Source: Mariniflexile maritimum
GTDB lineage: Bacteria; Bacteroidota; Bacteroidia; Flavobacteriales; Flavobacteriaceae
Assembly (NCBI RefSeq): GCF_009746565.1
Contig: NZ_WRPN01000006.1
Span: 62,001-126,000, forward strand
Reading direction: 5' to 3'
DNA: 64,000 nucleotides
A program made the position numbers and the translations under genes. This document shows positions 1-64,000 of this stretch, piece after piece. Each line of letters begins with the position of its first letter. Position 1 is the stretch's first letter. The notes under the pieces are model-generated. The model did no database searches. It saw only the letters and a list, made by a program, of their open reading frames with translations, and was not told where the DNA came from.

Positions 1-2468
1 TGAGGTTAAAAATTAAAAAGAACATATTTTTTTATTTGGCAATACTGATTTTTGGAGGTCAGATTGTTGTTGCCCAAACTTCAACCGCGTTAAAACTGTG
101 GTACGATAAACCAGCTTCCATTTGGAATGAAGCCTTGCCATTGGGCAACGGCCGTTTGGGTGCCATGGTTTTTGGCGACCCTGCGGTTGAGCGTTTACAA
201 TTGAACGAAGAAACCATTTGGTCGGGTTCGCCAAACAACAATGCGCACGATAAAGCCTTTGAGGCGCTCCCAAAAGTAAGACAGTTGATTTTTGAAGGCA
301 AATACGCCGAAGCCCAAGAATTAGCCACTAAAGATATCATGTCGCAAACCAATAACGGCATGAACTACCAAACCTTTGGCAGCGTTTATCTTTCGTTTCC
401 GGGGCATCAAAATTACACCAATTATTACCGCGATTTGGATATTGAAAATGCCACAGCCAAAGTACGGTACACAGTTGATGGCGTTACCTATACACGGGAA
501 ATACTTACCGCTTTTTCAGACCAAGTGGTTGCCGTCAAGTTGTCTGCCAACAAGCCAGGGCAAATCACCTGCAATGTGTTTATGAACAGCCCTTTTGATA
601 AAACGGTCATTTCCACGGAAAATAATCAAATGGCCTTGTCTGGCGTTTCAAGCACTTATGAAGGTCAAAAAGGCCGCGTTAAGTTTCAGGGAAGATTGCA
701 AGCTAAAAATAAAGGAGGCGCTAGTTCTGTAAGTAACGGAATCGTAAGTATTGATAAAGCAGATGAGGTTACCTTGTACATATCAATAGCTACCAATTTC
801 AAAAATTATCAAGATATTACTGAAGATGAAATTGCTAAAAGTAAAGCCTATTTAGATAAAGCAGTTGAAAAGGATTTTGAAACTATAAAAAAATCCCATG
901 TCGCTTATTACCAAAAATTCTTCAACCGGGTTTCTTTAAATTTGGGAACTACCGAAGCTTCTAAAGAAACGTCTGATGTTCGCATTAAAAAATTCGACAG
1001 CCAATTCGACCCGCAGTTGGCTTCCCTCTATTTCCAGTTTGGACGCTATCTTTTGATATCCAGTTCACAACCCAGGGGGCAACCGGCCAACCTACAAGGT
1101 GTTTGGAACGATATGCTGTTTCCGCCTTGGGAAAGCAAATACACCATGAACATTAATGCCGAAATGAACTATTGGCCAGCCGAATTGACCAACCTGTCCG
1201 AAATGCACGAACCGTTTATCCAAATGGCCAAGGAAGTGGCCGAAACAGGAAAGGAAACCGCTAAAACAATGTACAATGCCAACGGTTGGGTACTGCACCA
1301 CAACACCGATATTTGGCGCATTACGGGCCCTGTGGATTATGCGGCATCCGGCATGTGGCCAACGGGTGGCGCGTGGGTGTGCCAGGATTTGTGGGAACGC
1401 TATTTATATACGGGCGATAAAAATTATCTAAAGGACATTTTCCCACTGATGAAGGGCGCCGCAAGCTTCTTTTTGGATTTTATGGTTGAAGACCCAAATT
1501 CGGGCTATTTGGTTGTGGTGCCATCAAGCTCGCCCGAAAATACCCATGCTGGCGAAGAGGGGAAATCAACCATTACCGCAGGAACCACCATGGATAACCA
1601 GTTGGTTTTCGATTTGTTTACCAACGTGATGAAAGCAACTAAGGTTTTGAATGAAGATAAGGCTTTCGCGGAAACATTAAACGCTGCACTTTCCAAAATG
1701 CCACCGATGCACATTGGAAAATACGGACAGCTACAGGAATGGTTGATTGATTGGGACGATCCTGAGGATAATCACCGTCATGTATCGCATTTGTACGGTT
1801 TGTTCCCAAGCAATCAAATATCGCCTTTTAAAACGCCCGAATTATTCCAAGCGGCTAAAACCTCCTTAAAATTTAGGGGAGACGAATCTACCGGGTGGTC
1901 CATGGGCTGGAAAGTGAATTTATGGGCTAGATTGCTTAATGGCGACCATGCTTATAAATTGATGCAGGACCAGTTGCACTTAGTAACTGCCGATCAGCGA
2001 AAAGGAGGTGGTACTTATCCGAATATGCTTGATGCCCACCAACCGTTTCAAATAGATGGCAATTTTGGTTGTACCGCCGGTATTGCCGAAATGCTGATGC
2101 AAAGTCACGAAGGCGCCATTCATGTATTGCCTGCTTTACCATCTGTTTGGAAAAATGGCGAAATTAAAGGTTTGATGGCCAGGGGTGCTTATGAAGTTGA
2201 CATCATTTGGAAAAACAATAAAGTTTCAGAAGTAAAGATTCAACCCAAAATGAGTGGTAATTGTAGGTTACGAAGTGAAACGCCTTTGAGAGGAAACGGA
2301 CTTAAAAAAGCGAAAGGAAACAACCCAAATCCGTTGTTTTATGATGTGGAAGTAAAAAAGCCCATTATTTCAGAACAGGCAAAAATCAAAAAAATTAAGC
2401 TTCCAAAATATTATGAGTATGATATAAACATGAAAGCAGGAACAGCGTATAAGTTTTATGCCAAATAA
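1..2468 (+). CDS. GH95 alpha-L-fucosidase (or alpha-L-galactosidase), exported
   Basis: Likely removes terminal alpha-L-fucose (or L-galactose) from side chains outside the cytoplasm. Bases 1-2 are TG and the next codons read RLKIKKNIFFYLAILIFG, a good signal peptide, so the ATG probably begins one base before the window; a start at the TTG at 36 would cut the signal peptide. That gives about 822 residues, normal for GH95. With that numbering, N384 and N386 in MNINAEMNYWPAE match the catalytic asparagines of the Bifidobacterium 1,2-alpha-fucosidase, E513 in SSPE is the likely general acid, and D686 in QIDGNFG is the matching aspartate. The gene is followed after 18 bp by the next hydrolase and shares the operon with a complete set of fucose uptake and most fucose catabolism genes, which favours fucose as the released sugar. 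Confidence 0.9.
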   Translation, partial: RLKIKKNIFFYLAILIFGGQIVVAQTSTALKLWYDKPASIWNEALPLGNGRLGAMVFGDPAVERLQLNEETIWSGSPNNNAHDKAFEALPKVRQLIFEGKYAEAQELATKDIMSQTNNGMNYQTFGSVYLSFPGHQNYTNYYRDLDIENATAKVRYTVDGVTYTREILTAFSDQVVAVKLSANKPGQITCNVFMNSPFDKTVISTENNQMALSGVSSTYEGQKGRVKFQGRLQAKNKGGASSVSNGIVSIDKADEVTLYISIATNFKNYQDITEDEIAKSKAYLDKAVEKDFETIKKSHVAYYQKFFNRVSLNLGTTEASKETSDVRIKKFDSQFDPQLASLYFQFGRYLLISSSQPRGQPANLQGVWNDMLFPPWESKYTMNINAEMNYWPAELTNLSEMHEPFIQMAKEVAETGKETAKTMYNANGWVLHHNTDIWRITGPVDYAASGMWPTGGAWVCQDLWERYLYTGDKNYLKDIFPLMKGAASFFLDFMVEDPNSGYLVVVPSSSPENTHAGEEGKSTITAGTTMDNQLVFDLFTNVMKATKVLNEDKAFAETLNAALSKMPPMHIGKYGQLQEWLIDWDDPEDNHRHVSHLYGLFPSNQISPFKTPELFQAAKTSLKFRGDESTGWSMGWKVNLWARLLNGDHAYKLMQDQLHLVTADQRKGGGTYPNMLDAHQPFQIDGNFGCTAGIAEMLMQSHEGAIHVLPALPSVWKNGEIKGLMARGAYEVDIIWKNNKVSEVKIQPKMSGNCRLRSETPLRGNGLKKAKGNNPNPLFYDVEVKKPIISEQAKIKKIKLPKYYEYDINMKAGTAYKFYAK

Positions 2469-2486
2469 TTTCAGGTTAGACACAAA

Positions 2487-4046
2487 ATGAATTTTAAGAT
2501 TAAACATATCAAATTAATAATCATCCTTGTTGCAATAGGTTTTAGCAGCTGTAAATCGTCTATGACTGCACAAAAAAAAGCATCAGTTTTAAAAGTTGAA
2601 AATTTCAAGCATTATGTGGATTATTTCAACTCCATGGAAGATGAAAACATTGCCAAGGCCATTCCGAACGATAGTGCTTGGGCTTGGATGAAAACCAATA
2701 TCCCATTGTTTGAATGTCCGCAACAAAATTTTGAGGAAATCTATTATTTCCGTTGGTGGAGTTTGCGTAAGCACATCACCAACACACCACAAGGCTATGC
2801 CATTACCGAGTTTTTGGTCGATCGTTCCTATGCCGATAAATACAATTTGATTTCCTGTGCGTTGGGGCATCACATTTATGAATTTAGATGGGTGCACAAT
2901 CCAGAATTTATCGCGCAAAACGTGAAGTTGTGGTACAGGGGCAATGAAGGCAAGCGCATGAAAAAGCTCATGACGTTTAGCAGTTGGACGGCCAATGCGC
3001 TGTACAACCGCTATTTGGTGAATAAAGATGAAAAATTCCTGTTGGATATGTTTCCCGATTTGGTTGATGAATATGCGCAATGGGAAAAAGACAGGGGTAG
3101 AACCGACGGCTTGTTTTGGCAAATTGATGTGAAAGATGGCATGGAAGAATCGTTAAGCGGCGGGCGCCATGTGCAAAATGTACGGCCCACCATCAACAGT
3201 TATATGTTCGGGAATGCCGAAGCCTTATCCAAAATAGCGGCCATCATAGGTGATAAAAAGCAGGTGGCCTATTTTCAAAATAAAGCTGAAAAACTTCAAG
3301 ATTTGGTGGAAACACGCTTGTGGAATGCCAAGGATGAATTTTTTGAAACGTTGACAGAAAAAGATACCTCTTCCAATGTGCGTGAGGCCATTGGTTTTAT
3401 TCCGTGGTATTTCAATCTTCCAGAAAAAAATAAAGGCTTTGAAAAAGCTTGGGCACAAGTAACGGACGAGCAAGGGTTTTCGGCGCCTTTTGGCTTAACA
3501 ACTGCCGAACGTAGAAGTCCGCGTTTTAGAACCCACGGCACAGGCACCTGCGAATGGGATGGTGCCGTTTGGCCTTTTGCCACCTCGCAAACCTTAACCG
3601 CCATGGCCAATGTGTTGAACAATTACAACCAAGAGGTGGTTACTGAGGAGGATTATTTCAAACAAATGAACTTGTATGTAGAGTCGCAATATTACCGTGG
3701 TCGCCCATACATTGGCGAGTATTTGGATGAAACCACGGGCTACTGGCTTATGGGCGATAGGGAACGCAGTCGCTATTACAACCATTCCACCTTCAACGAT
3801 TTAATCATTACAGGCTTGGTAGGTTTACGCCCAAGAGCCGATGAAAAAATAGAGGTCAACCCCTTAGTTCCCCAAGAAAAATGGGATTGGTTTTGTTTGG
3901 ATAATGTGTTGTACCATGGCGATATAATTACCATTCTTTGGGACAAAACAGGTGAAAAATATAACAAGGGAAAAGGGTTTAAGATTTTCAGGAATGGAAA
4001 GGAAATAGCTTCATCTGAAAAATTAGAAAAACTCATTTCAAAATAA
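2487..4046 (+). CDS. MGH1-like (alpha/alpha)6-barrel glycoside hydrolase, lipoprotein
   Basis: A 519-residue protein with a lipoprotein signal (GFSSC, Cys22). The body resembles the MGH1-like / GH63-related hydrolases with an (alpha/alpha)6 barrel: aromatic-rich helices (YYFRWWSLRKH near residues 86-97), a TRTDG-like DGLFW segment near 205 and a WDGAVWPFATSQT segment near 355, typical of clan members in which a Glu or Asp next to tryptophans does catalysis. The substrate cannot be read from the sequence. It is the second gene of the operon, with gaps of 18 bp before and 9 bp after, so it should act on the same glycan as the GH95 and GH78 enzymes. The superfamily assignment is fairly firm; the CAZy family and linkage are not. 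Confidence 0.7.
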   Translation: MNFKIKHIKLIIILVAIGFSSCKSSMTAQKKASVLKVENFKHYVDYFNSMEDENIAKAIPNDSAWAWMKTNIPLFECPQQNFEEIYYFRWWSLRKHITNTPQGYAITEFLVDRSYADKYNLISCALGHHIYEFRWVHNPEFIAQNVKLWYRGNEGKRMKKLMTFSSWTANALYNRYLVNKDEKFLLDMFPDLVDEYAQWEKDRGRTDGLFWQIDVKDGMEESLSGGRHVQNVRPTINSYMFGNAEALSKIAAIIGDKKQVAYFQNKAEKLQDLVETRLWNAKDEFFETLTEKDTSSNVREAIGFIPWYFNLPEKNKGFEKAWAQVTDEQGFSAPFGLTTAERRSPRFRTHGTGTCEWDGAVWPFATSQTLTAMANVLNNYNQEVVTEEDYFKQMNLYVESQYYRGRPYIGEYLDETTGYWLMGDRERSRYYNHSTFNDLIITGLVGLRPRADEKIEVNPLVPQEKWDWFCLDNVLYHGDIITILWDKTGEKYNKGKGFKIFRNGKEIASSEKLEKLISK

Positions 4047-4055
4047 AATATACAA

Positions 4056-6800
4056 ATGAAGAAAATATTTCAATATGTCGTTTTGCTGCTTTGTTCATTT
4101 TCGGCGATGGCTCAAAGTGATATAAAGTTGCATCATCTTCAATGTGAAATGCTCACAAATCCGTTAGGGATTGATGTGTTGCAGCCACGATTGAGTTGGC
4201 AAATCATTACAAATGAAACAGAAGTGGAGCAAACCCAATATCAAGTTTTGGTAGCTTCTTCTGCCGAAAAATTAAAAAATAACCATGCCGATTTATGGGA
4301 TTCTGGCAAAGTATCAAGCAATGCGTCAATAAATATAACCTATTCAGGAAAAAAATTGGATAGTAAGGATGAAGCCTATTGGAAAGTAAAAGTGTGGACG
4401 AATAAAGGCGAAACCGAATGGAGTGATACCGCACATTGGAGCATGGGTATTTTAACCTATGCCGATTGGAAATCAACGCGATGGATTGGTTATAACCAGT
4501 TGTTTCCGGGCGATAGTGTGAGCCAGTTTTCAAAATTATCAGCTAGATATATTAGAAAGCAAATCGATTTAAAAAAGAACGTAAAAAAAGCCAAAGTCTA
4601 TTTAATGGGCATGGGTTTGTATGAATTCTACATCAACGGGGAAAAAATCGGAAATCAGGTTTTGGCACCAGTACCTACTGATTATACCAAGAACGTAAAG
4701 TACAATGTATTTGACGTTACTTCCCAATTAAAACAAGGCGAAAATGTATTAGGTACTATTTTAGGAAACGGTCGTTTTTTTGCCATGCGACAAGAATACA
4801 AACCCTATAAAATCAAAAGTTTTGGGTTTCCTAAAATGGCATTGCAACTGGATGTTGAATACGAGGATAGCACAAGTGAAACCATAAAAACCGATGAAAC
4901 TTGGAAGTTTACACCAAACGGCCCCATTCGGGCAAACAACGAATATGATGGTGAAGTGTATGATGCCAGAAATGAAATACCGAATTGGAATACAAATAAT
5001 TTTGACGATAGCAATTGGTTAAATTTAACTTGGGTTGAAGAACCGGGCGGCTTTCCGGAAGCGCAAATGACCCCAAATATGAAGGTGATGGGTGAGGTGA
5101 AGCCAATTTCCATAACTGCAACCAAAAATGGCACTTACATTTTAGACATGGGCCAGAATATGGTGGGCTGGTTGCAACTAAAAGTGAAAGGAAATCGGGG
5201 CGATACCATCACAATGAAATTTGCCGAATCCTTAAAAGCAGACGGCGCGCTTTATATTGCCAATTTACGTGATGCCCGTGTTACCGATACATACATTTTA
5301 AAAGGCGAAGGTGAAGAAATTTGGGAACCAAAATTTGTATATCATGGGTTTAGATTCGTGGAAATTTCGGGTTTTAAAACAAAACCAACCTTGGATAACT
5401 TCTTAGGGAAAGTGGTTTATGATGACATGGAAACCACGGGAACGTTCGACTGTTCCAACCCAACCATGAACCAAATTTTCAAAAATGCCTATTGGGGCAT
5501 TCGCGGAAATTATAAGGGCATGCCCATTGATTGTCCGCAACGCAATGAGCGTCAACCTTGGTTGGGCGATAGAACTACGGGAGCTTACGGCGAAAGTTTC
5601 TTGTTCGATAACCAAACCTTGTACGCAAAATGGCTGGACGATATTAAGTTTTCGCAAACCTTGGACGGTGGCATTCCCGATGTGGCACCGGCCTTTTGGC
5701 GTTATTACGGCGACGGCGTAACATGGCAAGGGGCCTACATTAAAGTGGCCGATATGTTGTACAAGCAATTTGCTGATGAAAGCGTGATTAAAAACCATTA
5801 TCCCTACATGAAAAAATGGATGGATTATATGGAAGCGAATTACTTGAAAAATGATTTGATAGCAAAGGATAAATACGGCGATTGGTGCGTGCCACCGGAA
5901 TCGTTGGAAATTATCCGGTCGCAAGACCCAACGCGCTTAACCGATGGCGAAGTGTTGTCGAGTGCGTTTTATTATCACCTGCTTCAAACCATGAAAAAGT
6001 TTGCAACCATTATGGGTGCCGACAAAAACGATATTGTACATTTTGATGATTTATCCAAACGCATTAAAACAGCCTTCAACAAAAAATATTTGAACAAAAA
6101 CAACACCTATGCCAATAATACCGTAACGGCCAATGTGTTGCCCTTAGCGTTTGGTATGGTGCCAGACGATTTAAAAAATGAGGTATTCAAAAACTTAACA
6201 CACGAGGTTGAGGTTGTGAAAAACGGACACATAAGTACCGGTGTTGTTGGCACACAGTTTTTAATGCGGACCTTAACAGAAAATGGGCGAGGGGATTTGG
6301 CATTCAAACTAGCGTCAAACAAAACCTACCCTAGCTGGGGCTATATGGTTGAAAACGGCGCCACTACCATTTGGGAATTATGGAACGGCAATACGGCCGA
6401 TCCCGAAATGAATTCCCAAAACCACGTAATGTTGTTGGGCGATTTATTGGTTTGGTATTACGAAAATATGGCAGGCATTAAATCGAGTGAGGCGGATCCC
6501 GGCTTCAAACAAATCATTATGAAACCCGATTTTGAAGCGGGGCTTAGTTATGTAAATGCTTCGTATAAATCTTCTTACGGACTTATCAAAAGTCATTGGA
6601 AAAAGTCTAAAAACCATTTGGAATGGCATATTACCATTCCTGCAAATACAAGTGCATTGGTGTATGTGCCAACCACCAACCCTTCAAAAGTAAGCATCAA
6701 TAAGGACCGATTGGATAAGGGTTCAAAAAATTATAGAACAGAGGCAAACAAGCTTGTTTTAGAGTTGAAATCGGGTACTTATTCAATCCATGTAAACTAA
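4056..6800 (+). CDS. GH78 alpha-L-rhamnosidase, exported
   Basis: A 914-residue protein with a cleavable signal peptide (MKKIFQYVVLLLCSFSAMAQ). Family features in order: an N-terminal beta-sandwich with a PRLSWQ motif, a central carbohydrate-binding beta-sandwich, then an (alpha/alpha)6 barrel. The GH78 signature is DCPQRNERQPWLGD at residues 492-505, in which E498 is the expected general acid; E774 in ATTIWELWNG is the expected general base. The C-terminal beta-sandwich is complete. GH78 enzymes remove terminal alpha-L-rhamnose by inversion. Its presence says the target glycan carries rhamnose as well as fucose. No rhamnose catabolic genes are visible, although some fucose-type enzymes accept both 6-deoxy sugars. 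Confidence 0.93.
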   Translation: MKKIFQYVVLLLCSFSAMAQSDIKLHHLQCEMLTNPLGIDVLQPRLSWQIITNETEVEQTQYQVLVASSAEKLKNNHADLWDSGKVSSNASINITYSGKKLDSKDEAYWKVKVWTNKGETEWSDTAHWSMGILTYADWKSTRWIGYNQLFPGDSVSQFSKLSARYIRKQIDLKKNVKKAKVYLMGMGLYEFYINGEKIGNQVLAPVPTDYTKNVKYNVFDVTSQLKQGENVLGTILGNGRFFAMRQEYKPYKIKSFGFPKMALQLDVEYEDSTSETIKTDETWKFTPNGPIRANNEYDGEVYDARNEIPNWNTNNFDDSNWLNLTWVEEPGGFPEAQMTPNMKVMGEVKPISITATKNGTYILDMGQNMVGWLQLKVKGNRGDTITMKFAESLKADGALYIANLRDARVTDTYILKGEGEEIWEPKFVYHGFRFVEISGFKTKPTLDNFLGKVVYDDMETTGTFDCSNPTMNQIFKNAYWGIRGNYKGMPIDCPQRNERQPWLGDRTTGAYGESFLFDNQTLYAKWLDDIKFSQTLDGGIPDVAPAFWRYYGDGVTWQGAYIKVADMLYKQFADESVIKNHYPYMKKWMDYMEANYLKNDLIAKDKYGDWCVPPESLEIIRSQDPTRLTDGEVLSSAFYYHLLQTMKKFATIMGADKNDIVHFDDLSKRIKTAFNKKYLNKNNTYANNTVTANVLPLAFGMVPDDLKNEVFKNLTHEVEVVKNGHISTGVVGTQFLMRTLTENGRGDLAFKLASNKTYPSWGYMVENGATTIWELWNGNTADPEMNSQNHVMLLGDLLVWYYENMAGIKSSEADPGFKQIIMKPDFEAGLSYVNASYKSSYGLIKSHWKKSKNHLEWHITIPANTSALVYVPTTNPSKVSINKDRLDKGSKNYRTEANKLVLELKSGTYSIHVN

Positions 6801-6828
6801 AATAATTCAGAATTAAATTAATAATGAG

Positions 6829-8778
6829 ATGAAAATGAAACGAATGCAAACTACCCTGATACTGTTAAGTGCTTTATTTTTAGGAAGTTGTAAACCGGTT
6901 ATAGAAAAGAAAATGGCATTGGCAGACAAAACATGGAAAGAGGGCATTGTAGTAGAGGAGTTTGTTAATGAAAATCCACCCTATCCGTCTTGCCATGCGG
7001 CAACCATTGTAGAAACGACCAACGGCGATTTGGTGGCCTCATGGTTTGGTGGTACGCACGAAAGGCATCCTGATGTTGGTATTTGGGTAAGCAAACGCAA
7101 AAATGGCGCATGGACAGAAGGGGTTGAGGTTGCAAACGGCGTACAGAACGATACCCTGCGATACCCAACCTGGAACCCTGTACTGTACCAAATTCCAAAG
7201 GGCGATTTAATGCTGTTTTATAAAGTAGGGCCCAGTCCATCCACTTGGTGGGGCATGCTCATGCGTTCCTCCGATGGGGGAGACACGTGGTCAAAACCAG
7301 AAAAAATGCCTGAGGGCTTTTTGGGGCCAATAAAAAATAAACCCGTTCTATTGGAAAATGGCACGCTGCTTTTGCCATCGAGCACCGAAGAACACGGCTG
7401 GAACTTACGAATGGAATCCACCCCCGATTTTGGTAAAACGTGGAAAATGGGCGACACGCTTCCTAAAGGAAAAGACTCCATCAATGCCATTCAACCGAGC
7501 ATATTGTTCCATAAAAACGGAAAACTTCAACAAATTGGCAGAACCAGAAACAGGCATTTGTTCAGCACCTGGTCCGACGATGATGGTAAAACCTGGTCCG
7601 ATTTAAAACTGTTGAATATGCCCAACAACAGCTCTGGTACCGACGCGGTTACCATGAAAAATGGGCAACATGTGTTGATTTACAATCACGTTTGGCCAGA
7701 TGAAGGGGAAACAAAAGGTTATAGAAGCCCATTGAATATTGCGCTTTCAAAAGATGGCATTCATTGGGAGGCGTCCTTGGTTTTAGAGGATTCAAAAATC
7801 AGTCAATATTCATATCCAGCCATCATTCAAGGGTCCGATGGAATGTTGCATTGTATTTACACTTGGCGCAGGCAAAAAATAAAATATGTAAAAATTGACC
7901 CGACAAAATTGGTGTCGTTCCCTATAATAGATGGCATTTGGCCAGGGCCAACACAAGAGCGCTATAAAGTGGCCGTTTGCGATTGGATGATTTTAAAACG
8001 CCAAAAACTTGGTGCGTTTGAACGTGCCAAAGACATTGGCGCCGATGGCATCGAGATGGATATGGGCGGTTTGGGCAATCGGGAAACGTTTGATAGTAAG
8101 TTTGTAAATGGAGATACTGCCAGCGTGAGGGTTTTTAAGGATAAAATGATTGAAACGGGTGTGGGTATTAGCGCTATTGCGATGTCCGGGTTTTACGCAC
8201 AGTCTTTTGCAAAACGCGAAAGCTATAAAAAAATGGTTTCCGATTGTATTGAAGTGATGAAAACCTTTAATGTGGAAGTGGCCTTTTTGCCATTGGGAAC
8301 AGAAGGCGATTTGGTGAAAAACCCAGAATTAAGGCCCGCTATTGTTGAGCGTTTGCGTTGGGCAGGGAAAGCGGTAGAAAAGATAAACGGTATTATAGCC
8401 ATTGAAACCTCGTTATCGGCTTCCGAGGAAAAGAAATTGTTGGAGGAAATTGATAACAGGAATATTAAAATTTCATTCAATTTTGCCAATGCCATTGAAA
8501 ACGGGCGCGATATTTCCAAGGAACTTAAAATATTGGGGCGTGATAATATTGGGCAAATTCACGCATCAAATACCGATGGGGCTTGGTTGGAAAACGACAA
8601 AGCTATCAATTTGCCTGCCATCAAAAAAACCTTGGATGGCATGTACTGGAAAGGTTGGCTCACTGTGGAGCGTTCCCGGGACACCAGCATGGTACGCGAT
8701 GTAGTAGGCAATTACGGTGCAAACGTAGCCTACCTAAAGAAAATTTTTAAAAATAACGAATCAAAAACCAGTAAATAA
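6829..8778 (+). CDS. Sialidase-like beta-propeller fused to a sugar-isomerase-type TIM barrel, lipoprotein
   Basis: A single 649-residue frame begins with a lipoprotein signal (FLGSC) and holds two unrelated domains. Residues about 45-370 form a BNR/sialidase-type propeller with three Asp-boxes (SSDGGDTWS, TPDFGKTWK, SDDDGKTWS). Residues about 385-640 look like a xylose-isomerase-like TIM barrel (IGADGIEMDMG, AFLPLGTEG, IAIETSLSA, GQIHASNTDGAWL). The fusion is in frame with no stop or frameshift, so it is real rather than two overlapping genes. The propeller is unlikely to act on sialic acid in this operon; related exported propellers act on other sugar acids. TIM-barrel proteins of the second kind include intracellular isomerases and exported enzymes linked to 3-keto-glycoside cleavage. 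The activity is unknown. Its stop overlaps the next start (TAATG), implying coupled translation. Confidence 0.75.
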   Translation: MKMKRMQTTLILLSALFLGSCKPVIEKKMALADKTWKEGIVVEEFVNENPPYPSCHAATIVETTNGDLVASWFGGTHERHPDVGIWVSKRKNGAWTEGVEVANGVQNDTLRYPTWNPVLYQIPKGDLMLFYKVGPSPSTWWGMLMRSSDGGDTWSKPEKMPEGFLGPIKNKPVLLENGTLLLPSSTEEHGWNLRMESTPDFGKTWKMGDTLPKGKDSINAIQPSILFHKNGKLQQIGRTRNRHLFSTWSDDDGKTWSDLKLLNMPNNSSGTDAVTMKNGQHVLIYNHVWPDEGETKGYRSPLNIALSKDGIHWEASLVLEDSKISQYSYPAIIQGSDGMLHCIYTWRRQKIKYVKIDPTKLVSFPIIDGIWPGPTQERYKVAVCDWMILKRQKLGAFERAKDIGADGIEMDMGGLGNRETFDSKFVNGDTASVRVFKDKMIETGVGISAIAMSGFYAQSFAKRESYKKMVSDCIEVMKTFNVEVAFLPLGTEGDLVKNPELRPAIVERLRWAGKAVEKINGIIAIETSLSASEEKKLLEEIDNRNIKISFNFANAIENGRDISKELKILGRDNIGQIHASNTDGAWLENDKAINLPAIKKTLDGMYWKGWLTVERSRDTSMVRDVVGNYGANVAYLKKIFKNNESKTSK

Positions 8779-11456
8779 TGAGGTACCTAAAATTCCTGCT
8801 GATAATTCTGTTGGTTTCATGTTCAAATGAAAGGAACATAAGCATTGTTGAAGGTTCAGCATCACCAAGAATCAAGTTTGGTGTTGAAAAACTTTCAAAA
8901 GCATTGACAGATAAGGGTTATAAAGTTTCTGTTTTTTCAGAAACCCCCGAAAATAATAAGGATAGGGTCATTATAGTTTCAGAAGGAAATGACACTTCTA
9001 AAAAAGAAAGTTTTCAGATAAAAACCAAGGGCAATACCATTTCCATTGAAGGTTCAGATGCTTCGGGTGCTTTGTATGGCACTTTGGAGTTGGCTGAACA
9101 AATCAACCAAAGTGGCGCGTTGCCTTCCGGAATTAATATGGAAGATGGCCCCGAAATGGTGCTTCGCGGTACCTGCATCGGCCTCCAAAAAACAGCTTAT
9201 TTGGAAGGAAGGGATGTTTATGAATACCCCTATACCCCCGAAAATTTTCCATGGTTTTATGATAGGGACCTTTGGATAAAGTATTTGGACATGATGGTTG
9301 AAAACAGGTACAATTCCTTGTACTTATGGAACGGCCACCCATTTGCATCGTTGGTAAAACTGGACGATTACCCTTTTGCTTTGGAAGTGAGCGAAGAAGA
9401 TTTCAAAAAAAACGAGGACATCTTTAAGTTCATTACCGAAGAAGCCGATAAGCGCGGAATTTGGGTCATTCAAATGTTTTACAACATCATCGTTTCCAAG
9501 CCTTTTGCGGAACATTATAACATCAAGACCCAAGATAGATCTAGGCCCATTACGCCCGTAATTGCCGATTATACGCAAAAATCAATCACCGCTTTTATTG
9601 AAAAATACCCAAACGTGGGCTTGTTGGTTGCTTTGGGCGAAGCCATGAACACCGTGGATGATGATGTGGAATGGTTTACAAAAACCATCATTCCGGGCGT
9701 GAAAAACGGCTTAAAGGTCTTGGGAAAAACGGCGGAACCGCCCATTATTTTAAGGTCGCACGACACCGATGCGCCCTTGGTTATGGAAAAAGCCTTGCCT
9801 TTGTACAATAATTTATACACCATGAGCAAGTACACCGGCGAATCCTTGACCACGTACCAACCCCGCGGCCCGTGGGCAGAAACGCACAGAGCGTTAAGCG
9901 CCTTGGGCTCCATACACATTTCAAACGTCCATATTTTGGCAAATTTGGAACCGTTCCGTTATGGCTCGCCAGATTTTATCCAAAAAACCGTAAACGCCAT
10001 GCACAAGGTACATGGTGCCAACGCACTGCATTTGTACCCGCAAACCTCCTACTGGGATTGGCCCTATGCACCCGATAAAACCGAACCACGACTATTGGAA
10101 ATGGATCGGGATTGGATTTGGTACAAAGCCTGGGCGCGCTATGCTTGGAACGATAAAAGGGATAGACAAGATGAAATGAAGTTTTGGGGTAAACAATTGT
10201 CAGATAAATTCGGAACTGATGCCGAAGCTGGTAATCAAATTTTAAAAGCTTATGAAGAAACAGGTGAAATAGCGCCAAAAACCTTGCGCAGATTCGGAAT
10301 AACCGAAGGGAACCGACAAACCCTGCTCTTGGGCATGTTTGAAAGCCAATTGGTAAATCCGTATAAATGGCGTGTGTATCCCGGGTTTTACGAGTCGTGC
10401 GGGCCTGTTGGCGAAATTCTGTTGGATTACGCCAAAAAGGAATGGGAAAACCAACCCCATGTGGGCGAAACCCCGCGCCAAATCATTGATGAGATTGTGC
10501 AACATGGTAAACTAGCGGCGGAGGCCATTGATAAAGCTGCTGAAAAAGTAACAAAGGACAAAGCAGAGTTTCAGCGATTGAAAAACGATGTGCATTGTTA
10601 TAATGCCTTTGCTAATTTCTTTTCAGAAAAGGTAGAAGCCGCCATGTTGGTGTTGCGCTATGGTTATTCCAATGACATTTCGGATTTAGACAAGGCACTG
10701 CCGCATTTGGAAAAAAGCTTAGAACATTATCAAGAGTTGGTTAATTTAACCAAAGATGCCTATTGGTATGCCAATAGCATGCAAACCGCCCAACGTAGGA
10801 TCCCCATTGGTGGCGACGACGGAAACAATAAAACCTGGCAAGAGTTATTGCCACATTATGAACGGGAATTGGCCAATTTTAAACGTAATATCAGTCTTTT
10901 AAAAGCTTCCAAGGATGGAAAAATTGCAAGAGAGGCAGGAAAACCTTGGGAGCAAGTTGCGGTTGCTTTGTTAAGTGAAAGCAAAGGGACTTATAATGTA
11001 AAAAAAGGAACCCAAGTTTACGGCATTCCAGAATCTGAAATTTTGGAAATAGCACCAGAACTGCAAAATTTAAAGGGCATTTCGTTTGTTGCCGATACCC
11101 AAAATTCGGAAGGAACGCATCTTAAATTCAAAAATGACAAACCGGTAAAATTGGTGGTGGGCTATTTCAATACCGACCAAAAACGCTTTTTGTTTCCGCC
11201 AAGTTTGGAAACCAATGCCGCAGGAAATGCGCGCGGCGAAGCGGAAGTTGTTTTGGCAAACGCCATTAAATTGAAGGCCTTGCCACGCGTTAACATCCAT
11301 ACCTATCAATTTGAAAAGGGAGAAAACGAATTGGTTTTGGGAAAAGGCCGTGTCTTGATTCTTGGGTTTATTGATGCCAACCAAACCATAACATCGCGCG
11401 ATGTTGGGTTGATTGGGGATGATGAAAAGGATGCCGTCGATTGGCTTTTCTATTAA
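8778..11456 (+). CDS. GH67/GH115-like glycoside hydrolase, lipoprotein
   Basis: An 892-residue protein with a short lipoprotein signal (ILLVSC, Cys15). The N-terminal 110 residues have the alpha/beta fold that precedes the barrel in GH67, GH115 and GH20 enzymes (ASGALYGTLELAEQI near 95). A TIM-barrel region follows (VENRYNSLYLWNGHPF near 175, VGLLVALGEAMNTV near 280, SNVHILANLEPFRYG near 380, LHLYPQTSYWDWPY near 420), then a helical region and a C-terminal beta-domain from about 740. This architecture suggests an alpha-glucuronidase or related enzyme for uronic-acid side chains, but I do not see enough of the GH67 or GH115 catalytic signatures to choose. Candidate acids are the Glu of GEAM and the Glu of NLEPF. 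The start overlaps the previous stop by one base. Confidence 0.6.
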   Translation: MRYLKFLLIILLVSCSNERNISIVEGSASPRIKFGVEKLSKALTDKGYKVSVFSETPENNKDRVIIVSEGNDTSKKESFQIKTKGNTISIEGSDASGALYGTLELAEQINQSGALPSGINMEDGPEMVLRGTCIGLQKTAYLEGRDVYEYPYTPENFPWFYDRDLWIKYLDMMVENRYNSLYLWNGHPFASLVKLDDYPFALEVSEEDFKKNEDIFKFITEEADKRGIWVIQMFYNIIVSKPFAEHYNIKTQDRSRPITPVIADYTQKSITAFIEKYPNVGLLVALGEAMNTVDDDVEWFTKTIIPGVKNGLKVLGKTAEPPIILRSHDTDAPLVMEKALPLYNNLYTMSKYTGESLTTYQPRGPWAETHRALSALGSIHISNVHILANLEPFRYGSPDFIQKTVNAMHKVHGANALHLYPQTSYWDWPYAPDKTEPRLLEMDRDWIWYKAWARYAWNDKRDRQDEMKFWGKQLSDKFGTDAEAGNQILKAYEETGEIAPKTLRRFGITEGNRQTLLLGMFESQLVNPYKWRVYPGFYESCGPVGEILLDYAKKEWENQPHVGETPRQIIDEIVQHGKLAAEAIDKAAEKVTKDKAEFQRLKNDVHCYNAFANFFSEKVEAAMLVLRYGYSNDISDLDKALPHLEKSLEHYQELVNLTKDAYWYANSMQTAQRRIPIGGDDGNNKTWQELLPHYERELANFKRNISLLKASKDGKIAREAGKPWEQVAVALLSESKGTYNVKKGTQVYGIPESEILEIAPELQNLKGISFVADTQNSEGTHLKFKNDKPVKLVVGYFNTDQKRFLFPPSLETNAAGNARGEAEVVLANAIKLKALPRVNIHTYQFEKGENELVLGKGRVLILGFIDANQTITSRDVGLIGDDEKDAVDWLFY

Positions 11457-11457
11457 T

Positions 11458-14400
11458 ATGAAGTATATACATTACATAACCGTTTTAGTTTTTATCGCCT
11501 TATTTTCATGCAAAAGTGAAGGCCAGGGGCGTGATGTGCGCAAAACAATATCCTTAAATCCAGATTGGAAAACCATTGTATTGGATAGTTTAAAGGAAAC
11601 TGAAAGCGATTTTGTGAATAACCTAAAAACAGATGCCCATTGGAAGCACGTCTCCGTACCGCACAACTGGGATCAATATTATGGCTATCGCCGTATGCCG
11701 CATGGTAATTTGCATGGCACGGCCTGGTACCAAAAAACATTGAAATTAGATAGCTCAAATAAAGGCAAACAACATTTTTTGTTTTTTGAAGGCGTTGGTT
11801 CGTATGCCACCGTTTGGGTAAATGGAAAAAAGGTTGGCGAACACAAAGGTGGACGCATCACATTTACATTGGATATTACAGATGCTGTTAGTTTTGAAAA
11901 AGAAAACAGCATTGTTGTAAAAGCGGCACATCCTGCTTTTATAGCCGATTTGCCTTGGGTTTGCGGTGGCTGTTCGGGGGAATGGGGTTTTTCCGAAGGC
12001 TCGCAACCTATGGGCATTTTTAGGCCCGTTTCATTGGTCATTACCAATAAGGTTAGGATTGAACCTTTCGGTGTCCATATTTGGAACGACGATACAACTT
12101 CAAAAGCAAAAGCCCTTCTGCATGTTTCCACGGAACTTAAGAACTATGGTCATTCATCAAAAAATATCACGGTTGTCAATGCACTTTTAGATGAAGATGG
12201 GAATGAAGTGGCTTCAGTTAAAAATGAAGTAAAAAACGTGTCAAGTTCAAAAGAAATAAAGCAAACCCTACCCGAAATTTTAAATCCTAAATTATGGTCA
12301 CCCGATAATCCGTATTTATATCAGCTTTCTACAAAAATATATGAAAACGGAACCTTGATGGATGCCTTAACCACACCTTATGGCATCCGTTGGGTAAGCT
12401 GGCCAGTAACTAGGGAAGGCGATGATAATCGCTTCTTTTTAAATGATGAACCTGTTTTTATAAACGGCACTTGCGAATACGAACATTTAATAGGAAAGAG
12501 CCATTCCTTTTCCGATACCGAAATAAAAACAAGGATAGAGCAAGTTAAAGCGGCTGGTTATAATGCGTTTCGCGAAGGGCACCAACCCCATAATTTAAAA
12601 TACCAAGAACTTTTAGATGAAGCAGGCATTTTGTTCTGGAGCCAGTTTTCGGCACATATTTGGTACGATACACCAGAATTTAAAGAAAATTTTAAAACCT
12701 TGTTGAAGGACTGGATTAAAGAACGACGGAACAATCCATCCGTGGTGATGTGGGGTTTGCAAAACGAAAGCACCATCCCAAAGGAATTTGCGGAAGCATG
12801 TACTCAAATCATTCGGGAATTGGACCCAACCTCGGCCAAACAACGCATCGTTACCACTTGTAATGGCGGTGAGGGCACGGATTGGAACGTGGTTCAAAAC
12901 TGGTCAGGGACTTACGGTGGCAACCCCTTTAATTACGGTGAAGAATTAACCGAACAACTTTTAAACGGTGAATATGGTGCTTGGAGAACGGCCGATTTGC
13001 ATTCCGAAGGCGCATTCAACCAAAAAGGCGAACTGAGTGAAAACCGCTTTTCACAGTTGATGGAAATAAAAGTCCGTGAGGCAGAATCCGTAAGCGATAA
13101 AATCGTTGGGCAGTACCATTGGTTGTTGTATTCCCATGAAAATCCTGGGCGTACCCAAAATGGTGAAGGTTTTCGGGATATTGATAAGGTTGGGCCGGTA
13201 AATTACAAGGGCATTTTCACCATTTGGGGCGAACCTCTGGATGCGTTTTATATGTATCGCGCCAATTATGTTTCTAAGGAAAAAAATCCGATGGTTTATA
13301 TTGTATCGCATTCGTGGGCAAATCGTTGGGTAAATGCTGGAATTAAAAGTGGTATTGACGTGTATTCAAACTGCGACGCGGTGGAATTGTTTAATGATGT
13401 GAATCATGAATCCTTAGGAAAACTTAAAAACCCTGGATTAGGAAAGCATTTTCAATGGAACAATGTTGATATAAAATATAATGTTCTGTACGCCATTGGT
13501 TATGTAAATGGTGAAGCGGTGGCAAAGGATTATATCGTTTTGAACAACTTACCAAAAGCCCCCCATTTTGATGGTTTGGTTTCCAAATCAAACGATATTT
13601 TAAAACCGGCATCCTACCTTAATTATCTATACCGCGTTAATAGTGGCGGCGATGATTATAAAGACACCTATGGCAATACGTGGTTAGCCGATGTTCATAA
13701 AACGGATGACCATACTTGGGGCTCTTTATCATGGACTGATAATTTCGATAATTTACCAGCTTTTTATGCCAGTCAACGCTCTACAAATGACCCGATTGTA
13801 GGCACTAAAGATTGGAATTTATTTCAAAATTTTAGATATGGCACCGATACATTAAGTTACGAATTTCCTGTTCCCGATGGCGACTATCAAGTAGAACTCT
13901 ATTTTACGGAACCTTGGTACGGAACAGGAGGCGGAATGGATTGCAAAAATTGGCGTTTGTTTGACGTGGCAATAAATGGAAAAGTTGTTTTAAAGGATTT
14001 GGATATTTGGAGCGAGGTTGGACACGATACCGCATTAAAAAAAGTGGTCCACGCCAAAAGTGAAAACGGGAAACTGAAAATTTCTTTTCCAAATGTGGCG
14101 TCAGGTCAAGCTATCATTTCGGCCATTGCCATAGCAACAAAAGATAAAACTGTAAAACCAGTTAAACCATCGCCAAAAAATATCTTGGATGTTTCTGCAA
14201 CTGTTGCATTTGAATTGGGCTCGTGGTTGGATACCAACAGCAAACAGTATCTAAATGCCAACGTGCAATTCAACAAATTGCCTTCAGAACTTTTTGGGGC
14301 CGATTATATTCGGTTTTCAAATTCGGCTAAAACCGATGTGTCAGGATCGTTCATTTCAAAAGAAAACGCCACGGTTTATGTTATTTTAGATTCAAAAATT

Positions 14401-14994
14401 AACGAAACATGGCCTTGGCTTATCGGTTTTGAGAAACTTCCCGATACGATTCAAAATTCAAAAGGAAATCAATTCCAACTGCTAAAAAAACAAGTAAAAA
14501 AAGGTGAAAAAGTAACGTTTGGTCCTCAAGGCCATCAAGAGAACAAAAATATGTTTTCAATAGTTGTTGTGCCAGTTTATGTTATGGGGGAAGAACAAGA
14601 GGAACGAACCGTTCTAAAATTGGAAGCAGAAATAGCCAAAACAACAGGAACTGGAATAAAAAAAGCCTTTTTTAAGAGCAGTGATTACATAGAATTTACC
14701 GAAAATACAAAAAACAGTATTACATTTACGGTAAATCCGGGCGTTGCCAATATTTATTTGATGCGCTACCGGTTTATGAACCTGCATACGGCCCCAATTA
14801 AGGTGCGGCTAACGATTGAAGACGCCAATGGAACCTTGCTCAAAAATGATGAAATAGAATTTCCAATGGCCCATGAAAAATGGCGCATCCTAAATACAAC
14901 AACAGGGGGCTATATCAATGCGGGAACATATAAAATAACATTAGAATCACACCAAATGAAGGGATTGCGATTAGAATCGTTTGAATTTCAGTAA
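11458..14994 (+). CDS. Large GH2 glycosidase with malectin-type domain, lipoprotein
   Basis: Start set at the ATG at 11458, one base after the previous stop, because it gives a clean lipoprotein signal (FIALFSC, Cys18); the reading frame extends upstream only into the previous gene. The protein is 1178 residues. GH2 sugar-binding (VPHNW, WYQKT), immunoglobulin-like and TIM-barrel domains occupy about 1-640, with acid/base E437 in WGLQNES. The barrel is followed by a malectin-like carbohydrate-binding domain near 780-900 (YQVELYFTEPWYGTGGG) and a further beta-rich C-terminal domain. GH2 covers beta-galactosidases, beta-glucuronidases and beta-mannosidases; which applies is not evident. The atypical NGTCEYEH and FREGHQPHN segments set it apart from standard beta-galactosidases. 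Confidence 0.85.
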   Translation: MKYIHYITVLVFIALFSCKSEGQGRDVRKTISLNPDWKTIVLDSLKETESDFVNNLKTDAHWKHVSVPHNWDQYYGYRRMPHGNLHGTAWYQKTLKLDSSNKGKQHFLFFEGVGSYATVWVNGKKVGEHKGGRITFTLDITDAVSFEKENSIVVKAAHPAFIADLPWVCGGCSGEWGFSEGSQPMGIFRPVSLVITNKVRIEPFGVHIWNDDTTSKAKALLHVSTELKNYGHSSKNITVVNALLDEDGNEVASVKNEVKNVSSSKEIKQTLPEILNPKLWSPDNPYLYQLSTKIYENGTLMDALTTPYGIRWVSWPVTREGDDNRFFLNDEPVFINGTCEYEHLIGKSHSFSDTEIKTRIEQVKAAGYNAFREGHQPHNLKYQELLDEAGILFWSQFSAHIWYDTPEFKENFKTLLKDWIKERRNNPSVVMWGLQNESTIPKEFAEACTQIIRELDPTSAKQRIVTTCNGGEGTDWNVVQNWSGTYGGNPFNYGEELTEQLLNGEYGAWRTADLHSEGAFNQKGELSENRFSQLMEIKVREAESVSDKIVGQYHWLLYSHENPGRTQNGEGFRDIDKVGPVNYKGIFTIWGEPLDAFYMYRANYVSKEKNPMVYIVSHSWANRWVNAGIKSGIDVYSNCDAVELFNDVNHESLGKLKNPGLGKHFQWNNVDIKYNVLYAIGYVNGEAVAKDYIVLNNLPKAPHFDGLVSKSNDILKPASYLNYLYRVNSGGDDYKDTYGNTWLADVHKTDDHTWGSLSWTDNFDNLPAFYASQRSTNDPIVGTKDWNLFQNFRYGTDTLSYEFPVPDGDYQVELYFTEPWYGTGGGMDCKNWRLFDVAINGKVVLKDLDIWSEVGHDTALKKVVHAKSENGKLKISFPNVASGQAIISAIAIATKDKTVKPVKPSPKNILDVSATVAFELGSWLDTNSKQYLNANVQFNKLPSELFGADYIRFSNSAKTDVSGSFISKENATVYVILDSKINETWPWLIGFEKLPDTIQNSKGNQFQLLKKQVKKGEKVTFGPQGHQENKNMFSIVVVPVYVMGEEQEERTVLKLEAEIAKTTGTGIKKAFFKSSDYIEFTENTKNSITFTVNPGVANIYLMRYRFMNLHTAPIKVRLTIEDANGTLLKNDEIEFPMAHEKWRILNTTTGGYINAGTYKITLESHQMKGLRLESFEFQ

Positions 14995-15004
14995 TATTTT
15001 AAAA

Positions 15005-17440
15005 ATGAAAAAAGTATTATTAAAACAATTTGTTTTACTAGGCACTGTACTATGTTTGTTTACCGCATGTTTACCAGAGGAAAAGGATGTGCGAATTGTT
15101 GAGGATTTTAATTTCGATTGGCACTTTAAATTGGGTAACCACCCCGAAGCCATAAAAGATGACTTTAAAGATTCCGATTGGCGAACGCTGCATTTACCCC
15201 ACGATTGGAGTATTGAAGGCGAATTTAGCGAAGAAAATCCAGCAAGACCCGAAGGTGGCGCACTGCCCACAGGCATAGGTTGGTACCGCAAAACCTTTAC
15301 CGTTCCCGAGGCGTGGGTTGATAAATCGGTTGCAATTGAGTTCGACGGGGTTTACCGAAACAGCGAAGTATGGATAAACGGCAAATATTTAGGAAAGCGG
15401 CCTTATGGCTATAGTTCGTTTATGTACAATTTAACCGACCACTTAAATTACGGCGAACAAAAAAATATCATTGCGGTAAAGGTCGATAATTCCGAACAGC
15501 CAAACTCACGGTGGTACACGGGCTCTGGCATTTACAGGAATGTACGGTTGGTAGCTGTTGAAAAATTACATGTATCGCATTGGGGAACGTTTGTTACAAC
15601 ACCCAAGGTATCAAATAAAAAAGCAACCATTAATTACGAAGTTACCATCCAGAACGATTCCCGATTGATAAAAAAGTTCAAATTGGTTACCGCCATTTTC
15701 GATGCGGATGATAACGAAGTGGGCCGAAATGCATCCCTTGAAAAACTGTTTCCCAAAATAGCGTTTACCAAATCGGTACAGCTTGAAATTGAAAACCCAA
15801 CCCTTTGGAGCTTAGAAAATCCTTATCTGTATAAAGTGGTTACCAAAATTTATGAAGATTCCGAGTTGGTTGACAATTACGAAACACCACTAGGCATCCG
15901 GTATTTTAGCTTTGATGCCCAAAAAGGCTTTTCATTAAATGGCAAAGCCACCAAAATTTTAGGGGTTTGTTTGCACCACGATAATGGCGCTTTGGGGGCT
16001 GTTGCCAACGTGCATGCCATCCGTAGAAAACTACAAATAATGAAGGAAATGGGCGTGAATGCTATAAGAACAGCGCACAATCCGCCTTCAAAAGAACTAT
16101 TGCAACTGTGTGATGAAATGGGTTTTATAGTTCAAAATGAAGCGTTTGATGTTTGGAAAAAGAAAAAAGTAAAAGCCGATTATAACCTCGATTGGGATAA
16201 ATGGCATAAGCAAGATTTGGAAGATTTCATTAAACGCGATAGAAACCATCCTTCGGTGATGATGTGGAGTATTGGCAATGAAATTCGCGAGCAATTCGAT
16301 TTTACGGGCACCATCATCGCTAAAGAATTGGTCGCTATCGTTAAAGCATTAGATGCAACACGACCCGTAACCTGTGCGTTGACCGAAAATAATCCCGATA
16401 AAAATTTCATCTATAAATCGGGTGCACTAGATCTTTTGGGCTTCAATTACAAACATACCGATTATGAAAATTTCCCAAAATGGTTTCCCAACCAAAAAAT
16501 CATAGCTTCTGAAAGTGTGTCGGCTTTGGCAACACGGGGGCAATACGATATGCCTTCGGATAGCATAAGAAGATGGCCGCCGGCACATAACGAGCCCTTT
16601 GATGGCAATGCCGATTTTACCGCTTCAGCCTATGATAACGTGTCTGCTTATTGGGGCGCAACCCATGAGGAAACCTGGAAAACCGTTAAGAAGCAAGATT
16701 TTATCTCCGGATTGTTTATCTGGACCGGTTTCGATTATTTGGGCGAACCCATTCCATACCCCTATCCTGCAAGAAGTTCCTACTTTGGGGTGGTCGATTT
16801 GGCAGGTTTCCCCAAAGACGTGTATTATATGTACCAAAGTGAATGGACTACCAAACCTGTTTTGCACGTGTTCCCACATTGGAATTGGGAAGAAGGAAAA
16901 GAAGTCGATATTTGGGCCTATTACAACAATGCCGATGAGGTTGAACTGTTTTTAAATGGCGAATCTTTAGGCGCTAAATCGAAACAAGCTGATGATTTGC
17001 ACGTGTGTTGGCAGGTTAATTTCCAACCAGGAACCTTAAAAGCGGTTTCAAGAAAAAATGGCAAAGTGGTTTTGGAAAAAGAAATCCATACTGCCGGCGA
17101 ACCATCAAAAATAGCATTGGTTTCAAATAGGGACATTATAAAAAGTGATGGGTACGATTTGGTATATGTAACCATCAACATTTTGGATGAAAAAGGAAAT
17201 TTTGTTCCCAAAGCCAACAATTTAGTTCATTTTGAAGTATCGGGTGGCGGAAAAATAGTTGGGGTCGATAATGGCTACCAAGCAAATTTGTCATCGTTTA
17301 AAGCTTCAAAAATAAACGCCTTTAACGGAAAATGTTTGGTTATCATCCAATCGAACAAAAAGAATGAGGACATAAAATTAAAGGTTTCAGCAGAAGGGGG
17401 CGTTTCATCGGCTTCACTTCAAATTGAAACGGAAGAATAA
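15005..17440 (+). CDS. GH2 beta-galactosidase-type glycosidase, lipoprotein
   Basis: Start chosen at the ATG at 15005, ten bases after the previous stop; it gives a lipoprotein signal (LCLFTAC, Cys22) and an 811-residue protein. The N-terminal jelly roll (LPHDWSIEGEF, GWYRKTF), immunoglobulin-like domain and TIM barrel are all recognisable. E426 in WSIGNEI is the acid/base and E503 in IIASESVSA is the likely nucleophile; NAIRTAHNPPS and WTGFDYLGEP are typical of Bacteroidota GH2 beta-galactosidases. A DUF4982-like domain and a bacterial Ig-like domain (VSGGGKIVGVDNG) close the protein. It likely removes beta-linked galactose or a related sugar exposed by the other enzymes of the operon. Confidence 0.9.
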   Translation: MKKVLLKQFVLLGTVLCLFTACLPEEKDVRIVEDFNFDWHFKLGNHPEAIKDDFKDSDWRTLHLPHDWSIEGEFSEENPARPEGGALPTGIGWYRKTFTVPEAWVDKSVAIEFDGVYRNSEVWINGKYLGKRPYGYSSFMYNLTDHLNYGEQKNIIAVKVDNSEQPNSRWYTGSGIYRNVRLVAVEKLHVSHWGTFVTTPKVSNKKATINYEVTIQNDSRLIKKFKLVTAIFDADDNEVGRNASLEKLFPKIAFTKSVQLEIENPTLWSLENPYLYKVVTKIYEDSELVDNYETPLGIRYFSFDAQKGFSLNGKATKILGVCLHHDNGALGAVANVHAIRRKLQIMKEMGVNAIRTAHNPPSKELLQLCDEMGFIVQNEAFDVWKKKKVKADYNLDWDKWHKQDLEDFIKRDRNHPSVMMWSIGNEIREQFDFTGTIIAKELVAIVKALDATRPVTCALTENNPDKNFIYKSGALDLLGFNYKHTDYENFPKWFPNQKIIASESVSALATRGQYDMPSDSIRRWPPAHNEPFDGNADFTASAYDNVSAYWGATHEETWKTVKKQDFISGLFIWTGFDYLGEPIPYPYPARSSYFGVVDLAGFPKDVYYMYQSEWTTKPVLHVFPHWNWEEGKEVDIWAYYNNADEVELFLNGESLGAKSKQADDLHVCWQVNFQPGTLKAVSRKNGKVVLEKEIHTAGEPSKIALVSNRDIIKSDGYDLVYVTINILDEKGNFVPKANNLVHFEVSGGGKIVGVDNGYQANLSSFKASKINAFNGKCLVIIQSNKKNEDIKLKVSAEGGVSSASLQIETEE

Positions 17441-17456
17441 AGTTAACTTATTAAAT

Positions 17457-18473
17457 ATGAAGTATATTGTTTGTGAAGAACCAAACAAATTCACATTAAA
17501 GGAAAAGGACATTCCTAAAAATCAAGATAATCAAGCACTGTTAAAAATACACCGCGTGGGTATTTGCGGCACCGATTTACATGCCTATTCCGGGAATCAG
17601 GCATTTTTTTCATATCCAAGAATTCTAGGGCACGAATTGGCTGCCGAAATATTGGATATTGGTGAAAATGAACAAAAATTAAAAGTGGGAGATAACGTTA
17701 TTGTGATGCCTTATGTAAGCTGTGGTGCCTGTTTGGCGTGCTCACAAGGAAAAACAAACTGTTGTAGCAATATTAGGGTGTTGGGTGTACATGCCGATGG
17801 CGGTATGCAAGAACAATTTTCAGTAAGAACCGACTTGTTAATCCCTGCTAAAGAACTTTCCTATGAAGAAATGGCCATTGTAGAGCCTTTAGCCATTGGC
17901 GCACATGCTATTAGGCGCGCAAATGTGCTTGCCGGAGAAACCATTGTAGTTATTGGTTGTGGCCCTATTGGTATAGGTTTGATGAAATTAGCCCAAATTA
18001 AAGGCGCTGAAGTCATTGCTTTAGATGTTGATGAGGCACGATTGGAGTTCGTTAAAAATGAAATAGGCGTAAGGCATGTTATAAAAGTATCTGAAACCGC
18101 TGTTGAAGAGGTTTCCAAAATTACAAATGGCGATTTAGCAACCGCTGTTTTCGACTGTACTGGCAATAAAAGAGCCCTTGAAAATGGCATAAATTATATG
18201 TCGCATGGCGGACGCTATGTTTTGGTGGGTTTGTCTAAAGGTGAGTTGGTATTTAGCCATCCGGCTATTCATGCCAAAGAATCAACCATTATGTGCAGCA
18301 GGAATGCCACCCTGGAAGATTTTGATTTTGTAATTCAAAACCTAAATAAATTTCCAACAAAAGCCTTTGTAACGCATCAAGTAAATTTTACCGAAATGAT
18401 TGAGAATTTTAACTCTTGGCTCGACCCCAAAAACAAAGTCATTAAAGCGATGGTTAATTTTACTGTAATTTAA
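17457..18473 (+). CDS. Zinc-dependent alcohol dehydrogenase (MDR family), probable sugar-acid dehydrogenase
   Basis: The ATG at 17457, 16 bp after the GH2 stop, gives 338 residues, the usual length for this family. Catalytic-zinc residues are in GICGTDLH and GHELAAE; four structural-zinc cysteines lie in CGACLACSQGKTNCC near residues 87-101; the NAD-binding Rossmann motif is VIGCGPIGIG near 162. The sequence resembles L-iditol, L-galactonate and threonine dehydrogenases. It lies at the head of the fucose-catabolic genes, so oxidation of L-fucose, L-fuconate or a lactaldehyde-like product is plausible. It may duplicate the role of one of the SDR enzymes or serve a second sugar of the glycan. 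Cytoplasmic, with no signal peptide. Confidence 0.8.
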   Translation: MKYIVCEEPNKFTLKEKDIPKNQDNQALLKIHRVGICGTDLHAYSGNQAFFSYPRILGHELAAEILDIGENEQKLKVGDNVIVMPYVSCGACLACSQGKTNCCSNIRVLGVHADGGMQEQFSVRTDLLIPAKELSYEEMAIVEPLAIGAHAIRRANVLAGETIVVIGCGPIGIGLMKLAQIKGAEVIALDVDEARLEFVKNEIGVRHVIKVSETAVEEVSKITNGDLATAVFDCTGNKRALENGINYMSHGGRYVLVGLSKGELVFSHPAIHAKESTIMCSRNATLEDFDFVIQNLNKFPTKAFVTHQVNFTEMIENFNSWLDPKNKVIKAMVNFTVI

Positions 18474-18514
18474 AGTTTATAGGGCATATTTTATTTAAAA
18501 ACACATATAAAAAA

Positions 18515-19288
18515 ATGAAATTTAGTCTTAAAAATAAAATAGCAATCGTTACGGGTGGAGGAAGCGGTATAGGTAAGGCCATCTCAAAAACCTTCGCGGA
18601 ACAAGGTGCTTATGTTCACATTTTAGAAATGGATAGCGATAATGCAAAAATCACAAAAAATGAAATTGAAAGCAATGGGGGTTTAGCGGAGGTACACCAA
18701 TGTAACGTGGCAAATCAAGAAGATGTTGTTAAAGTTATTCATAACATCTCAAAAAAAGGCAGCATCAATATTTTGATAAACAACGCAGGTATTGCCCATA
18801 TTGGCAATGTTGAAAATACGCCCGAAGCAGATTTAGACCGCGTTTACAGCGTGAACGTAAAAGGTGTTTATAACTGCATTTTTGCAACCATTCCGCACAT
18901 GAAGAAAAATGGAGGGGTTATTTTAAATATGGCATCCATCGCATCATCGGTAGGGCTAAATGATAGGTTTGCGTATTCCATGTCAAAGGGCGCGACCCTA
19001 ACCATGACCTATTCGGTAGCAAAAGATTACATAAACTACGGCATTCGATGCAATTGCATGTCGCCCGCACGTATTCACACCCCTTTTGTTGATGGATTTT
19101 TAAAGAACAATTACCCCGGAAAAGAAGCAGAAATGTTTGAAAAACTATCAAAAACCCAACCCATTGGTCGCATGGGCAAGCCACAAGAAGTAGCAGATTT
19201 GGCATTGTATTTATGCTCTGATGAAGCATCGTTCATCACAGGAACCGATTTCCCAATAGATGGCGGTTTTATAAAACTAAACGGATAA
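18515..19288 (+). CDS. SDR oxidoreductase, probable 2-keto-3-deoxy-L-fuconate dehydrogenase
   Basis: A 257-residue classical short-chain dehydrogenase with cofactor motif TGGGSGIGKAI near residue 12, NNAG near 90, catalytic YSMSK near 155-159 and the C-terminal TGTDFPIDGG typical of the family. In the non-phosphorylating fucose pathway known from Xanthomonas, an SDR of this kind oxidises 2-keto-3-deoxy-L-fuconate to the 2,4-diketo acid. The next gene encodes the hydrolase expected to cleave that product, 23 bp downstream, which supports the assignment. Substrate specificity is inferred from context, not from residues. Confidence 0.75.
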   Translation: MKFSLKNKIAIVTGGGSGIGKAISKTFAEQGAYVHILEMDSDNAKITKNEIESNGGLAEVHQCNVANQEDVVKVIHNISKKGSINILINNAGIAHIGNVENTPEADLDRVYSVNVKGVYNCIFATIPHMKKNGGVILNMASIASSVGLNDRFAYSMSKGATLTMTYSVAKDYINYGIRCNCMSPARIHTPFVDGFLKNNYPGKEAEMFEKLSKTQPIGRMGKPQEVADLALYLCSDEASFITGTDFPIDGGFIKLNG

Positions 19289-19311
19289 ACAATTCAACAA
19301 ATAAACATAAA

Positions 19312-20172
19312 ATGAAACTTATAAGATTTGGCGAAGCTGGAAAAGAAAAACCAGGAGTTCAATTGCCTAACGGAAATAGAATAGATGTATCAACTTTTGG
19401 AGAAGATTATACCGAACAATTTTTTGAAACTGATGGCATTGAAAGGCTTGAAAAGTGGTTAAAAATAAACGAGTCAAAATGCGCTCAAGTTTCTGAAGAA
19501 ACGAGGTTGGGTTCCCCCATTTGTCGTCCTTCAAAATTAGTTTGCATCGGTTTAAACTATGCAAAACATGCTGCCGAAGCAGGTATGAAAGTGCCCAGTG
19601 AACCTGTACTGTTTTTTAAATCAACCACGGCCATTGTAGGGCCTAATGATGATGTTATTATTCCAAAAGGAAGTACAAAAACCGACTGGGAAGTGGAACT
19701 GGCCGTTGTTATGGGCAAAAAAGCATCGTACATTTCTAAAGAAGAAGTATATAATCACATTGCTGGGTATGTGTTGCATAACGATGTGAGCGAACGTGCT
19801 TTTCAAATTGAAAGAGAAGGTCAATGGTGTAAAGGTAAAGGATGCGATACGTTTGCGCCCCTAGGCCCATTTTTGGCCACGAAAGATGAGGTTAAAAACC
19901 CAAATAATTTAGACTTGTGGTTGAAATTAAATGGTGAAATGATGCAAAACAGTTCTACCTCCGATTTTATTTTTAACATTGAAGAAGCCATTAGCTATAT
20001 CAGCCAGTTTATGACGCTGCTTCCGGGCGATGTCATTTCCACAGGAACACCGTTTGGCGTTGGTTTGGGCCTAAAGCCGCCCGTATATTTAAAACCGGGC
20101 GATGTGATGGAACTGGGTATTGAAGGTTTAGGGGTTTCAAAACAAAACGTAGTAGCTTACTCGGGGACATGA
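19312..20172 (+). CDS. FAH-family hydrolase, probable 2,4-diketo-3-deoxy-L-fuconate hydrolase
   Basis: A 286-residue member of the fumarylacetoacetate hydrolase family. The core motif CIGLNYAKHAAE is near residue 79; metal-binding acids lie in DWEVELAVVMG near 124-134 and in HNDVSER near 155. The family hydrolyses C-C bonds of beta-diketo acids. In the fucose pathway it would split 2,4-diketo-3-deoxy-L-fuconate into pyruvate and L-lactate. Its end overlaps the next start by four bases (ATGA), so both are translated together. Confidence 0.85.
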   Translation: MKLIRFGEAGKEKPGVQLPNGNRIDVSTFGEDYTEQFFETDGIERLEKWLKINESKCAQVSEETRLGSPICRPSKLVCIGLNYAKHAAEAGMKVPSEPVLFFKSTTAIVGPNDDVIIPKGSTKTDWEVELAVVMGKKASYISKEEVYNHIAGYVLHNDVSERAFQIEREGQWCKGKGCDTFAPLGPFLATKDEVKNPNNLDLWLKLNGEMMQNSSTSDFIFNIEEAISYISQFMTLLPGDVISTGTPFGVGLGLKPPVYLKPGDVMELGIEGLGVSKQNVVAYSGT

Positions 20173-20996
20173 TTATAGATAGTCATCAACATTTTTGGCA
20201 ATACCATCCTGTAAAACACGCTTGGATAGATGATGCTATGGCAGTTATCCGAAAGGATTTTATGCCCAATGATTTAGCAAAAGTATATCAAGAAAACGGT
20301 GTTGATGGTTGTGTAGCTGTTGAAGCAGACCAAAACCCGGCAGAAACCGATTTCCTGTTGAAGTTGGCTTCAGAATACAATTTTATTAAAGGTGTTGTGG
20401 GTTGGATTGATTTGAGAAACGATACCATTGACGCTAAGTTGGAAGTTTACAGGCATCAAAAAAAACTGAAAGGCTTTAGGCATGTGGTTCAAGCGGAAGC
20501 AGACCACAACTTTTTGCTTCGCCCCAATTTTTTAAGAGGCGTTTCATTGCTTGAAAAACATAATTATACTTACGATATTTTAATTTTTCCGCATCAATTG
20601 GGGTCGACTTTAGAATTTGTAAAACGTTTTCCAAATCAGAAATTCATCATCGACCACATTGCAAAACCGTATATAAAAGATGGTTTTTATGATGGTTGGG
20701 CGGTTTTAATGCAGGAAATAGCAAAGCAAGAAAACGTGTTTTGTAAACTTTCCGGCATGATAACCGAAGCCGATTATAACCATTGGAAACCCGAACAAAT
20801 CCACCCATATATGGATTTGGTTTTAGAAGCTTTCGGTGTCAATCGTTTACTATTTGGTTCTGATTGGCCTGTGTGTTTGGTGGCAGGAAATTATTCAAAA
20901 GTAAAAGGATTGGTAGGCCATTTCATTTCAAAATTAAGCGCCCATGAGCAACAAAATATCATGGGGGCAAACGCTATAAAATTTTATAATCTATAA
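20169..20996 (+). CDS. Amidohydrolase, probable L-fucono-1,5-lactonase
   Basis: A 275-residue protein of the amidohydrolase_2 family: IIDSHQHFW at residues 2-10 (first metal-binding His pair), FRHVVQ near 98, FIIDHIAKP near 158, CKLSGM near 192 and LLFGSDWPV near 231 with the catalytic Asp. Enzymes of this type include the lactonases for L-fucono- and L-rhamnono-lactone. It overlaps the FAH-family gene by ATGA and is followed after one base by an SDR that would make its lactone substrate. Cytoplasmic. Confidence 0.85.
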   Translation: MIIDSHQHFWQYHPVKHAWIDDAMAVIRKDFMPNDLAKVYQENGVDGCVAVEADQNPAETDFLLKLASEYNFIKGVVGWIDLRNDTIDAKLEVYRHQKKLKGFRHVVQAEADHNFLLRPNFLRGVSLLEKHNYTYDILIFPHQLGSTLEFVKRFPNQKFIIDHIAKPYIKDGFYDGWAVLMQEIAKQENVFCKLSGMITEADYNHWKPEQIHPYMDLVLEAFGVNRLLFGSDWPVCLVAGNYSKVKGLVGHFISKLSAHEQQNIMGANAIKFYNL

Positions 20997-20997
20997 T

Positions 20998-21789
20998 ATG
21001 GATTTACATTTAAAAGATAAAGTAGTCGTAGTTACGGGTGCTGCGGGTATAAAAGGTAGTATAGGTGAAACCATTGTGCAAGCCTTAGCGAATGAAGGCG
21101 CCATACCAGTCATTATTTGCCGTAACGACCGCGGGTTTGCTTATGAAAAAGAACTACAAACCAAAGGTGTTGACGCCCTTTTCGTGAAAACCGATGTTAC
21201 CAAACCAGAGCAAATTGAAGCAGCAGTTAAAGTAATTGCAGATAAATATGGACGTATTGATGCTTTAATTAATAACGTTGGTGTTAATGATGGTGTAGGG
21301 CTGGAGGCATCTGTTGATGACTTTGTGCAGTCGTTAAAACTTAATTTAATCAGTTACTTCGCTACCACAAAATATTGCTTGCCTTACCTCAAAAAATCAA
21401 AAGGAAACCTATTAAATATTGGCTCAAAAGTGGGTATGACAGGGCAAGGCGGAACGTCAGGTTATGCTGCTTCTAAAGGAGGCGTTTTAGGTTTAACCAG
21501 GGAGTGGGCTGTCGATTTAATTAAAGAAGGCATCCGTGTAAACGCTTTAATAATTGCAGAAAGTTGGACGCCAGCTTATGATACATGGATTAAAACCTTG
21601 GAAAACGGCGAAGAAAAACTAAAATCAATTGTTAAAAAAATTCCTTTGGAAAATAGAATGACAACGCCCCAAGAAATTGCCGATGCCTGTTTGTTTACCA
21701 TTTCCGATAGGGCATCGCACACCACAGGGCAATATATATTTATAGATGGTGGCTATGTGCACCTAGACCGCGCTCTTTTAACCGAATAA
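20998..21789 (+). CDS. SDR oxidoreductase, probable L-fucose dehydrogenase
   Basis: A 263-residue classical SDR. The cofactor motif is slightly unusual (TGAAGIKGSIGET, near residues 13-25); NNVGVND is near 94, catalytic YAASK near 155-159, and FIDGGY near the end. SDRs in this position of non-phosphorylating fucose clusters oxidise L-fucose to L-fucono-lactone. Neighbours are the lactonase one base upstream and the fucose permease downstream. The assignment to L-fucose is from context; related enzymes also oxidise L-galactose, D-arabinose or L-rhamnose. Confidence 0.7.
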   Translation: MDLHLKDKVVVVTGAAGIKGSIGETIVQALANEGAIPVIICRNDRGFAYEKELQTKGVDALFVKTDVTKPEQIEAAVKVIADKYGRIDALINNVGVNDGVGLEASVDDFVQSLKLNLISYFATTKYCLPYLKKSKGNLLNIGSKVGMTGQGGTSGYAASKGGVLGLTREWAVDLIKEGIRVNALIIAESWTPAYDTWIKTLENGEEKLKSIVKKIPLENRMTTPQEIADACLFTISDRASHTTGQYIFIDGGYVHLDRALLTE

Positions 21790-21813
21790 TTGAAACACCT
21801 AACGAAACCATCA

Positions 21814-23163
21814 ATGAATAAAACAATAAAAACCCCCGTTGTTCCTAAAGCATTACTGATACCGTTTATCGCTACTACTTCAATTTTTGCCTTATGGGGC
21901 TTTGCAAACGATTTAACAAATCCTATGGTGGCCGCATTTAAAAAAGTAATGGTACTATCCAATCAAGAGGCTTACAACGTGCAGTTTGCTTTTTATTTTG
22001 GTTATGGTGTCATGGCTGTTCCAGCGGCACTTTTTATTAGAAAATTTAGTTATAAATCTGGTATTCTATTTGGGCTTGCGCTGTATGCCGTTGGGGCTAT
22101 TTTATTTTATCCCGCTGCCTTACAGGGTAGGTATGACTATTTTTTAATATCGCTTTTTGTTATTACCTGCGGACTTGGTTTTCTGGAAACCACCTCAAAC
22201 CCCTTAATACTTTCAATGGGTGATCCTTCTACCGCAACGCAACGTTTAAACTTGGCACAATCCTTTAACCCCTTAGGGTCGCTTACAGGAATGATGATTG
22301 CCAAGTTTATGGTTTTAGATAGGTTGCTGTCCGTTGATTATTCCAATAGTTCTGAAATTGTTGCCTTAGGAACCGAAAAGGCAGCAAAAATTAAAGCCCA
22401 CGATTTGGATGTTATCAGTACACCGTACATAGGGGTAGGCCTTTTTGTTTTGCTGGTTTTTTTAATAATATGGAAAACAAAAATTCCCGCCATGTACTTG
22501 GGTAAACACCTTTCAATTAAACAATCGTTGTCCCTTATATTTAAAAATAAATTATATATTTTGGGTGTTTTGGCCCAAATGTTTTATGTTGGCGCACAAA
22601 TCATGTGTTGGACTGCTATTTTTCAGTTGGTTGAATACCTAAATCAAGGTTTACCGGTTGACCATAAAATTGATGGTACCTATTGGAATATTTCTGCCAT
22701 GTTACTTTTTGTTTCAACCAGATTTATAGGTACTGCACTTATGCGTAAAATTAATCCTGTAAAAATGTTAACGGTTTTTGCGCTTGCGGGTTCATTGTTG
22801 TGCTTAGGTGTTATTTTAACCACAGGCATATTAAGCTTAATTTGTTTGGTTTTGGTCTCGGTGTTCATGTCCATTATGTTTCCTACAATTTACGGTATTG
22901 CCCTAAAGGATATGGGCGAGGAGGCAAAATTGGCATCTTCCGGACTAATAATGGCCATTGTTGGAGGTGCTTTTTTACCAAAAATTCAAGCAGCTATCAT
23001 GGATTTTGGTGATACCGTTAATGGAACCGAAGTTTTTGGAGATATAGTAACAGGTGGTATTACTGAAATTCATTTTTCATTTATACTGCCACTTATTTGT
23101 TTATTGTTCGTAGCTTTTTATGGGTTTTATGCTTATAGGGTTAAAAGAGTTATTAATTCGTAG
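21814..23163 (+). CDS. fucP: L-fucose:H+ symporter, MFS family
   Basis: Start set at the ATG at 21814 rather than the TTG at 21790; this gives 449 residues with a short cytoplasmic leader and 12 predicted membrane segments. FucP-type features are FALWGFANDLTNPMV near residue 30, LGFLETTSNPLILSMG near 118 and LAQSFNPLGSLTG near 145. The family imports L-fucose or other monosaccharides across the inner membrane with protons. It links the exported glycosidases upstream to the cytoplasmic catabolic enzymes and is the strongest sign that fucose is the sugar used. Confidence 0.9.
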   Translation: MNKTIKTPVVPKALLIPFIATTSIFALWGFANDLTNPMVAAFKKVMVLSNQEAYNVQFAFYFGYGVMAVPAALFIRKFSYKSGILFGLALYAVGAILFYPAALQGRYDYFLISLFVITCGLGFLETTSNPLILSMGDPSTATQRLNLAQSFNPLGSLTGMMIAKFMVLDRLLSVDYSNSSEIVALGTEKAAKIKAHDLDVISTPYIGVGLFVLLVFLIIWKTKIPAMYLGKHLSIKQSLSLIFKNKLYILGVLAQMFYVGAQIMCWTAIFQLVEYLNQGLPVDHKIDGTYWNISAMLLFVSTRFIGTALMRKINPVKMLTVFALAGSLLCLGVILTTGILSLICLVLVSVFMSIMFPTIYGIALKDMGEEAKLASSGLIMAIVGGAFLPKIQAAIMDFGDTVNGTEVFGDIVTGGITEIHFSFILPLICLLFVAFYGFYAYRVKRVINS

Positions 23164-23174
23164 TTGTATTGAAA

Positions 23175-23510
23175 ATGAAAACGAAGCGTTATTGCCTTTT
23201 CTGCGATTTAAAAGACGACCCAAGTTTAATTGCAGAATATATAGAGCATCATAAAAAAGTATGGCCCGAGGTTTTGGAAAGTATTAAAACCTCTGGAATA
23301 ATTAATATGGAAATCTATAACAAAGGCAACAGGCTGTTCATGATAATGGAAGTTGATGATTCGTTTTCTTTTGAAGCGAAATCCCAATTAGATGCCAGCA
23401 ACCCTAAAGTTCAGGCATGGGAAACGCTTATGTGGAAATACCAACAAAAAGTGCCAATCGCAAAAAAAGGTGAAAAGTGGTTGCTACTAAACGAAATTTT
23501 CAGATTATAA
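23175..23510 (+). CDS. L-fucose/L-rhamnose mutarotase (RhaM-like)
   Basis: A 111-residue protein of the RhaM family (former DUF718), an alpha/beta ferredoxin-like fold. The motif EYIEHHKKVWPEV near residues 20-32 carries the histidine that is catalytic in rhamnose mutarotase; NMEIYNKGNRLFMIMEVDD and a W-rich C-terminus (AWETLMWKYQQ) also fit. It interconverts alpha and beta anomers, feeding the dehydrogenase with the right form. Start at the ATG at 23175, two codons after an in-frame TTG. It is the last gene of the operon. Confidence 0.88.
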   Translation: MKTKRYCLFCDLKDDPSLIAEYIEHHKKVWPEVLESIKTSGIINMEIYNKGNRLFMIMEVDDSFSFEAKSQLDASNPKVQAWETLMWKYQQKVPIAKKGEKWLLLNEIFRL

Positions 23511-23549
23511 ACAAAGCGGCCACGTTAGGTTTAAAGTGGTGTATTCAAA

Positions 23550-24251
23550 TCAATGACATTCCATAGCTCCGGTAACCAGCTCGTTCACAGGGGCGGGCGA
23601 GAGGTAAGGAATGCCCAATCCCAACCCACGAAATATAAAAATGATGCCAATAATAACCACAAATACAGGAATTATTTTTTGGATGCGTTGTCTGGCTGCA
23701 CCTTTTAAAAAATGGCTAAAATAAATTGCGGTGGTCATTAAAGGTACGGTGCCCAAACCAAATGTTGCCATGTACAAACTGCCCTCTAAAGCGTTGCCGC
23801 TCGCAATGGCGCCAAACAATGCCATATATACCAATCCGCAAGGCAAAAACCCGTTAAGAAAACCAATGGTTAAAAACGTATCGGCCGTTTTTTTCTTTAA
23901 GGCAGCGCCCAAAGCCGATTTTACTTTTGAAATAAGCCGATAAATAGGTTTGGAAAAATTATAAGTATTGAAAACCGATGACGGCACAACAACAAATAAA
24001 ATCATTAAAATACCAATGGCAATTGATAGCTGTTGCTGAAACCCAAAAATATAAAGGCTCTTGCCAATAAGCCCAAAAACAAGTCCTATTAAGCTATAGG
24101 CAAAAAGCCTTCCAGCTTGGTAAACAGTAATTTGCGATATTTTTTTGTATGCATTTGTTCGGTCCACAGGCAGCATAAAAGCAATAGGCCCACACATGCC
24201 CACACAGTGCAAGCTGCCCACCAATCCTAAAACAAATGCCGTTACAAGCAT
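23550..24251 (-). CDS. SafE/TauE-like membrane protein of the cbb3 oxidase cluster
   Basis: A 233-residue membrane protein with about six membrane segments and an N-terminal HCVGMCGP motif near residues 15-22. Proteins of this type (annotated as sulfite exporter TauE/SafE or UreH-like) regularly end the cco operon in Bacteroidota. The Cys and His residues in the first segment suggest metal, perhaps copper, handling for the oxidase, but this is inference. It starts one base after the ccoH stop, so it belongs to the same transcript. It converges with the fucose operon across a 39-bp gap in which I see no strong terminator. Confidence 0.8.
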   Translation of the reverse strand: MLVTAFVLGLVGSLHCVGMCGPIAFMLPVDRTNAYKKISQITVYQAGRLFAYSLIGLVFGLIGKSLYIFGFQQQLSIAIGILMILFVVVPSSVFNTYNFSKPIYRLISKVKSALGAALKKKTADTFLTIGFLNGFLPCGLVYMALFGAIASGNALEGSLYMATFGLGTVPLMTTAIYFSHFLKGAARQRIQKIIPVFVVIIGIIFIFRGLGLGIPYLSPAPVNELVTGAMECH

Positions 24252-24252
24252 G

Positions 24253-24699
24253 TTAATAATTTATAGATTCTTTAAATAAATAAGAAATTCCATTATATTG
24301 CCAATCTATTTTAATGTTCCAACGACCATCTACCAAACGGTTGTCAGGTATGAGCAAATAAGGTTTAGATAATGAAATAGCAGTATCAAAATCTAATTGT
24401 TTGTTAGATGGTCTATATAGGAACACTTTTCCGGTAATTTTAGTAATATCTAGGGCTTTCGGAAAGCTAATCAACAAGCCTTCGTCGGTTTTTTTATAAG
24501 TAATATTTTCATCAAGTTTTTCAGCATTGTCAAGTTTATCAATATCATCTTGATAGGTCAACTCCTCAGCATAATAATCTTCGGTCACCAAATCATGGTC
24601 GTACTTTGCGTTAAAATTCATACTAATAACAAAGTAAAGTATAAAGCTAATAAACCCAATAAATGCAATTACAATTCCAGTACCCCAATTAATTTTCAT
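24253..24699 (-). CDS. ccoH: CcoH (FixH-family) cbb3 oxidase assembly protein
   Basis: A 148-residue protein with one N-terminal membrane segment (IVIAFIGFISFILYFVISM) and a periplasmic FixH-type domain. CcoH stabilises the cbb3 oxidase during assembly. Start chosen at the ATG at 24699 (MKINWGTG), the usual beginning of family members; the ATG at 24708 lies inside a palindromic repeat and would add three residues. It is separated from ccoG by an unusual 311-320 bp gap full of repeats, although the rest of the operon is compact. Confidence 0.88.
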   Translation of the reverse strand: MKINWGTGIVIAFIGFISFILYFVISMNFNAKYDHDLVTEDYYAEELTYQDDIDKLDNAEKLDENITYKKTDEGLLISFPKALDITKITGKVFLYRPSNKQLDFDTAISLSKPYLLIPDNRLVDGRWNIKIDWQYNGISYLFKESINY

Positions 24700-24707
24700 A
24701 TCGTTCA

Positions 24708-24725
24708 TTCCTGCGTAGGCAGGAA
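24708..24725. repeat. Short palindrome at the ccoH 5' end
   Basis: TTCCTGC, GTAG, GCAGGAA form a perfect 7-bp stem with a 4-base loop. The sequence resembles the dispersed palindromic repeats with a CCTGC/GCAGG core that are frequent between genes in this phylum (from memory, not searched). It sits just upstream of the ccoH start on the - strand, so in the mRNA it could form a hairpin near the initiation site. Confidence 0.6.
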
Positions 24726-24797
24726 CCTGTTTTTAGTTACTACTTGTTTTCAAACCCCGAGGGCTAATTTTCAAGAAACGGCCAATTCCAACTTTGT

Positions 24798-24823
24798 ACT
24801 TCTAACTTCTAACTTCTAACTTT
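24798..24823. repeat. Tandem heptamer ACTTCTA x3 plus partial
   Basis: Three perfect copies of ACTTCTA occupy 24798-24818 and a partial copy follows. It lies in the ccoG-ccoH gap and overlaps the end of a small reading frame. A simple repeat with no evident function; copy number may vary between strains. Confidence 0.8.
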
Positions 24824-24940
24824 ACAATGGCATTCCCCTCGTTCCTTCGGGTCGGGCTTTCGGCAGTCGCTCTTTTCAAGTAGCTCCAACAATGCCTCAA
24901 TCCCTAATGCACCTGTTAGCCAGGGCCATTTTAAACCCAT
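24809..24940 (-). other. Small 43-codon reading frame in the ccoG-ccoH gap, possibly a repeat-borne element
   Basis: An ATG at 24940 opens 43 codons ending in TAG at 24809. The peptide starts MGLKWPWLTGALGIEALLEL and continues with SDCRKPDPKERGECHC. The DNA of its second half (GCCCGACCCGAAGG core) resembles intergenic elements I recall as frequent in flavobacterial genomes, so it may be a decayed repeat rather than a gene. For a gene: the frame is open and lies co-directionally in the cco operon. Against: it is short, ends inside a tandem heptamer, and has no recognised domain. The remaining parts of the 24709-25019 gap hold nothing else I can name. Confidence 0.35.
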
Positions 24941-25019
24941 AAGGTAGCACATTTTTAACTGTTTCAATCGTTGCAAATCGTAACGCTTTCAGGGTTTTAA
25001 GGCCAAAAAGAGTTGCAAT

Positions 25020-26444
25020 TTATCTATAACTTCGTGGCCCTAAAAAGTTGGCCGTAGTGGTTTCAATCAGTTCACCATTGGCATAAATACCAATTTTTAT
25101 CTTATTTCGGTCGCCACTTAAAGCGGCATTGTTAATCTCAACAAACAAGGTGCCTTGAGCGATGCCACGACTAGGCACCACAAAATTATTATTGGACGAG
25201 GCCAATTTTAAAGTGCCTTTATGCGAAAGCAGTTTTATGCTTACGTTTTCAATATTGTTGGTTGTTTTGTTTACCAGTTTGTAGGTGTAAACATTGCTAA
25301 TTATATTATTTGCCTTGTGTTCAAATAACTGCCCGGGCAGTTTTAAAACGGTGGCTTCAACATCATTCCTTAAAAATAGCATGCCCGTTAATAAACCAAT
25401 TAAAATGGTAAGTACCGCTATATAACCTTTCATTCTGGCTGTAAGCTTAAAAGGTTCTTTCTTTTCAATATTGTCTTCGCTGGCGTAACGTATCAATCCT
25501 TTTGGTAGGTTAACGCTTTCCATAATACTGTCACATTCATCAATGCATGCGGTACAGTTTACACATTCCAATTGGGTGCCGTTTCTTATGTCGATACCCG
25601 TTGGGCAAACATGTACGCATTGAAAACAATCAATACAATCGCCAAAGCCCAACGCTTGTCTGTCCTCATTTTTTCGCCATTTTTTTCTGCCGTTATCGCG
25701 TTCGCCCCGTTTATGGTCGTACGCAACCACAATCGATTTGGTGTCTAAAAGTACACCTTGCAAACGGCCGTAAGGACAGGCAATAATACAAACCTGTTCC
25801 CTAAACCAAGCAAATACAAAATAAAAAACGGCCGTAAAAATAAGTAACGAAAACAAGGTGCTTAAATGGCTAAAAGGCCCATCCAAAATGTACTGGATAA
25901 GTTTGTCGCTTCCTATTAAATAAGCTAGAAATATATTGGAAATAAGGAATGAAATCAATAGGAAAATAGCGAACTTCAATCCTTTTTTTCTTATTTTTTC
26001 AGCGTTCCAAGGTTGTTTTGCCAGTTTTATTTGTTTGCCCCGGTCGCCTTCAATCCAATATTCAATGCGCCTAAAAACCATTTCCATAAAAATGGTTTGG
26101 GGGCAAATCCATCCACAAAAAATCCTACCAAAAGCAACAGTAAATAACGTGATGAAAACCACCCCGATAAGCATGGAAATTACAAATAGGTAAAAATCTT
26201 GTGGCCAAAACGGAAAACCGAAGATGTTAAAACGGCGTTGAAGCACATTGAACATTAAAAACTGATTGCCGTTTATTTTCACAAAAGGCGCCAACAAGAA
26301 AAATGCCAATAAAAAGTAACTAACCCATTTTCGGTATTTGTAGAATTTTCCACTAGGTTTTTTTGGAAAAACCCAAGCGCGTTTTCCTTCTTGCGTTACG
26401 GTACCTATGGAGTCTCTAAATGATTCGTTATCTGGGGTTTCCAT
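25020..26444 (-). CDS. ccoG: CcoG (RdxA/FixG) ferredoxin-type cbb3 oxidase assembly protein
   Basis: A 474-residue membrane iron-sulfur protein. Five or so membrane segments are interrupted by cysteine motifs CGWICPQTIF near residue 116 and CIIACPYGR near 220; a 2[4Fe-4S] ferredoxin domain lies near 268-305 (CIDCFQCVHVCP, CVNCTACIDECD). A C-terminal Ig-like FixG domain follows. CcoG reduces or handles copper for assembly of the cbb3 oxidase. It follows ccoP after 80 bp, which contain a strong inverted repeat. Confidence 0.95.
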   Translation of the reverse strand: METPDNESFRDSIGTVTQEGKRAWVFPKKPSGKFYKYRKWVSYFLLAFFLLAPFVKINGNQFLMFNVLQRRFNIFGFPFWPQDFYLFVISMLIGVVFITLFTVAFGRIFCGWICPQTIFMEMVFRRIEYWIEGDRGKQIKLAKQPWNAEKIRKKGLKFAIFLLISFLISNIFLAYLIGSDKLIQYILDGPFSHLSTLFSLLIFTAVFYFVFAWFREQVCIIACPYGRLQGVLLDTKSIVVAYDHKRGERDNGRKKWRKNEDRQALGFGDCIDCFQCVHVCPTGIDIRNGTQLECVNCTACIDECDSIMESVNLPKGLIRYASEDNIEKKEPFKLTARMKGYIAVLTILIGLLTGMLFLRNDVEATVLKLPGQLFEHKANNIISNVYTYKLVNKTTNNIENVSIKLLSHKGTLKLASSNNNFVVPSRGIAQGTLFVEINNAALSGDRNKIKIGIYANGELIETTTANFLGPRSYR

Positions 26445-26464
26445 TTTTTATTTCTATTTAAAAG

Positions 26465-26514
26465 AGAGCCAAGAATTGGTCTATTCTACTCTTGTTATAA
26501 TAATTCTTGGCTCT
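26465..26514 (-). promoter_or_regulatory. Strong 13-bp inverted repeat between ccoP and ccoG
   Basis: AGAGCCAAGAATT (26465-26477) is perfectly complementary to AATTCTTGGCTCT (26502-26514), with a 24-base loop. On the transcribed - strand it forms a stable hairpin between the structural genes and the assembly genes. There is no long U-tract after it, so it is more likely an RNA processing or stabilising element, or a partial attenuator, than a full terminator. It could lower ccoG-ccoH-safE expression relative to ccoNOQP. Confidence 0.65.
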
Positions 26515-26524
26515 TAAACTCGTG

Positions 26525-27466
26525 TTAGTTTACATTGGTTGCCAAAGTGTCAACTTGAGCGGTATTTGTTTCAGCAGGTGCTGCGTTTTCATCTACCCAA
26601 ACCTCGCCTTCGGCTTCTTTGGGGTTGGCAGGCGTGGTACCCTGTAATTTTGTTAACACATAGCTTGCCACTTGGGCCATTTCCAATGGTTTCAATTGGG
26701 CTTTCCAAGCGATCATCCCTTTTCCGGAACGGCCACCTTCTGAAATGGTATGGAACACATTTTTAATACCGCCACCTAAAATCCAATGGTCATCGGTTAG
26801 GTTAGGGCCTATACCACCACCGCCATCGGCCATGTGGCATGCCACACAGTTGGCTTCAAAAGTTGCTTTACCGGCATTAATGTCGGCTGCATCGGTAAGT
26901 AAGGATACGGTGTTTATGTCAACCAAATCTTTGGCCGTTTTTTTGTAGGCTTCAACGGCAGTTCTAGCTTCAGCAATCTCTGTTTCGAGTTCATTAATCT
27001 GTGTAGGGCCATTAAAAACATGGTATCTTAAAAGATAAACTGCTGCAAAAACTATGGATGCATAAAAGCCCCAAATCCACCAAGGCGGCAGGTTGTTGTC
27101 AAGTTCTTTAATGCCATCGTAATTATGGTCTAGCACAATTTCGCCTTCCGATTCAATGGGCTTGTTTTCGCCCACAAGTTTATTGTATAGGTTTTTTATC
27201 CAATTAAAATTGAACGATTTCTCTTTTTCGGCCAGAAAGCGTGCTTTTGCTTCATCATCTAACTTATGGAGCATCACGTTTTCAAGTGCGCTTACAATGG
27301 CTTCAATAGCGATTAAGATTAAAAGTACGAGGAAGAGAAATAGCATTACGGCAGGATATACAATAAATGCCGGTTTCGAGCCAGAATCGATAACATATTC
27401 TACAACTCCGAAAATGATAAAGAATACAATGGGCACCCGTACCCAAGATGGAATTAAATTTCTCAT
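26525..27466 (-). CDS. ccoP: CcoP, mono-heme c subunit of cbb3 oxidase
   Basis: A 313-residue protein with two or three membrane segments (near 10-28, 32-55 and 130-147), a long loop between them, and one cytochrome c domain with CVACH near residues 207-211 and a methionine ligand candidate in GKGMIAWK. Only one CxxCH is present, whereas proteobacterial CcoP is a di-heme protein. The C-terminal tail is rich in Pro, Ala and Glu. Its start overlaps the ccoQ stop by ATGA. Confidence 0.92.
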   Translation of the reverse strand: MRNLIPSWVRVPIVFFIIFGVVEYVIDSGSKPAFIVYPAVMLFLFLVLLILIAIEAIVSALENVMLHKLDDEAKARFLAEKEKSFNFNWIKNLYNKLVGENKPIESEGEIVLDHNYDGIKELDNNLPPWWIWGFYASIVFAAVYLLRYHVFNGPTQINELETEIAEARTAVEAYKKTAKDLVDINTVSLLTDAADINAGKATFEANCVACHMADGGGGIGPNLTDDHWILGGGIKNVFHTISEGGRSGKGMIAWKAQLKPLEMAQVASYVLTKLQGTTPANPKEAEGEVWVDENAAPAETNTAQVDTLATNVN

Positions 27467-27648
27467 AATATTTGGTCGTTTTGGTTGTCTAATGGAAGAT
27501 TGCTAACGTCTTTTATATACTCTTTTTTAGCGGTAAATACCCAGTAAAAAAGACCCACAAAAAAGGTAAAGAATATAAGCAAGGAGATGATGGGAAAAAT
27601 TTCTATTCCATCTATACTATCCATATAGCCTTTTACAAATTTTAGCAT
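27463..27648 (-). CDS. ccoQ: CcoQ-like small cbb3 oxidase subunit
   Basis: A 61-residue protein with one membrane segment (IISLLIFFTFFVGLFYWVFT) followed by a charged tail, as in CcoQ/FixQ. It lies between ccoNO and ccoP and overlaps ccoP by four bases. CcoQ stabilises the interaction of CcoP with the core complex. Confidence 0.85.
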   Translation of the reverse strand: MLKFVKGYMDSIDGIEIFPIISLLIFFTFFVGLFYWVFTAKKEYIKDVSNLPLDNQNDQIL

Positions 27649-27665
27649 GTTATTAGGTTTAGTGG

Positions 27666-29849
27666 TTAATTTGTTGCTTTTTCAACTTTAATATCGGTGC
27701 CTAGGCGTTGTAAATAGGCTATTAAAGCTACGATTTCACGATTTTTCATTTCAACGAATGGTTCACCGTTTTCGGCAGCATATTTTTTGTCTGCTTCATA
27801 CGAATTCACGAAATCTGGATCGGTATAAAGGCTTTGCTCAATTTTTGTTCCTTGAGCCAGCATATTGGCCTGGGCATTGGTAATTTCCTCATCGGTATAT
27901 GGAACACCTAGGGTTACCATAACTTTCATTTTAGCCTCTGTATTCGATTTGTCCAATTCATTCTTAATTATCCATGGATAACGTGGCATGATCGATTTAT
28001 CGTTCATGGCCTGTGGATCGTACATGTGGTTAAAGTGCCAATTGTCGTTGTATTTGCCTCCAACCCTGTGTAAATCCGGACCGGTACGCTTGCTTCCCCA
28101 AAGGAATGGATGGTCGTAAACGTATTCGCCTGCTTTTGAGTATTCGCCATAACGCTCTACTTCACTTCTAAAGGGGCGAATCATTTGAGAATGGCAGCCT
28201 ACGCAACCTTCGCGGATGTAAATATCTCGTCCTTCCAATTCTAAAGGCGTATAGGGTTTTACGCTCGCTATGGTTGGGATGTTCGATTTTACCATAATTG
28301 TTGGTACTATTTGAACAATACCACCTATTAAGATAGCCACAGTTGCCAAAATGGTTAATTGTACTGGGCGTCGCTCTAACCAGGTATGCCATCCTTCGCC
28401 AGCAGTTCGTTTTTTGGTAACGCGCTCCAGTGCTGGTGCTTCGGCCAATTCGTCTTCAACTTTGCTTCCTTTTTTAATGGTTACAATTACGTTATAAACT
28501 AATATTAGCATCCCTGTGATGTACAAGGTGCCACCAATGGCGCGCATCCAGTACATAGGCATAATTTCGGTTACGGTCTCTAAAAAGTTTCCGTAGGTTA
28601 AGGTGCCATCAGGGTTAAATTGCTTCCACATACTTGCTTGGGTAAATCCTGCAACATATAGCGGTAGGGCATACATGATGATACCTAGGGTACCCACCCA
28701 AAAATGGAGGTTTGCAAGGGCAATAGAGTGTAGTTTTGTTTTAAATAACCTTGGGATTAGGTAATAAATCATACCAAAAGCCAAAAAGCCGTTCCATGCC
28801 AAGGCGCCAACGTGTACGTGTGCAATAATCCAGTCGGTAAAGTGCGCAATCGCGTTTACGTTTTTTAATGATAAGGTGGGCCCCTCAAAGGTTGCCATAC
28901 CATAACCGGTAATAGCTACCACCATAAATTTTAATACCGGATCAACGCGAACTTTGTCCCATGCCCCTCGCAAGGTTAAAAGACCGTTTATCATACCACC
29001 CCAAGATGGCATTAATAACATAACAGAGAAAGCAACTCCTAAATTTTGTGCCCATTCTGGTAATGCGGAATATAGCAAATGGTGCGGACCTGCCCAAATG
29101 TAGATAAAGATTAACGACCAGAAGTGAACAATTGAAAGTCGATATGAATACACTGGTCTGTTGGCCGCTTTGGGAACATAGTAATACATTAAGCCCAAAA
29201 ACGGTGTTGTTAAAAAGAATGCCACGGCATTATGCCCATACCACCATTGTACCAAGGCATCTTGAACACCGGCGTAAACAGAGTAACTTTTTAAGGTTGT
29301 TACCGGAAGCTCTAAACTATTAAAAATATGAAGGACTGCAACTGTAACAAACGTAGCGATATAAAACCAAATGGCAACATATAAATGGCGTTGCCTTCTT
29401 TTTAAGATGGTCCAAATCATATTAACACCAAAAACCACCCATACTAGGGCAATGGCAATGTCTATGGGCCATTCCAACTCGGCATATTCTTTTGATGAAG
29501 TGTAGCCTAAGGGTAAGGTAATGGCTGCAGCAACAATAATAAGTTGCCAGCCCCAAAAGTTTATTTTGCTTAGTAGGTCGCTTGCCATACGTGCTTTAAG
29601 CAACCTTTGAAGCGAGTAGTAAATACCTGCAAACATGGCATTTCCCACAAAGGCAAAAATAACGGCGTTGGTATGTAAGGGTCTTAATCTACCAAAGCTT
29701 AGCCATGAAATACCTTCCATGTAATTTGGGAAAACAAAAAGATAGGCTATCATTAAGCCAACGGTCATTCCCACAACTCCCCATAATATAGTTGCGTAAA
29801 TAAAATTCTTAACGATTTTATTATCGTAATGAAATTGTTGCATTTCCAT
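27666..29849 (-). CDS. ccoNO: CcoN-CcoO fusion, catalytic and mono-heme subunits of cbb3 oxidase
   Basis: A 727-residue fusion. Residues about 1-475 are CcoN, the twelve-helix heme-copper subunit, with ligand histidines in LRPLHTNAV near 60, QWWYGHNAVAFFLTTPF near 200 and HFTDWIIAHVHVGALAWNG near 338-356. Residues about 500-727 are CcoO with one membrane segment and a cytochrome c site EGCVGCHSQMIRPF near 546. In proteobacteria these are two proteins; the fusion is characteristic of Bacteroidota. The complex reduces oxygen to water with high affinity at the inner membrane and pumps protons. An alternative ATG two codons inside (29843) exists. Confidence 0.97.
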   Translation of the reverse strand: MEMQQFHYDNKIVKNFIYATILWGVVGMTVGLMIAYLFVFPNYMEGISWLSFGRLRPLHTNAVIFAFVGNAMFAGIYYSLQRLLKARMASDLLSKINFWGWQLIIVAAAITLPLGYTSSKEYAELEWPIDIAIALVWVVFGVNMIWTILKRRQRHLYVAIWFYIATFVTVAVLHIFNSLELPVTTLKSYSVYAGVQDALVQWWYGHNAVAFFLTTPFLGLMYYYVPKAANRPVYSYRLSIVHFWSLIFIYIWAGPHHLLYSALPEWAQNLGVAFSVMLLMPSWGGMINGLLTLRGAWDKVRVDPVLKFMVVAITGYGMATFEGPTLSLKNVNAIAHFTDWIIAHVHVGALAWNGFLAFGMIYYLIPRLFKTKLHSIALANLHFWVGTLGIIMYALPLYVAGFTQASMWKQFNPDGTLTYGNFLETVTEIMPMYWMRAIGGTLYITGMLILVYNVIVTIKKGSKVEDELAEAPALERVTKKRTAGEGWHTWLERRPVQLTILATVAILIGGIVQIVPTIMVKSNIPTIASVKPYTPLELEGRDIYIREGCVGCHSQMIRPFRSEVERYGEYSKAGEYVYDHPFLWGSKRTGPDLHRVGGKYNDNWHFNHMYDPQAMNDKSIMPRYPWIIKNELDKSNTEAKMKVMVTLGVPYTDEEITNAQANMLAQGTKIEQSLYTDPDFVNSYEADKKYAAENGEPFVEMKNREIVALIAYLQRLGTDIKVEKATN

Positions 29850-29860
29850 AGTTGTAATTG

Positions 29861-30052
29861 TTAGTCTTTTAATTGGTTAGTATTTATTTTTTTTGGTTTT
29901 TTAACTTTAACAAGTTCGTCCTCAAATAGCATCCGTACAGATGGGGTATAACTGTCGTCATACTGCCCTCTTTTTACTGCTACAATAAAGGCAATAAAAA
30001 AAACGATAGCAACTGTAACGCTTACAGCCAACAAAATATAAATAACACTCAT
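29861..30052 (-). CDS. ccoS: CcoS, cbb3 oxidase maturation protein
   Basis: A 63-residue protein with an N-terminal membrane segment (VIYILLAVSVTVAIVFFIAF) and a short cytoplasmic tail containing the conserved YDDSYTPSVRMLFED pattern of the FixS/CcoS family. It is needed for heme and copper insertion. First gene of the ccoS-NO-Q-P-G-H-safE transcript, starting 51 bp from the operator described next. Confidence 0.9.
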   Translation of the reverse strand: MSVIYILLAVSVTVAIVFFIAFIVAVKRGQYDDSYTPSVRMLFEDELVKVKKPKKINTNQLKD

Positions 30053-30072
30053 ACCTACTTGAAGTTACGGTT

Positions 30073-30116
30073 CAAAAATAGTTTCATCAAATTATCTAAA
30101 ATATGACATTTGTCAT
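30073..30116 (-). promoter_or_regulatory. cco operon promoter: FNR/CRP-type operator plus TAnnTTTG -10
   Basis: A perfect dyad ATGACATTTGTCAT lies at 30103-30116 (centre 30109.5). On the - strand, TATTTTTG (30080 down to 30073) fits the Bacteroidota -10 element. The dyad centre is 29.5 bp from the first base of the -10, which puts it near -41.5 from the likely start, the class II activator position. Upstream of ccoS. Confidence 0.75.
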
Positions 30117-30211
30117 GTTTTTTATTGTTTTCTTATCGTCAGGTTTTTAATAACCAATGGAACCTGCTTAAAAGTACTCCATTTTCAATATAATTCTTGT
30201 GCTGCAACGAA

Positions 30212-32590
30212 TTATATAGGTATTTTTCGGCCAACAATATTGGTTGCAACGGTGGTAAACGCTACAACACTTATAGAGCTTAAGGGCATCAAAATAGCGG
30301 CTACCACAGGCGATAATTGCCCGGTAACAGCAAAATAAAGCCCGATACTATTGTAAATAAAGGACAGTACAAAACTCCATTTGATGATTTTTAGGGCCCA
30401 TTTGGACATGTTGATAAAGTCGCCCAAATGGTTAAATTTCGAGGCATCCAAAATAGCATCGCAGGCAGGTGAAAACACATTCACGTTTTCTGAAATGGCT
30501 ATCCCCACATTACTTTGTGCCAAGGCTCCAGCATCGTTTAGGCCGTCGCCAATCATCAGCACATGGGCACCCTCGCTTTGGTGGTATTTAATGTATTCTA
30601 ATTTATCTTCTGGTTTTTGGTTAAAAAGCAATTTCGTTTTTGTTGGCAAAAGTTTCGTTAAATTTTCTTTTTCACCTTCATTGTCGCCTGAAAGAATAAC
30701 CAAATCGTAGTCTTTTTTTAGAACGTTGAACAAATGCGACAAGCCTTTTCGGTAGGCATTGTAAAAAGTGAACTTGCCTTTGTATTGGTTGTTAGCGCTA
30801 ATGTGAACAGCGGTATTTAAAGTGGCGGCATCTGTGGCATGACCCACAAAAGCGGCCGACCCAACCTTTATGGTATTGTTTTTATAATTGGCCTGTATGC
30901 CTTTGCCCAAATGCTCCTCAAAATCATCTAAAGTTACGATGTCGTGGGCATCCAAAAGGGCGTACAACGACCTACTTAAAGGATGGTTTGATCCGCGTAA
31001 GGTGCTTTTTAATAACGATGTTTCATCTTCTGAAAGCTGTAAACCATCGTAGTTTACGGTCGTTTCCTTGTGGGCCGTTATGGTGCCTGTTTTATCAAAA
31101 ATAAGCGTGTCTATTTTCGCCAACTGCTCAATAACCGAAGCATTTTTAAGATAGAACTTTTTATTGCCTAAAATTCTTAAAACATTTCCAAAGGTAAAAG
31201 GTGCCGCCAACGCCAAAGCACATGGACATGCAATAATTAATACGGAAGTAAACACATTGATGGCTTTACTGGAATCGACTACCAGCCAAAAAGTGGTGGC
31301 AACAACGGCAATGAGCAAAATGCCAATGGTAAAATTCTTGCTTATGGTGTTGGTTATGTTGTTAAATGCCAGCGATTTGTCTTTTTTAAATACGTCGTTG
31401 CTCCAAAGTTGCGTTAGGTAACTTTGCTCAACCGATTTCAGTACGTCCACCTCAATACTGCCTTCCAATTGTTTTCCGCCGGCAAAAAGCTTGTCGCCCG
31501 ATTGTTTTGAAACCGTTCTCGATTCGCCGGTTACAAAGCTGTAATCAATGCGGGCACGTCCTTTTATTAAAATACAATCCACCGGTATCAGTTCCTCGTT
31601 CCTGATTAAAAGTCGGTCGCCTTTTACAATATCGTACACTTGTATGGCTTCTTCCTTGCCTTCGGAAGTTATTTTGGTAATGCCAATGGGGAAATACGAT
31701 TTGTAATCGCGTTCAAACGAAAGAAAAGCATAGGTTTTTTGCTGAAAGAATTTCCCGAGCAACAAAAAGAACAGCAAACCGGTTAAGCTGTCGAAAAAAC
31801 CGGAACCCAAATCGAAAATTATTTCAATGGTGCTTCTTGTAAATAAAACAATGATGCCCAGAGCAATGGGTACATCAATATTCAATAATCTGGAGCGCAG
31901 TCCTTTATAGGCCGAAACAAAATAATCTTGGGCCGAATAAAACACTACGGGAAGTGAAAAGGCAAACATGAGCCACCTGAAAAACGGTTTAAATTGTTCC
32001 AGCCAAAATTCGCCTACCTGAAAGTATTCCGGAAACGATAAAAACATCACGTTGCCAAAGGCAAAACCCGCAACGCCCAATTTGTAGATTAAGGAGCGGT
32101 CTATGTGCTTTTTCCCAACGCTGTAATCGTCCAAACTTATAAAAGGTTCGTAGCCAATGCTGCTTAATAAAACAACTAGGTTTTTAAGCGAAAGCATTTC
32201 GGCATTAAACGTTACGCGAACGGTTTTTTTGCCAAAATTTACAATCGATGCGCTTATAGCTGGGTTTAATTTGTTGAGGTTTTCTAAAATCCAAATGCAC
32301 GAGCTACAATGCACGTGGGGAATGTACAAGGTAACTATTTGTGTGCTGCCATCGTTAAATTCTAAAAGTTGCTCTATAATTTTGGTGTTTTCTAAAAAAT
32401 TGTATTTGCCCTCAATGTCTTTTGGGGTAGCGCCTGGGGCTTGCTGTAAATCGTAATAACAGGTTAAATCGTTTGCAGAAAAAATTTCATAAACTGTTTT
32501 ACAACCATTACAGCAAAATACTTTATCGTCAAAAGTGATTTTAGATGCAGTGGCATCCAATCCACAATGAAAACACGTGTGTTTGTCCAT
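30212..32590 (-). CDS. ccoI: CcoI-type copper-exporting P1B ATPase
   Basis: A 792-residue heavy-metal ATPase. The N-terminus has a cysteine-rich metal-binding segment (CFHCGLD, CCNGCK, residues 5-30) and an HMA-like domain with CSSC near 95. Membrane helices follow; the ion-pathway motif is ACPCALALA near 453, the phosphorylation site DKTGT near 496, and the hinge motif GDGLNDAGAL near 685. CcoI supplies copper to the binuclear centre of the cbb3 oxidase. It has its own operator-containing promoter and is separated from ccoS by 159 bp carrying the second promoter. Confidence 0.95.
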   Translation of the reverse strand: MDKHTCFHCGLDATASKITFDDKVFCCNGCKTVYEIFSANDLTCYYDLQQAPGATPKDIEGKYNFLENTKIIEQLLEFNDGSTQIVTLYIPHVHCSSCIWILENLNKLNPAISASIVNFGKKTVRVTFNAEMLSLKNLVVLLSSIGYEPFISLDDYSVGKKHIDRSLIYKLGVAGFAFGNVMFLSFPEYFQVGEFWLEQFKPFFRWLMFAFSLPVVFYSAQDYFVSAYKGLRSRLLNIDVPIALGIIVLFTRSTIEIIFDLGSGFFDSLTGLLFFLLLGKFFQQKTYAFLSFERDYKSYFPIGITKITSEGKEEAIQVYDIVKGDRLLIRNEELIPVDCILIKGRARIDYSFVTGESRTVSKQSGDKLFAGGKQLEGSIEVDVLKSVEQSYLTQLWSNDVFKKDKSLAFNNITNTISKNFTIGILLIAVVATTFWLVVDSSKAINVFTSVLIIACPCALALAAPFTFGNVLRILGNKKFYLKNASVIEQLAKIDTLIFDKTGTITAHKETTVNYDGLQLSEDETSLLKSTLRGSNHPLSRSLYALLDAHDIVTLDDFEEHLGKGIQANYKNNTIKVGSAAFVGHATDAATLNTAVHISANNQYKGKFTFYNAYRKGLSHLFNVLKKDYDLVILSGDNEGEKENLTKLLPTKTKLLFNQKPEDKLEYIKYHQSEGAHVLMIGDGLNDAGALAQSNVGIAISENVNVFSPACDAILDASKFNHLGDFINMSKWALKIIKWSFVLSFIYNSIGLYFAVTGQLSPVVAAILMPLSSISVVAFTTVATNIVGRKIPI

Positions 32591-32617
32591 TTATTATTCG
32601 CTCAAATATACCTGTCG

Positions 32618-32660
32618 CAAAAATATGAATTGAAGCGCTTTTAAATATGATATTTGTCAT
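32618..32660 (-). promoter_or_regulatory. ccoI promoter: FNR/CRP-type operator plus TAnnTTTG -10
   Basis: The dyad ATGATATTTGTCAT is at 32647-32660 (centre 32653.5). The - strand -10 TATTTTTG runs from 32625 to 32618, 28.5 bp from the dyad centre. Both flanks are nearly identical to the ccoS operator over more than 20 bases. No matching -10 was found toward the + strand, so it serves ccoI, not the kinase gene. Confidence 0.7.
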
Positions 32661-32734
32661 GTTTTTGCTATTTTTACACCGCTTCAAAAATTAGGTATGT
32701 ATTATAGCACATTAGAAATTCAAAATGGTTCTCT

Positions 32735-32778
32735 ACCCCAGAGAGTAGGGTTTACGGGTTGCGTACAAATTCTGGGGT
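32735..32778 (+). promoter_or_regulatory. Inverted repeat upstream of the PAS kinase gene
   Basis: ACCCCAGA at 32735-32742 is repeated inverted as TCTGGGGT at 32771-32778, with 28 bases between. It lies 31 bp before the kinase start codon. It could be a regulator site or a leader-RNA stem; no good TAnnTTTG element was found nearby, so the kinase promoter is not located. Confidence 0.4.
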
Positions 32779-32808
32779 CTTTTATAATTACAAAAACGCT
32801 TTGCTATA

Positions 32809-34053
32809 ATGTTTAAAGACGGTAAGGACATTTTTAATATTTTATTTGAAGCCGTTTCCGAGGGTGTTATTGTGGTGGATAACACGCAAAAAATAGTTGC
32901 CACAAATGCCTCTGCAGAGGCCATGTTTGGTTACAGCAAAGAAGAAATTGTTAACCAGCAACTGGAACTGTTAATTCCCCAAAAGTACCATGCCAAACAC
33001 GGTGCCTATTTTCATGGTTTTGTAAAGCACCAAGAAAGCAGGCAAATGGGTAAAGGGCGCGATTTGTTTGGAGCGCGAAAAGATGGCAGTGCATTTCCGG
33101 TTGAAGTGGGCCTAAACCCATTAAAGATTGACGGAAATTCGTTTGTGATGGCCTTGGTTATTGATATTTCAATTCGGAAACAACACGAGCTCCAATTGCA
33201 GGAACTCAATACCAAACTAGAAAAAAAGGTAAGCGAACGTACTCAAGAACTTAGCAATACCGTTGAAGCCTTAAAAATGGTAAACCTTGAGCGCGATGCC
33301 GAAATAAAAAAGCGCATCGAGGCCCAGAACAAAACAAAAGAGGCCCTGAAAAAGGAAAAGGAACTCAATGAGTTGAAAACCAAATTCTTGTCGTTGGTTT
33401 CCCATGAATTTAAAACACCATTAAGCGGTATTTTAACGTCTGCCATGTTGTTGGGAAAATATAAATTGTCCGAACAACAGGATAGGCGCGATAAGCATAT
33501 CAAAACAATTTCAGAAAAGGTGCACTACCTTAATAATATTTTGAACGACTTTTTATCGATTGAAAAATTAGAAACCGGAAAAATAACCTACAATTTCAGT
33601 ACGTTTAAAATAAGCAAAGTGGTTAATGAGGTAGTTTACAACGCCAACATGCTTTTAAAGGAAGGCCAAACCATCAATTATCCTGAAAATATTGACGACT
33701 ATGCGCTGTTCCAAGATGAAAAAATCGTAGAATTGGCACTATCAAACCTCGTGCACAACGCCATTAAATATTCTTCGGAAAACACCTTGGTTGATATTCA
33801 AATTACGCAAGATGAAACGTATAGCACCTTCATTATAAAGGATAACGGTATTGGTATTCCCGAAAACGACCAAAAAAGCATTTTCAATCGCTATTTTAGG
33901 GCCGAAAATGCATTGCTTACACAAGGCACAGGCATTGGCCTGAACATTGTAAAAAGCCATTTAGAAAACCTAGGAGGTTCTATAAGTTTTATAAGTAAAG
34001 AGCACGTTGGCAGTGAATTCACTTTTATTTTACCAAATAAAGCAAAGCAATGA
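32809..34053 (+). CDS. PAS-domain histidine kinase with FixL-like heme-ligand pattern
   Basis: A 414-residue soluble kinase with no membrane segment. A PAS domain spans about 8-125, a coiled-coil linker about 125-190, a HisKA domain has phospho-accepting H199 in SLVSHEFKTP, and a HATPase domain has LSNLVHNAIKY, DNGIGIP and GTGIGLNIV. Aligned without gaps to rhizobial FixL, H64 (KHGAY) falls on the proximal heme ligand and R84 (GKGRD) on the distal arginine, 20 residues apart as in FixL. Many non-heme PAS domains keep a similar pattern, so oxygen sensing is an inference. Its stop overlaps the start of the response regulator gene (ATGA), making an obvious two-component pair beside the cbb3 operon. 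Confidence 0.88.
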   Translation: MFKDGKDIFNILFEAVSEGVIVVDNTQKIVATNASAEAMFGYSKEEIVNQQLELLIPQKYHAKHGAYFHGFVKHQESRQMGKGRDLFGARKDGSAFPVEVGLNPLKIDGNSFVMALVIDISIRKQHELQLQELNTKLEKKVSERTQELSNTVEALKMVNLERDAEIKKRIEAQNKTKEALKKEKELNELKTKFLSLVSHEFKTPLSGILTSAMLLGKYKLSEQQDRRDKHIKTISEKVHYLNNILNDFLSIEKLETGKITYNFSTFKISKVVNEVVYNANMLLKEGQTINYPENIDDYALFQDEKIVELALSNLVHNAIKYSSENTLVDIQITQDETYSTFIIKDNGIGIPENDQKSIFNRYFRAENALLTQGTGIGLNIVKSHLENLGGSISFISKEHVGSEFTFILPNKAKQ

Positions 34054-35102
34054 AAAAAATATTATTGATAGAAGACGACGTCGTTTTACGGGAAAATACG
34101 GCAGAATTATTAGAGCTTTCCCAATATGATGTTATTACCGCCCCCAATGGTAAAATTGGTTTGGAACTGGCAAAAAACACCTTGCCACATATTATCATTT
34201 GCGACATCATGATGCCAGAACTTGATGGCTATGGCGTTTTGGACGCACTTTCAAAAAATGAAAAAACCAAGCACATACCGTTTGTTTTTTTATCGGCAAA
34301 AACCGAGCGTAAGGACGTTAGAAAGGGAATGGATTTGGGAGCCGACGATTATATAACCAAGCCATTTGAGGAAGATGAACTAATAAGCGCCATAGAAAGC
34401 AGGTTGGCAAAAGCGGCCATTTTGAAAGATAGAAGCAATCATGCACAGGAAAACGCCATTGAAAACGATGATGAGCTTAGAACCCTTAACGACCTAAAAA
34501 ACTTTTTTGATGATAATGGCACCTCAATTAATGTGGCCTCTGGCGATGTTATTTATGAAGAAGGGCAAAATTCAAACAACATTTATTTAATCATTAAAGG
34601 ATTGGTTAAGTGCCATAAATTGGACGAACAGGGCAAAGACCTCACCACCGCTTTGCATAAAGCAGATGATTTGTTTGGCTATACTTCGTTCACCCAAAAC
34701 ATACCTTACCAAGAAACCGCCGCAGCCATACAGGATACCGAATTGGTAGCTATTTCCAAAAACGAACTAAAAAACGTGTTAAACAGCAACCATAAAGTAA
34801 CCTTAGAACTTATTCAATTACTAACCGACGATCTAACGGGCGTAAAGGACCAATTGCTGCAAATGGCTTACAGCTCGGTAAAAAAACGAACCGCAACAAC
34901 CATACTTAAATTTGCTGAAAAATTAAACCGAAAACCCCAAGAATCCATTCGTATTTCAAGAAACGATTTGGCCAGTGTTGCAGGTATCGCATTGGAAAGT
35001 TTGATTAGAACCTTATCAAGTTTTAAGGAAATGGGCCTTATTGAAATTGAAGGTAGGGACATCAAGATACTAGACCTCAATAAATTGCAGCAAATAGAGT
35101 GA
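34050..35102 (+). CDS. Response regulator: receiver domain fused to a CRP/FNR-type DNA-binding protein
   Basis: 350 residues. Residues 1-125 are a receiver with D9/D10, phosphorylation site D52 (IIICDIMMPELDG) and K104 (YITKPF). A cyclic-nucleotide-binding-like beta-roll spans about 150-265 and an HTH_Crp domain about 275-345. The recognition helix reads ALESLIRTL; its Glu and Arg match those that read the TGA half-site in CRP and FNR. The fusion does in one protein what FixJ and FixK do in two. Overlaps the kinase gene by four bases. Probable activator of promoters with TGAY-N4-RTCA dyads in this window. Confidence 0.9.
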   Translation: MKKILLIEDDVVLRENTAELLELSQYDVITAPNGKIGLELAKNTLPHIIICDIMMPELDGYGVLDALSKNEKTKHIPFVFLSAKTERKDVRKGMDLGADDYITKPFEEDELISAIESRLAKAAILKDRSNHAQENAIENDDELRTLNDLKNFFDDNGTSINVASGDVIYEEGQNSNNIYLIIKGLVKCHKLDEQGKDLTTALHKADDLFGYTSFTQNIPYQETAAAIQDTELVAISKNELKNVLNSNHKVTLELIQLLTDDLTGVKDQLLQMAYSSVKKRTATTILKFAEKLNRKPQESIRISRNDLASVAGIALESLIRTLSSFKEMGLIEIEGRDIKILDLNKLQQIE

Positions 35103-35126
35103 TTTTTTGGCCATAATGCCGGCGTT

Positions 35127-35170
35127 ATGATTTTGGTCATATTTCATTAAAATTCATGCCATTACTTTTG
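35127..35170 (+). promoter_or_regulatory. usp promoter: FNR/CRP-type operator plus TAnnTTTG -10
   Basis: The dyad ATGATTTTGGTCAT is at 35127-35140 (centre 35133.5) and TACTTTTG at 35163-35170, exactly 29.5 bp from centre to first -10 base, the same geometry as at ccoS and pflB. It lies 21 bp upstream of the universal stress protein start codon. Confidence 0.7.
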
Positions 35171-35190
35171 TTTTTACTAGACAAATAAGC

Positions 35191-36030
35191 ATGAAGAATA
35201 TTTTAGTACCGACCGATTTCTCTGAAAACGCATGGAATGCCATTGAGTATGCGCTCCAGTTTTTCAGCAAGTCGGCATGCAACTTTTATTTGTTGCACGT
35301 TAATACGGCCTCAACTTCTGAGGACGAAAACTTAACGTACGGCGCAAATCAACAATCGGATTATGAGTTGCTTGTAAAGCCTTCAAAAGTGCGTTTGCAA
35401 GAAACTTTGCATCAAATAAACGAATCGTTTCCCATAAATCCAAAGCACCGTTTTTTTACAATTTCAGATAGTAACTATATGATAGATTCCATTAGAAAAC
35501 AAGTGGAAGAAAAACATATAGACCTTATAGTTATGGGAACTAAAGGGGAATCTTGTTTAAAAAAACTACCTATTGGCAGCAATGCGGGCAACGTTATTAC
35601 CAAAGTAAAATGCACCACAATTGTAGTGCCTGAAAACGCAAAATTTGTAAAACCCAAAGAAATAGCTTTTCCTACCGATTTTTCAATTTTCTGTAAAACC
35701 AAGGTCTTACAGCCCATTTCAGATATTATGGAAACCCACAACGCAGCCGTTAGGGTTTTGCACATTAATAGGTTTGGTGATGCGCTAACCGACGAACAGC
35801 AACGGAACAAAGATTATTTAAACGATTATTTTGAAAACTACCCACACAGTTTTCATTTTTTAACCAATAAGCACATCGAAGATGCTGTGCAAAAATTTGT
35901 TGATAACAGGGAAATAAACATGATTGCCATGTTAGCAAAAAACTTAAATTATTTCCATAAAATTTTATTTCACCCCACGGTAAAGGAAATTAGTTATTAT
36001 AAAGATATTCCCTTTTTAGTATTGCATTAA
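35191..36030 (+). CDS. Tandem universal stress protein (UspA family)
   Basis: A 279-residue protein with two USP domains. The first (1-148) starts MKNILVPTDFSENAWNAIEY and ends with the ATP-binding pattern MGTKGESCLKKLPIGSNAG near 117-135. The second (from about 153, AFPTDFS) is degenerate and lacks the glycine loop. Tandem USPs in anaerobically induced clusters are common in Bacteroidota and other bacteria. It has its own promoter with an FNR-type operator, which places it in the proposed low-oxygen regulon. Confidence 0.9.
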   Translation: MKNILVPTDFSENAWNAIEYALQFFSKSACNFYLLHVNTASTSEDENLTYGANQQSDYELLVKPSKVRLQETLHQINESFPINPKHRFFTISDSNYMIDSIRKQVEEKHIDLIVMGTKGESCLKKLPIGSNAGNVITKVKCTTIVVPENAKFVKPKEIAFPTDFSIFCKTKVLQPISDIMETHNAAVRVLHINRFGDALTDEQQRNKDYLNDYFENYPHSFHFLTNKHIEDAVQKFVDNREINMIAMLAKNLNYFHKILFHPTVKEISYYKDIPFLVLH

Positions 36031-36067
36031 AAAGACATGTTACTGGGGTACTTTGTGTTATTTTGAT

Positions 36068-36075
36068 TAATTTTG
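36068..36075 (+). promoter_or_regulatory. Possible -10 element of the FNR-like gene
   Basis: TAATTTTG fits TAnnTTTG and lies 15-22 bp before the likely start codon. At the place where the operator sits in neighbouring promoters (centre about 36038.5) only a half-site GACATG is present, so FNR-type control here is doubtful. Confidence 0.35.
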
Positions 36076-36089
36076 TGAAACCTCAATTA

Positions 36090-36773
36090 ATGAATATGGG
36101 TAAGTGTGAACAATGTATTATAAAGCAGTTTAACGCGCTTAAATCTTTAAGTAAGGAAGAATTGGTTCGTATTTCCAACTGCAAGACCTCCAGATTTATT
36201 AAAAAAGGCGAGGTTATTTTTGAAGAAGGTGAAGCCATAAACGGCGTATATTGTGTTAAGGACGGTATCTGCAAACTATCAAAATTAAGTGAAAACGGTA
36301 AGGACCAAATAGTTAAAATTGTTGTGAAGGGCCAATTAATTGGTCAGCGCTCTTTAGTTACCGACCAGGTTTCTAACTTGCAAGCTGTTGCTTTAAACGA
36401 TATGGAAGTGTGTTTTTTGCCAAAGCAAGAAATAATTGGCGACCTACAAAGCAACCCTAAATTTTCTTTTGATGTACTAAAGGAAATGGCGCAAGATTTA
36501 AAAGAGGCCGATGATATTATTGTAAACATGGCACAAAAATCGGTAAGGCAACGTTTAGCCGAAACCTTGGTTTATATTCAGGACAACTTTGGGGTAAACC
36601 CCGATAGAACGTTAAGTGTTTTGTTGTCGCGCGAAGATTTTGCAAACATTGTAGGTACTGCAACCGAATCGGCCATTCGGGTATTGTCCCAATTCAAAAA
36701 AGAAGGATTAATTTCCATTATGGGCAAACAAATTAGAATTGAGGATGTTGAAGGCTTGAAACGGGTGGAATAG
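36090..36773 (+). CDS. CRP/FNR-family regulator with FNR-like cysteines
   Basis: Start set at the ATG at 36090 (MNMGKCEQC); 36096 is also possible, while the TTG at 36063 is unlikely. 227 residues: beta-roll about 20-125, long helix to 150, HTH about 165-220 with recognition helix TESAIRVL, whose Glu and Arg are spaced as in the receiver-CRP protein. Cysteines: C6 and C9 match the first two N-terminal cluster ligands of E. coli FNR, C108 (NDMEVCFLP) aligns with FNR C122, but the third N-terminal ligand is Asn; C31, C55 and C61 are extra. It may hold a redox-sensitive iron-sulfur cluster with other ligands. Likely the second regulator of the TGAY-N4-RTCA promoters. Confidence 0.85.
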   Translation: MNMGKCEQCIIKQFNALKSLSKEELVRISNCKTSRFIKKGEVIFEEGEAINGVYCVKDGICKLSKLSENGKDQIVKIVVKGQLIGQRSLVTDQVSNLQAVALNDMEVCFLPKQEIIGDLQSNPKFSFDVLKEMAQDLKEADDIIVNMAQKSVRQRLAETLVYIQDNFGVNPDRTLSVLLSREDFANIVGTATESAIRVLSQFKKEGLISIMGKQIRIEDVEGLKRVE

Positions 36774-36792
36774 TTTCTCTTCTTCTAAAACG

Positions 36793-38436
36793 CTACAATT
36801 TTTTTGAATACACATAAAAATTGGGATCTATTTCAAAACTAGCATTTTTTGATTTTAAAGAAAGCGTTTTCCATTCTGCTTTTGGATAAATCCACCGTTC
36901 CTTTCCGTTAATTATTATTTTTATTGGCATATCAAAAGCATCAACAATTTGGGTCCAGCGGTATCTTAATTCGTTGTTTTTAATGGCATATTCTAAAGTC
37001 GGTATTTTTGTAGTCCTTAAATATTGATTAAAAAATGCGGTTAAATCAATGCCTGTTTCTTTTGATAAAAAATCTTCAATTTGCTTAGTGGTAACCGTTT
37101 GGTGGTAAAACGTTTTGTTCATGCCACGTAAAATTTGCCGCCATTTTTCATCATTTTCAATAAGCTGCCTTAAGGTGTGAAGCATGTTTGAACCTTTATA
37201 ATACATATCGGAAGAACCTTCGCTATTTACATTATAGGCTCCAATAATTGGTTTGTCATTTTCAATGCGTTTGCGGGTTCCTATTACATATTCGGATGAA
37301 GCTTTTTTTCCGTAGTAATAATCCAAAAATAGATTTTCAGAATAAGCCGTAAAGCTTTCATGAATCCACATATCAGCAATATCTTTATTCGTAATGCTAT
37401 TGGCAAACCATTCGTGCCCCGATTCATGTACGATGATAAAATCGAACTTTAAGCCCCAACCTGTTTGTGATAAATCGCTTCCCAAATACCCATTTTTGTA
37501 TTGATTGCCATAGGTTACCGAACTTTGGTGCTCCATGCCCAAATAGGGCACTTCAACCAGTTTATAGCCGTCTTCATAAAACGGATAGGGCCCAAACCAA
37601 TGTTCAAAGGCTTTCATCATTTTTGGTGCATCTTTAAATTGGATTTTGGCTTTTTCAAGATTGTTTTTCAATACATAGTAATCCATATCCAAAGGGCCCT
37701 TTTCACCATCATATATTTCGGAAAAATGAGCATAATCCCCAATATTCACGTTCACGCCGTAATTATTAATGGGGTTGTTTACAAACCAATGGTAAGTGGT
37801 GGTGGTTTCGTGTTTTTCAATGTTTCTAAGTCTGCCGTTTGAAACATCCATCAAACCTTTTGGTACGGTAACGCTTATTAGCATGCTGTCCACCTCCTCG
37901 TACATGTGGTCTTTATTGGGCCACCAAACACTGGCGCCCAGACCTTGGCAGGATGTTGCAACAAAAGGGTTGCCGTTCGCATCTTTTTTCCACGAAAAAC
38001 CGCCATCCCAAGGGGCGTTTACGGCTTCTTTTGGGTTGCCTTCATAATAAACATCTAACTTTTGAATGCTTCCAATGGGCTGATTTTCCTTTAAATTGAT
38101 AAAATGGGCATTGCCTTCGTGTTTTACTTCCAAGGTTTTTCCATTTTGAACCACTTTGGTCATTTTTAAAGGTGGCTGCAAATCAATCTGCATCACGGTA
38201 TTGCTTTTCAATACTTTATAGTGGATGGTGTTTTTTCCTGAAATGTATTTTTTTTCCGGATTCACGGCAATATCCAAATGATAATAGGTTACATCCCACC
38301 AAGCGCGTTCTGGGGTGATGCTACCACGTAAGGTATCTTGTTTTGTGAATTTGTTTTTTTCTGAAAGAATTTGGGCCCCAGAAAAAAATAGTGGCACCAT
38401 AAGAAAGAGCAATAGGATATATGGACGGTATGTCAT
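36793..38436 (-). CDS. M1-family metallopeptidase, exported
   Basis: A 547-residue protein with a signal peptide (MTYRPYILLLFLMVPLFFSG). An N-terminal beta-domain (about 50-245) precedes the catalytic domain with GMEHQSS near 304 (replacing the GAMEN exopeptidase motif), zinc ligands in HESGHEWFANS near 338 and the third ligand Glu in MWIHESFTAY near 360. It lacks the long C-terminal helical domain of full aminopeptidase N, like other short M1 peptidases of Bacteroidota. Likely a periplasmic aminopeptidase. It converges with the FNR-like gene and is not part of an operon. Confidence 0.92.
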   Translation of the reverse strand: MTYRPYILLLFLMVPLFFSGAQILSEKNKFTKQDTLRGSITPERAWWDVTYYHLDIAVNPEKKYISGKNTIHYKVLKSNTVMQIDLQPPLKMTKVVQNGKTLEVKHEGNAHFINLKENQPIGSIQKLDVYYEGNPKEAVNAPWDGGFSWKKDANGNPFVATSCQGLGASVWWPNKDHMYEEVDSMLISVTVPKGLMDVSNGRLRNIEKHETTTTYHWFVNNPINNYGVNVNIGDYAHFSEIYDGEKGPLDMDYYVLKNNLEKAKIQFKDAPKMMKAFEHWFGPYPFYEDGYKLVEVPYLGMEHQSSVTYGNQYKNGYLGSDLSQTGWGLKFDFIIVHESGHEWFANSITNKDIADMWIHESFTAYSENLFLDYYYGKKASSEYVIGTRKRIENDKPIIGAYNVNSEGSSDMYYKGSNMLHTLRQLIENDEKWRQILRGMNKTFYHQTVTTKQIEDFLSKETGIDLTAFFNQYLRTTKIPTLEYAIKNNELRYRWTQIVDAFDMPIKIIINGKERWIYPKAEWKTLSLKSKNASFEIDPNFYVYSKKL

Positions 38437-38468
38437 TAGCTAATTTTTTACTAAAATACTTAAAATTA

Positions 38469-38504
38469 AAAAGCGTTTCAAAAAATAAATCCTGAAACGC
38501 TTTT
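38469..38504 (-). terminator. Intrinsic terminator of the beta-oxidation operon
   Basis: A perfect 12-bp stem (AAAAGCGTTTCA / TGAAACGCTTTT) with a 12-base loop. On the - strand it is followed by TTTAATTTT. It lies 23 bp past the acyl-CoA dehydrogenase stop. Confidence 0.85.
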
Positions 38505-38527
38505 AAAAGTGAGTTAGTCTGAATTGT

Positions 38528-40339
38528 TTAAAAGCAATAGTTGTTTTCCTTAATGACTTTGCTTGCAATAATATTTCGTAATTCTATAATATTAGGCATG
38601 TTCACATATTTTATATAACGTTTTAAGCCCATAAGCATCATGCGTTGTTCATCGCCCGAGGAAAATGAAATGATGGAGTGTTTCCCGGCGGTTTCAATAA
38701 TATCAATAGCATGGAACAAGTTTAATTTGGCCATGGCTATTTGTTCTTTTACTTGATCTTCCCCTTCTTTTTTGGCCAATTTTTCCGCTCGTAGAATGGC
38801 AGATTCCGCTAAATAAATCTGGATTAAAATATCGGAAGCGGCCAGCATCAATTGTTGATGTTTTTCAATTTCCTCACCATATTTTTGTAACGCAGCACCG
38901 GCAACCATTAAGAATAGTTTTTTAAGATTGGCAATAATGCTTTTTTCTTCTGAAAACAAGGTTGAATGATCTGGGATGTCAAAAGATGGAATCCCAGTTA
39001 ATTCGTTGGCAACTGCTGTGGCTGGCCCTAACAAATCAACATGGCCTTTCATGGCTTTTTTAATAAGCATGCCAATGCTTAACATGCGGTTAATTTCGTT
39101 GGTGCCTTCGTAAATTCGAGCGATACGGGCATCGCGCCATGCCGATTCCATAGGTGTATCTTCGGAAAAGCCCATGCCACCAAAAATTTGGATACCTTCA
39201 TCGGTACATTTTTGCGTGAACTCTGATACGGCTACTTTTAAAATGGAACATTCAATGGCATATTCCTCAACGCCTTTTAATTCAGCTTCTTGGTGCGTAT
39301 CTTTTCCATTGTTTTGCCGTATGGTGATGCGATCTTCAATGTTTTTTGAGGCGCGGTAGGTAGCCGTTTCACCTACCCAACAATTGGTGGCCATTTCTGC
39401 AATTTTTTGTTGGATGGCGCCAAAACTGGCAATTGGGGTGTTGAATTGTATGCGTTCGTTGGCATATTTAACCGATTCTGAAATAACGCGACGTTGCGCA
39501 TCCAAACAGGCTGCGGCCAATTTAATACGACCCACGTTTAAGGCGTTCATGGCTATTTTAAAACCATTGCCACGCGTTGAAAGCATATTTTCAACCGGTA
39601 CTTTGGTGTCGTTAAAAAACACTTGTCGGGTTGATGATGAACGAATGCCTAATTTGTGTTCTTCTTCACCCAGAGTAATGCCATTAGGGTTGTTCTTGTC
39701 GTATTCAATAATGAAACCTGTAATGTTTTTATCGTCTTCAATGCGCGCAAATACAATCATTAAACTGCAAAAACCTGCGTTTGAAATCCACATTTTCTGA
39801 CCAGTAATGCTATAATATTTTCCATCAGCAGATAAAACAGCTTTCGTTTTTCCGGAATTGGCATCGCTACCAGCACTGGGTTCGGTTAAACAATAGGAGC
39901 CAAACCATTCGCCAGAAGCCAACTTTGGTACATATTTTTGTTTTTGTTCTTCGGTACCATACAGGGTTATAGGAAGGGTTCCAATACCGGTATGGGCACC
40001 AAAAGCGGTACTAAATGAACCTGTGGCACCAGAAATGTAGTCGCATACCAAGATGGTGGAGATAAACCCCATGCCCAAACCGCCATAGGCTTCTGGTACT
40101 GCAACGCTTAAAAAGCCTAAATCGGCTGCTTTTCGCATGCATGCTTCGGTAAATGCAAAGTCTTTGGTTTCAAAACGCGCTTTGTTGGGCCATAACTCTC
40201 TGTCAACAAATTCCTTAACCGCTTCTTTCATCATTTGTTGTTCTTCCGTGAAATCTTCAGGGGTGAAAATGTCGTCACAGTTTGTTTCTTTCACCAAGAA
40301 TTGGCCACCTCTTAAAATGTCTTTTTCTGTTGATTCCAT
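38528..40339 (-). CDS. Acyl-CoA dehydrogenase (FadE-like)
   Basis: A 603-residue acyl-CoA dehydrogenase, longer than the 380-residue classical enzymes because of a C-terminal extension of about 180 residues found in Bacteroidota members. Visible family motifs: YCLTEPSAGSDA near 150, FAD-binding WISNAGFC near 185, and the catalytic base Glu in RIYEGTNEINRML near 415-427. Catalyses the first oxidation step of fatty-acid beta-oxidation with electrons passed to ETF. Last gene of the marR operon, before a strong terminator. Confidence 0.93.
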   Translation of the reverse strand: MESTEKDILRGGQFLVKETNCDDIFTPEDFTEEQQMMKEAVKEFVDRELWPNKARFETKDFAFTEACMRKAADLGFLSVAVPEAYGGLGMGFISTILVCDYISGATGSFSTAFGAHTGIGTLPITLYGTEEQKQKYVPKLASGEWFGSYCLTEPSAGSDANSGKTKAVLSADGKYYSITGQKMWISNAGFCSLMIVFARIEDDKNITGFIIEYDKNNPNGITLGEEEHKLGIRSSSTRQVFFNDTKVPVENMLSTRGNGFKIAMNALNVGRIKLAAACLDAQRRVISESVKYANERIQFNTPIASFGAIQQKIAEMATNCWVGETATYRASKNIEDRITIRQNNGKDTHQEAELKGVEEYAIECSILKVAVSEFTQKCTDEGIQIFGGMGFSEDTPMESAWRDARIARIYEGTNEINRMLSIGMLIKKAMKGHVDLLGPATAVANELTGIPSFDIPDHSTLFSEEKSIIANLKKLFLMVAGAALQKYGEEIEKHQQLMLAASDILIQIYLAESAILRAEKLAKKEGEDQVKEQIAMAKLNLFHAIDIIETAGKHSIISFSSGDEQRMMLMGLKRYIKYVNMPNIIELRNIIASKVIKENNYCF

Positions 40340-40399
40340 ATTATTTTGGATTTAGAGATTCAAGAATCAGGAAACAAGACTTATCATTTTAGTCCTGAT

Positions 40400-40610
40400 T
40401 TAAAACTTGAAATCATTTTGTATTTGTTTTATTTTTTGTTCTAATTCTTTAAAGTTTTCCTCTGAAACATAGCTTTCATTAAAAGCTGCATGCAATTGAG
40501 TTTCCCATTCAAAAGCAGATCCTAAACCATCTTCTAGTATTTATTGAAGTGTTTATCTGAACTTTTACTAGTTCCTTTTCGTTTTTTGAAGTTATGCTTC
40601 GTCTTGTTTC
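40400..40610 (-). pseudogene. Remnant of a four-helix-bundle (23S rRNA intervening-sequence type) protein gene
   Basis: The 293-bp gap between the thiolase and acyl-CoA dehydrogenase genes holds decayed coding sequence on the - strand. The frame ending at 40400 reads DGLGSAFEWETQLHAAFNES, then YVSEENFKELEQKIKQIQND, the typical C-terminus of the four-helix-bundle family. An in-frame stop at 40541-40543 breaks it; a different frame just upstream (to about 40610) encodes TSKNEKELVK, which also fits the family. The first half of the gene is missing. Intact copies are known in this operon position in related genomes (from memory). The rest of the gap, 40340-40399, shows nothing. Confidence 0.75.
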
Positions 40611-40632
40611 TTGGTTCTAATAATCTTGAATC

Positions 40633-41823
40633 TTAGTTTAAAAATTCAAAAATTCCACAAGCCCCTTGTCCGGTACCAACGCACATGGTTACCGCTCCGT
40701 ATTTACCTGCCATGTTTCGTTGACGCATTTCATCAAATAATTGAACCGATAATTTTGCTCCCGTACAACCCAGAGGATGCCCTAATGCTATGGCACCACC
40801 ATTAACGTTAACAATATCTGGGTTCAAATGCAATTCCCTAATAACCGCTAACGATTGCGATGCAAAGGCTTCATTAAGTTCAATTAATTCTAGGTCGCTT
40901 TGTTTTAAGCCGGCTAATTTTAAAGCTTTTGGTATGGCTTTTACAGGGCCAATACCCATAATTCTTGGTTCTACACCAGCAGCGGCATAATTTACTAAGC
41001 GCGCAATGGGCTTTAGGTTTAATTCCTTTACCATGGTTTCGCTCATAACCATCACAAAAGCAGCACCATCACTCATTTGTGATGAATTACCTGCGGTTAC
41101 GCTACCACCAGCGGCAAATACGGGAGGTAATTTTGCCAAAGCTTCCAAACTTGTTCCAGCACGTGGGCCTTCATCTTTGGTTACGGTGTATGATTTGGTC
41201 GCTTTTTTGCCATTTTCATCTATAAAAACCTGTTCAACATCAATTGGAACGATTTGATCTTGAAACCGGTTTTCAGCTTGTGCTTTCAACGCTTTTATAT
41301 GCGAATGGTATGCAAATTCATCTTGGTCTTCGCGAGATACTTTAAACTGATTTGCCACCGCTTCGGCAGTATTGCCCATGCCCCAATAATAGTTTTCATG
41401 TCCAGCTTTTACGGTATCGTAATTCAGCTCTGGTTTAAAGCCCGTCATAGGTACCGAACTCATGCTTTCTGCACCTCCAGCAATAATACAATCGGCCATT
41501 CCCGATTGAATTTTTGCCGCTGCAATGGCTATGGTTTCGAGGCCTGAAGAACAAAAACGGTTTACGGTAACCCCGGGAACGTCAACACTATTTAGGCCAA
41601 TTAATGAAATAAACCGCGCCATGTTTAAACCTTGCGCACCTTCGGGCATCGCGTTGCCAACTATCACATCGTCAATGCGTTTTACATCCAAATTGGGCAA
41701 TGTTTTCATCATGTATTGGATGGTTTCCGCACCCAACTCATCGGCACGTTTAAATCGGAAAACACCTTTTGGAGCTTTGCCAACTGCGGTTCTGTATGCT
41801 TTTACTATATATGCTTGTTTCAT
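40633..41823 (-). CDS. fadA: Acetyl-CoA acyltransferase (3-ketoacyl-CoA thiolase)
   Basis: A 396-residue thiolase. The nucleophilic cysteine is in VNRFCSSGLETI near residue 89; other catalytic motifs are NGGAIALGHPLGCTGA near 345-360 (His) and CVGTGQGACG near 382. It cleaves 3-ketoacyl-CoA to acetyl-CoA and a shortened acyl-CoA, the last beta-oxidation step. It follows the multifunctional enzyme gene in the operon across a 79-bp spacer. Confidence 0.94.
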   Translation of the reverse strand: MKQAYIVKAYRTAVGKAPKGVFRFKRADELGAETIQYMMKTLPNLDVKRIDDVIVGNAMPEGAQGLNMARFISLIGLNSVDVPGVTVNRFCSSGLETIAIAAAKIQSGMADCIIAGGAESMSSVPMTGFKPELNYDTVKAGHENYYWGMGNTAEAVANQFKVSREDQDEFAYHSHIKALKAQAENRFQDQIVPIDVEQVFIDENGKKATKSYTVTKDEGPRAGTSLEALAKLPPVFAAGGSVTAGNSSQMSDGAAFVMVMSETMVKELNLKPIARLVNYAAAGVEPRIMGIGPVKAIPKALKLAGLKQSDLELIELNEAFASQSLAVIRELHLNPDIVNVNGGAIALGHPLGCTGAKLSVQLFDEMRQRNMAGKYGAVTMCVGTGQGACGIFEFLN

Positions 41824-41902
41824 TTTTTTAGATTTTTTAGACGATTAGATTTTTAGACCATTTAGATTTCTAATACTCTGGAAATCTGAGAATCTAATGT
41901 GT
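41824..41902. repeat. TCTAAA-rich intergenic spacer
   Basis: The spacer between fadA and the fadN-like gene contains several near copies of TCTAAA/TTTAGA (about four in the first 45 bases). It is low-complexity sequence with no gene; possibly the scar of repeat expansion. Confidence 0.5.
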
Positions 41903-44296
41903 CTAATTTCTTAGTGGTTTCCCCGTTTTTAACATGTGTTGGATGCGTTCCAAGGTTTTACGCTCGGTGCATAAGCTTAAAAAAGCTTCACGTTCTAAAT
42001 CCAGTAAATATTGTTCGCTTACCAGCGTTGGTTCCGATAAATCGCCACCAGCCATCACGTAAGCCAATTTGTTGGCAATTTTCTGGTCGTGTTCACTTAT
42101 ATAATGGGCCGCTTCCATTGCGTCGGTTCCCACCAAAAACATGCCCAACGCCTGTTTGCCCAACACTTTTACATCGGTTCGTTTAACAGGTTGTGTATAA
42201 CCCGCATCTGCCATTAATTTGGCATGGGCTTTTGCAGTGGCTATTTGGCGGTCTTTGTTCACTACAACGGTATCTTTTCCTTTTTGGAGTACGCCCATAT
42301 CAAAGGCTTCGTAGGCCGAAGTTGCTACTTTTGCCATACCTATAGTTAGGAAATACTCTTGAAGCGTGTTGAGTTCCACATCGCCTTTTTTAAACGTATC
42401 CGATGCCCGCAAAGCCATTTCCTTAGAACCACCGCCACCGGGAATAACGCCCACGCCAAATTCTACCAAACCAATATAGGTTTCGGCAGCAGCTACCACC
42501 ATATCGGCGTGCATGGATAATTCGCAACCACCACCAAGCGTCATGCCATGAGGAGCGGCAATTGTTGGAATAGCCGAGTATCGCATGCGCATCATGGTGT
42601 CTTGAAAATATTTAATGGCGGCATTCAATTCATCGTATTCTTGCTCGACGGCCATCATAAAAATCATGCCTATGTTGGCGCCCACCGAGAAATTGGCTGC
42701 TTGATTACCTATAACCAAGCCTGCGAAATCTTTTTCGGCCAAATCGATGGCTTTGTTTAAACCAGCCAGCACATCGCCACCAATGGTGTTCATTTTAGAT
42801 TGGAATTCACAGTTTAAAATGCCATCGCCCAAATCTTCAATAACAACGCCTGAGTTTTTAAAGACTTCATTTGATTTTCGTATGTTATCCAAAATAATGA
42901 AGGCATCCTGACCCGGAATTTTCTCTTGTGATTTCTTCGGAATATCGTAAAAATAGGTCGCTCCGTTTTTTACGGTGTAGAATGAGTTGCTTCCTGATGC
43001 CAACATCTCGCTTACCCAAGCGGCAGGTTGCAAACCTTCAGCTTTCATCATTTCAATGCCTTTTTCCACGCCAATGGCATCCCAAATTTGAAAAGGGCCA
43101 TGTTCCCAACCAAATCCGGCTTTCATGGCATCATCTATTTTGTATAATTCATCAGTAATTTCAGGAATTCTATTGGAAACATAGGCAAACATGGCAGCGA
43201 AGTTCTTTCTGTAGAAATCGCCTGCTTTATCTTTTCCTGAAACCAATATTTTAAATCGGTCGATGACTTTATCAACCGTTTTTGTTAATTCTAAAGTAGC
43301 AAAACTTGCTTTTTTTGAAGGCTTATATTCTAGGGTATTTAAGTCTAAGGCCAAAATGTCCTTACCCTCCTTTTTGTAAAAACCTTGTCCTGTTTTGCTT
43401 CCTAGCCATTTGTTTTCCATCATTTTATTGATGAAATCGGGCAGTTTAAAAAGTTCGTGGGCTTCATCGTTTGGGCAATTTTCATAAATACCGTTGGCCA
43501 CATGTACCAAGGTGTCCAATCCAACCACATCAACGGTTCTAAAGGTTGCCGATTTGGGCCTTCCAATTACGGGGCCTGTTAGTTTGTCAATTTCTTCAAC
43601 CGTTAATCCTAATGATTTTACTTGATGAAATAAGCTTTGAATGCCGAATATGCCGATGCGGTTTCCTATAAAAGCAGGTGTATCTTTGGCTATGACGGCT
43701 GTTTTTCCTAAAAATTGTTCGCCGTAGCCGTTTAAAAAATCTAAAACTTCTTGCGAGGTTTTTGGCCCTGGAATGATTTCAAATAATTTAAGATAACGTG
43801 CCGGATTGAAAAAATGGGTGCCACAGAAATGTTTTTGAAAATCTTCCGAACGCCCTTCGCTCATAAAATGAATAGGGATGCCCGACGTATTTGAAGTTAT
43901 TAAAGTGCCCGGGGTTCGGTGTTTTTCTAATTTCTCGAACACTTGCTTTTTTATGTCAAGGCGTTCAACAACCACTTCCATAATCCAATCCACATGGGCA
44001 ACTTTTGCAATATCATCCTCTAAATTTCCGGTAGTGATGCGTTTTGCGAAACTTTGGTGGTAAATAGGCGAGGGTTTCGATTTTAATGAAGCAGCTAAGG
44101 CATCATTAACCAACCTGTTTCTAACTGCTTTGTTGTCAAGCGTTAAACCTTTGGCTTTTTCTGCGTCGTTTAATTCACGTGGGACAATGTCTAGCAACAG
44201 CACATCTACGCCAATATTAGCGAAATGACATGCAATACCGCTACCCATAATGCCAGAGCCAATAATGGCCACTTTTTTAATTCTTCGTTTGCTCAT
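41903..44296 (-). CDS. 3-hydroxyacyl-CoA dehydrogenase / enoyl-CoA hydratase fusion (FadN-like)
   Basis: A 797-residue bifunctional protein with the dehydrogenase first: NAD motif IGSGIMGSGIACHFANIG near residues 12-29, then GTHFFNPARYLKLFEI near 160, then two C-terminal 3HCDH segments, and an enoyl-CoA hydratase domain from about 470 with IAAPHGMTLGGGCELSMHAD near 578. This order is the reverse of E. coli FadB and the same as Bacillus FadN. It performs hydration and NAD-dependent oxidation in beta-oxidation. Starts 6 bp after marR. Confidence 0.94.
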   Translation of the reverse strand: MSKRRIKKVAIIGSGIMGSGIACHFANIGVDVLLLDIVPRELNDAEKAKGLTLDNKAVRNRLVNDALAASLKSKPSPIYHQSFAKRITTGNLEDDIAKVAHVDWIMEVVVERLDIKKQVFEKLEKHRTPGTLITSNTSGIPIHFMSEGRSEDFQKHFCGTHFFNPARYLKLFEIIPGPKTSQEVLDFLNGYGEQFLGKTAVIAKDTPAFIGNRIGIFGIQSLFHQVKSLGLTVEEIDKLTGPVIGRPKSATFRTVDVVGLDTLVHVANGIYENCPNDEAHELFKLPDFINKMMENKWLGSKTGQGFYKKEGKDILALDLNTLEYKPSKKASFATLELTKTVDKVIDRFKILVSGKDKAGDFYRKNFAAMFAYVSNRIPEITDELYKIDDAMKAGFGWEHGPFQIWDAIGVEKGIEMMKAEGLQPAAWVSEMLASGSNSFYTVKNGATYFYDIPKKSQEKIPGQDAFIILDNIRKSNEVFKNSGVVIEDLGDGILNCEFQSKMNTIGGDVLAGLNKAIDLAEKDFAGLVIGNQAANFSVGANIGMIFMMAVEQEYDELNAAIKYFQDTMMRMRYSAIPTIAAPHGMTLGGGCELSMHADMVVAAAETYIGLVEFGVGVIPGGGGSKEMALRASDTFKKGDVELNTLQEYFLTIGMAKVATSAYEAFDMGVLQKGKDTVVVNKDRQIATAKAHAKLMADAGYTQPVKRTDVKVLGKQALGMFLVGTDAMEAAHYISEHDQKIANKLAYVMAGGDLSEPTLVSEQYLLDLEREAFLSLCTERKTLERIQHMLKTGKPLRN

Positions 44297-44302
44297 GTTA
44301 TT

Positions 44303-44749
44303 TTACTTGTCGTTTTGGTCGTATATTTTTTTGTTGGAAATAAGTTCATTTATTAAATCGGCAACCTCATAAAAGTTGTTTAATTTTTCTTCTGAAATAT
44401 TTTTGCGTATGGTTTCATTGAATTTTAGCACACGCTCTTTTGAATAATCTCTTTTTTCAAGTCCGAAATCGGTAAGGTGAATGATTACGCCCCTGCCATC
44501 TTCGGGGTTTGGTTTGCGTTCAATCAACCCTTTTTCTTCCATTGTTTTTAATATTCTCGATAAACTGGTGGCTTCCATGCCCATCATGGGGCCAAGGGCG
44601 GTTGAGGGGGTGCCCTTTTCGCGGTCAACGCTTAATAAGGTAAAGCCAGTTGCCATGGTTGTTCCAAATTTTGCGGCTTCTTCGTTGTACATTTTTTGTA
44701 CTGCAAGCCATGTTGTTCTTAATATGTAATCAATGGTTTTTTCCTTCAT
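44303..44749 (-). CDS. MarR-family regulator of the beta-oxidation operon
   Basis: A 148-residue winged-helix MarR protein with recognition-helix region TSLSRILKTMEEKGLIER near 80-97 and wing motif NPEDGRGVIIHLTD. First gene of the operon. A 24-bp perfect palindrome overlaps its promoter, so it probably represses its own operon and responds to an acyl-CoA or fatty acid. Confidence 0.9.
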   Translation of the reverse strand: MKEKTIDYILRTTWLAVQKMYNEEAAKFGTTMATGFTLLSVDREKGTPSTALGPMMGMEATSLSRILKTMEEKGLIERKPNPEDGRGVIIHLTDFGLEKRDYSKERVLKFNETIRKNISEEKLNNFYEVADLINELISNKKIYDQNDK

Positions 44750-44768
44750 AGTTTTTGGTAGCTAATTT

Positions 44769-44805
44769 CAAATATATAAAAATATATTATGCATGCATAA
44801 TATAT
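44769..44805 (-). promoter_or_regulatory. marR promoter with a 24-bp palindromic operator
   Basis: Positions 44782-44805 form a perfect 24-bp palindrome, ATATATTAT-GCATGC-ATAATATAT. On the - strand the -10 element TATATTTG (44776 down to 44769) follows after five bases, so the palindrome covers roughly -20 to -43 including the -33 region, as expected for a repressor site. The marR start codon is 20 bp further on. Confidence 0.75.
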
Positions 44806-44852
44806 AACGTTATTTTAACGAAATTAAAATATGATTTGGAGATTAAAAAACT

Positions 44853-46622
44853 TTACGACCTGTATATTTTTTCAATAAGGTTGGCGTATTTTTCTTTGAT
44901 AACCTTACGCTTCAGTTTTAATGTGGGCGTTAGGTGACCTGCGTCGATGCTCCAGATATCTGGGGTGATTTCAAATTTTTTGATTTGTTCCCAATGGCCA
45001 AAATTTTTGTTGGCGGTATCAATTTCCGCTTGGATCCGCTCGTGCAACAATGGGTTGGAAACAATATCTTCGGTTGTGTTCAAATTAATTTTATGGCGTC
45101 TTGCCCATTCCTTAACGAACTGATAATTGACCTGTATTAAAGCCGCTGGCATTTTTTCGCCTTCGCCAATAACCATTATTTGGTCTATAAAGCGCGATTG
45201 TTTAAATTCATTTTCAATAAGTGCGGGCGCTACATATTTTCCGCCCGAGGTTTTAAACATTTCTTTTTTTCGGTCGGTTATCTTTAAAAAACCATCGGCA
45301 TCAAATTCGCCAATATCGCCTGTATGGAAGTAATCGCCTGTCATTACTTCGGCTGTTCTTTCGGGGTCTTTGTAATACCCTAGCATCACGTTGGGGCCTT
45401 TTACCAGTATTTCGCCGTCTTCAGCAATTTTAACATCTACGTTATCAATAATTTTTCCAACGGTACCTATTCTAAAGCCACCATCGCGCATATCGTTTAC
45501 CGATACAACGGGCGATGTTTCGGTAAGCCCATAACCTTCCATAATTGGTAAATTGGCTGCTGCAAAAATGCGGGTTAACCGTTGCTGTAAGGCTGCGCTT
45601 CCAGAAACCATAAGTTCCAGACTGCCGCCTAAGCCAGCTTGCCATTTGCTAAAAATGAGTTTTCGGGCAAGTTTTAATTGCAGTTCGTACCACCACCCGT
45701 TTTGTCCGTAAGGTTCAAATTTAAGGCCTAAATCTACGGCCCAATAAAACAACATTTTTTTGATGCCTTTAAGTTCTGCGCCTTTAGCCATGATGCTGTC
45801 GAAAACCTTTTCATATAACCGCGGAACAGCCGTCATTACATTGGGTTTTACTTCCTTAAGGTTGTCACTCATTTTTTCAATGGATTCGGCAAAATATACT
45901 TCTACGCCACAGTACATATATAGGTATAAAATCATGCGCTCAAACACATGGCAAACCGGCAGGAAACTTAATGCTTTCGATTTCCCGTAATGAAAAGGCA
46001 CGCGTTTTTCACTGTCTAAAATATTGGATATTATATTATTGTGCGAAAGCATCACGCCCTTGGGCTTTCCGGTGGTGCCCGAGGTATAAATTAAGGTTGC
46101 TAGATCCTGCGGTTTTACGGCGTTTTTTCTTAATTCAACTTCCTCTTGGTTGCTGGGGTCTTCACCCAAAATTAAAACAGCAGTCCAATGGTCTTCGCCT
46201 GCAATGGCATCAAACGTATAAACATTTTTAAGAGCCGTATTTTTTTTTATGGTATTTAGTTTTTTTAGCACTTCTATATCAGAGACAAAGCAATATTGTG
46301 ATTCAGAATGGTTCAATATATACTCATAATCATCGGAAGAGATGGTTGGATAAATAGGCACGTTTTGTGCGCCTATTTGCAGGATGCCAATATCCAGCAC
46401 ATTCCATTCGGTTCTATTGGTCGAGGAAATAACGGCAATTTTATCATTCGGCTTAATGCCCAAACGTAGCAAGCCCCGGCTAATGGCATTGGCCTGTGCA
46501 ACAAACTCCTTGGTAGAAATCGCTTTCCATTTCCCATCATATTTGGTGGTAAAAGCCTTTTCTAAATTATAGGTTTCTAATTGATGATATGGAAGGTCAA
46601 AAATCCTAGTAATAGCTGCCAT
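44853..46622 (-). CDS. fadD: Long-chain acyl-CoA synthetase (AMP-forming)
   Basis: A 589-residue ANL-superfamily ligase. The P-loop is LIYTSGTTGKPKGVMLSHNN near 184-203, the adenine motif GYGLTETSP near 355, and the hinge region ITDRKKEMFKTSGGKYV near 450-466. It activates fatty acids to CoA thioesters for the adjacent beta-oxidation genes. It lies upstream of marR in the same direction, 103 bp away, but a separate promoter with the MarR operator lies between them. Confidence 0.93.
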   Translation of the reverse strand: MAAITRIFDLPYHQLETYNLEKAFTTKYDGKWKAISTKEFVAQANAISRGLLRLGIKPNDKIAVISSTNRTEWNVLDIGILQIGAQNVPIYPTISSDDYEYILNHSESQYCFVSDIEVLKKLNTIKKNTALKNVYTFDAIAGEDHWTAVLILGEDPSNQEEVELRKNAVKPQDLATLIYTSGTTGKPKGVMLSHNNIISNILDSEKRVPFHYGKSKALSFLPVCHVFERMILYLYMYCGVEVYFAESIEKMSDNLKEVKPNVMTAVPRLYEKVFDSIMAKGAELKGIKKMLFYWAVDLGLKFEPYGQNGWWYELQLKLARKLIFSKWQAGLGGSLELMVSGSAALQQRLTRIFAAANLPIMEGYGLTETSPVVSVNDMRDGGFRIGTVGKIIDNVDVKIAEDGEILVKGPNVMLGYYKDPERTAEVMTGDYFHTGDIGEFDADGFLKITDRKKEMFKTSGGKYVAPALIENEFKQSRFIDQIMVIGEGEKMPAALIQVNYQFVKEWARRHKINLNTTEDIVSNPLLHERIQAEIDTANKNFGHWEQIKKFEITPDIWSIDAGHLTPTLKLKRKVIKEKYANLIEKIYRS

Positions 46623-46743
46623 TAATTGTTTTTGATACGTTTCTAGTGTTGCAAAGTATGAAATTAAATAAGAATTTCAAATATGGCAACATAAAAGAGG
46701 CTAATTATTATGATAATGCACGCTAAATAATATTTTTGGGAAT

Positions 46744-46786
46744 ATGACATAAGTCATTAAAATAGAAATTAATAGTTTATAACTTG
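46744..46786 (+). promoter_or_regulatory. ppdK promoter: FNR/CRP-type operator with degenerate -10
   Basis: A perfect-arm dyad ATGACATAAGTCAT is at 46744-46757 (centre 46750.5). At 46780, exactly 29.5 bp from the centre, lies TAACTTG, a shortened form of TAnnTTTG. The spacing matches the other operators, which supports this start although the -10 is weak. The ppdK start codon is 60 bp past the dyad. The rest of the 46623-46816 gap shows no further feature. Confidence 0.6.
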
Positions 46787-46816
46787 ATGCGTTAATTATA
46801 TGTAAATCTTAATATT

Positions 46817-49549
46817 ATGGAACTAATACACGATGTAAAAGCTAGGGTATTTAAGTTTGGCAATAAAAAGGCCGATGGCAATAGCTCAATGAAAAATCTT
46901 TTGGGAGGCAAAGGTGCTAATCTGGCCGAAATGTGCGCTATTGGCATACCAGTACCACCGGGTTTTACAATTACTACCGAAGTTTGTACGGAATATAATT
47001 TATTGGGAAAAGAAGCAGTTATAGAACTAATAAAAGAAGAAGTTGAAGACTCCATAGCCAATATTGAATCGTCCATGGGATGCACTTTTGGCGATAAGTA
47101 TAATCCGCTTTTGGTTTCTGTACGCTCTGGAGCACGGGTTTCCATGCCCGGTATGATGGATACCGTTTTAAACTTGGGCATGAACGACGATGTGGTACTG
47201 GGGCTGATAAAAAAAACCAATAACGAGCAGTTTGCATGGGACTCCTACCGGCGTTTTATACAAATGTACGGCGGGGTGGTTTTAGGAATGAAACCGGCCT
47301 CAAAGGATGATGTAGATCCATTTGAGGAAATTATGGATCACCTAAAAGACAAACGCGGTATTAAACTGGATACCCAATTTACCATTCAAGATTTAAAAGA
47401 TTTGGTTTACGATTTTAAAGATGCGGTAAGAAAACAAACGGGCCACAGTTTTCCAACCGACCCATGGGAACAGCTCTGGGGCGCCATTATTGCTGTGTTT
47501 AATAGTTGGAATGGCGATAGGGCCGTTTATTATCGCAACATGCACGGGTATCCAGCCGAATGGGGAACCGCAGTAAATATTCAGGCCATGGTTTATGGCA
47601 ATATGGGAAATAATTCGGGAACAGGCGTTTGTTTTACTCGTGATGCGGGTACGGGCGAAAATGTTTTTAACGGTGAATATCTCATAAATGCACAGGGTGA
47701 AGATGTGGTTGCAGGGGTAAGAACGCCTCAGCAAATTACCAAATTAGGTTCCCAACGTTGGGCAGAATTGGCTAAAATAGATGAAGCCGACCGTTTGGAA
47801 AACTATCCTTCCTTGGAAGAATTGATGCCTTCCATTTTTGAAGAACTAAATGGGTACCAACAAATCCTAGAGAACCATTACCGCGATATGCAAGATATGG
47901 AATTTACCATGCAGGACGGAAAATTATGGGTTTTACAAACCCGAAACGGGAAACGTACGGGAGCAGCCATGGTTAAAATTGCGGTGGACTTATTAAAAGA
48001 AGGCAAGATTAACGAAAAAGAAGCCTTGTTGCGTTTACAGCCCACGAAATTAGACGAATTATTGCACCCTGTTTTCGACCCCAAAGCCTTAAAACGGGCC
48101 CATGTTATTGCACAGGGTTTGCCAGCATCTCCAGGGGCAGCAACTGGGAAAATAGTGTTTTTTGCAGATGAGGCCTCAAAATTTAAAAACAGTATTTTGG
48201 TGCGCATTGAAACCTCTCCTGAAGATTTGGAAGGCATGAATGTGGCCAAAGGCATCTTAACCGCTCGTGGCGGTATGACCTCGCATGCGGCTGTTGTAGC
48301 TCGTGGTATGGGCAAATGTTGTATTTCTGGTGCCGGGGCTTTAAACATAAATTATAAAACCAGAACCTTTACTATCGATGGTCACGAGTACCATGAAGGC
48401 GACTGGATTTCGTTAAATGGTTCAACAGGAAATATTTTTGAAGGTAAAGTTGAAACCGTTGAACCGGAATTGAGTGGCGAATTTGCTGAAATTATGGATT
48501 TGGCCAATAAATACGCCATTATGAAAGTGCGAACCAATGCCGATACACCTAAAGATGCTAAAGTAGCCCGCAATTTTGGTGCTCAAGGAATAGGCTTAAC
48601 CCGTACTGAACACATGTTTTTTGAGGTGGACAGAATCAAGGCCATGCGCGAAATGATTCTAGCCGATACCGTGAAAGGCAGAAAACAGGCCCTAGAAGAT
48701 TTGTTACCTATGCAACGCTCTGATTTTGAAGGTATTTTTGAGGCCATGGATGGACTTCCGGTAACCATTCGTTTGTTGGACCCACCGTTGCACGAGTTTG
48801 TGCCCCATCAATTGGCTACCCAAAAAGAGTTGGCCGATGAAATGCATATTTCACTTCAGGCCGTAAAAAATAAAGTGGCCGAATTGGAAGAGTTCAACCC
48901 CATGCTGGGGCATAGAGGTTGTCGTTTGGGCAATACTTACCCCGAAATTACCGAGACGCAAACCCGCGCCATTATTGAAGCGGCACTTAATTTAAAAGCC
49001 CGAGGCATTATTTGTAACCCGGAAATTATGGTGCCTTTAGTGGGTACGGTTAAAGAATTTGAAATGCAGGAAAACATTATTAGAAGCACTGCAAGTAAAA
49101 TTTTTGAAGAACGTCAAGATAGTATTGAGTACTTAGTTGGTACGATGATAGAAATTCCCAGAGCTGCTTTAATGGCCGATAAAATTGCCGAGAAAGCCGA
49201 TTTCTTTTCCTTTGGAACAAACGACTTAACGCAAATGACCTTTGGCTATTCTCGTGATGATGCCGGTAAATTTTTACCAGTTTATATTGAAAAGGGCATT
49301 TTAAAAGTCGATCCGTTTGAAGTACTGGACCAAGAGGGTGTTGGGCAATTGATTAAAATGGGAACCGAACGTGGTAGAAGCGTAAAACCACAGTTGAAGG
49401 TTGGCATTTGCGGTGAACATGGTGGCGAACCAAGTTCGGTTGAATTTTGTTACAATACCGGTATGGACTATGTAAGTTGCTCACCTTACAGAGTGCCTAT
49501 CGCTCGTTTGGTTTCGGCACAGGCAGCCATTAAAGAAGCAATGCGTTAA
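46817..49549 (+). CDS. ppdK: Pyruvate, phosphate dikinase
   Basis: A 910-residue enzyme interconverting pyruvate, ATP and phosphate with phosphoenolpyruvate, AMP and pyrophosphate. The N-terminal ATP-binding domain starts GGKGANLAEM near residue 30. The phosphohistidine domain has H490 in GGMTSHAAVVARGMGKCCISG. The C-terminal PEP-binding barrel has C865 in VGICGEHGGEPSS as proton donor. A FNR-type operator upstream suggests use at low oxygen, where PPi-dependent glycolytic ATP gain or PEP cycling would be useful. Cytoplasmic; single-gene transcript. Confidence 0.97.
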   Translation: MELIHDVKARVFKFGNKKADGNSSMKNLLGGKGANLAEMCAIGIPVPPGFTITTEVCTEYNLLGKEAVIELIKEEVEDSIANIESSMGCTFGDKYNPLLVSVRSGARVSMPGMMDTVLNLGMNDDVVLGLIKKTNNEQFAWDSYRRFIQMYGGVVLGMKPASKDDVDPFEEIMDHLKDKRGIKLDTQFTIQDLKDLVYDFKDAVRKQTGHSFPTDPWEQLWGAIIAVFNSWNGDRAVYYRNMHGYPAEWGTAVNIQAMVYGNMGNNSGTGVCFTRDAGTGENVFNGEYLINAQGEDVVAGVRTPQQITKLGSQRWAELAKIDEADRLENYPSLEELMPSIFEELNGYQQILENHYRDMQDMEFTMQDGKLWVLQTRNGKRTGAAMVKIAVDLLKEGKINEKEALLRLQPTKLDELLHPVFDPKALKRAHVIAQGLPASPGAATGKIVFFADEASKFKNSILVRIETSPEDLEGMNVAKGILTARGGMTSHAAVVARGMGKCCISGAGALNINYKTRTFTIDGHEYHEGDWISLNGSTGNIFEGKVETVEPELSGEFAEIMDLANKYAIMKVRTNADTPKDAKVARNFGAQGIGLTRTEHMFFEVDRIKAMREMILADTVKGRKQALEDLLPMQRSDFEGIFEAMDGLPVTIRLLDPPLHEFVPHQLATQKELADEMHISLQAVKNKVAELEEFNPMLGHRGCRLGNTYPEITETQTRAIIEAALNLKARGIICNPEIMVPLVGTVKEFEMQENIIRSTASKIFEERQDSIEYLVGTMIEIPRAALMADKIAEKADFFSFGTNDLTQMTFGYSRDDAGKFLPVYIEKGILKVDPFEVLDQEGVGQLIKMGTERGRSVKPQLKVGICGEHGGEPSSVEFCYNTGMDYVSCSPYRVPIARLVSAQAAIKEAMR

Positions 49550-49621
49550 ATGGTTTTAACCTGTTGGATGCCATTATTCAACTTAGTTGCAATTCCGTTT
49601 AGTGTTTCTAGTTTATTTTAG

Positions 49622-49664
49622 TATATTTGGTTTGCTAAATTGGTTATCCAGTTTGGCAAACCAA
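49622..49664 (+). promoter_or_regulatory. Promoter and inverted repeat of the PL6 lyase gene
   Basis: TATATTTG (49622-49629) fits the -10 element. A 9-bp inverted repeat (TTGGTTTGC at 49627-49635, GCAAACCAA at 49656-49664) begins inside the -10 and covers the transcription start and leader. It may be a repressor site or a leader-RNA hairpin. The start codon is 29 bp further on. Confidence 0.5.
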
Positions 49665-49692
49665 TTTTTTGTTTAAGTTAAACCTAAAATGC

Positions 49693-51462
49693 ATGAATGC
49701 CCTTACTACTTATTCAGCGATTTACATGGTGTTTTTTGGATGTTTTCTGCAAGCCCAAACGGTGACCACAAATGCAGAATTAAATACCGCTATTAACAAT
49801 GCTGTGCCGGGAACCACCATTACTTTAGCAACTGGTACGTGGACCAATGTTCAACTTAATTTTGCAAAAAATGGCACTTCTGCAACCCCAATAACTATAA
49901 AGGCTCAAGCCCCAGGCAGTGTATTCATTGAAGGAAAATCGTGGATTAGAATGGGAGGTTCATACATAGTTGTTGAGGGGCTCGTGTTCCAGAACCCTTC
50001 AAATTTGGACACCAGTCGCCCCATTATTGAATTTAAAGGTTCAAACACAGATTGTAATCATTGTAAGATTACAAACATCAAGATTGATACCTATAACGGA
50101 ACGGAATCGCAAAAAACCAGCACCTATAAATGGGTTCTTATCGAAGGTCAATACAATGAAATAAGCTATTGTTCATTCATTGGTAAGTATGGTATAGGCA
50201 GTATTATTAACGATAACAGAAACACTTCCGCGGCAGATTATACTAAAATTCACCATAATTATTTTGCTGGAAGAACGCCCATAAACGCTGTAAACGAAGA
50301 TAACGACCAAGATGCCATTAGGATTGGTAATAGCGCAACCTCTTTATCGGATTCATTTACTGAAGTTTATAATAACTATTTTTATAATTTTAGTGGTGAA
50401 ATTGAGGTGATTTCCAATAAAAGCGGGAGCAATAAATATTATAACAATACTTTTGAAAATTATCAAGGGGCTTTAACGCTCAGGCACGGTAATAATTGTG
50501 AGGTATTTAACAACTTCTTTTTCGCAAATGGTAACCCGTTTAGTGCAGGTGTTCGGGTAATGGGTGAAGGCCACAAGATTTACAATAATTATATTCAAGA
50601 CGTTAGATCTAGGTATGAAAATGGTAGTCTGTCCAACGGAGTTGGAGGTATTAATATTGCAAACGGCAGGACAGATGGTGTTTTAAATGGTTATTTGCCC
50701 GTAAAAAATACAACCATTATAAACAATACGTTTGTAAATTGTGATTATGGAATACGAGTTGGGACTAAATTTGATGCTTCACAAAGTGTTGCGCCCGACA
50801 ATGTGATACTAGGCAACAATATCATATTTCTGGATGCCACAATAGCCAACGAAAGTACAAATAGAGCCATCCAAGTTGTAACACAGCTTACGGGCGCATT
50901 ATCAAAATACGAAAATAATATGAAGCAAGCGGGAATTTGGGATTCTTTTGGGACTGTTACAGCCACCGGAAACGTAAACGTTCCTTCTGGATTGTTGGTC
51001 CCTGCCGCCTATTTTTATAGAATAAGCAGCGGTAGTGCCGCAATAGATTACGGATTGGGAAACTATACCTTTTTGGATAAAGATATTCTAGGAGGTATAA
51101 GACCTGCTGCTTTATTTGATGCTGGAGCTGAAGAGTTTGGCTCTGGAGGCACTTTTTTACCATATAAAACCACAGATGTTGGTGTTACTGTTGGTTTTGG
51201 GGGAAGTCCGGCACTAAGTGTATCCCAAAAAACTCCAGACGTTCAAAACCTGAAAATTTACCCAAACCCAATAATTGGGGATTATTTGAATGTTTTATCA
51301 AAGGATAAAGCCATAGGAAGAATTACTATTGTAGATATTACAGGCAAAGTGGTTCTAGAAAAAAGTATTCAAAATGTGTCGGGACATATCAATGTAAGCA
51401 ATCTGTCCAAAGGAATTTATGTGGTTAAGGTTCAGGGTATTTCTAAACTTTTTGTAAAGTAA
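49693..51462 (+). CDS. PL6 polysaccharide lyase (alginate or chondroitin lyase type) with T9SS sorting domain
   Basis: The ATG at 49693 gives a signal peptide (MNALTTYSAIYMVFFGCFLQ) and 589 residues. A parallel beta-helix domain spans about 25-420. K243 (EVISNKSGS) and R264 (LTLRHGNNC) are 21 residues apart, exactly as the catalytic Lys and Arg of chondroitinase B and PL6 alginate lyases. The C-terminal 75 residues are a type A T9SS sorting domain (LKIYPNPIIG to GIYVVKVQG), so the enzyme is secreted or surface-bound. Alginate is the more likely substrate in a marine flavobacterium. It stands alone, with no SusCD or other alginate gene nearby. Confidence 0.88.
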   Translation: MNALTTYSAIYMVFFGCFLQAQTVTTNAELNTAINNAVPGTTITLATGTWTNVQLNFAKNGTSATPITIKAQAPGSVFIEGKSWIRMGGSYIVVEGLVFQNPSNLDTSRPIIEFKGSNTDCNHCKITNIKIDTYNGTESQKTSTYKWVLIEGQYNEISYCSFIGKYGIGSIINDNRNTSAADYTKIHHNYFAGRTPINAVNEDNDQDAIRIGNSATSLSDSFTEVYNNYFYNFSGEIEVISNKSGSNKYYNNTFENYQGALTLRHGNNCEVFNNFFFANGNPFSAGVRVMGEGHKIYNNYIQDVRSRYENGSLSNGVGGINIANGRTDGVLNGYLPVKNTTIINNTFVNCDYGIRVGTKFDASQSVAPDNVILGNNIIFLDATIANESTNRAIQVVTQLTGALSKYENNMKQAGIWDSFGTVTATGNVNVPSGLLVPAAYFYRISSGSAAIDYGLGNYTFLDKDILGGIRPAALFDAGAEEFGSGGTFLPYKTTDVGVTVGFGGSPALSVSQKTPDVQNLKIYPNPIIGDYLNVLSKDKAIGRITIVDITGKVVLEKSIQNVSGHINVSNLSKGIYVVKVQGISKLFVK

Positions 51463-51864
51463 GGTTCGGTACAGAACAAAAATATAAGCATGTTTTGTAA
51501 GTATCATATTGCATATATTTTTATGTTTTTTGAGGTTTTAATTTTTGTTGCCTTGCTATCATGTAATCAATCTTAATTGATTTTTTCCAAGTGCTTAAAA
51601 AACATTTTCAGGGGGTGTTTTTTCATGTCCAAACCTTAAACAGCTCAATTCCACTCGTTATTCAAAATCTAAATACTGCTGATAAATGTCTTTTTAGGGC
51701 TTTTTTTATTGTAAATATTAAACAGGTTGTTGAGGCATGGTGTGCTATATTAACCCGAAAATGCATCATATTATCCATGTCAAAATTTATTTATTTTTTT
51801 GTTTTTCATTAAGGCCATATTTCAAACGTTTTCGTAAGATAATTAGCGTTTTTAGGGGTTTTTT
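51463..51864. other. Intergenic region between the PL6 lyase and pflB genes, no gene seen
   Basis: About 400 bp of AT-rich sequence. A 73-codon frame at 51591-51812 starts with TTG, has no recognisable motif or homology that I know, and is not supported as a gene. Two weak hairpins are present: AATCAA/TTGATT at 51565-51582 and AAAAAACA/TGTTTTTT at 51597-51623. The pflB promoter starts at the right edge. Confidence 0.5.
51565..51586 (+). terminator. Weak candidate terminator of the PL6 lyase gene
   Basis: A 6-bp stem (AATCAA / TTGATT, 6-base loop) runs into TTTT. It lies about 100 bp past the lyase stop. The stem is short and has no G-C rich part, so this is a weak call. Confidence 0.3.
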
Positions 51865-51908
51865 ATGATATATATCAGTTTTCTGAGTTAATAAAGGCAA
51901 TACATTTG
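51865..51908 (+). promoter_or_regulatory. pflB promoter: FNR/CRP-type operator plus TAnnTTTG -10
   Basis: The perfect dyad TGATATATATCA is at 51866-51877 (centre 51871.5); TACATTTG at 51901-51908 fits the -10. Centre to first -10 base is 29.5 bp, as at ccoS and usp. The expected start of transcription is near 51915, and the leader is about 36 bases. Confidence 0.75.
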
Positions 51909-51950
51909 TCATGTAAAAATAGAATAATACAACACAAAAAATAAAGAGTG

Positions 51951-54176
51951 ATGGAAGTAAAACAATTTAAAAGTGGCATTTGGACTGAGAAAGTAAACGT
52001 CCGTGATTTTGTTAGCCTCAACATAACGCCTTATTATGGCACTGGTGAATTTTTGGTAGGCCCCAGCGAAAAAACCCAAAAGCTATGGGATATTTGCAAA
52101 GCGGCAACCAAAGCAGAACGCAAAAACAACGGCGTACTTTCAATTGATACTGAAACTGTTTCAACCATTAGCGCTTTTGATGCTGGTTATATTGACAAAG
52201 AAAATGAAGTGATCGTAGGGTTGCAAACCGATGTGTTGTTAAAACGTACCATGAAGCCTTTTGGTGGTTTTAAAGTTGTACAAAAAGCCCTTTCGGAACA
52301 TGGTTTAAAGCCAAACGATGCGTTAACCGAATTATTTTCAAAATACGTTAAAACCCATAACGACGGTGTTTTTGATGCTTATACATCTGAAATAAAAAAA
52401 TTCCGTTCACTGGGATTTTTAACCGGCCTACCTGATAATTATGCCCGTGGCCGCATTATTGGCGATTACCGTCGTGTGGCCTTGTATGGCATCAATTTTT
52501 TAATGGACGCTAAAAAAGCCGATTTAGAAAATATTACCGGCCCAATGACCGAAGCCACCATTCGGTTGCGTGAAGAAGTTTCAGAACAAATACGGTCGTT
52601 AAAGGAAATGATCGAGTTGGGTGCCAAATACAACCTCGATTTAACCCGTCCTGCAGAAAACGCCCAAGAAGCGGTGCAGTGGACCTATATGGCTTATTTA
52701 GCTGCCGTAAAAGAGCAAGATGGAGCAGCCATGTCGTTAGGTAACGTATCTACTTTTTTAGATATTTACATTGAAAACGATTTGCAGGAAGGCATCATTA
52801 GCGAAGTGGAGGCTCAAGAATATATCGACCAATTTGTAATGAAATTGCGCATGGTTCGCCATTTAAGAATGGAAGACTATAACAATATTTTTGCCGGCGA
52901 TCCAACTTGGGTAACCGAGGCCATTGGCGGTATGTTTTCTGATGGAAGAACCAAAGTAACCAAAACATCTTTCCGTTTCTTGCACACTTTATACAATCTA
53001 GGGCCATCACCAGAACCCAATATCACGGTGCTTTGGTCTGAAAACCTGCCGCAAAACTTTAAGGATTTTTGTGCCAAGGTCTCCATCGATACCTCTTCCA
53101 TCCAATTTGAAAATGATGAGTTGATGCGTACCAACCGTGGTTCAGACGATTATGGTATTGCTTGTTGCGTGTCTTTTCAAGAATTGGGCAAATCCATCCA
53201 GTTTTTTGGCGCACGTACCAATTTGGCAAAAACATTATTGTTGGCAATTAATGGCGGACGTTGCGAAAATACCGGCACTTTAATGGTAAATGGTATCCCT
53301 GAATATACCGATGAATACCTGGATTTTGATAAGGTAATGGCAAACTTCAAAATAGCCATGAAAGAAGTGGCCCGTGTATATAACGATTCCATGAACATCA
53401 TTCATTACATGCACGATAAGTATTATTATGAAAAAGCGCAAATGGCGTTGATAGATACCAATCCAAGCATCAATTTAGCCTATGGAATTGCAGGGTTATC
53501 TATTGTGGCCGATTCGCTTTCTGCCATTAAATTCGCCAAGGTAAAACCTATAAGGAATGAAGCAGGTTTAGCAATCGATTTTAAAATTGAAGGTGAATTT
53601 CCGTGTTATGGTAATGATGATGATAGTGTTGATGCTTTAGCTGCAAATGCCGTAGCCGATTTTAACAACGAATTAAAAAAACTGCCCATTTACAAAAATG
53701 CCGAACCTACCATGTCGGTTTTAACCATCACATCCAACGTGGCCTATGGTAAAAAAACAGGCGCAACACCCGATGGTAGAGCCAAAGGCGTGCCGTTTGC
53801 TCCAGGTGCAAACCCAATGCATGGGCGCGATACCCAAGGTGCCATTGCATCGTTAAATTCGGTTTCAAAAATTAATTATGACGATTCACAGGATGGTATT
53901 TCAAATACCTTCTCGATGGTGCCAAAATCGTTGGGAGCTAACGAAGCAGAACGCATTGAAAACTTAGGGACTATTTTGGATGGTTATTTCTCAAGAAACG
54001 CGCAACACTTAAACGTGAACGTGTTAAACAAGGAAACCTTGATGGATGCCATGGAGCACCCCGAGGAATACCCACAGTTAACCATTCGGGTATCGGGTTA
54101 TGCCGTTAACTTTGTGCGTTTAACCCGCGAACAGCAGTTGGATGTTATCAACCGTTCATTTCATAAATCCATGTAA
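51951..54176 (+). CDS. pflB: Pyruvate formate-lyase
   Basis: 741 residues from the ATG at 51951 (a GTG one codon earlier is also open). The active-site cysteine pair is C405-C406 in GIACCVSF and the radical glycine is G716 in RVSGYAVNF, near the C-terminus as usual. It splits pyruvate and CoA into acetyl-CoA and formate without oxygen; the glycyl radical is destroyed by oxygen. This fits the FNR-type operator in its promoter. It is followed by the activase and formate channel genes. Confidence 0.97.
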
Positions 54177-54195
54177 TTTATAAATTTAAAATGGT

Positions 54196-54240
54196 GAACA
54201 TCCAATAAAAGGGTTGCAAAACTTATTTTATTGGATGTTC
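54196..54240 (+). promoter_or_regulatory. 15-bp perfect inverted repeat between pflB and pflA
   Basis: GAACATCCAATAAAA (54196-54210) pairs perfectly with TTTTATTGGATGTTC (54226-54240) around a 15-base loop. It is not followed by a U-tract (CTTTAAATAC), so it is more likely an mRNA 3'-end stabiliser, processing site or partial terminator. It sits directly upstream of the region in which pflA translation must begin. Confidence 0.7.
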
Positions 54241-54274
54241 CTTTAAATACAAAGCCATCAAAACCCACGATAAC

Positions 54275-55006
54275 ATATTAAGCGTCCATTCCATTGAAAC
54301 CTTCGGAACCCACGATGGTCCCGGTATTCGCATGGTCATTTTTCTGCAAGGTTGCAAATTAAAGTGCCTGTACTGTCATAATCCAGATTCCATAGCAACT
54401 TCTGGGGGCAAAGACTATGAGGTCGAGAAATTGGTTCAAATGGCATTAAAAACAAAGCCCTATTTTGGTAAAAAAGGGGGCGTTACCGTATCGGGTGGCG
54501 AACCATTGTTGCAGGCAAAGGCACTTATTCCGTTTTTTAAAAGGTTGAAAGAGGAAGGTATTAATACCAACATTGATACAAACGGCAGGATTTTGAACCA
54601 TTTTTCAAAAGAATTGTTGGATGACTATGCCGATTTGGTGATGTTGGACATCAAGCACATAACCGAAGAAGGCTATTTGGCCCTTACGGGCATGCCGAAT
54701 AAGGATACGGCACTTAATTTTGCCAAATACCGGGAAGCTTCCGGAAAAAAAATGTGGTTGCGTTATGTGTTGATTCCCGGGATAACGGATGCGCCCGAAT
54801 TGCTGCACGCCCTTGGAAACCATTTTAAGGATTATAAAACCATTCGTAAAATTGAAATTCAGCCCTACCATAAATTGGGAATCCATAAATGGGAATCTTT
54901 GGGTTGGGATTACCAATTAAAGGATGCCCGTGAAAATACCCCTGAAGAATTAAAGGCCGCCACTAAAATTTTAGAAAAATATTTTAGGGAAGTGAAAATA
55001 AATTAA
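54275..55006 (+). CDS. pflA: Pyruvate formate-lyase activating enzyme (radical SAM), unusual start
   Basis: Radical SAM enzyme that installs the glycyl radical in PflB. The cluster motif is CKLKCLYC; GGEPLLQ, DTNG and LDIKH follow as in known activases. The first ATG in frame (54332) lies inside the conserved N-terminus: codons before it encode LSVHSIETFGTHDGPGIR, the family hallmark that precedes the cluster. The frame is open back to a TAA at 54206, but has no ATG, GTG or TTG between 54209 and 54332. Translation therefore probably starts at a non-standard codon such as ATA 54275 (used here), ATC 54257 or ATT 54230, or the start has been altered. From 54275 the protein is 243 residues, near the usual 245. 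Confidence 0.8.
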   Translation: MLSVHSIETFGTHDGPGIRMVIFLQGCKLKCLYCHNPDSIATSGGKDYEVEKLVQMALKTKPYFGKKGGVTVSGGEPLLQAKALIPFFKRLKEEGINTNIDTNGRILNHFSKELLDDYADLVMLDIKHITEEGYLALTGMPNKDTALNFAKYREASGKKMWLRYVLIPGITDAPELLHALGNHFKDYKTIRKIEIQPYHKLGIHKWESLGWDYQLKDARENTPEELKAATKILEKYFREVKIN

Positions 55007-55020
55007 CGTAAAAACAGCGT

Positions 55021-55800
55021 ATGAATAACCCTAAGGAAGTTATTGAAATAGTAAATGTACTGGCGCAAAACAAGGCATCGTACAAAATTAATAAAACATT
55101 GATTCTTGCATTTCTAGCAGGTGCCTACATTGCCTTTGGTGGGTTACTGGCTCTTGTAGTAGGGGGCGGTTCGCCAGGGTTGGCAGCAACAAATCCTGGG
55201 ATAACCAAGTTTCTTTTTGGCGCTATGTTCCCCGTTGGCCTTATTTTGGTCGTTATCGTGGGTGCCGAACTTTTTACAGGAAACAATGCCTATTTTGTGC
55301 CGAGTGTTTTAAGTAAAAAGCAAACTATAAATACGGTTCTTAAAAACTGGGGCTTGGTATATGTTGGGAATTTTATTGGAGCTCTTTTTGTGGCCTACTT
55401 TATTACGCATTTAACCCATATTGTTGGCAGTACGCCCTTTGCAGAAACGGTGCGAAACGTTGCAATGAACAAAACAAGCCATACCTTTTTAGAAACCTTT
55501 CTTAAAGGCATTGGTGCCAACTGGTTGGTGTGTTTGGCTGTATGGCAAGGTATGGCGGCAAAAGATACCGTTGGTAAAATTTTTGCCATTTGGTTGCCGG
55601 TTATGGCCTTTGTTACTTTAGGGTTTGAGCACAGTGTGGCCAATATGTATTTTATCCCACTTGCTATTTTTGAAGGGGCTCCAATTACATGGTTGCACTT
55701 TTTTGAAAGCAATTTGGTGCCTGCTACTCTAGGAAATATAGTTGGCGGGGTCCTTTTTGTTGGGATGCCGTATGGTTATTTATTCGGGAATAAAGCCTAA
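55021..55800 (+). CDS. focA: Formate/nitrite channel (FocA/NirC family)
   Basis: A 259-residue membrane protein with six membrane segments. FocA motifs: AYIAFGG near 36, GAELFTGNN near 81, GANWLVCLAVW near 163, and GFEHSVANMYFIP near 201 with the channel histidine. It would export formate made by PflB, or import it. Starts 14 bp after pflA, so pflB-pflA-focA form one unit. Confidence 0.93.
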   Translation: MNNPKEVIEIVNVLAQNKASYKINKTLILAFLAGAYIAFGGLLALVVGGGSPGLAATNPGITKFLFGAMFPVGLILVVIVGAELFTGNNAYFVPSVLSKKQTINTVLKNWGLVYVGNFIGALFVAYFITHLTHIVGSTPFAETVRNVAMNKTSHTFLETFLKGIGANWLVCLAVWQGMAAKDTVGKIFAIWLPVMAFVTLGFEHSVANMYFIPLAIFEGAPITWLHFFESNLVPATLGNIVGGVLFVGMPYGYLFGNKA

Positions 55801-55846
55801 TGGTAAAAAGTTAGAAAAACAACTTAAAGCGTCGTTAAAAACGAAT

Positions 55847-55881
55847 CGAAGCAATCGGTTTATAATTTACAGATTGCTTCG
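55847..55881. repeat. CGAAGCAATC inverted repeat between focA and purL, decayed copy of a palindromic element
   Basis: CGAAGCAATC (55847-55856) and GATTGCTTCG (55872-55881) form a 10-bp stem with a 15-base loop. The same inner arms occur in the longer element inside purL. Outer arms are only faintly visible here (GTCGCATTGAG). It lies between convergent genes and may also act as a terminator for both. Confidence 0.7.
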
Positions 55882-55917
55882 TATGTCGCATTGAGTTAAA
55901 AATGGTTTTGCAGCTTC

Positions 55918-58900
55918 CTACTTTAAATGTTCCAACCATTTCCTGGCATTCACAAAGGCTTCCAACCAAGGTGAAACCTCGTCTTTTCTGCCTTCAGGGT
56001 AATAGGCCCAATTCCACTGGAACGTCGAGCGCTCAATATGAGGCATGGTTACCAAATGCCTGCCTGTTTTATCGCATAGCATGGCCGTATTAAAATCGGA
56101 ACCGTTTGGGTTGTGTGGATATTCTGTGTAAGCATATTTGGCCACGATTTGGTATTTGTCTTCAGAATATGGCAATTTGAATTTACCTTCGCCATGCGAA
56201 ATCCAAACCCCAAGCGTTGTGCCTTCCAATGTTGAAAGCATGACTGAATTGTTCTTTTGAATTTTAACTGAAGTGAATGAACTTTCATGTTTATGCGAAT
56301 CGTTATGAAGCATTTTACCATGAACATCGTGCTCTGGGTTGATAAGTTCTAACTCCATCCATAATTGGCAACCATTACAAATCCCAACCGATAAGGTGTC
56401 TTCCCGTTTGAAGAAATCCTGTATCACTTTATTGGCTTTATCGTTGTATTTAATGGCGCCCGCCCAACCTTTTGCAGAGCCTAAAACATCCGAATTGCTA
56501 AAGCCTCCAACAGCTCCTAAAAACTGAATATCCTCTAAGGTTTCACGACCCGAAATTAAATCGGTCATGTGCACGTCTTTCACATCAAAACCTGCCAAAT
56601 ACATGGCGTTTGCCATTTCGCGCTCGGAGTTGCTTCCTTTTTCACGAAGAATGGCGGCTTTGGGCCGCTTCTCGTCATTGCGAGGAGTTTGCGACGAAGC
56701 AATCTCATTCTTGGTAGCAGATTGCTTCGTTTCACTCGCAATGACGTCTTTTAATTTCCCTGTAAAATGACTAGGGAATGTATATGCTAATGGTTGATTT
56801 TTATAGTTGTTGAAACGCGCTTCAGCTAAATTATTAGCAGTTTGTTTTTGGTCTAATAAAAATGACGTTTTGTACCAAACATCGCGTAAACGAGAGATGG
56901 TTAAAGTAAAAACTTCATTGCCGTTTATGATGCTTAAAACATCACTATTGGTTACGTTTCCTATATTGAAAAAATCAATATTTGCTTCCGAAAAAACACT
57001 TTCGATGGAAGCATCTTTAGCTTGAATAACGATACCTGCATTTTCAGCAAACAATAATTTTAAGGAATCTTTTTCAGCTAAAGCAGTAAGGTCCAATTCA
57101 GCCCCCAAGTTATTATCAGCAAAACATAATTCTAACAAGGTAGTAATTAAACCACCAGAAGCCACATCGTGTCCAGCAACAATTTGTTTGTCTTTTATTA
57201 ATTTCTGAAGGGTATTGAACACGGTTTTTACATACGACGCATTTTTAACTGTTGGTGCATCGTTTCCAATTTTGTTCAATATTTGTGCAAACGCGCTTCC
57301 GCCTAATTTAAAACTATCTTGAGATATATTGATATAGTAAATAGAGCCTCCGTTTTTCTTAAATACAGGCTCCACAACATTACTAATATCATTACAATTT
57401 CCAGCGGCAGAAATGATAACCGTTCCCGGAGCAATAACATCACCATCGGGATATTTTTGCTTCATGGAAAGCGAATCTTTTCCGGTGGGAACATTGATGC
57501 CCAAATCGATGGCAAACTCCGAAACGGCTTCAACCGCTTCATATAAACGGGCATCTTCACCCTCGTTTTTACAAGGCCACATCCAGTTTGCAGACAATGA
57601 AACCGATTGCAAACCATTTTTTAAAGGTGCCCAAACAATGTTGGTCAGGGCCTCGGTAATGGCATTTCTGCTTCCTGCCACCGGATTGATCAATCCTGAA
57701 ATAGGCGAGTGCCCAATAGAGGTTGCGATGCCTTCTTTTCCTTTATAATCCAATGCCATAACCCCAACGTTGTTTAGCGGTAATTGCAAGGGACCAGCAC
57801 ATTGTTGTTTGGCCACTTTACCGCCCACACAACGATCTACTTTATTAGTTAACCAATCTTTACAAGCTACGGCCTCTAATTGTAAAACCTGTTCTAAATA
57901 ATCATGGAAATTATCGGAATTATAGCTTAGTTCTTTATAATTTCTTTGGATGGTTTTATCGGTCATAATGGTTTTTGGCGAACTGCCAAACATATCTTCC
58001 ATCGCTAAATCCATGGGTTTATGGCCGTTGGTTTTAGACTCGAATGTAAATCTATCATCACCTGTAACATCACCAACCGTGTACATAGGCGAACGTTCTC
58101 TGTCTGCAATACGTTGAAGGATATCGATATGCTCTTTATCAATCACCAAGCCCATACGTTCTTGCGATTCGTTACCAATAATTTCTTTATCAGAAAGGGT
58201 AGGGTCGCCCACAGGAAGTGCATCTAAATCTATGTTTCCACCAGTATCTTCCACCAATTCCGATAAACAATTCAAATGGCCACCCGCACCATGGTCATGT
58301 ATGGAAACGATGTAGTTTTTGTCGCTTTCAACCATACCACGAATGGCGTTGGCAGCACGTTTTTGCATTTCAGGGTTGGAACGTTGTACGGCATTTAATT
58401 CGATGCCTGATGCAAATTCACCCGTATCTGCCGATGATACCGCAGCACCACCCATGCCAATACGGTAGTTTTCACCACCAAGAATTACGATTTTATCGCC
58501 CAATTGTGGTTTGTCTTTCAAGGCTTGGTCTTTTTTGCCATACCCAATACCACCTGCTTGCATAATCACTTTATCGAAACCAAGTTTTCTGGCATCTTCT
58601 TCATGTTCAAAGGTTAAAACTGAACCGCAAATAAGTGGTTGCCCAAATTTGTTTCCAAAATCTGATGCACCATTTGAAGCCTTTATTAAAATATCCATTG
58701 GCGTTTGGTACAGCCATTTGCGTTCTGGAAAGGCTTTTTCCCATGGGCGGTTTTCTTCTAAGCGAGAATACGAGGTCATATATACCGCGGTTCCTGCTAA
58801 TGGAAGCGATCCTTTTCCGCCTGCAAGTCTATCTCGAATTTCACCTCCCGAACCGGTTGCGGCACCATTAAAAGGTTCTACGGTAGTTGGGAAGTTATGG

Positions 58901-59643
58901 GTTTCTGCTTTTAATGAAATAACCGATTCAAAATCTTTGGTTTCATAGAAATCGGGTTTGTCGGCGGTTTTTGGTGCAAACTGTTCCACTTTAGGGCCTT
59001 CAACAAAAGCCACATTATCTTTATAGGCTGAAACAATACTGTTGGGGTGTGTTTCAGATGTTTTTCTAATTAATTTGAAAAGTGAGGTTGGTTTTTCAAC
59101 ACCATCTATCACAAACGTGCCATTGAAAATTTTATGGCGACAATGTTCTGAGTTTACTTGTGAAAACCCAAATACCTCGGAATCGGTTAACGGACGACCA
59201 ATTTTTTTGGCAACACCTTCTAAATATGCAACTTCTTCATCACTTAATGATAAGCCTTCTTTTTGGTTATAAGCGGCAATATCTTCAATATTAAGTATCG
59301 GTTCTGGTTTGATATTGATGGTGAATGATTCTTGATTCAATCCTTTGAATTTTTCAGAAATCATGGGGTCGAAACCTTTGAAATCTTCAGCTACAGCTTG
59401 AAATTCTTCAATACGGATGATGTCTGTAATGCCCATATTTTGGGTAATCTCTACCGCATTGGTGCTCCATGGGGTTATCATGGCGGCACGTGGCCCAACA
59501 AAAAAAGCATCGATGGATGCTTGTTCTATTTTAGGCTGGTTGCCAAATAGCCATACCAATTTGGATATGGTTTCGGGAGCTAATTCTTTTGTGGTTTGAA
59601 CAGCAAAAACCGTGCTGTTTGCGTTTCCAAAGAAATGAATCAT
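55918..59643 (-). CDS. purL: Phosphoribosylformylglycinamidine synthase (FGAM synthase, large form)
   Basis: A 1241-residue single-chain enzyme for the fourth step of purine synthesis, making FGAM from FGAR, glutamine and ATP. The synthetase core has HNFPTTVEPFNGAATGSGGEIRD near 243-265 and IHDHGAGGHLNCLSELVE near 443-460. The glutaminase domain at the C-terminus has the nucleophile Cys in VGICNGCQLW near 1090 and WISHGEGKF near 1150. Residues about 966-991 (VIASETKQSATKNEIASSQT and onward) are encoded by a palindromic repeat inserted in frame just before the glutaminase domain (KAAILREKGSNSE). The frame is intact, so the protein is probably functional. Confidence 0.97.
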   Translation of the reverse strand: MIHFFGNANSTVFAVQTTKELAPETISKLVWLFGNQPKIEQASIDAFFVGPRAAMITPWSTNAVEITQNMGITDIIRIEEFQAVAEDFKGFDPMISEKFKGLNQESFTINIKPEPILNIEDIAAYNQKEGLSLSDEEVAYLEGVAKKIGRPLTDSEVFGFSQVNSEHCRHKIFNGTFVIDGVEKPTSLFKLIRKTSETHPNSIVSAYKDNVAFVEGPKVEQFAPKTADKPDFYETKDFESVISLKAETHNFPTTVEPFNGAATGSGGEIRDRLAGGKGSLPLAGTAVYMTSYSRLEENRPWEKAFPERKWLYQTPMDILIKASNGASDFGNKFGQPLICGSVLTFEHEEDARKLGFDKVIMQAGGIGYGKKDQALKDKPQLGDKIVILGGENYRIGMGGAAVSSADTGEFASGIELNAVQRSNPEMQKRAANAIRGMVESDKNYIVSIHDHGAGGHLNCLSELVEDTGGNIDLDALPVGDPTLSDKEIIGNESQERMGLVIDKEHIDILQRIADRERSPMYTVGDVTGDDRFTFESKTNGHKPMDLAMEDMFGSSPKTIMTDKTIQRNYKELSYNSDNFHDYLEQVLQLEAVACKDWLTNKVDRCVGGKVAKQQCAGPLQLPLNNVGVMALDYKGKEGIATSIGHSPISGLINPVAGSRNAITEALTNIVWAPLKNGLQSVSLSANWMWPCKNEGEDARLYEAVEAVSEFAIDLGINVPTGKDSLSMKQKYPDGDVIAPGTVIISAAGNCNDISNVVEPVFKKNGGSIYYINISQDSFKLGGSAFAQILNKIGNDAPTVKNASYVKTVFNTLQKLIKDKQIVAGHDVASGGLITTLLELCFADNNLGAELDLTALAEKDSLKLLFAENAGIVIQAKDASIESVFSEANIDFFNIGNVTNSDVLSIINGNEVFTLTISRLRDVWYKTSFLLDQKQTANNLAEARFNNYKNQPLAYTFPSHFTGKLKDVIASETKQSATKNEIASSQTPRNDEKRPKAAILREKGSNSEREMANAMYLAGFDVKDVHMTDLISGRETLEDIQFLGAVGGFSNSDVLGSAKGWAGAIKYNDKANKVIQDFFKREDTLSVGICNGCQLWMELELINPEHDVHGKMLHNDSHKHESSFTSVKIQKNNSVMLSTLEGTTLGVWISHGEGKFKLPYSEDKYQIVAKYAYTEYPHNPNGSDFNTAMLCDKTGRHLVTMPHIERSTFQWNWAYYPEGRKDEVSPWLEAFVNARKWLEHLK
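56673..56746 (-). repeat. 74-bp palindromic repeat inserted in frame in purL
   Basis: Nested inverted repeats: outer arms CGTCATTGCGAG (56673-56684) and CTCGCAATGACG (56735-56746), inner arms ACGAAGCAATCT (56694-56705) and AGATTGCTTCGT (56719-56730), both 12 bp and perfect. Between outer and inner arms there are 9 bases on one side and 4 on the other. It encodes the linker peptide of PurL containing IASSQTPRNDE, a sequence I recognise as the translation of a repeat that is widespread in bacterial genomes. Confidence 0.9.
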
Positions 59644-59677
59644 TAGGTATGGGTTTATATTTGTTTGAAATAAAGGG

Positions 59678-59685
59678 CAAATTTA
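59678..59685 (-). promoter_or_regulatory. purL -10 element
   Basis: TAAATTTG on the - strand fits TAnnTTTG and lies 34 bp before the purL start codon. Confidence 0.5.
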
Positions 59686-59753
59686 CTTTTTTTAGTTGAA
59701 ATTTTAGCTTAAAAAATGCCATTAATTAGGGAGTTATCCACGAGTTTTGAACA

Positions 59754-59782
59754 TAAAAAAAGCGATTCTTTTTTGAATCGCC
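59754..59782 (-). terminator. Intrinsic terminator of the endonuclease gene
   Basis: On the - strand, GCGATTC, six A bases and GAATCGC form a 7-bp stem followed by a run of seven T. It lies 8 bp past the endonuclease stop and insulates purL. Confidence 0.9.
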
Positions 59783-59789
59783 TTGGTGG

Positions 59790-60908
59790 TTATTGCCTCA
59801 CAAGCTTTTTGGTGAGGCTTCCATTTTTGGAAGTGAACTTAACGAGGTAAATGCCTTTGTTTAGTTGGCTTATGTTAATTTCCTTTGCTTTATTGCTTAG
59901 TTGTTGTTTTGATACAGACGCGCCCAAAATGTTGAAAATTTCAACTTGTAGGATGTGTTGTGTGTTGCTTGCAGTAATGTAAAGGGTGTTTTCTTTGGCC
60001 GGATTTGGGTATATGTTGAAATCGGCTATGGAGGCATCGTTTGTTGTTAAAGGATTACTCCAAATTTGGGTTACATATTCTGGATGGTCTATGTAAGGAT
60101 TTCTGTTTCCCTGAAACGCGTACACCGCATTATTTTTGTTTATTTCGTATTGGCTTACCGGGTCTAAATTATTCCAAGTTAATAGAATATTTAAAAAAGT
60201 TGAATCAAATGCTGGGAACGAGGTTCCATCAAACATCACGCTCACTTCACTTGCTGAAAAATTACTTTTGAAAGTTGCTAATTGGTTTTGATAACAAGTA
60301 GCAAAATAAAAATATGCTCTGGCAATATCACCTTTAAATTCATCAATTGGCTCAAAAACAATTCCTGAAAATCCAGCGGAATACCCCGAATTTAAACTAC
60401 TACCTAATTTGGTGCCGTTTGAGGAGGTATAAGTTGCAGCGCCTACAACGCCATATGCATAGTTATTGTGCTTTCCATTTACATAGCCATCTGAGGGCAA
60501 AACAAAATGCGCATCAGAATACATGGGATATACATCACTTCCTCCAAAATATGATTTTGGAATGACGTGCTCTCTATTATAACAATCACCTTCACTAGTG
60601 TAATTTCCGCATTGTTTTGTTATTGGGGTAAATGTGTAAGTGTCTGTTCCAGTTGGGATTTCGGTGTATAAATCCACTATGGTGCCATCGTTGTCATAAT
60701 AAAAATCTTTAAAGGAAGTTTCATTATATAAAGTCCACAAATCGCCATAATTGGCAGTTGAAGAACTATTTGTGTTATTGTTGATAATATTAAATAACTG
60801 TGTTTTTAAGGCAGTACCCGTTCCTGTTGCAGTACTATAATAGCCTGAAGGAATTTGCGAAAATGCAAACCCGGTAACTAATAAAAATAAATAGTAAAAT
60901 TGTTTCAT
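59790..60908 (-). CDS. Secreted endonuclease I family nuclease with T9SS sorting domain
   Basis: The ATG at 60908 gives a signal peptide (MKQFYYLFLLVTGFAFSQ) and 372 residues; the frame extends upstream only into the preceding gene. The nuclease motif YNREHVIPKSYF near residues 114-125 and the DAHFVLPSDGYVNGKHNNY segment near 135-153 define the EndA/NucM family. A linker leads to a T9SS C-terminal domain (FNIYPNPAKENTLYI to GIYLVKFTS). It likely degrades extracellular DNA or RNA for nutrients. It starts 4 bp after the rsmB-like gene stop. Confidence 0.9.
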   Translation of the reverse strand: MKQFYYLFLLVTGFAFSQIPSGYYSTATGTGTALKTQLFNIINNNTNSSSTANYGDLWTLYNETSFKDFYYDNDGTIVDLYTEIPTGTDTYTFTPITKQCGNYTSEGDCYNREHVIPKSYFGGSDVYPMYSDAHFVLPSDGYVNGKHNNYAYGVVGAATYTSSNGTKLGSSLNSGYSAGFSGIVFEPIDEFKGDIARAYFYFATCYQNQLATFKSNFSASEVSVMFDGTSFPAFDSTFLNILLTWNNLDPVSQYEINKNNAVYAFQGNRNPYIDHPEYVTQIWSNPLTTNDASIADFNIYPNPAKENTLYITASNTQHILQVEIFNILGASVSKQQLSNKAKEINISQLNKGIYLVKFTSKNGSLTKKLVRQ

Positions 60909-60912
60909 AATT

Positions 60913-62127
60913 TTATTGTTTACGTTCCAAAAGCGCCATGTAAAAGCCATCAAAACCCGATTTGTGTGCCAGCACTTTATTTTCTTTTATAAATGTAAAA
61001 CTTTTTCCGCTATCGGAAGCTAAGAATTTATGAACTTGTTCTTGGTTTTCGGAAGGTAATACCGAGCAAGTTGCGTAAACCAATTGCCCGCCAACCTTAA
61101 CCATTCTTGAATATTGCTGCAATAGTTCCTGTTGCGTTTTTTTAATGTCTTCAATAAATTCGGGTTGTAGTTTCCATTTGGCATCGGGGTTTCTGCGCAA
61201 AACACCCAAGCCAGAACACGGGGCATCAATTAACACACGATCGGCCTTATCGTACAGTTTTTTAATGACTTTGGTTGAATCGATAACGCGGGGCTCTATA
61301 TTGTGCGCTCCGTTTCGTTTGGCGCGCCGTTTAAGTTCGTGGAGTTTGTTTTCATAAATATCCAAAGCAATAATTTGTCCTTTGTTTTCCATTAAGGAAG
61401 CAATATGCAGCGTTTTGCCACCCGCGCCTGCACAAGTATCCACCACGCGCATACCGGGTTGCACGTTTAAAAATTGGGCGACCAATTGCGACGAGGCATC
61501 CTGTACCTCAAATAAACCGTTTTTAAATGCTTCGGTTGTAAATACGTTGGCACGCTCCTTTAGTTTTAGGGCATGTGGGTAATCGGGCAAAAAATCGGAT
61601 TCTATGTCCAAGTCGAATAATTCGGCCTGTAGTTTTTCTTTGGTAGTTTTAAGGGTGTTCACTCTTAGCACAACCTCGGCTTGCTCGTTTAAAGCATTGA
61701 TTTCTTTGGTCCAAAGGCTATTTCCCAACTCTTTTTCGCCTAAGGCATCCATCCAATCGGGAATGGATTCCTTGAATTTCCTAATTTTTGAAAGTTCATC
61801 AAAGCGGCCCTTGATTTTTCGGGTGGGTGTTTCCTCAAAATATTTCCAATCGGGTAATTTGATGCCTTTTAAAGTTGCCCAAACTGCAAATAGGCGCCAT
61901 AGGTTGTCGCGGTTAAAAGGTTCTTTAACTTCGGCAATTTCGGCATATAGGCGTTTCCAACGAACTATATCGTAAGTGGTTTCGGCAACAAAGGCTCGAT
62001 CGCGGGCGCCCCAGCGTTTGTCGCGTTTTAAAAGTTGTTGAATCACTTTATCGGCATAGTGGCCTTCATTAAAAATTAGGGTCAATCCGTCAATAACCGA
62101 AAAGCATAAATTTCTGTGTAATCGCAT
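60913..62127 (-). CDS. RsmB/NOL1-type 16S rRNA cytosine-C5 methyltransferase
   Basis: The ATG at 62127 is preferred, since a TAnnTTTG element at 62153-62146 overlaps the longer TTG start at 62148; this leaves 404 residues. An N-terminal NusB-like RNA-binding region (to about 130) precedes the SAM-dependent methyltransferase. SAM-binding motif VVDTCAGAGGKTLHIAS is near 225, the first catalytic cysteine in DAPCSGLGVLRRNPDAKW near 293 and the second in YATCSVLPSENQEQV near 348. It modifies rRNA; the exact target base cannot be read. Confidence 0.92.
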   Translation of the reverse strand: MRLHRNLCFSVIDGLTLIFNEGHYADKVIQQLLKRDKRWGARDRAFVAETTYDIVRWKRLYAEIAEVKEPFNRDNLWRLFAVWATLKGIKLPDWKYFEETPTRKIKGRFDELSKIRKFKESIPDWMDALGEKELGNSLWTKEINALNEQAEVVLRVNTLKTTKEKLQAELFDLDIESDFLPDYPHALKLKERANVFTTEAFKNGLFEVQDASSQLVAQFLNVQPGMRVVDTCAGAGGKTLHIASLMENKGQIIALDIYENKLHELKRRAKRNGAHNIEPRVIDSTKVIKKLYDKADRVLIDAPCSGLGVLRRNPDAKWKLQPEFIEDIKKTQQELLQQYSRMVKVGGQLVYATCSVLPSENQEQVHKFLASDSGKSFTFIKENKVLAHKSGFDGFYMALLERKQ

Positions 62128-62145
62128 GGTTTGTAAATAAGTGTG

Positions 62146-62153
62146 CAAAGTTA
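62146..62153 (-). promoter_or_regulatory. -10 element of the rRNA methyltransferase gene
   Basis: TAACTTTG on the - strand fits TAnnTTTG and ends 18 bp before the chosen ATG, which helped to set that start. Confidence 0.5.
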
Positions 62154-62238
62154 CGTTTTAAATGTTTTATTTGTTTATTGGTTTTTAAGTTTATTGTTTT
62201 TGCCTTTAAGTTTTGAAGAAATCCATTTGGTTTGCAAA

Positions 62239-62274
62239 AAAAAAAAGAGGCTTTTTTAAGATCCTCTTTTTTTT
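62239..62274. terminator. Terminator between the ECF operon and the methyltransferase gene
   Basis: AAAAAAAAGAGG (62239-62250) and CCTCTTTTTTTT (62263-62274) form a perfect stem with T-runs in both directions. It ends the - strand sigma-factor operon 23 bp past its last stop. Confidence 0.85.
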
Positions 62275-62296
62275 GCTTTTTTATGTAATTTATTGA

Positions 62297-62722
62297 TTAG
62301 TTGCGCCCCCGTTTTTTATATTCGTCAAACATTTTGCGCTTAAAGTCGTCTTCAATTTTATGGAGCATGATTATTTTTTTTGCCGAAATAACTTTTGTTA
62401 ACCTATCGATAAAATCGTTTTCGGCGGCTTGTCGTTTTGCCTCGTTTAAGCGTGTTTCCTTTAAAAATTGTTTGGCTTCTTCTTCGGATAGTGTTTCAAA
62501 ATTTATTTTTTTACGCGCTTGGTAAGCATCACCTCTTAATTTTGAGTTTTCTTCTTCATAGCTATTGTAAATGGGCCAGAATTGTTGCGCTTCTTTTTCG
62601 CTTAAATCCAGTTTTTCGGTTATGTACGCAATTTTTAGGGTTTTTATTTTATCTCTGTTTGGTTGCCCAAAGGTGATAATTGAAAACCCCAGAATGAATA
62701 GGATGCTTGTAAGTGTTTTCAT
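62297..62722 (-). CDS. Spy/CpxP-like periplasmic protein linked to an ECF sigma factor
   Basis: A 141-residue protein with a signal peptide (MKTLTSILFILGFSIITFGQ) and an all-helical, highly charged mature part. The segment LDLSEKEAQQFWPIYNSYEE near 38-57 is typical of the Spy/CpxP-like family that Bacteroidota carry beside ECF sigma factors. By analogy with CnrX or CpxP it may sense metals or misfolded protein in the periplasm and control the sigma factor; this is inference from context. Last gene of the three-gene operon. Confidence 0.75.
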   Translation of the reverse strand: MKTLTSILFILGFSIITFGQPNRDKIKTLKIAYITEKLDLSEKEAQQFWPIYNSYEEENSKLRGDAYQARKKINFETLSEEEAKQFLKETRLNEAKRQAAENDFIDRLTKVISAKKIIMLHKIEDDFKRKMFDEYKKRGRN

Positions 62723-62734
62723 TTTTTCTTTGAT

Positions 62735-63235
62735 TTATTTCGTAATGATGTCTTCAATTTCCAGATTGTCAATCAGGTAATTTTCCAATGTTTGAGAGTT
62801 AAAACCATCATTAATTAAATGTATTTCCGATAGTTCTTCATCTGTAAAAAGCGATGCAAACTCATTGGTATCCAAATCTTCATTTAGGATATACTGTTCC
62901 AAACTGGCGGTTTCAATGGCGTCGATGGTTATAGGTTTGTTGGTGTTGAAAAACACATGGAACATTAAAAGAACGCTTGCGGCAACTAGGGATGCTGAAG
63001 CTATTTTTTGCCATGTAACCAGTTTGATAACCTTAACTTCTTTCTTTGAGTTTATGGTGTTGATGATGTTGTTTTCCAAGGTATCGAAATAAGCATCGGG
63101 TATTTCATGGCCCGATTTTGTTGCAAGCGATTTTAATTTGATATCGCACAGAATTTCGTTTTCCAACGTATCGAAATAACCTTTTGGAACTGTGAAACCG
63201 GTGTTTTTTATGGTATGTAATGTGTTTGTTTTCAT
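62735..63235 (-). CDS. Single-pass membrane protein with a duplicated N-terminal motif, candidate anti-sigma factor
   Basis: 166 residues, no family that I recognise firmly. A membrane segment (IASASLVAASVLLMFHVFF) lies near 77-95. Before it are two copies of a 17-residue motif: GFTVPKGYFDTLENEIL (13-29) and GHEIPDAYFDTLENNII (42-58), with YFDTLEN identical; the DNA of the repeats is also nearly identical, 87 bp apart. The C-terminal 70 residues are acidic. Its place between an ECF sigma gene and a Spy-like gene, and its single membrane pass with a cytoplasmic N-terminus, suggest an anti-sigma factor. It lacks a visible zinc anti-sigma motif. Confidence 0.6.
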   Translation of the reverse strand: MKTNTLHTIKNTGFTVPKGYFDTLENEILCDIKLKSLATKSGHEIPDAYFDTLENNIINTINSKKEVKVIKLVTWQKIASASLVAASVLLMFHVFFNTNKPITIDAIETASLEQYILNEDLDTNEFASLFTDEELSEIHLINDGFNSQTLENYLIDNLEIEDIITK

Positions 63236-63268
63236 CTTATTAATAAGACTTTATTTTTTATAAAAGGT

Positions 63269-63811
63269 TTAATTTTCGGTTAAATAGGCTTCAATTTTTT
63301 TAACGGCTATGTGGTAGGAAGCTTTGAGTGCGCCTTCGCTGGTTTCTAAAATTTCGCACATTTCGCTATATTTTAATTCCTGAAAATATCTCATGTTAAA
63401 TACCAATTGTTGCTTTTCGGGCAACATGGCAATGGCTTTTTGTAATTTAAGTTGAATGGCGTCGCCTTCAAAATATACGTCGGCACTTAATTTATTTACG
63501 GCCAGTGCCAAAACTTCTTCGCTGGTGACTTGAAAGCGTTTTGCTTGTTGGTTGATAAAGGTTATCGCTTCGTTGGTGGCAATGCGGTACATCCATGAAA
63601 ATAATTTACTGTCGCCCTTAAAGTTATGGATGTTGTTGTAAATTTTAATAAAGGTGTTTTGAAGCACATCGTCGGTATCGTCATGCGACTTTACCATATT
63701 GCGAATGTGCCAATACAAACGCTCTTTGTAAAGCGTTATTAAGGCTTTAAAGGCTTGTTCTTTATGGGTTTCCGATTTTAATTGTTCTAATAATTGTGTT
63801 TCGTCAATCAC
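63269..63811 (-). CDS. ECF-type RNA polymerase sigma factor
   Basis: A 180-residue sigma-70 family protein with regions 2 and 4 only: DDTDDVLQNTFIKIY near 43-57 and FSWMYRIATNEAITFI near 71-86 (region 2), QQLVFNMRYFQELKYSEMCEILETSEGALKASY near 135-167 (region 4, helix-turn-helix). No region 3 or region 1.1. It heads an operon with a candidate anti-sigma and a Spy-like periplasmic protein, so it probably answers an envelope stress signal. Confidence 0.92.
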   Translation of the reverse strand: MIDETQLLEQLKSETHKEQAFKALITLYKERLYWHIRNMVKSHDDTDDVLQNTFIKIYNNIHNFKGDSKLFSWMYRIATNEAITFINQQAKRFQVTSEEVLALAVNKLSADVYFEGDAIQLKLQKAIAMLPEKQQLVFNMRYFQELKYSEMCEILETSEGALKASYHIAVKKIEAYLTEN

Positions 63812-63911
63812 AAAACCAGTTTTAATTTAGACGGTTTAAATTACTAAAAGTTTAAAGGCGTTAGAAGAAAAATTTTCAAAAAATAACAAACACTTGAAAA
63901 TCAATTGATTG

Positions 63912-63919
63912 CAAAAATA
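63912..63919 (-). promoter_or_regulatory. Possible -10 element of the ECF sigma operon
   Basis: TATTTTTG on the - strand fits TAnnTTTG, about 100 bp before the sigma-factor start codon. No clear TTTG at the -33 position. Nothing else was seen in 63812-64000. Confidence 0.35.
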
Positions 63920-64000
63920 TAATCGATAAAATACACAATAAACACGATTAAATGCATTTTTTCTTGTGGATTATTGTTTTTTGTTATATGTTTGCTCCAG

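Follow-up and report, generated by a model that had tools for sequence, protein, structure and literature searches.

A CRP/FNR-type operator at a fixed distance from the -7 box marks a predicted low-oxygen regulon of Flavobacteriaceae with two candidate regulators

Introduction

A 64,000-nucleotide stretch of the Mariniflexile maritimum genome (contig NZ_WRPN01000006.1, positions 62,001 to 126,000; here referred to as the window) carries genes for cbb3 respiration and formate fermentation, and similar palindromes lie upstream of five of its genes. The first-pass annotation read them as FNR/CRP-type dyads of a local low-oxygen regulon. We asked whether these dyads form an operator with a defined place in the promoter, how far that operator extends beyond the window, and which regulator could read it. 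Our literature search covered the titles and abstract openings of the papers listed; within that scope, we found no description of the operator, of the receiver-CRP fusion described below, or of a flavobacterial FNR regulon, and no account of how respiration at low oxygen, fermentation, and the reduction of nitrous oxide are controlled in flavobacteria. The closest paper (PMC9723704) has no match for "crp" or "fnr" in its main text.

Results

Five promoters place a dyad at a fixed distance from the -7 box

The genes, dyads, and -7 boxes of the neighborhood are listed in window coordinates; all dyads come from the window dyad scan, and the gap is the number of bases between dyad and box.

27666..29849, minus strand: ccoNO, fused cbb3 oxidase subunits I/II (NF011053 and TIGR00780 above cut-off)
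29879..30052, minus strand: presumed ccoS, 58 aa, cbb3 maturation (translation)
30073..30080, minus strand: ccoS promoter -7 box TATTTTTG, gap 23 (genome scan, C35:92073-92115)
30104..30115: FNR-type dyad TGACATTTGTCA, upstream of ccoS-ccoNO
30212..32590, minus strand: ccoI-type heavy-metal (copper) P-type ATPase (TIGR01494 above cut-off)
32618..32625, minus strand: ccoI promoter -7 box TATTTTTG, gap 22 (genome scan)
32648..32659: dyad TGATATTTGTCA, in the ccoI-kinase intergenic region
32809..34053, plus strand: PAS histidine kinase with FixL-like PAS (PAS, HisKA, HATPase_c)
34050..35102, plus strand: response regulator REC-cNMP_binding-HTH_Crp, the receiver-CRP fusion (domain search, translation)
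35128..35139: dyad TGATTTTGGTCA, upstream of usp
35163..35170, plus strand: usp promoter -7 box TACTTTTG, gap 23 (genome scan)
35191..36030, plus strand: universal stress protein, usp (PF00582)
36063..36773, plus strand: FNR-like regulator, N-terminal CxxC (ATG probably at 36096)
46745..46756: dyad TGACATAAGTCA, upstream of ppdK
46780..46787, plus strand: ppdK degenerate -7 box TAACTTGA, gap 23
46817..49549, plus strand: ppdK (TIGR01828 above cut-off)
51866..51877: dyad TGATATATATCA, upstream of pflB
51901..51908, plus strand: pflB promoter -7 box TACATTTG, gap 23 (genome scan)
51948..54176, plus strand: pflB (TIGR01255 above cut-off)
54332..55006, plus strand: pflA (TIGR02493 above cut-off)
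55021..55800, plus strand: formate/nitrite transporter, focA-like (TIGR00790 above cut-off; TIGR04060, FocA, below)

We take the 58-aa open reading frame to be ccoS, a name with no family model behind it. The name ccoI was taken from position; copper-specific models scored this ATPase below their own cut-offs.

Scanning the window for TGAYNNNNRTCA recovered the five dyads. The distance from the center of the dyad to the first base of the -7 box was 29.5 bp for ccoS, usp, and pflB and 28.5 bp for ccoI, all with an exact TAnnTTTG, and 29.5 bp for ppdK with its degenerate box; positions and distances were all as first claimed. A sixth dyad, at 13395, lies inside a 1,193-residue open reading frame and was taken as chance. 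We also considered whether the ccoI dyad serves the kinase gene as a class II site in addition and rejected this; toward the kinase, a -7 box at gap 23 is missing in the window.

Could palindromes and A+T-rich -7 boxes simply coincide in a low-GC genome? Without regard to spacing, the six dyads of the window (2.96 expected; 8 of 100 shuffles reach 6) are not significantly enriched, which fits such a coincidence. The spacing is another matter. Among the 26 dyad-TAnnTTTG pairs with gaps of 8 to 38 in the whole genome, 16 fell at 23, 2 at 22, 1 at 21, and 7 elsewhere. Gaps 22 to 24 thus held 18 of 26 pairs (binomial P of about 4 × 10^-13, assuming that all 31 gaps are equally likely), compared with 2 for the reversed pattern. 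Across 100 Flavobacteriaceae genomes, this one included, we counted 892 sites versus 65 for the reversed pattern, in genomes related by descent whose counts are not independent; at least one site was present in 91 of the 100. Among the 150 family matches listed, 66 were at gap 23, 11 at 24, and 8 at 22. The first-pass annotation had held that the agreement among promoters exceeds chance and that an equal frequency at random places would speak against it; on both counts the scans bear it out. Because the spacing is significant, although the dyads by themselves are not, we regard the combination as real, and a chance origin, to which the conserved promoters described below are also opposed, as practically negligible. 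The word "local", on the other hand, was too narrow, since sites occur genome-wide and family-wide.

In a flavobacterial start-site map, TAnnTTTG occupies -12 to -5 (PMC9723704). Taken with a gap of 23, that position, which comes from the start sites of another organism, predicts a dyad centered at -41.5. The dyad would then sit at the class II activator position, in agreement with the original proposal.

The arrangement is kept at orthologous promoters

Upstream of usp, the dyad and an exact TAnnTTTG were kept in 71 of 80 named loci, with a gap of 23 in all 71. At ccoI, boxes matching at least five of six letters had a gap of 23 in 26 of 27 cases and 22 in the remaining one. The FNR-like gene adjoined ccoI in all 20 fetched loci, with the dyad separating the two in 18; the dyad likewise separated ccoI from the kinase gene in all 11 named loci showing both. 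For ppdK, the two other genomes of the genus with the gene also had the dyad, with partial boxes at gap 23. Beyond the family, a single genome of the order matched (L202), and its ppdK had no dyad.

The gene for a receiver-CRP fusion overlaps that of a FixL-like kinase

Two CRP/FNR-family regulators had been noted between these genes. Both are present, and one proved to be a receiver-CRP fusion whose start overlaps by 4 bases the stop of a kinase gene, the product of which has a FixL-like PAS; this overlap had gone unmentioned. The best PDB matches of the kinase PAS were FixL heme PAS domains (FixL E value, 9.5 × 10^-17). FixL PAS domains bind heme through a proximal His and have a distal Arg; the aligned His was found in 77 of 80 rows and the Arg in 71 of 80. 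The kinase PAS has the residues of the FixL heme site, which by themselves are no proof of heme binding. No membrane-like segment was evident in the kinase (top 19-residue hydropathy, 1.18 versus 2.50 for ccoI), and it scored below the cut-off of the FixL model NF041777 (97.1 bits versus 850). In the fusion, receiver residues D9, D10, D52, S82, and K104 were present in 81 of 81 rows. FixJ joins its receiver to a LuxR-type HTH output, and the output of the fusion is cNMP_binding plus HTH_Crp_2, which sets it apart from FixJ; it also scored below the cut-off of the FixK model NF050806 (71.3 bits versus 300), in addition to having a receiver.

The FNR-like protein retains three of four FNR cysteines

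FNR has four cluster cysteines, three in C-x2-C-x5-C and one internal. C15, C18, and C117 of the FNR-like protein align with FNR cysteines and are invariant in 21 of 21 rows; the third FNR cysteine is replaced by N24, and C64 is invariant instead. Three of the four cysteines thus align, and the score against the FNR model NF008365 was below cut-off (97.2 bits versus 228). Foldseek searches with a predicted structure (mean pLDDT of 77, which supports the fold only) matched the CRP/FNR fold, with query-normalized TM scores of 0.82 for 2gau and 0.75 for holo-FNR 5e44. From its cysteines, the protein would sense oxygen directly via an Fe-S cluster.

Either regulator may read the operator

The recognition residues of the two regulators match, as first suggested: both have the Glu and the Ile-Arg, in 81 of 81 rows for the fusion and 21 of 21 for the FNR-like protein. 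Three HTH_Crp_2 proteins exceeded the cut-off in this genome, and only these two combine Glu with Arg at the contact positions; the third (L205, C1:425170), with Val in place of the Glu, was rejected as a reader of the site. Site density was 4.01 per Mb in 22 genomes with both regulators, 3.34 in 20 with the fusion only, 2.44 in 35 with the FNR-like protein only, and 0.63 in 23 with neither (control, 0.16 to 0.24). Since 19 of the 23 genomes with neither also lacked any match to the catalytic subunit of cbb3, this co-occurrence does not separate a required regulator from the absence of the whole module. One genome with neither regulator (G048; 82% complete, 6% contaminated) has 11 sites.

One alternative is that the FNR-like protein alone drives the respiratory and fermentative genes, with the fusion limited to the adjoining usp and to stress genes. 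The adjacency of the FNR-like gene to ccoI in the fetched loci and the link between the fusion neighborhood and the usp site fit this division, as does a fusion-only genome (G056) in which many sites precede stress-type genes (named by eye). In contrast, the 20 fusion-only genomes have no FNR-like ortholog at an E value of 1e-60, and 18 of them have a completeness of 90% or more with contamination of no more than 5%, yet the dyad and a -7 box at gap 23 were kept at 17 of the 19 ccoS/N promoters of fusion-only genomes with cco (9 exact boxes, 8 with one mismatch). The other 2 had no dyad, one of them with only 679 bases upstream. A further fusion-only genome (G069) has sites at hemN, pflB, and the nos cytochrome c. 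We therefore consider this division of labor unlikely. Rather, either regulator appears able to read the same operator, and genomes with one alone keep the regulon. Site logos from fusion-only and FNR-only genomes (25 and 28 sites) were not clearly separable. The shared operator and the two regulators first noted are supported, and we add that each protein accompanies the regulon in genomes missing the other.

The predicted regulon joins respiration, fermentation, and denitrification genes

Genome-wide, sites were found at cbb3, hemN, the nosZ operon, nirK, pflB, pta, pckA, and usp, with a 2-oxoacid oxidoreductase and a methylmalonyl-CoA epimerase as further members, so that the suggested union of high-affinity respiration and fermentation genes is supported by the genome scan. 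What signal would such a regulon follow? nirK and nosZ, together with the cNMP-binding domain of both proteins, could point to a site responsive to NO or nitrite (DNR/NnrR-like) or to cyclic nucleotides instead of oxygen. However, cbb3, hemN, pflB, pckA, and pta belong to the same regulon, the kinase PAS best matches the oxygen sensors FixL and DosP among solved structures, and the conserved cysteines of the FNR-like protein align with FNR. In another flavobacterium, moreover, oxygen limitation is reported to induce cbb3 and heme biosynthesis. A site of either of these kinds instead of an oxygen-responsive one thus seems quite improbable, and we interpret the five promoters as part of a genome-wide low-oxygen regulon of Flavobacteriaceae.

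Discussion

In the model that we favor, a dimeric CRP/FNR-type activator would bind ATGAY-N4-RTCAT centered at -41.5 and recruit RNA polymerase to promoters that have TAnnTTTG as their -7 box and lack an evident -33 element. At low oxygen, the FixL-like heme PAS would release kinase activity, and the kinase would phosphorylate the receiver of the fusion encoded by the overlapping gene. With a FixJ receiver and a FixK body merged, the FixL-FixJ-FixK logic would be cut to two proteins, and this cascade would converge with FNR, or replace it, on one operator. Genomes would thus differ in having the fusion, the FNR-like protein, or, as here, both, with operators unchanged. Built on computed operator, spacing, conservation, regulon content, co-occurrence, domains, and key residues, this explanation as a whole strikes us as probable. 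We lean, with less assurance, toward the broader view that a FixL-like heme kinase acting on an FNR-type activator replaced or joined an Fe-S FNR family-wide, with sequence and 23-base gap preserved at hundreds of operators and the cluster ligand set of the FNR rearranged. The finding defines an operator together with its promoter geometry, its regulon, and two sensor candidates. It suggests a distance rule for activated TAnnTTTG-type promoters, and the exchange of regulators on an unchanging operator amounts to a natural experiment.

With the FNR of Escherichia coli and Aliivibrio, the system shares the CRP/FNR fold, the aligned CxxC and VC cysteines, the TGA-N6-TCA core, and, as predicted here, the class II distance. 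It differs in the missing third cysteine, with the invariant C64 elsewhere, and in an Ile at the position of FNR Ser212.

Closer in phylogeny, HcpR2 and MalR of Bacteroidetes belong to the same family and phylum. HcpR2 differs in its own motif, GTAACnnnnGTTAC, and in lacking the FNR-type cysteine motif, as described for it (PMC1274295), and MalR differs in that its homologs are predicted carbon sensors (PMC8510549).

A further close parallel is rhizobial. In the FixL-FixJ-FixK and hFixL-FxkR-FixK plus FnrN systems, a PAS-kinase arm and an Fe-S FNR arm with unlike sensors meet on one FNR-type operator, the anaerobox, through which cbb3 is controlled (PMC7888657, PMC4999443); the same convergence is proposed here. 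Unlike in rhizobia, receiver and CRP/FNR body form a single protein, which dispenses with a fixK gene of its own and with a transcription step in between; the half-site begins mostly with A (ATGAY), where the rhizobial one has T (TTGAT); promoters are of the TAnnTTTG type; and in many genera one arm occurs without the other.

A fixed spacing between dyad and -7 box

The first-pass annotation had described five FNR/CRP-type dyads in the window, part of a 3.66-Mb genome, and had held their common distance from a TAnnTTTG element (the -7 box) to be hard to get by chance. All five dyads lie exactly where it placed them, and the distances agree: the gap between dyad and box is 23 bases (the box then starts 29.5 bases from the dyad centre) at ccoS, usp and pflB, 22 at ccoI, and 23 at ppdK, where the box is degenerate (TAACTTGA). 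Dyads alone are not above chance, with 6 in the window against 2.96 expected and at least 6 in 8 of 100 shuffles. When the whole genome was scanned with gaps of 8 to 38 permitted, 16 of 26 matches had gap 23, two had gap 22 and one gap 21, which bears out the claim about spacing.

We also searched 100 family genomes, including our own, over the same range of gaps. Among the 150 matches listed, which span only part of these genomes, gap 23 accounted for 66, gap 24 for 11, gap 22 for 8 and every other gap for at most 7. The per-genome counts, which are complete, gave 892 sites (dyad plus box, gaps 22 to 24) against 65 for a reversed pattern, with at least one site in 91 genomes; the combination singled out by the annotation is therefore well above its control frequency. 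A phylum draw of 118 genomes gave 5 to 23 sites in each of 11 own-family genomes, 10 and 17 in two genomes of the order, 0 to 16 in 16 other genomes of the class and 0 to 4 in the remainder.

Two regulators with the same DNA-contact residues

32809-34053, PAS kinase gene
34050-35102, REC-cNMP_binding-HTH_Crp response regulator gene (the fusion)
36063-36773, FNR-like regulator gene

The two CRP/FNR regulators had been credited with matching recognition residues. The residues do match (both have Glu and Arg as CRP/FNR contact residues, the Arg preceded by Ile, in 81/81 fusion and 21/21 FNR-like rows), but one of the two is a response regulator with REC, cNMP_binding and HTH_Crp_2 domains. Only one further HTH_Crp_2 protein of the genome scores over the cut-off, and in it Val replaces the contact Glu.

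The closest named relatives of the fusion (81 to 84% identity) belong to Confluentibacter, Marixanthotalea and Mariniflexile, and the acidic pair, phospho-acceptor Asp52, Ser82 and Lys104 of its receiver are identical in 81 of 81 rows. The kinase has 414 residues and one PAS region, without a membrane-like segment. Its stop is overlapped by the start of the fusion gene, and from this overlap we infer co-transcription. The best solved-structure matches of the PAS region are FixL (E values of 9.5e-17 and 9.4e-15) and DosP, to 2.4e-11, the next being at 6e-6. His64 and Arg84 align with the FixL haem-ligand His and distal Arg; of 80 rows, 77 have the His and 71 the Arg, with gaps in two rows. Many of the more distant loci encode longer kinases, which are about 50% alike. 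The kinase-fusion-usp block stands between ccoI and the FNR-like gene in the window and in 9 of 80 named loci.

The FNR-like protein scores 97 bits against NF008365, under the cut-off of 228. All 21 rows (the window copy and neighbourhoods L179-L198) have Cys15, Cys18, Cys64 and Cys117; Cys15, 18 and 117 align with Aliivibrio FNR cysteines, and the third FNR cysteine is absent. We propose Cys64 as the putative fourth ligand. The changed cysteine set is a possible new cluster ligand arrangement. The gene adjoins ccoI in all 20 loci examined, from 57 genomes that have it. Just 5' of its start in the window is TAATTTTG (36068-36075). Since the 11 FNR-type loci measured have a dyad 5 to 47 bases from the match start of the gene, and the window has no strict dyad near this start, autoregulation may have been lost in the window copy.

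Conservation at orthologous promoters

A dyad lies within 420 bases behind the receiver-CRP gene in 76 of 80 named loci. The usp promoter combines a dyad with an exact TAnnTTTG in 71 of the 80, and of all gaps from 8 to 38 only gap 23 occurs; usp is absent behind the receiver-CRP gene in 4. At ccoI we considered 27 intergenic dyads, from 18 of 20 FNR-type loci (the other two lack one) and 9 of 11 ccoI-kinase loci. With gaps 19 to 27 scanned, all 27 dyads have a best box with at least five of the six fixed letters, 26 of them at gap 23 and one at gap 22; 24 of these boxes are imperfect, each without the first T only. Before ccoS-ccoN, 17 of 19 genomes that have the fusion only retain dyad and gap-23 box (the box is exact in 9 and has one mismatch in 8); the other two lack the dyad, one of them with only 679 bases upstream. 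ppdK is rare, its four matches among 40 relatives being our own, two of five same-genus genomes and one genome of the order. Both same-genus genomes have an upstream dyad followed at gap 23 by a partial box (TAACTTTA and TAAATTCA); none was found upstream of ppdK in the genome of the order.

Which regulator reads the sites

Site density by regulator class in 100 genomes (presence thresholds: full-length fusion, E <1e-70; FNR-like, E <1e-60)
Both regulators: 22 genomes, 335 sites, 4.01 per Mb
Fusion only: 20 genomes, 220 sites, 3.34 per Mb
FNR-like only: 35 genomes, 304 sites, 2.44 per Mb
Neither: 23 genomes, 33 sites, 0.63 per Mb

The reversed-pattern control gave 0.16 to 0.24 per Mb, and 11 of the 33 sites in the last class come from one genome (G048, 82% complete). 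Density by class is not proof, since most genomes with neither regulator seem to be without the whole module; the cbb3 catalytic subunit was matched in only 4 of the 23, two at 32 to 33% identity. Diverged FNR-like matches in G020 and G043 also count against co-occurrence as proof. The stronger argument is that sites precede the same genes whether a genome is fusion-only or FNR-only: they occur at cco, hemN, nos cytochrome c, pflB and a thioredoxin-fold protein both in fusion-only G069 and in FNR-only G005 or G017. This comparison covered 60 of 68 sites in four genomes; for three of the 60, no following ORF was found. In G056, also fusion-only, most genes behind the sites are different ones, and the cco promoter has a one-mismatch box.

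Named by eye, the genes behind several G056 sites (even-numbered L120-L148) include Hsp20-like, DnaJ-like, PfkB-like, PEP-synthase-like and Usp genes, the Hsp20-like, DnaJ-like and Usp genes being of stress type; the set is reminiscent of the mycobacterial dormancy regulon.

Regulon content

Genes behind sites with gaps 21 to 23 in the M. maritimum genome (L, neighbourhood; C, contig)
Cytochrome c and nosZ operon: TIGR04246 over cut-off
nirK: TIGR02376 over cut-off, then norCB-like genes
hemN: TIGR00538
pta: TIGR00651
pckA: TIGR00224
2-oxoacid oxidoreductase: TIGR03710
Methylmalonyl-CoA epimerase: TIGR03081, carboxyl transferase next
Thioredoxin-fold protein
DUF2490 protein
TonB-like protein
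609-residue protein: L108:1998-3827 (C12), gap-23 site, no Pfam match, no NCBIfam match at 1e-30
1159-residue protein: L111:770-4249 (C23), gap-23 site, no Pfam match, no NCBIfam match at 1e-30
227-residue protein: site C4:11839 upstream, no Pfam family

The norCB-like genes were named by eye, the second having no match at the threshold used. The 609-residue protein is a conserved unknown of the predicted low-oxygen regulon. Site C4:11839 may be due to chance.

Some neighbouring features were also recorded. The 609-residue protein shares 78% identity over 477 residues with the product of a gene that follows a site in FNR-only G017, and its own gene is followed by a nadA-like one. An Rrf2-type gene (L107:1544-1975), divergent from nos, adjoins the nos dyad (site 2031); the Rrf2 gene of G017 has its own site, whose dyad is common to the nos cytochrome site (L155, L157). 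Between ppdK and pflB, window positions 49669-51462 hold a 597-residue ORF that by eye resembles a secreted polysaccharide lyase carrying a sorting tail at its C terminus.

Promoter geometry and proposed mechanism

Across 69 sites of five genomes, chosen for a dyad with its box at gap 23, the consensus is ATGAY-N4-RTCAT, the core being preceded by A and followed by T and then by a T-rich stretch; no -33 element stands out. A 5'-end RNA-seq study of Flavobacterium psychrophilum mapped TAnnTTTG at -12 to -5 (PMC9723704), so by analogy the dyad centre would stand at the class II position, -41.5. According to that study, oxygen limitation strongly induces cbb3 oxidase and also induces enzymes of haem biosynthesis; Crp and Fnr have no match in its main text (PMC9723704).

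Most likely, oxygen depletion would free the haem PAS kinase, leading to phosphorylation of the receiver, and the fused CRP/FNR body would then bind the dyad at -41.5 and activate transcription. The FNR-like protein would act likewise via its cysteines, perhaps at lower oxygen.

The literature searched gave no account of this operator, of the receiver-CRP fusion or of regulator exchange under fixed operators. In Rhizobium leguminosarum, hFixL-FxkR-FixK and FnrN act through one operator with two sensors of different sensitivity (PMC7888657), and the likeness lies in this two-sensor, one-operator logic. Here, in contrast, the receiver is fused with the CRP/FNR body, the promoter type and the outer base of the operator differ, and the regulators are exchanged while the operators stay fixed.
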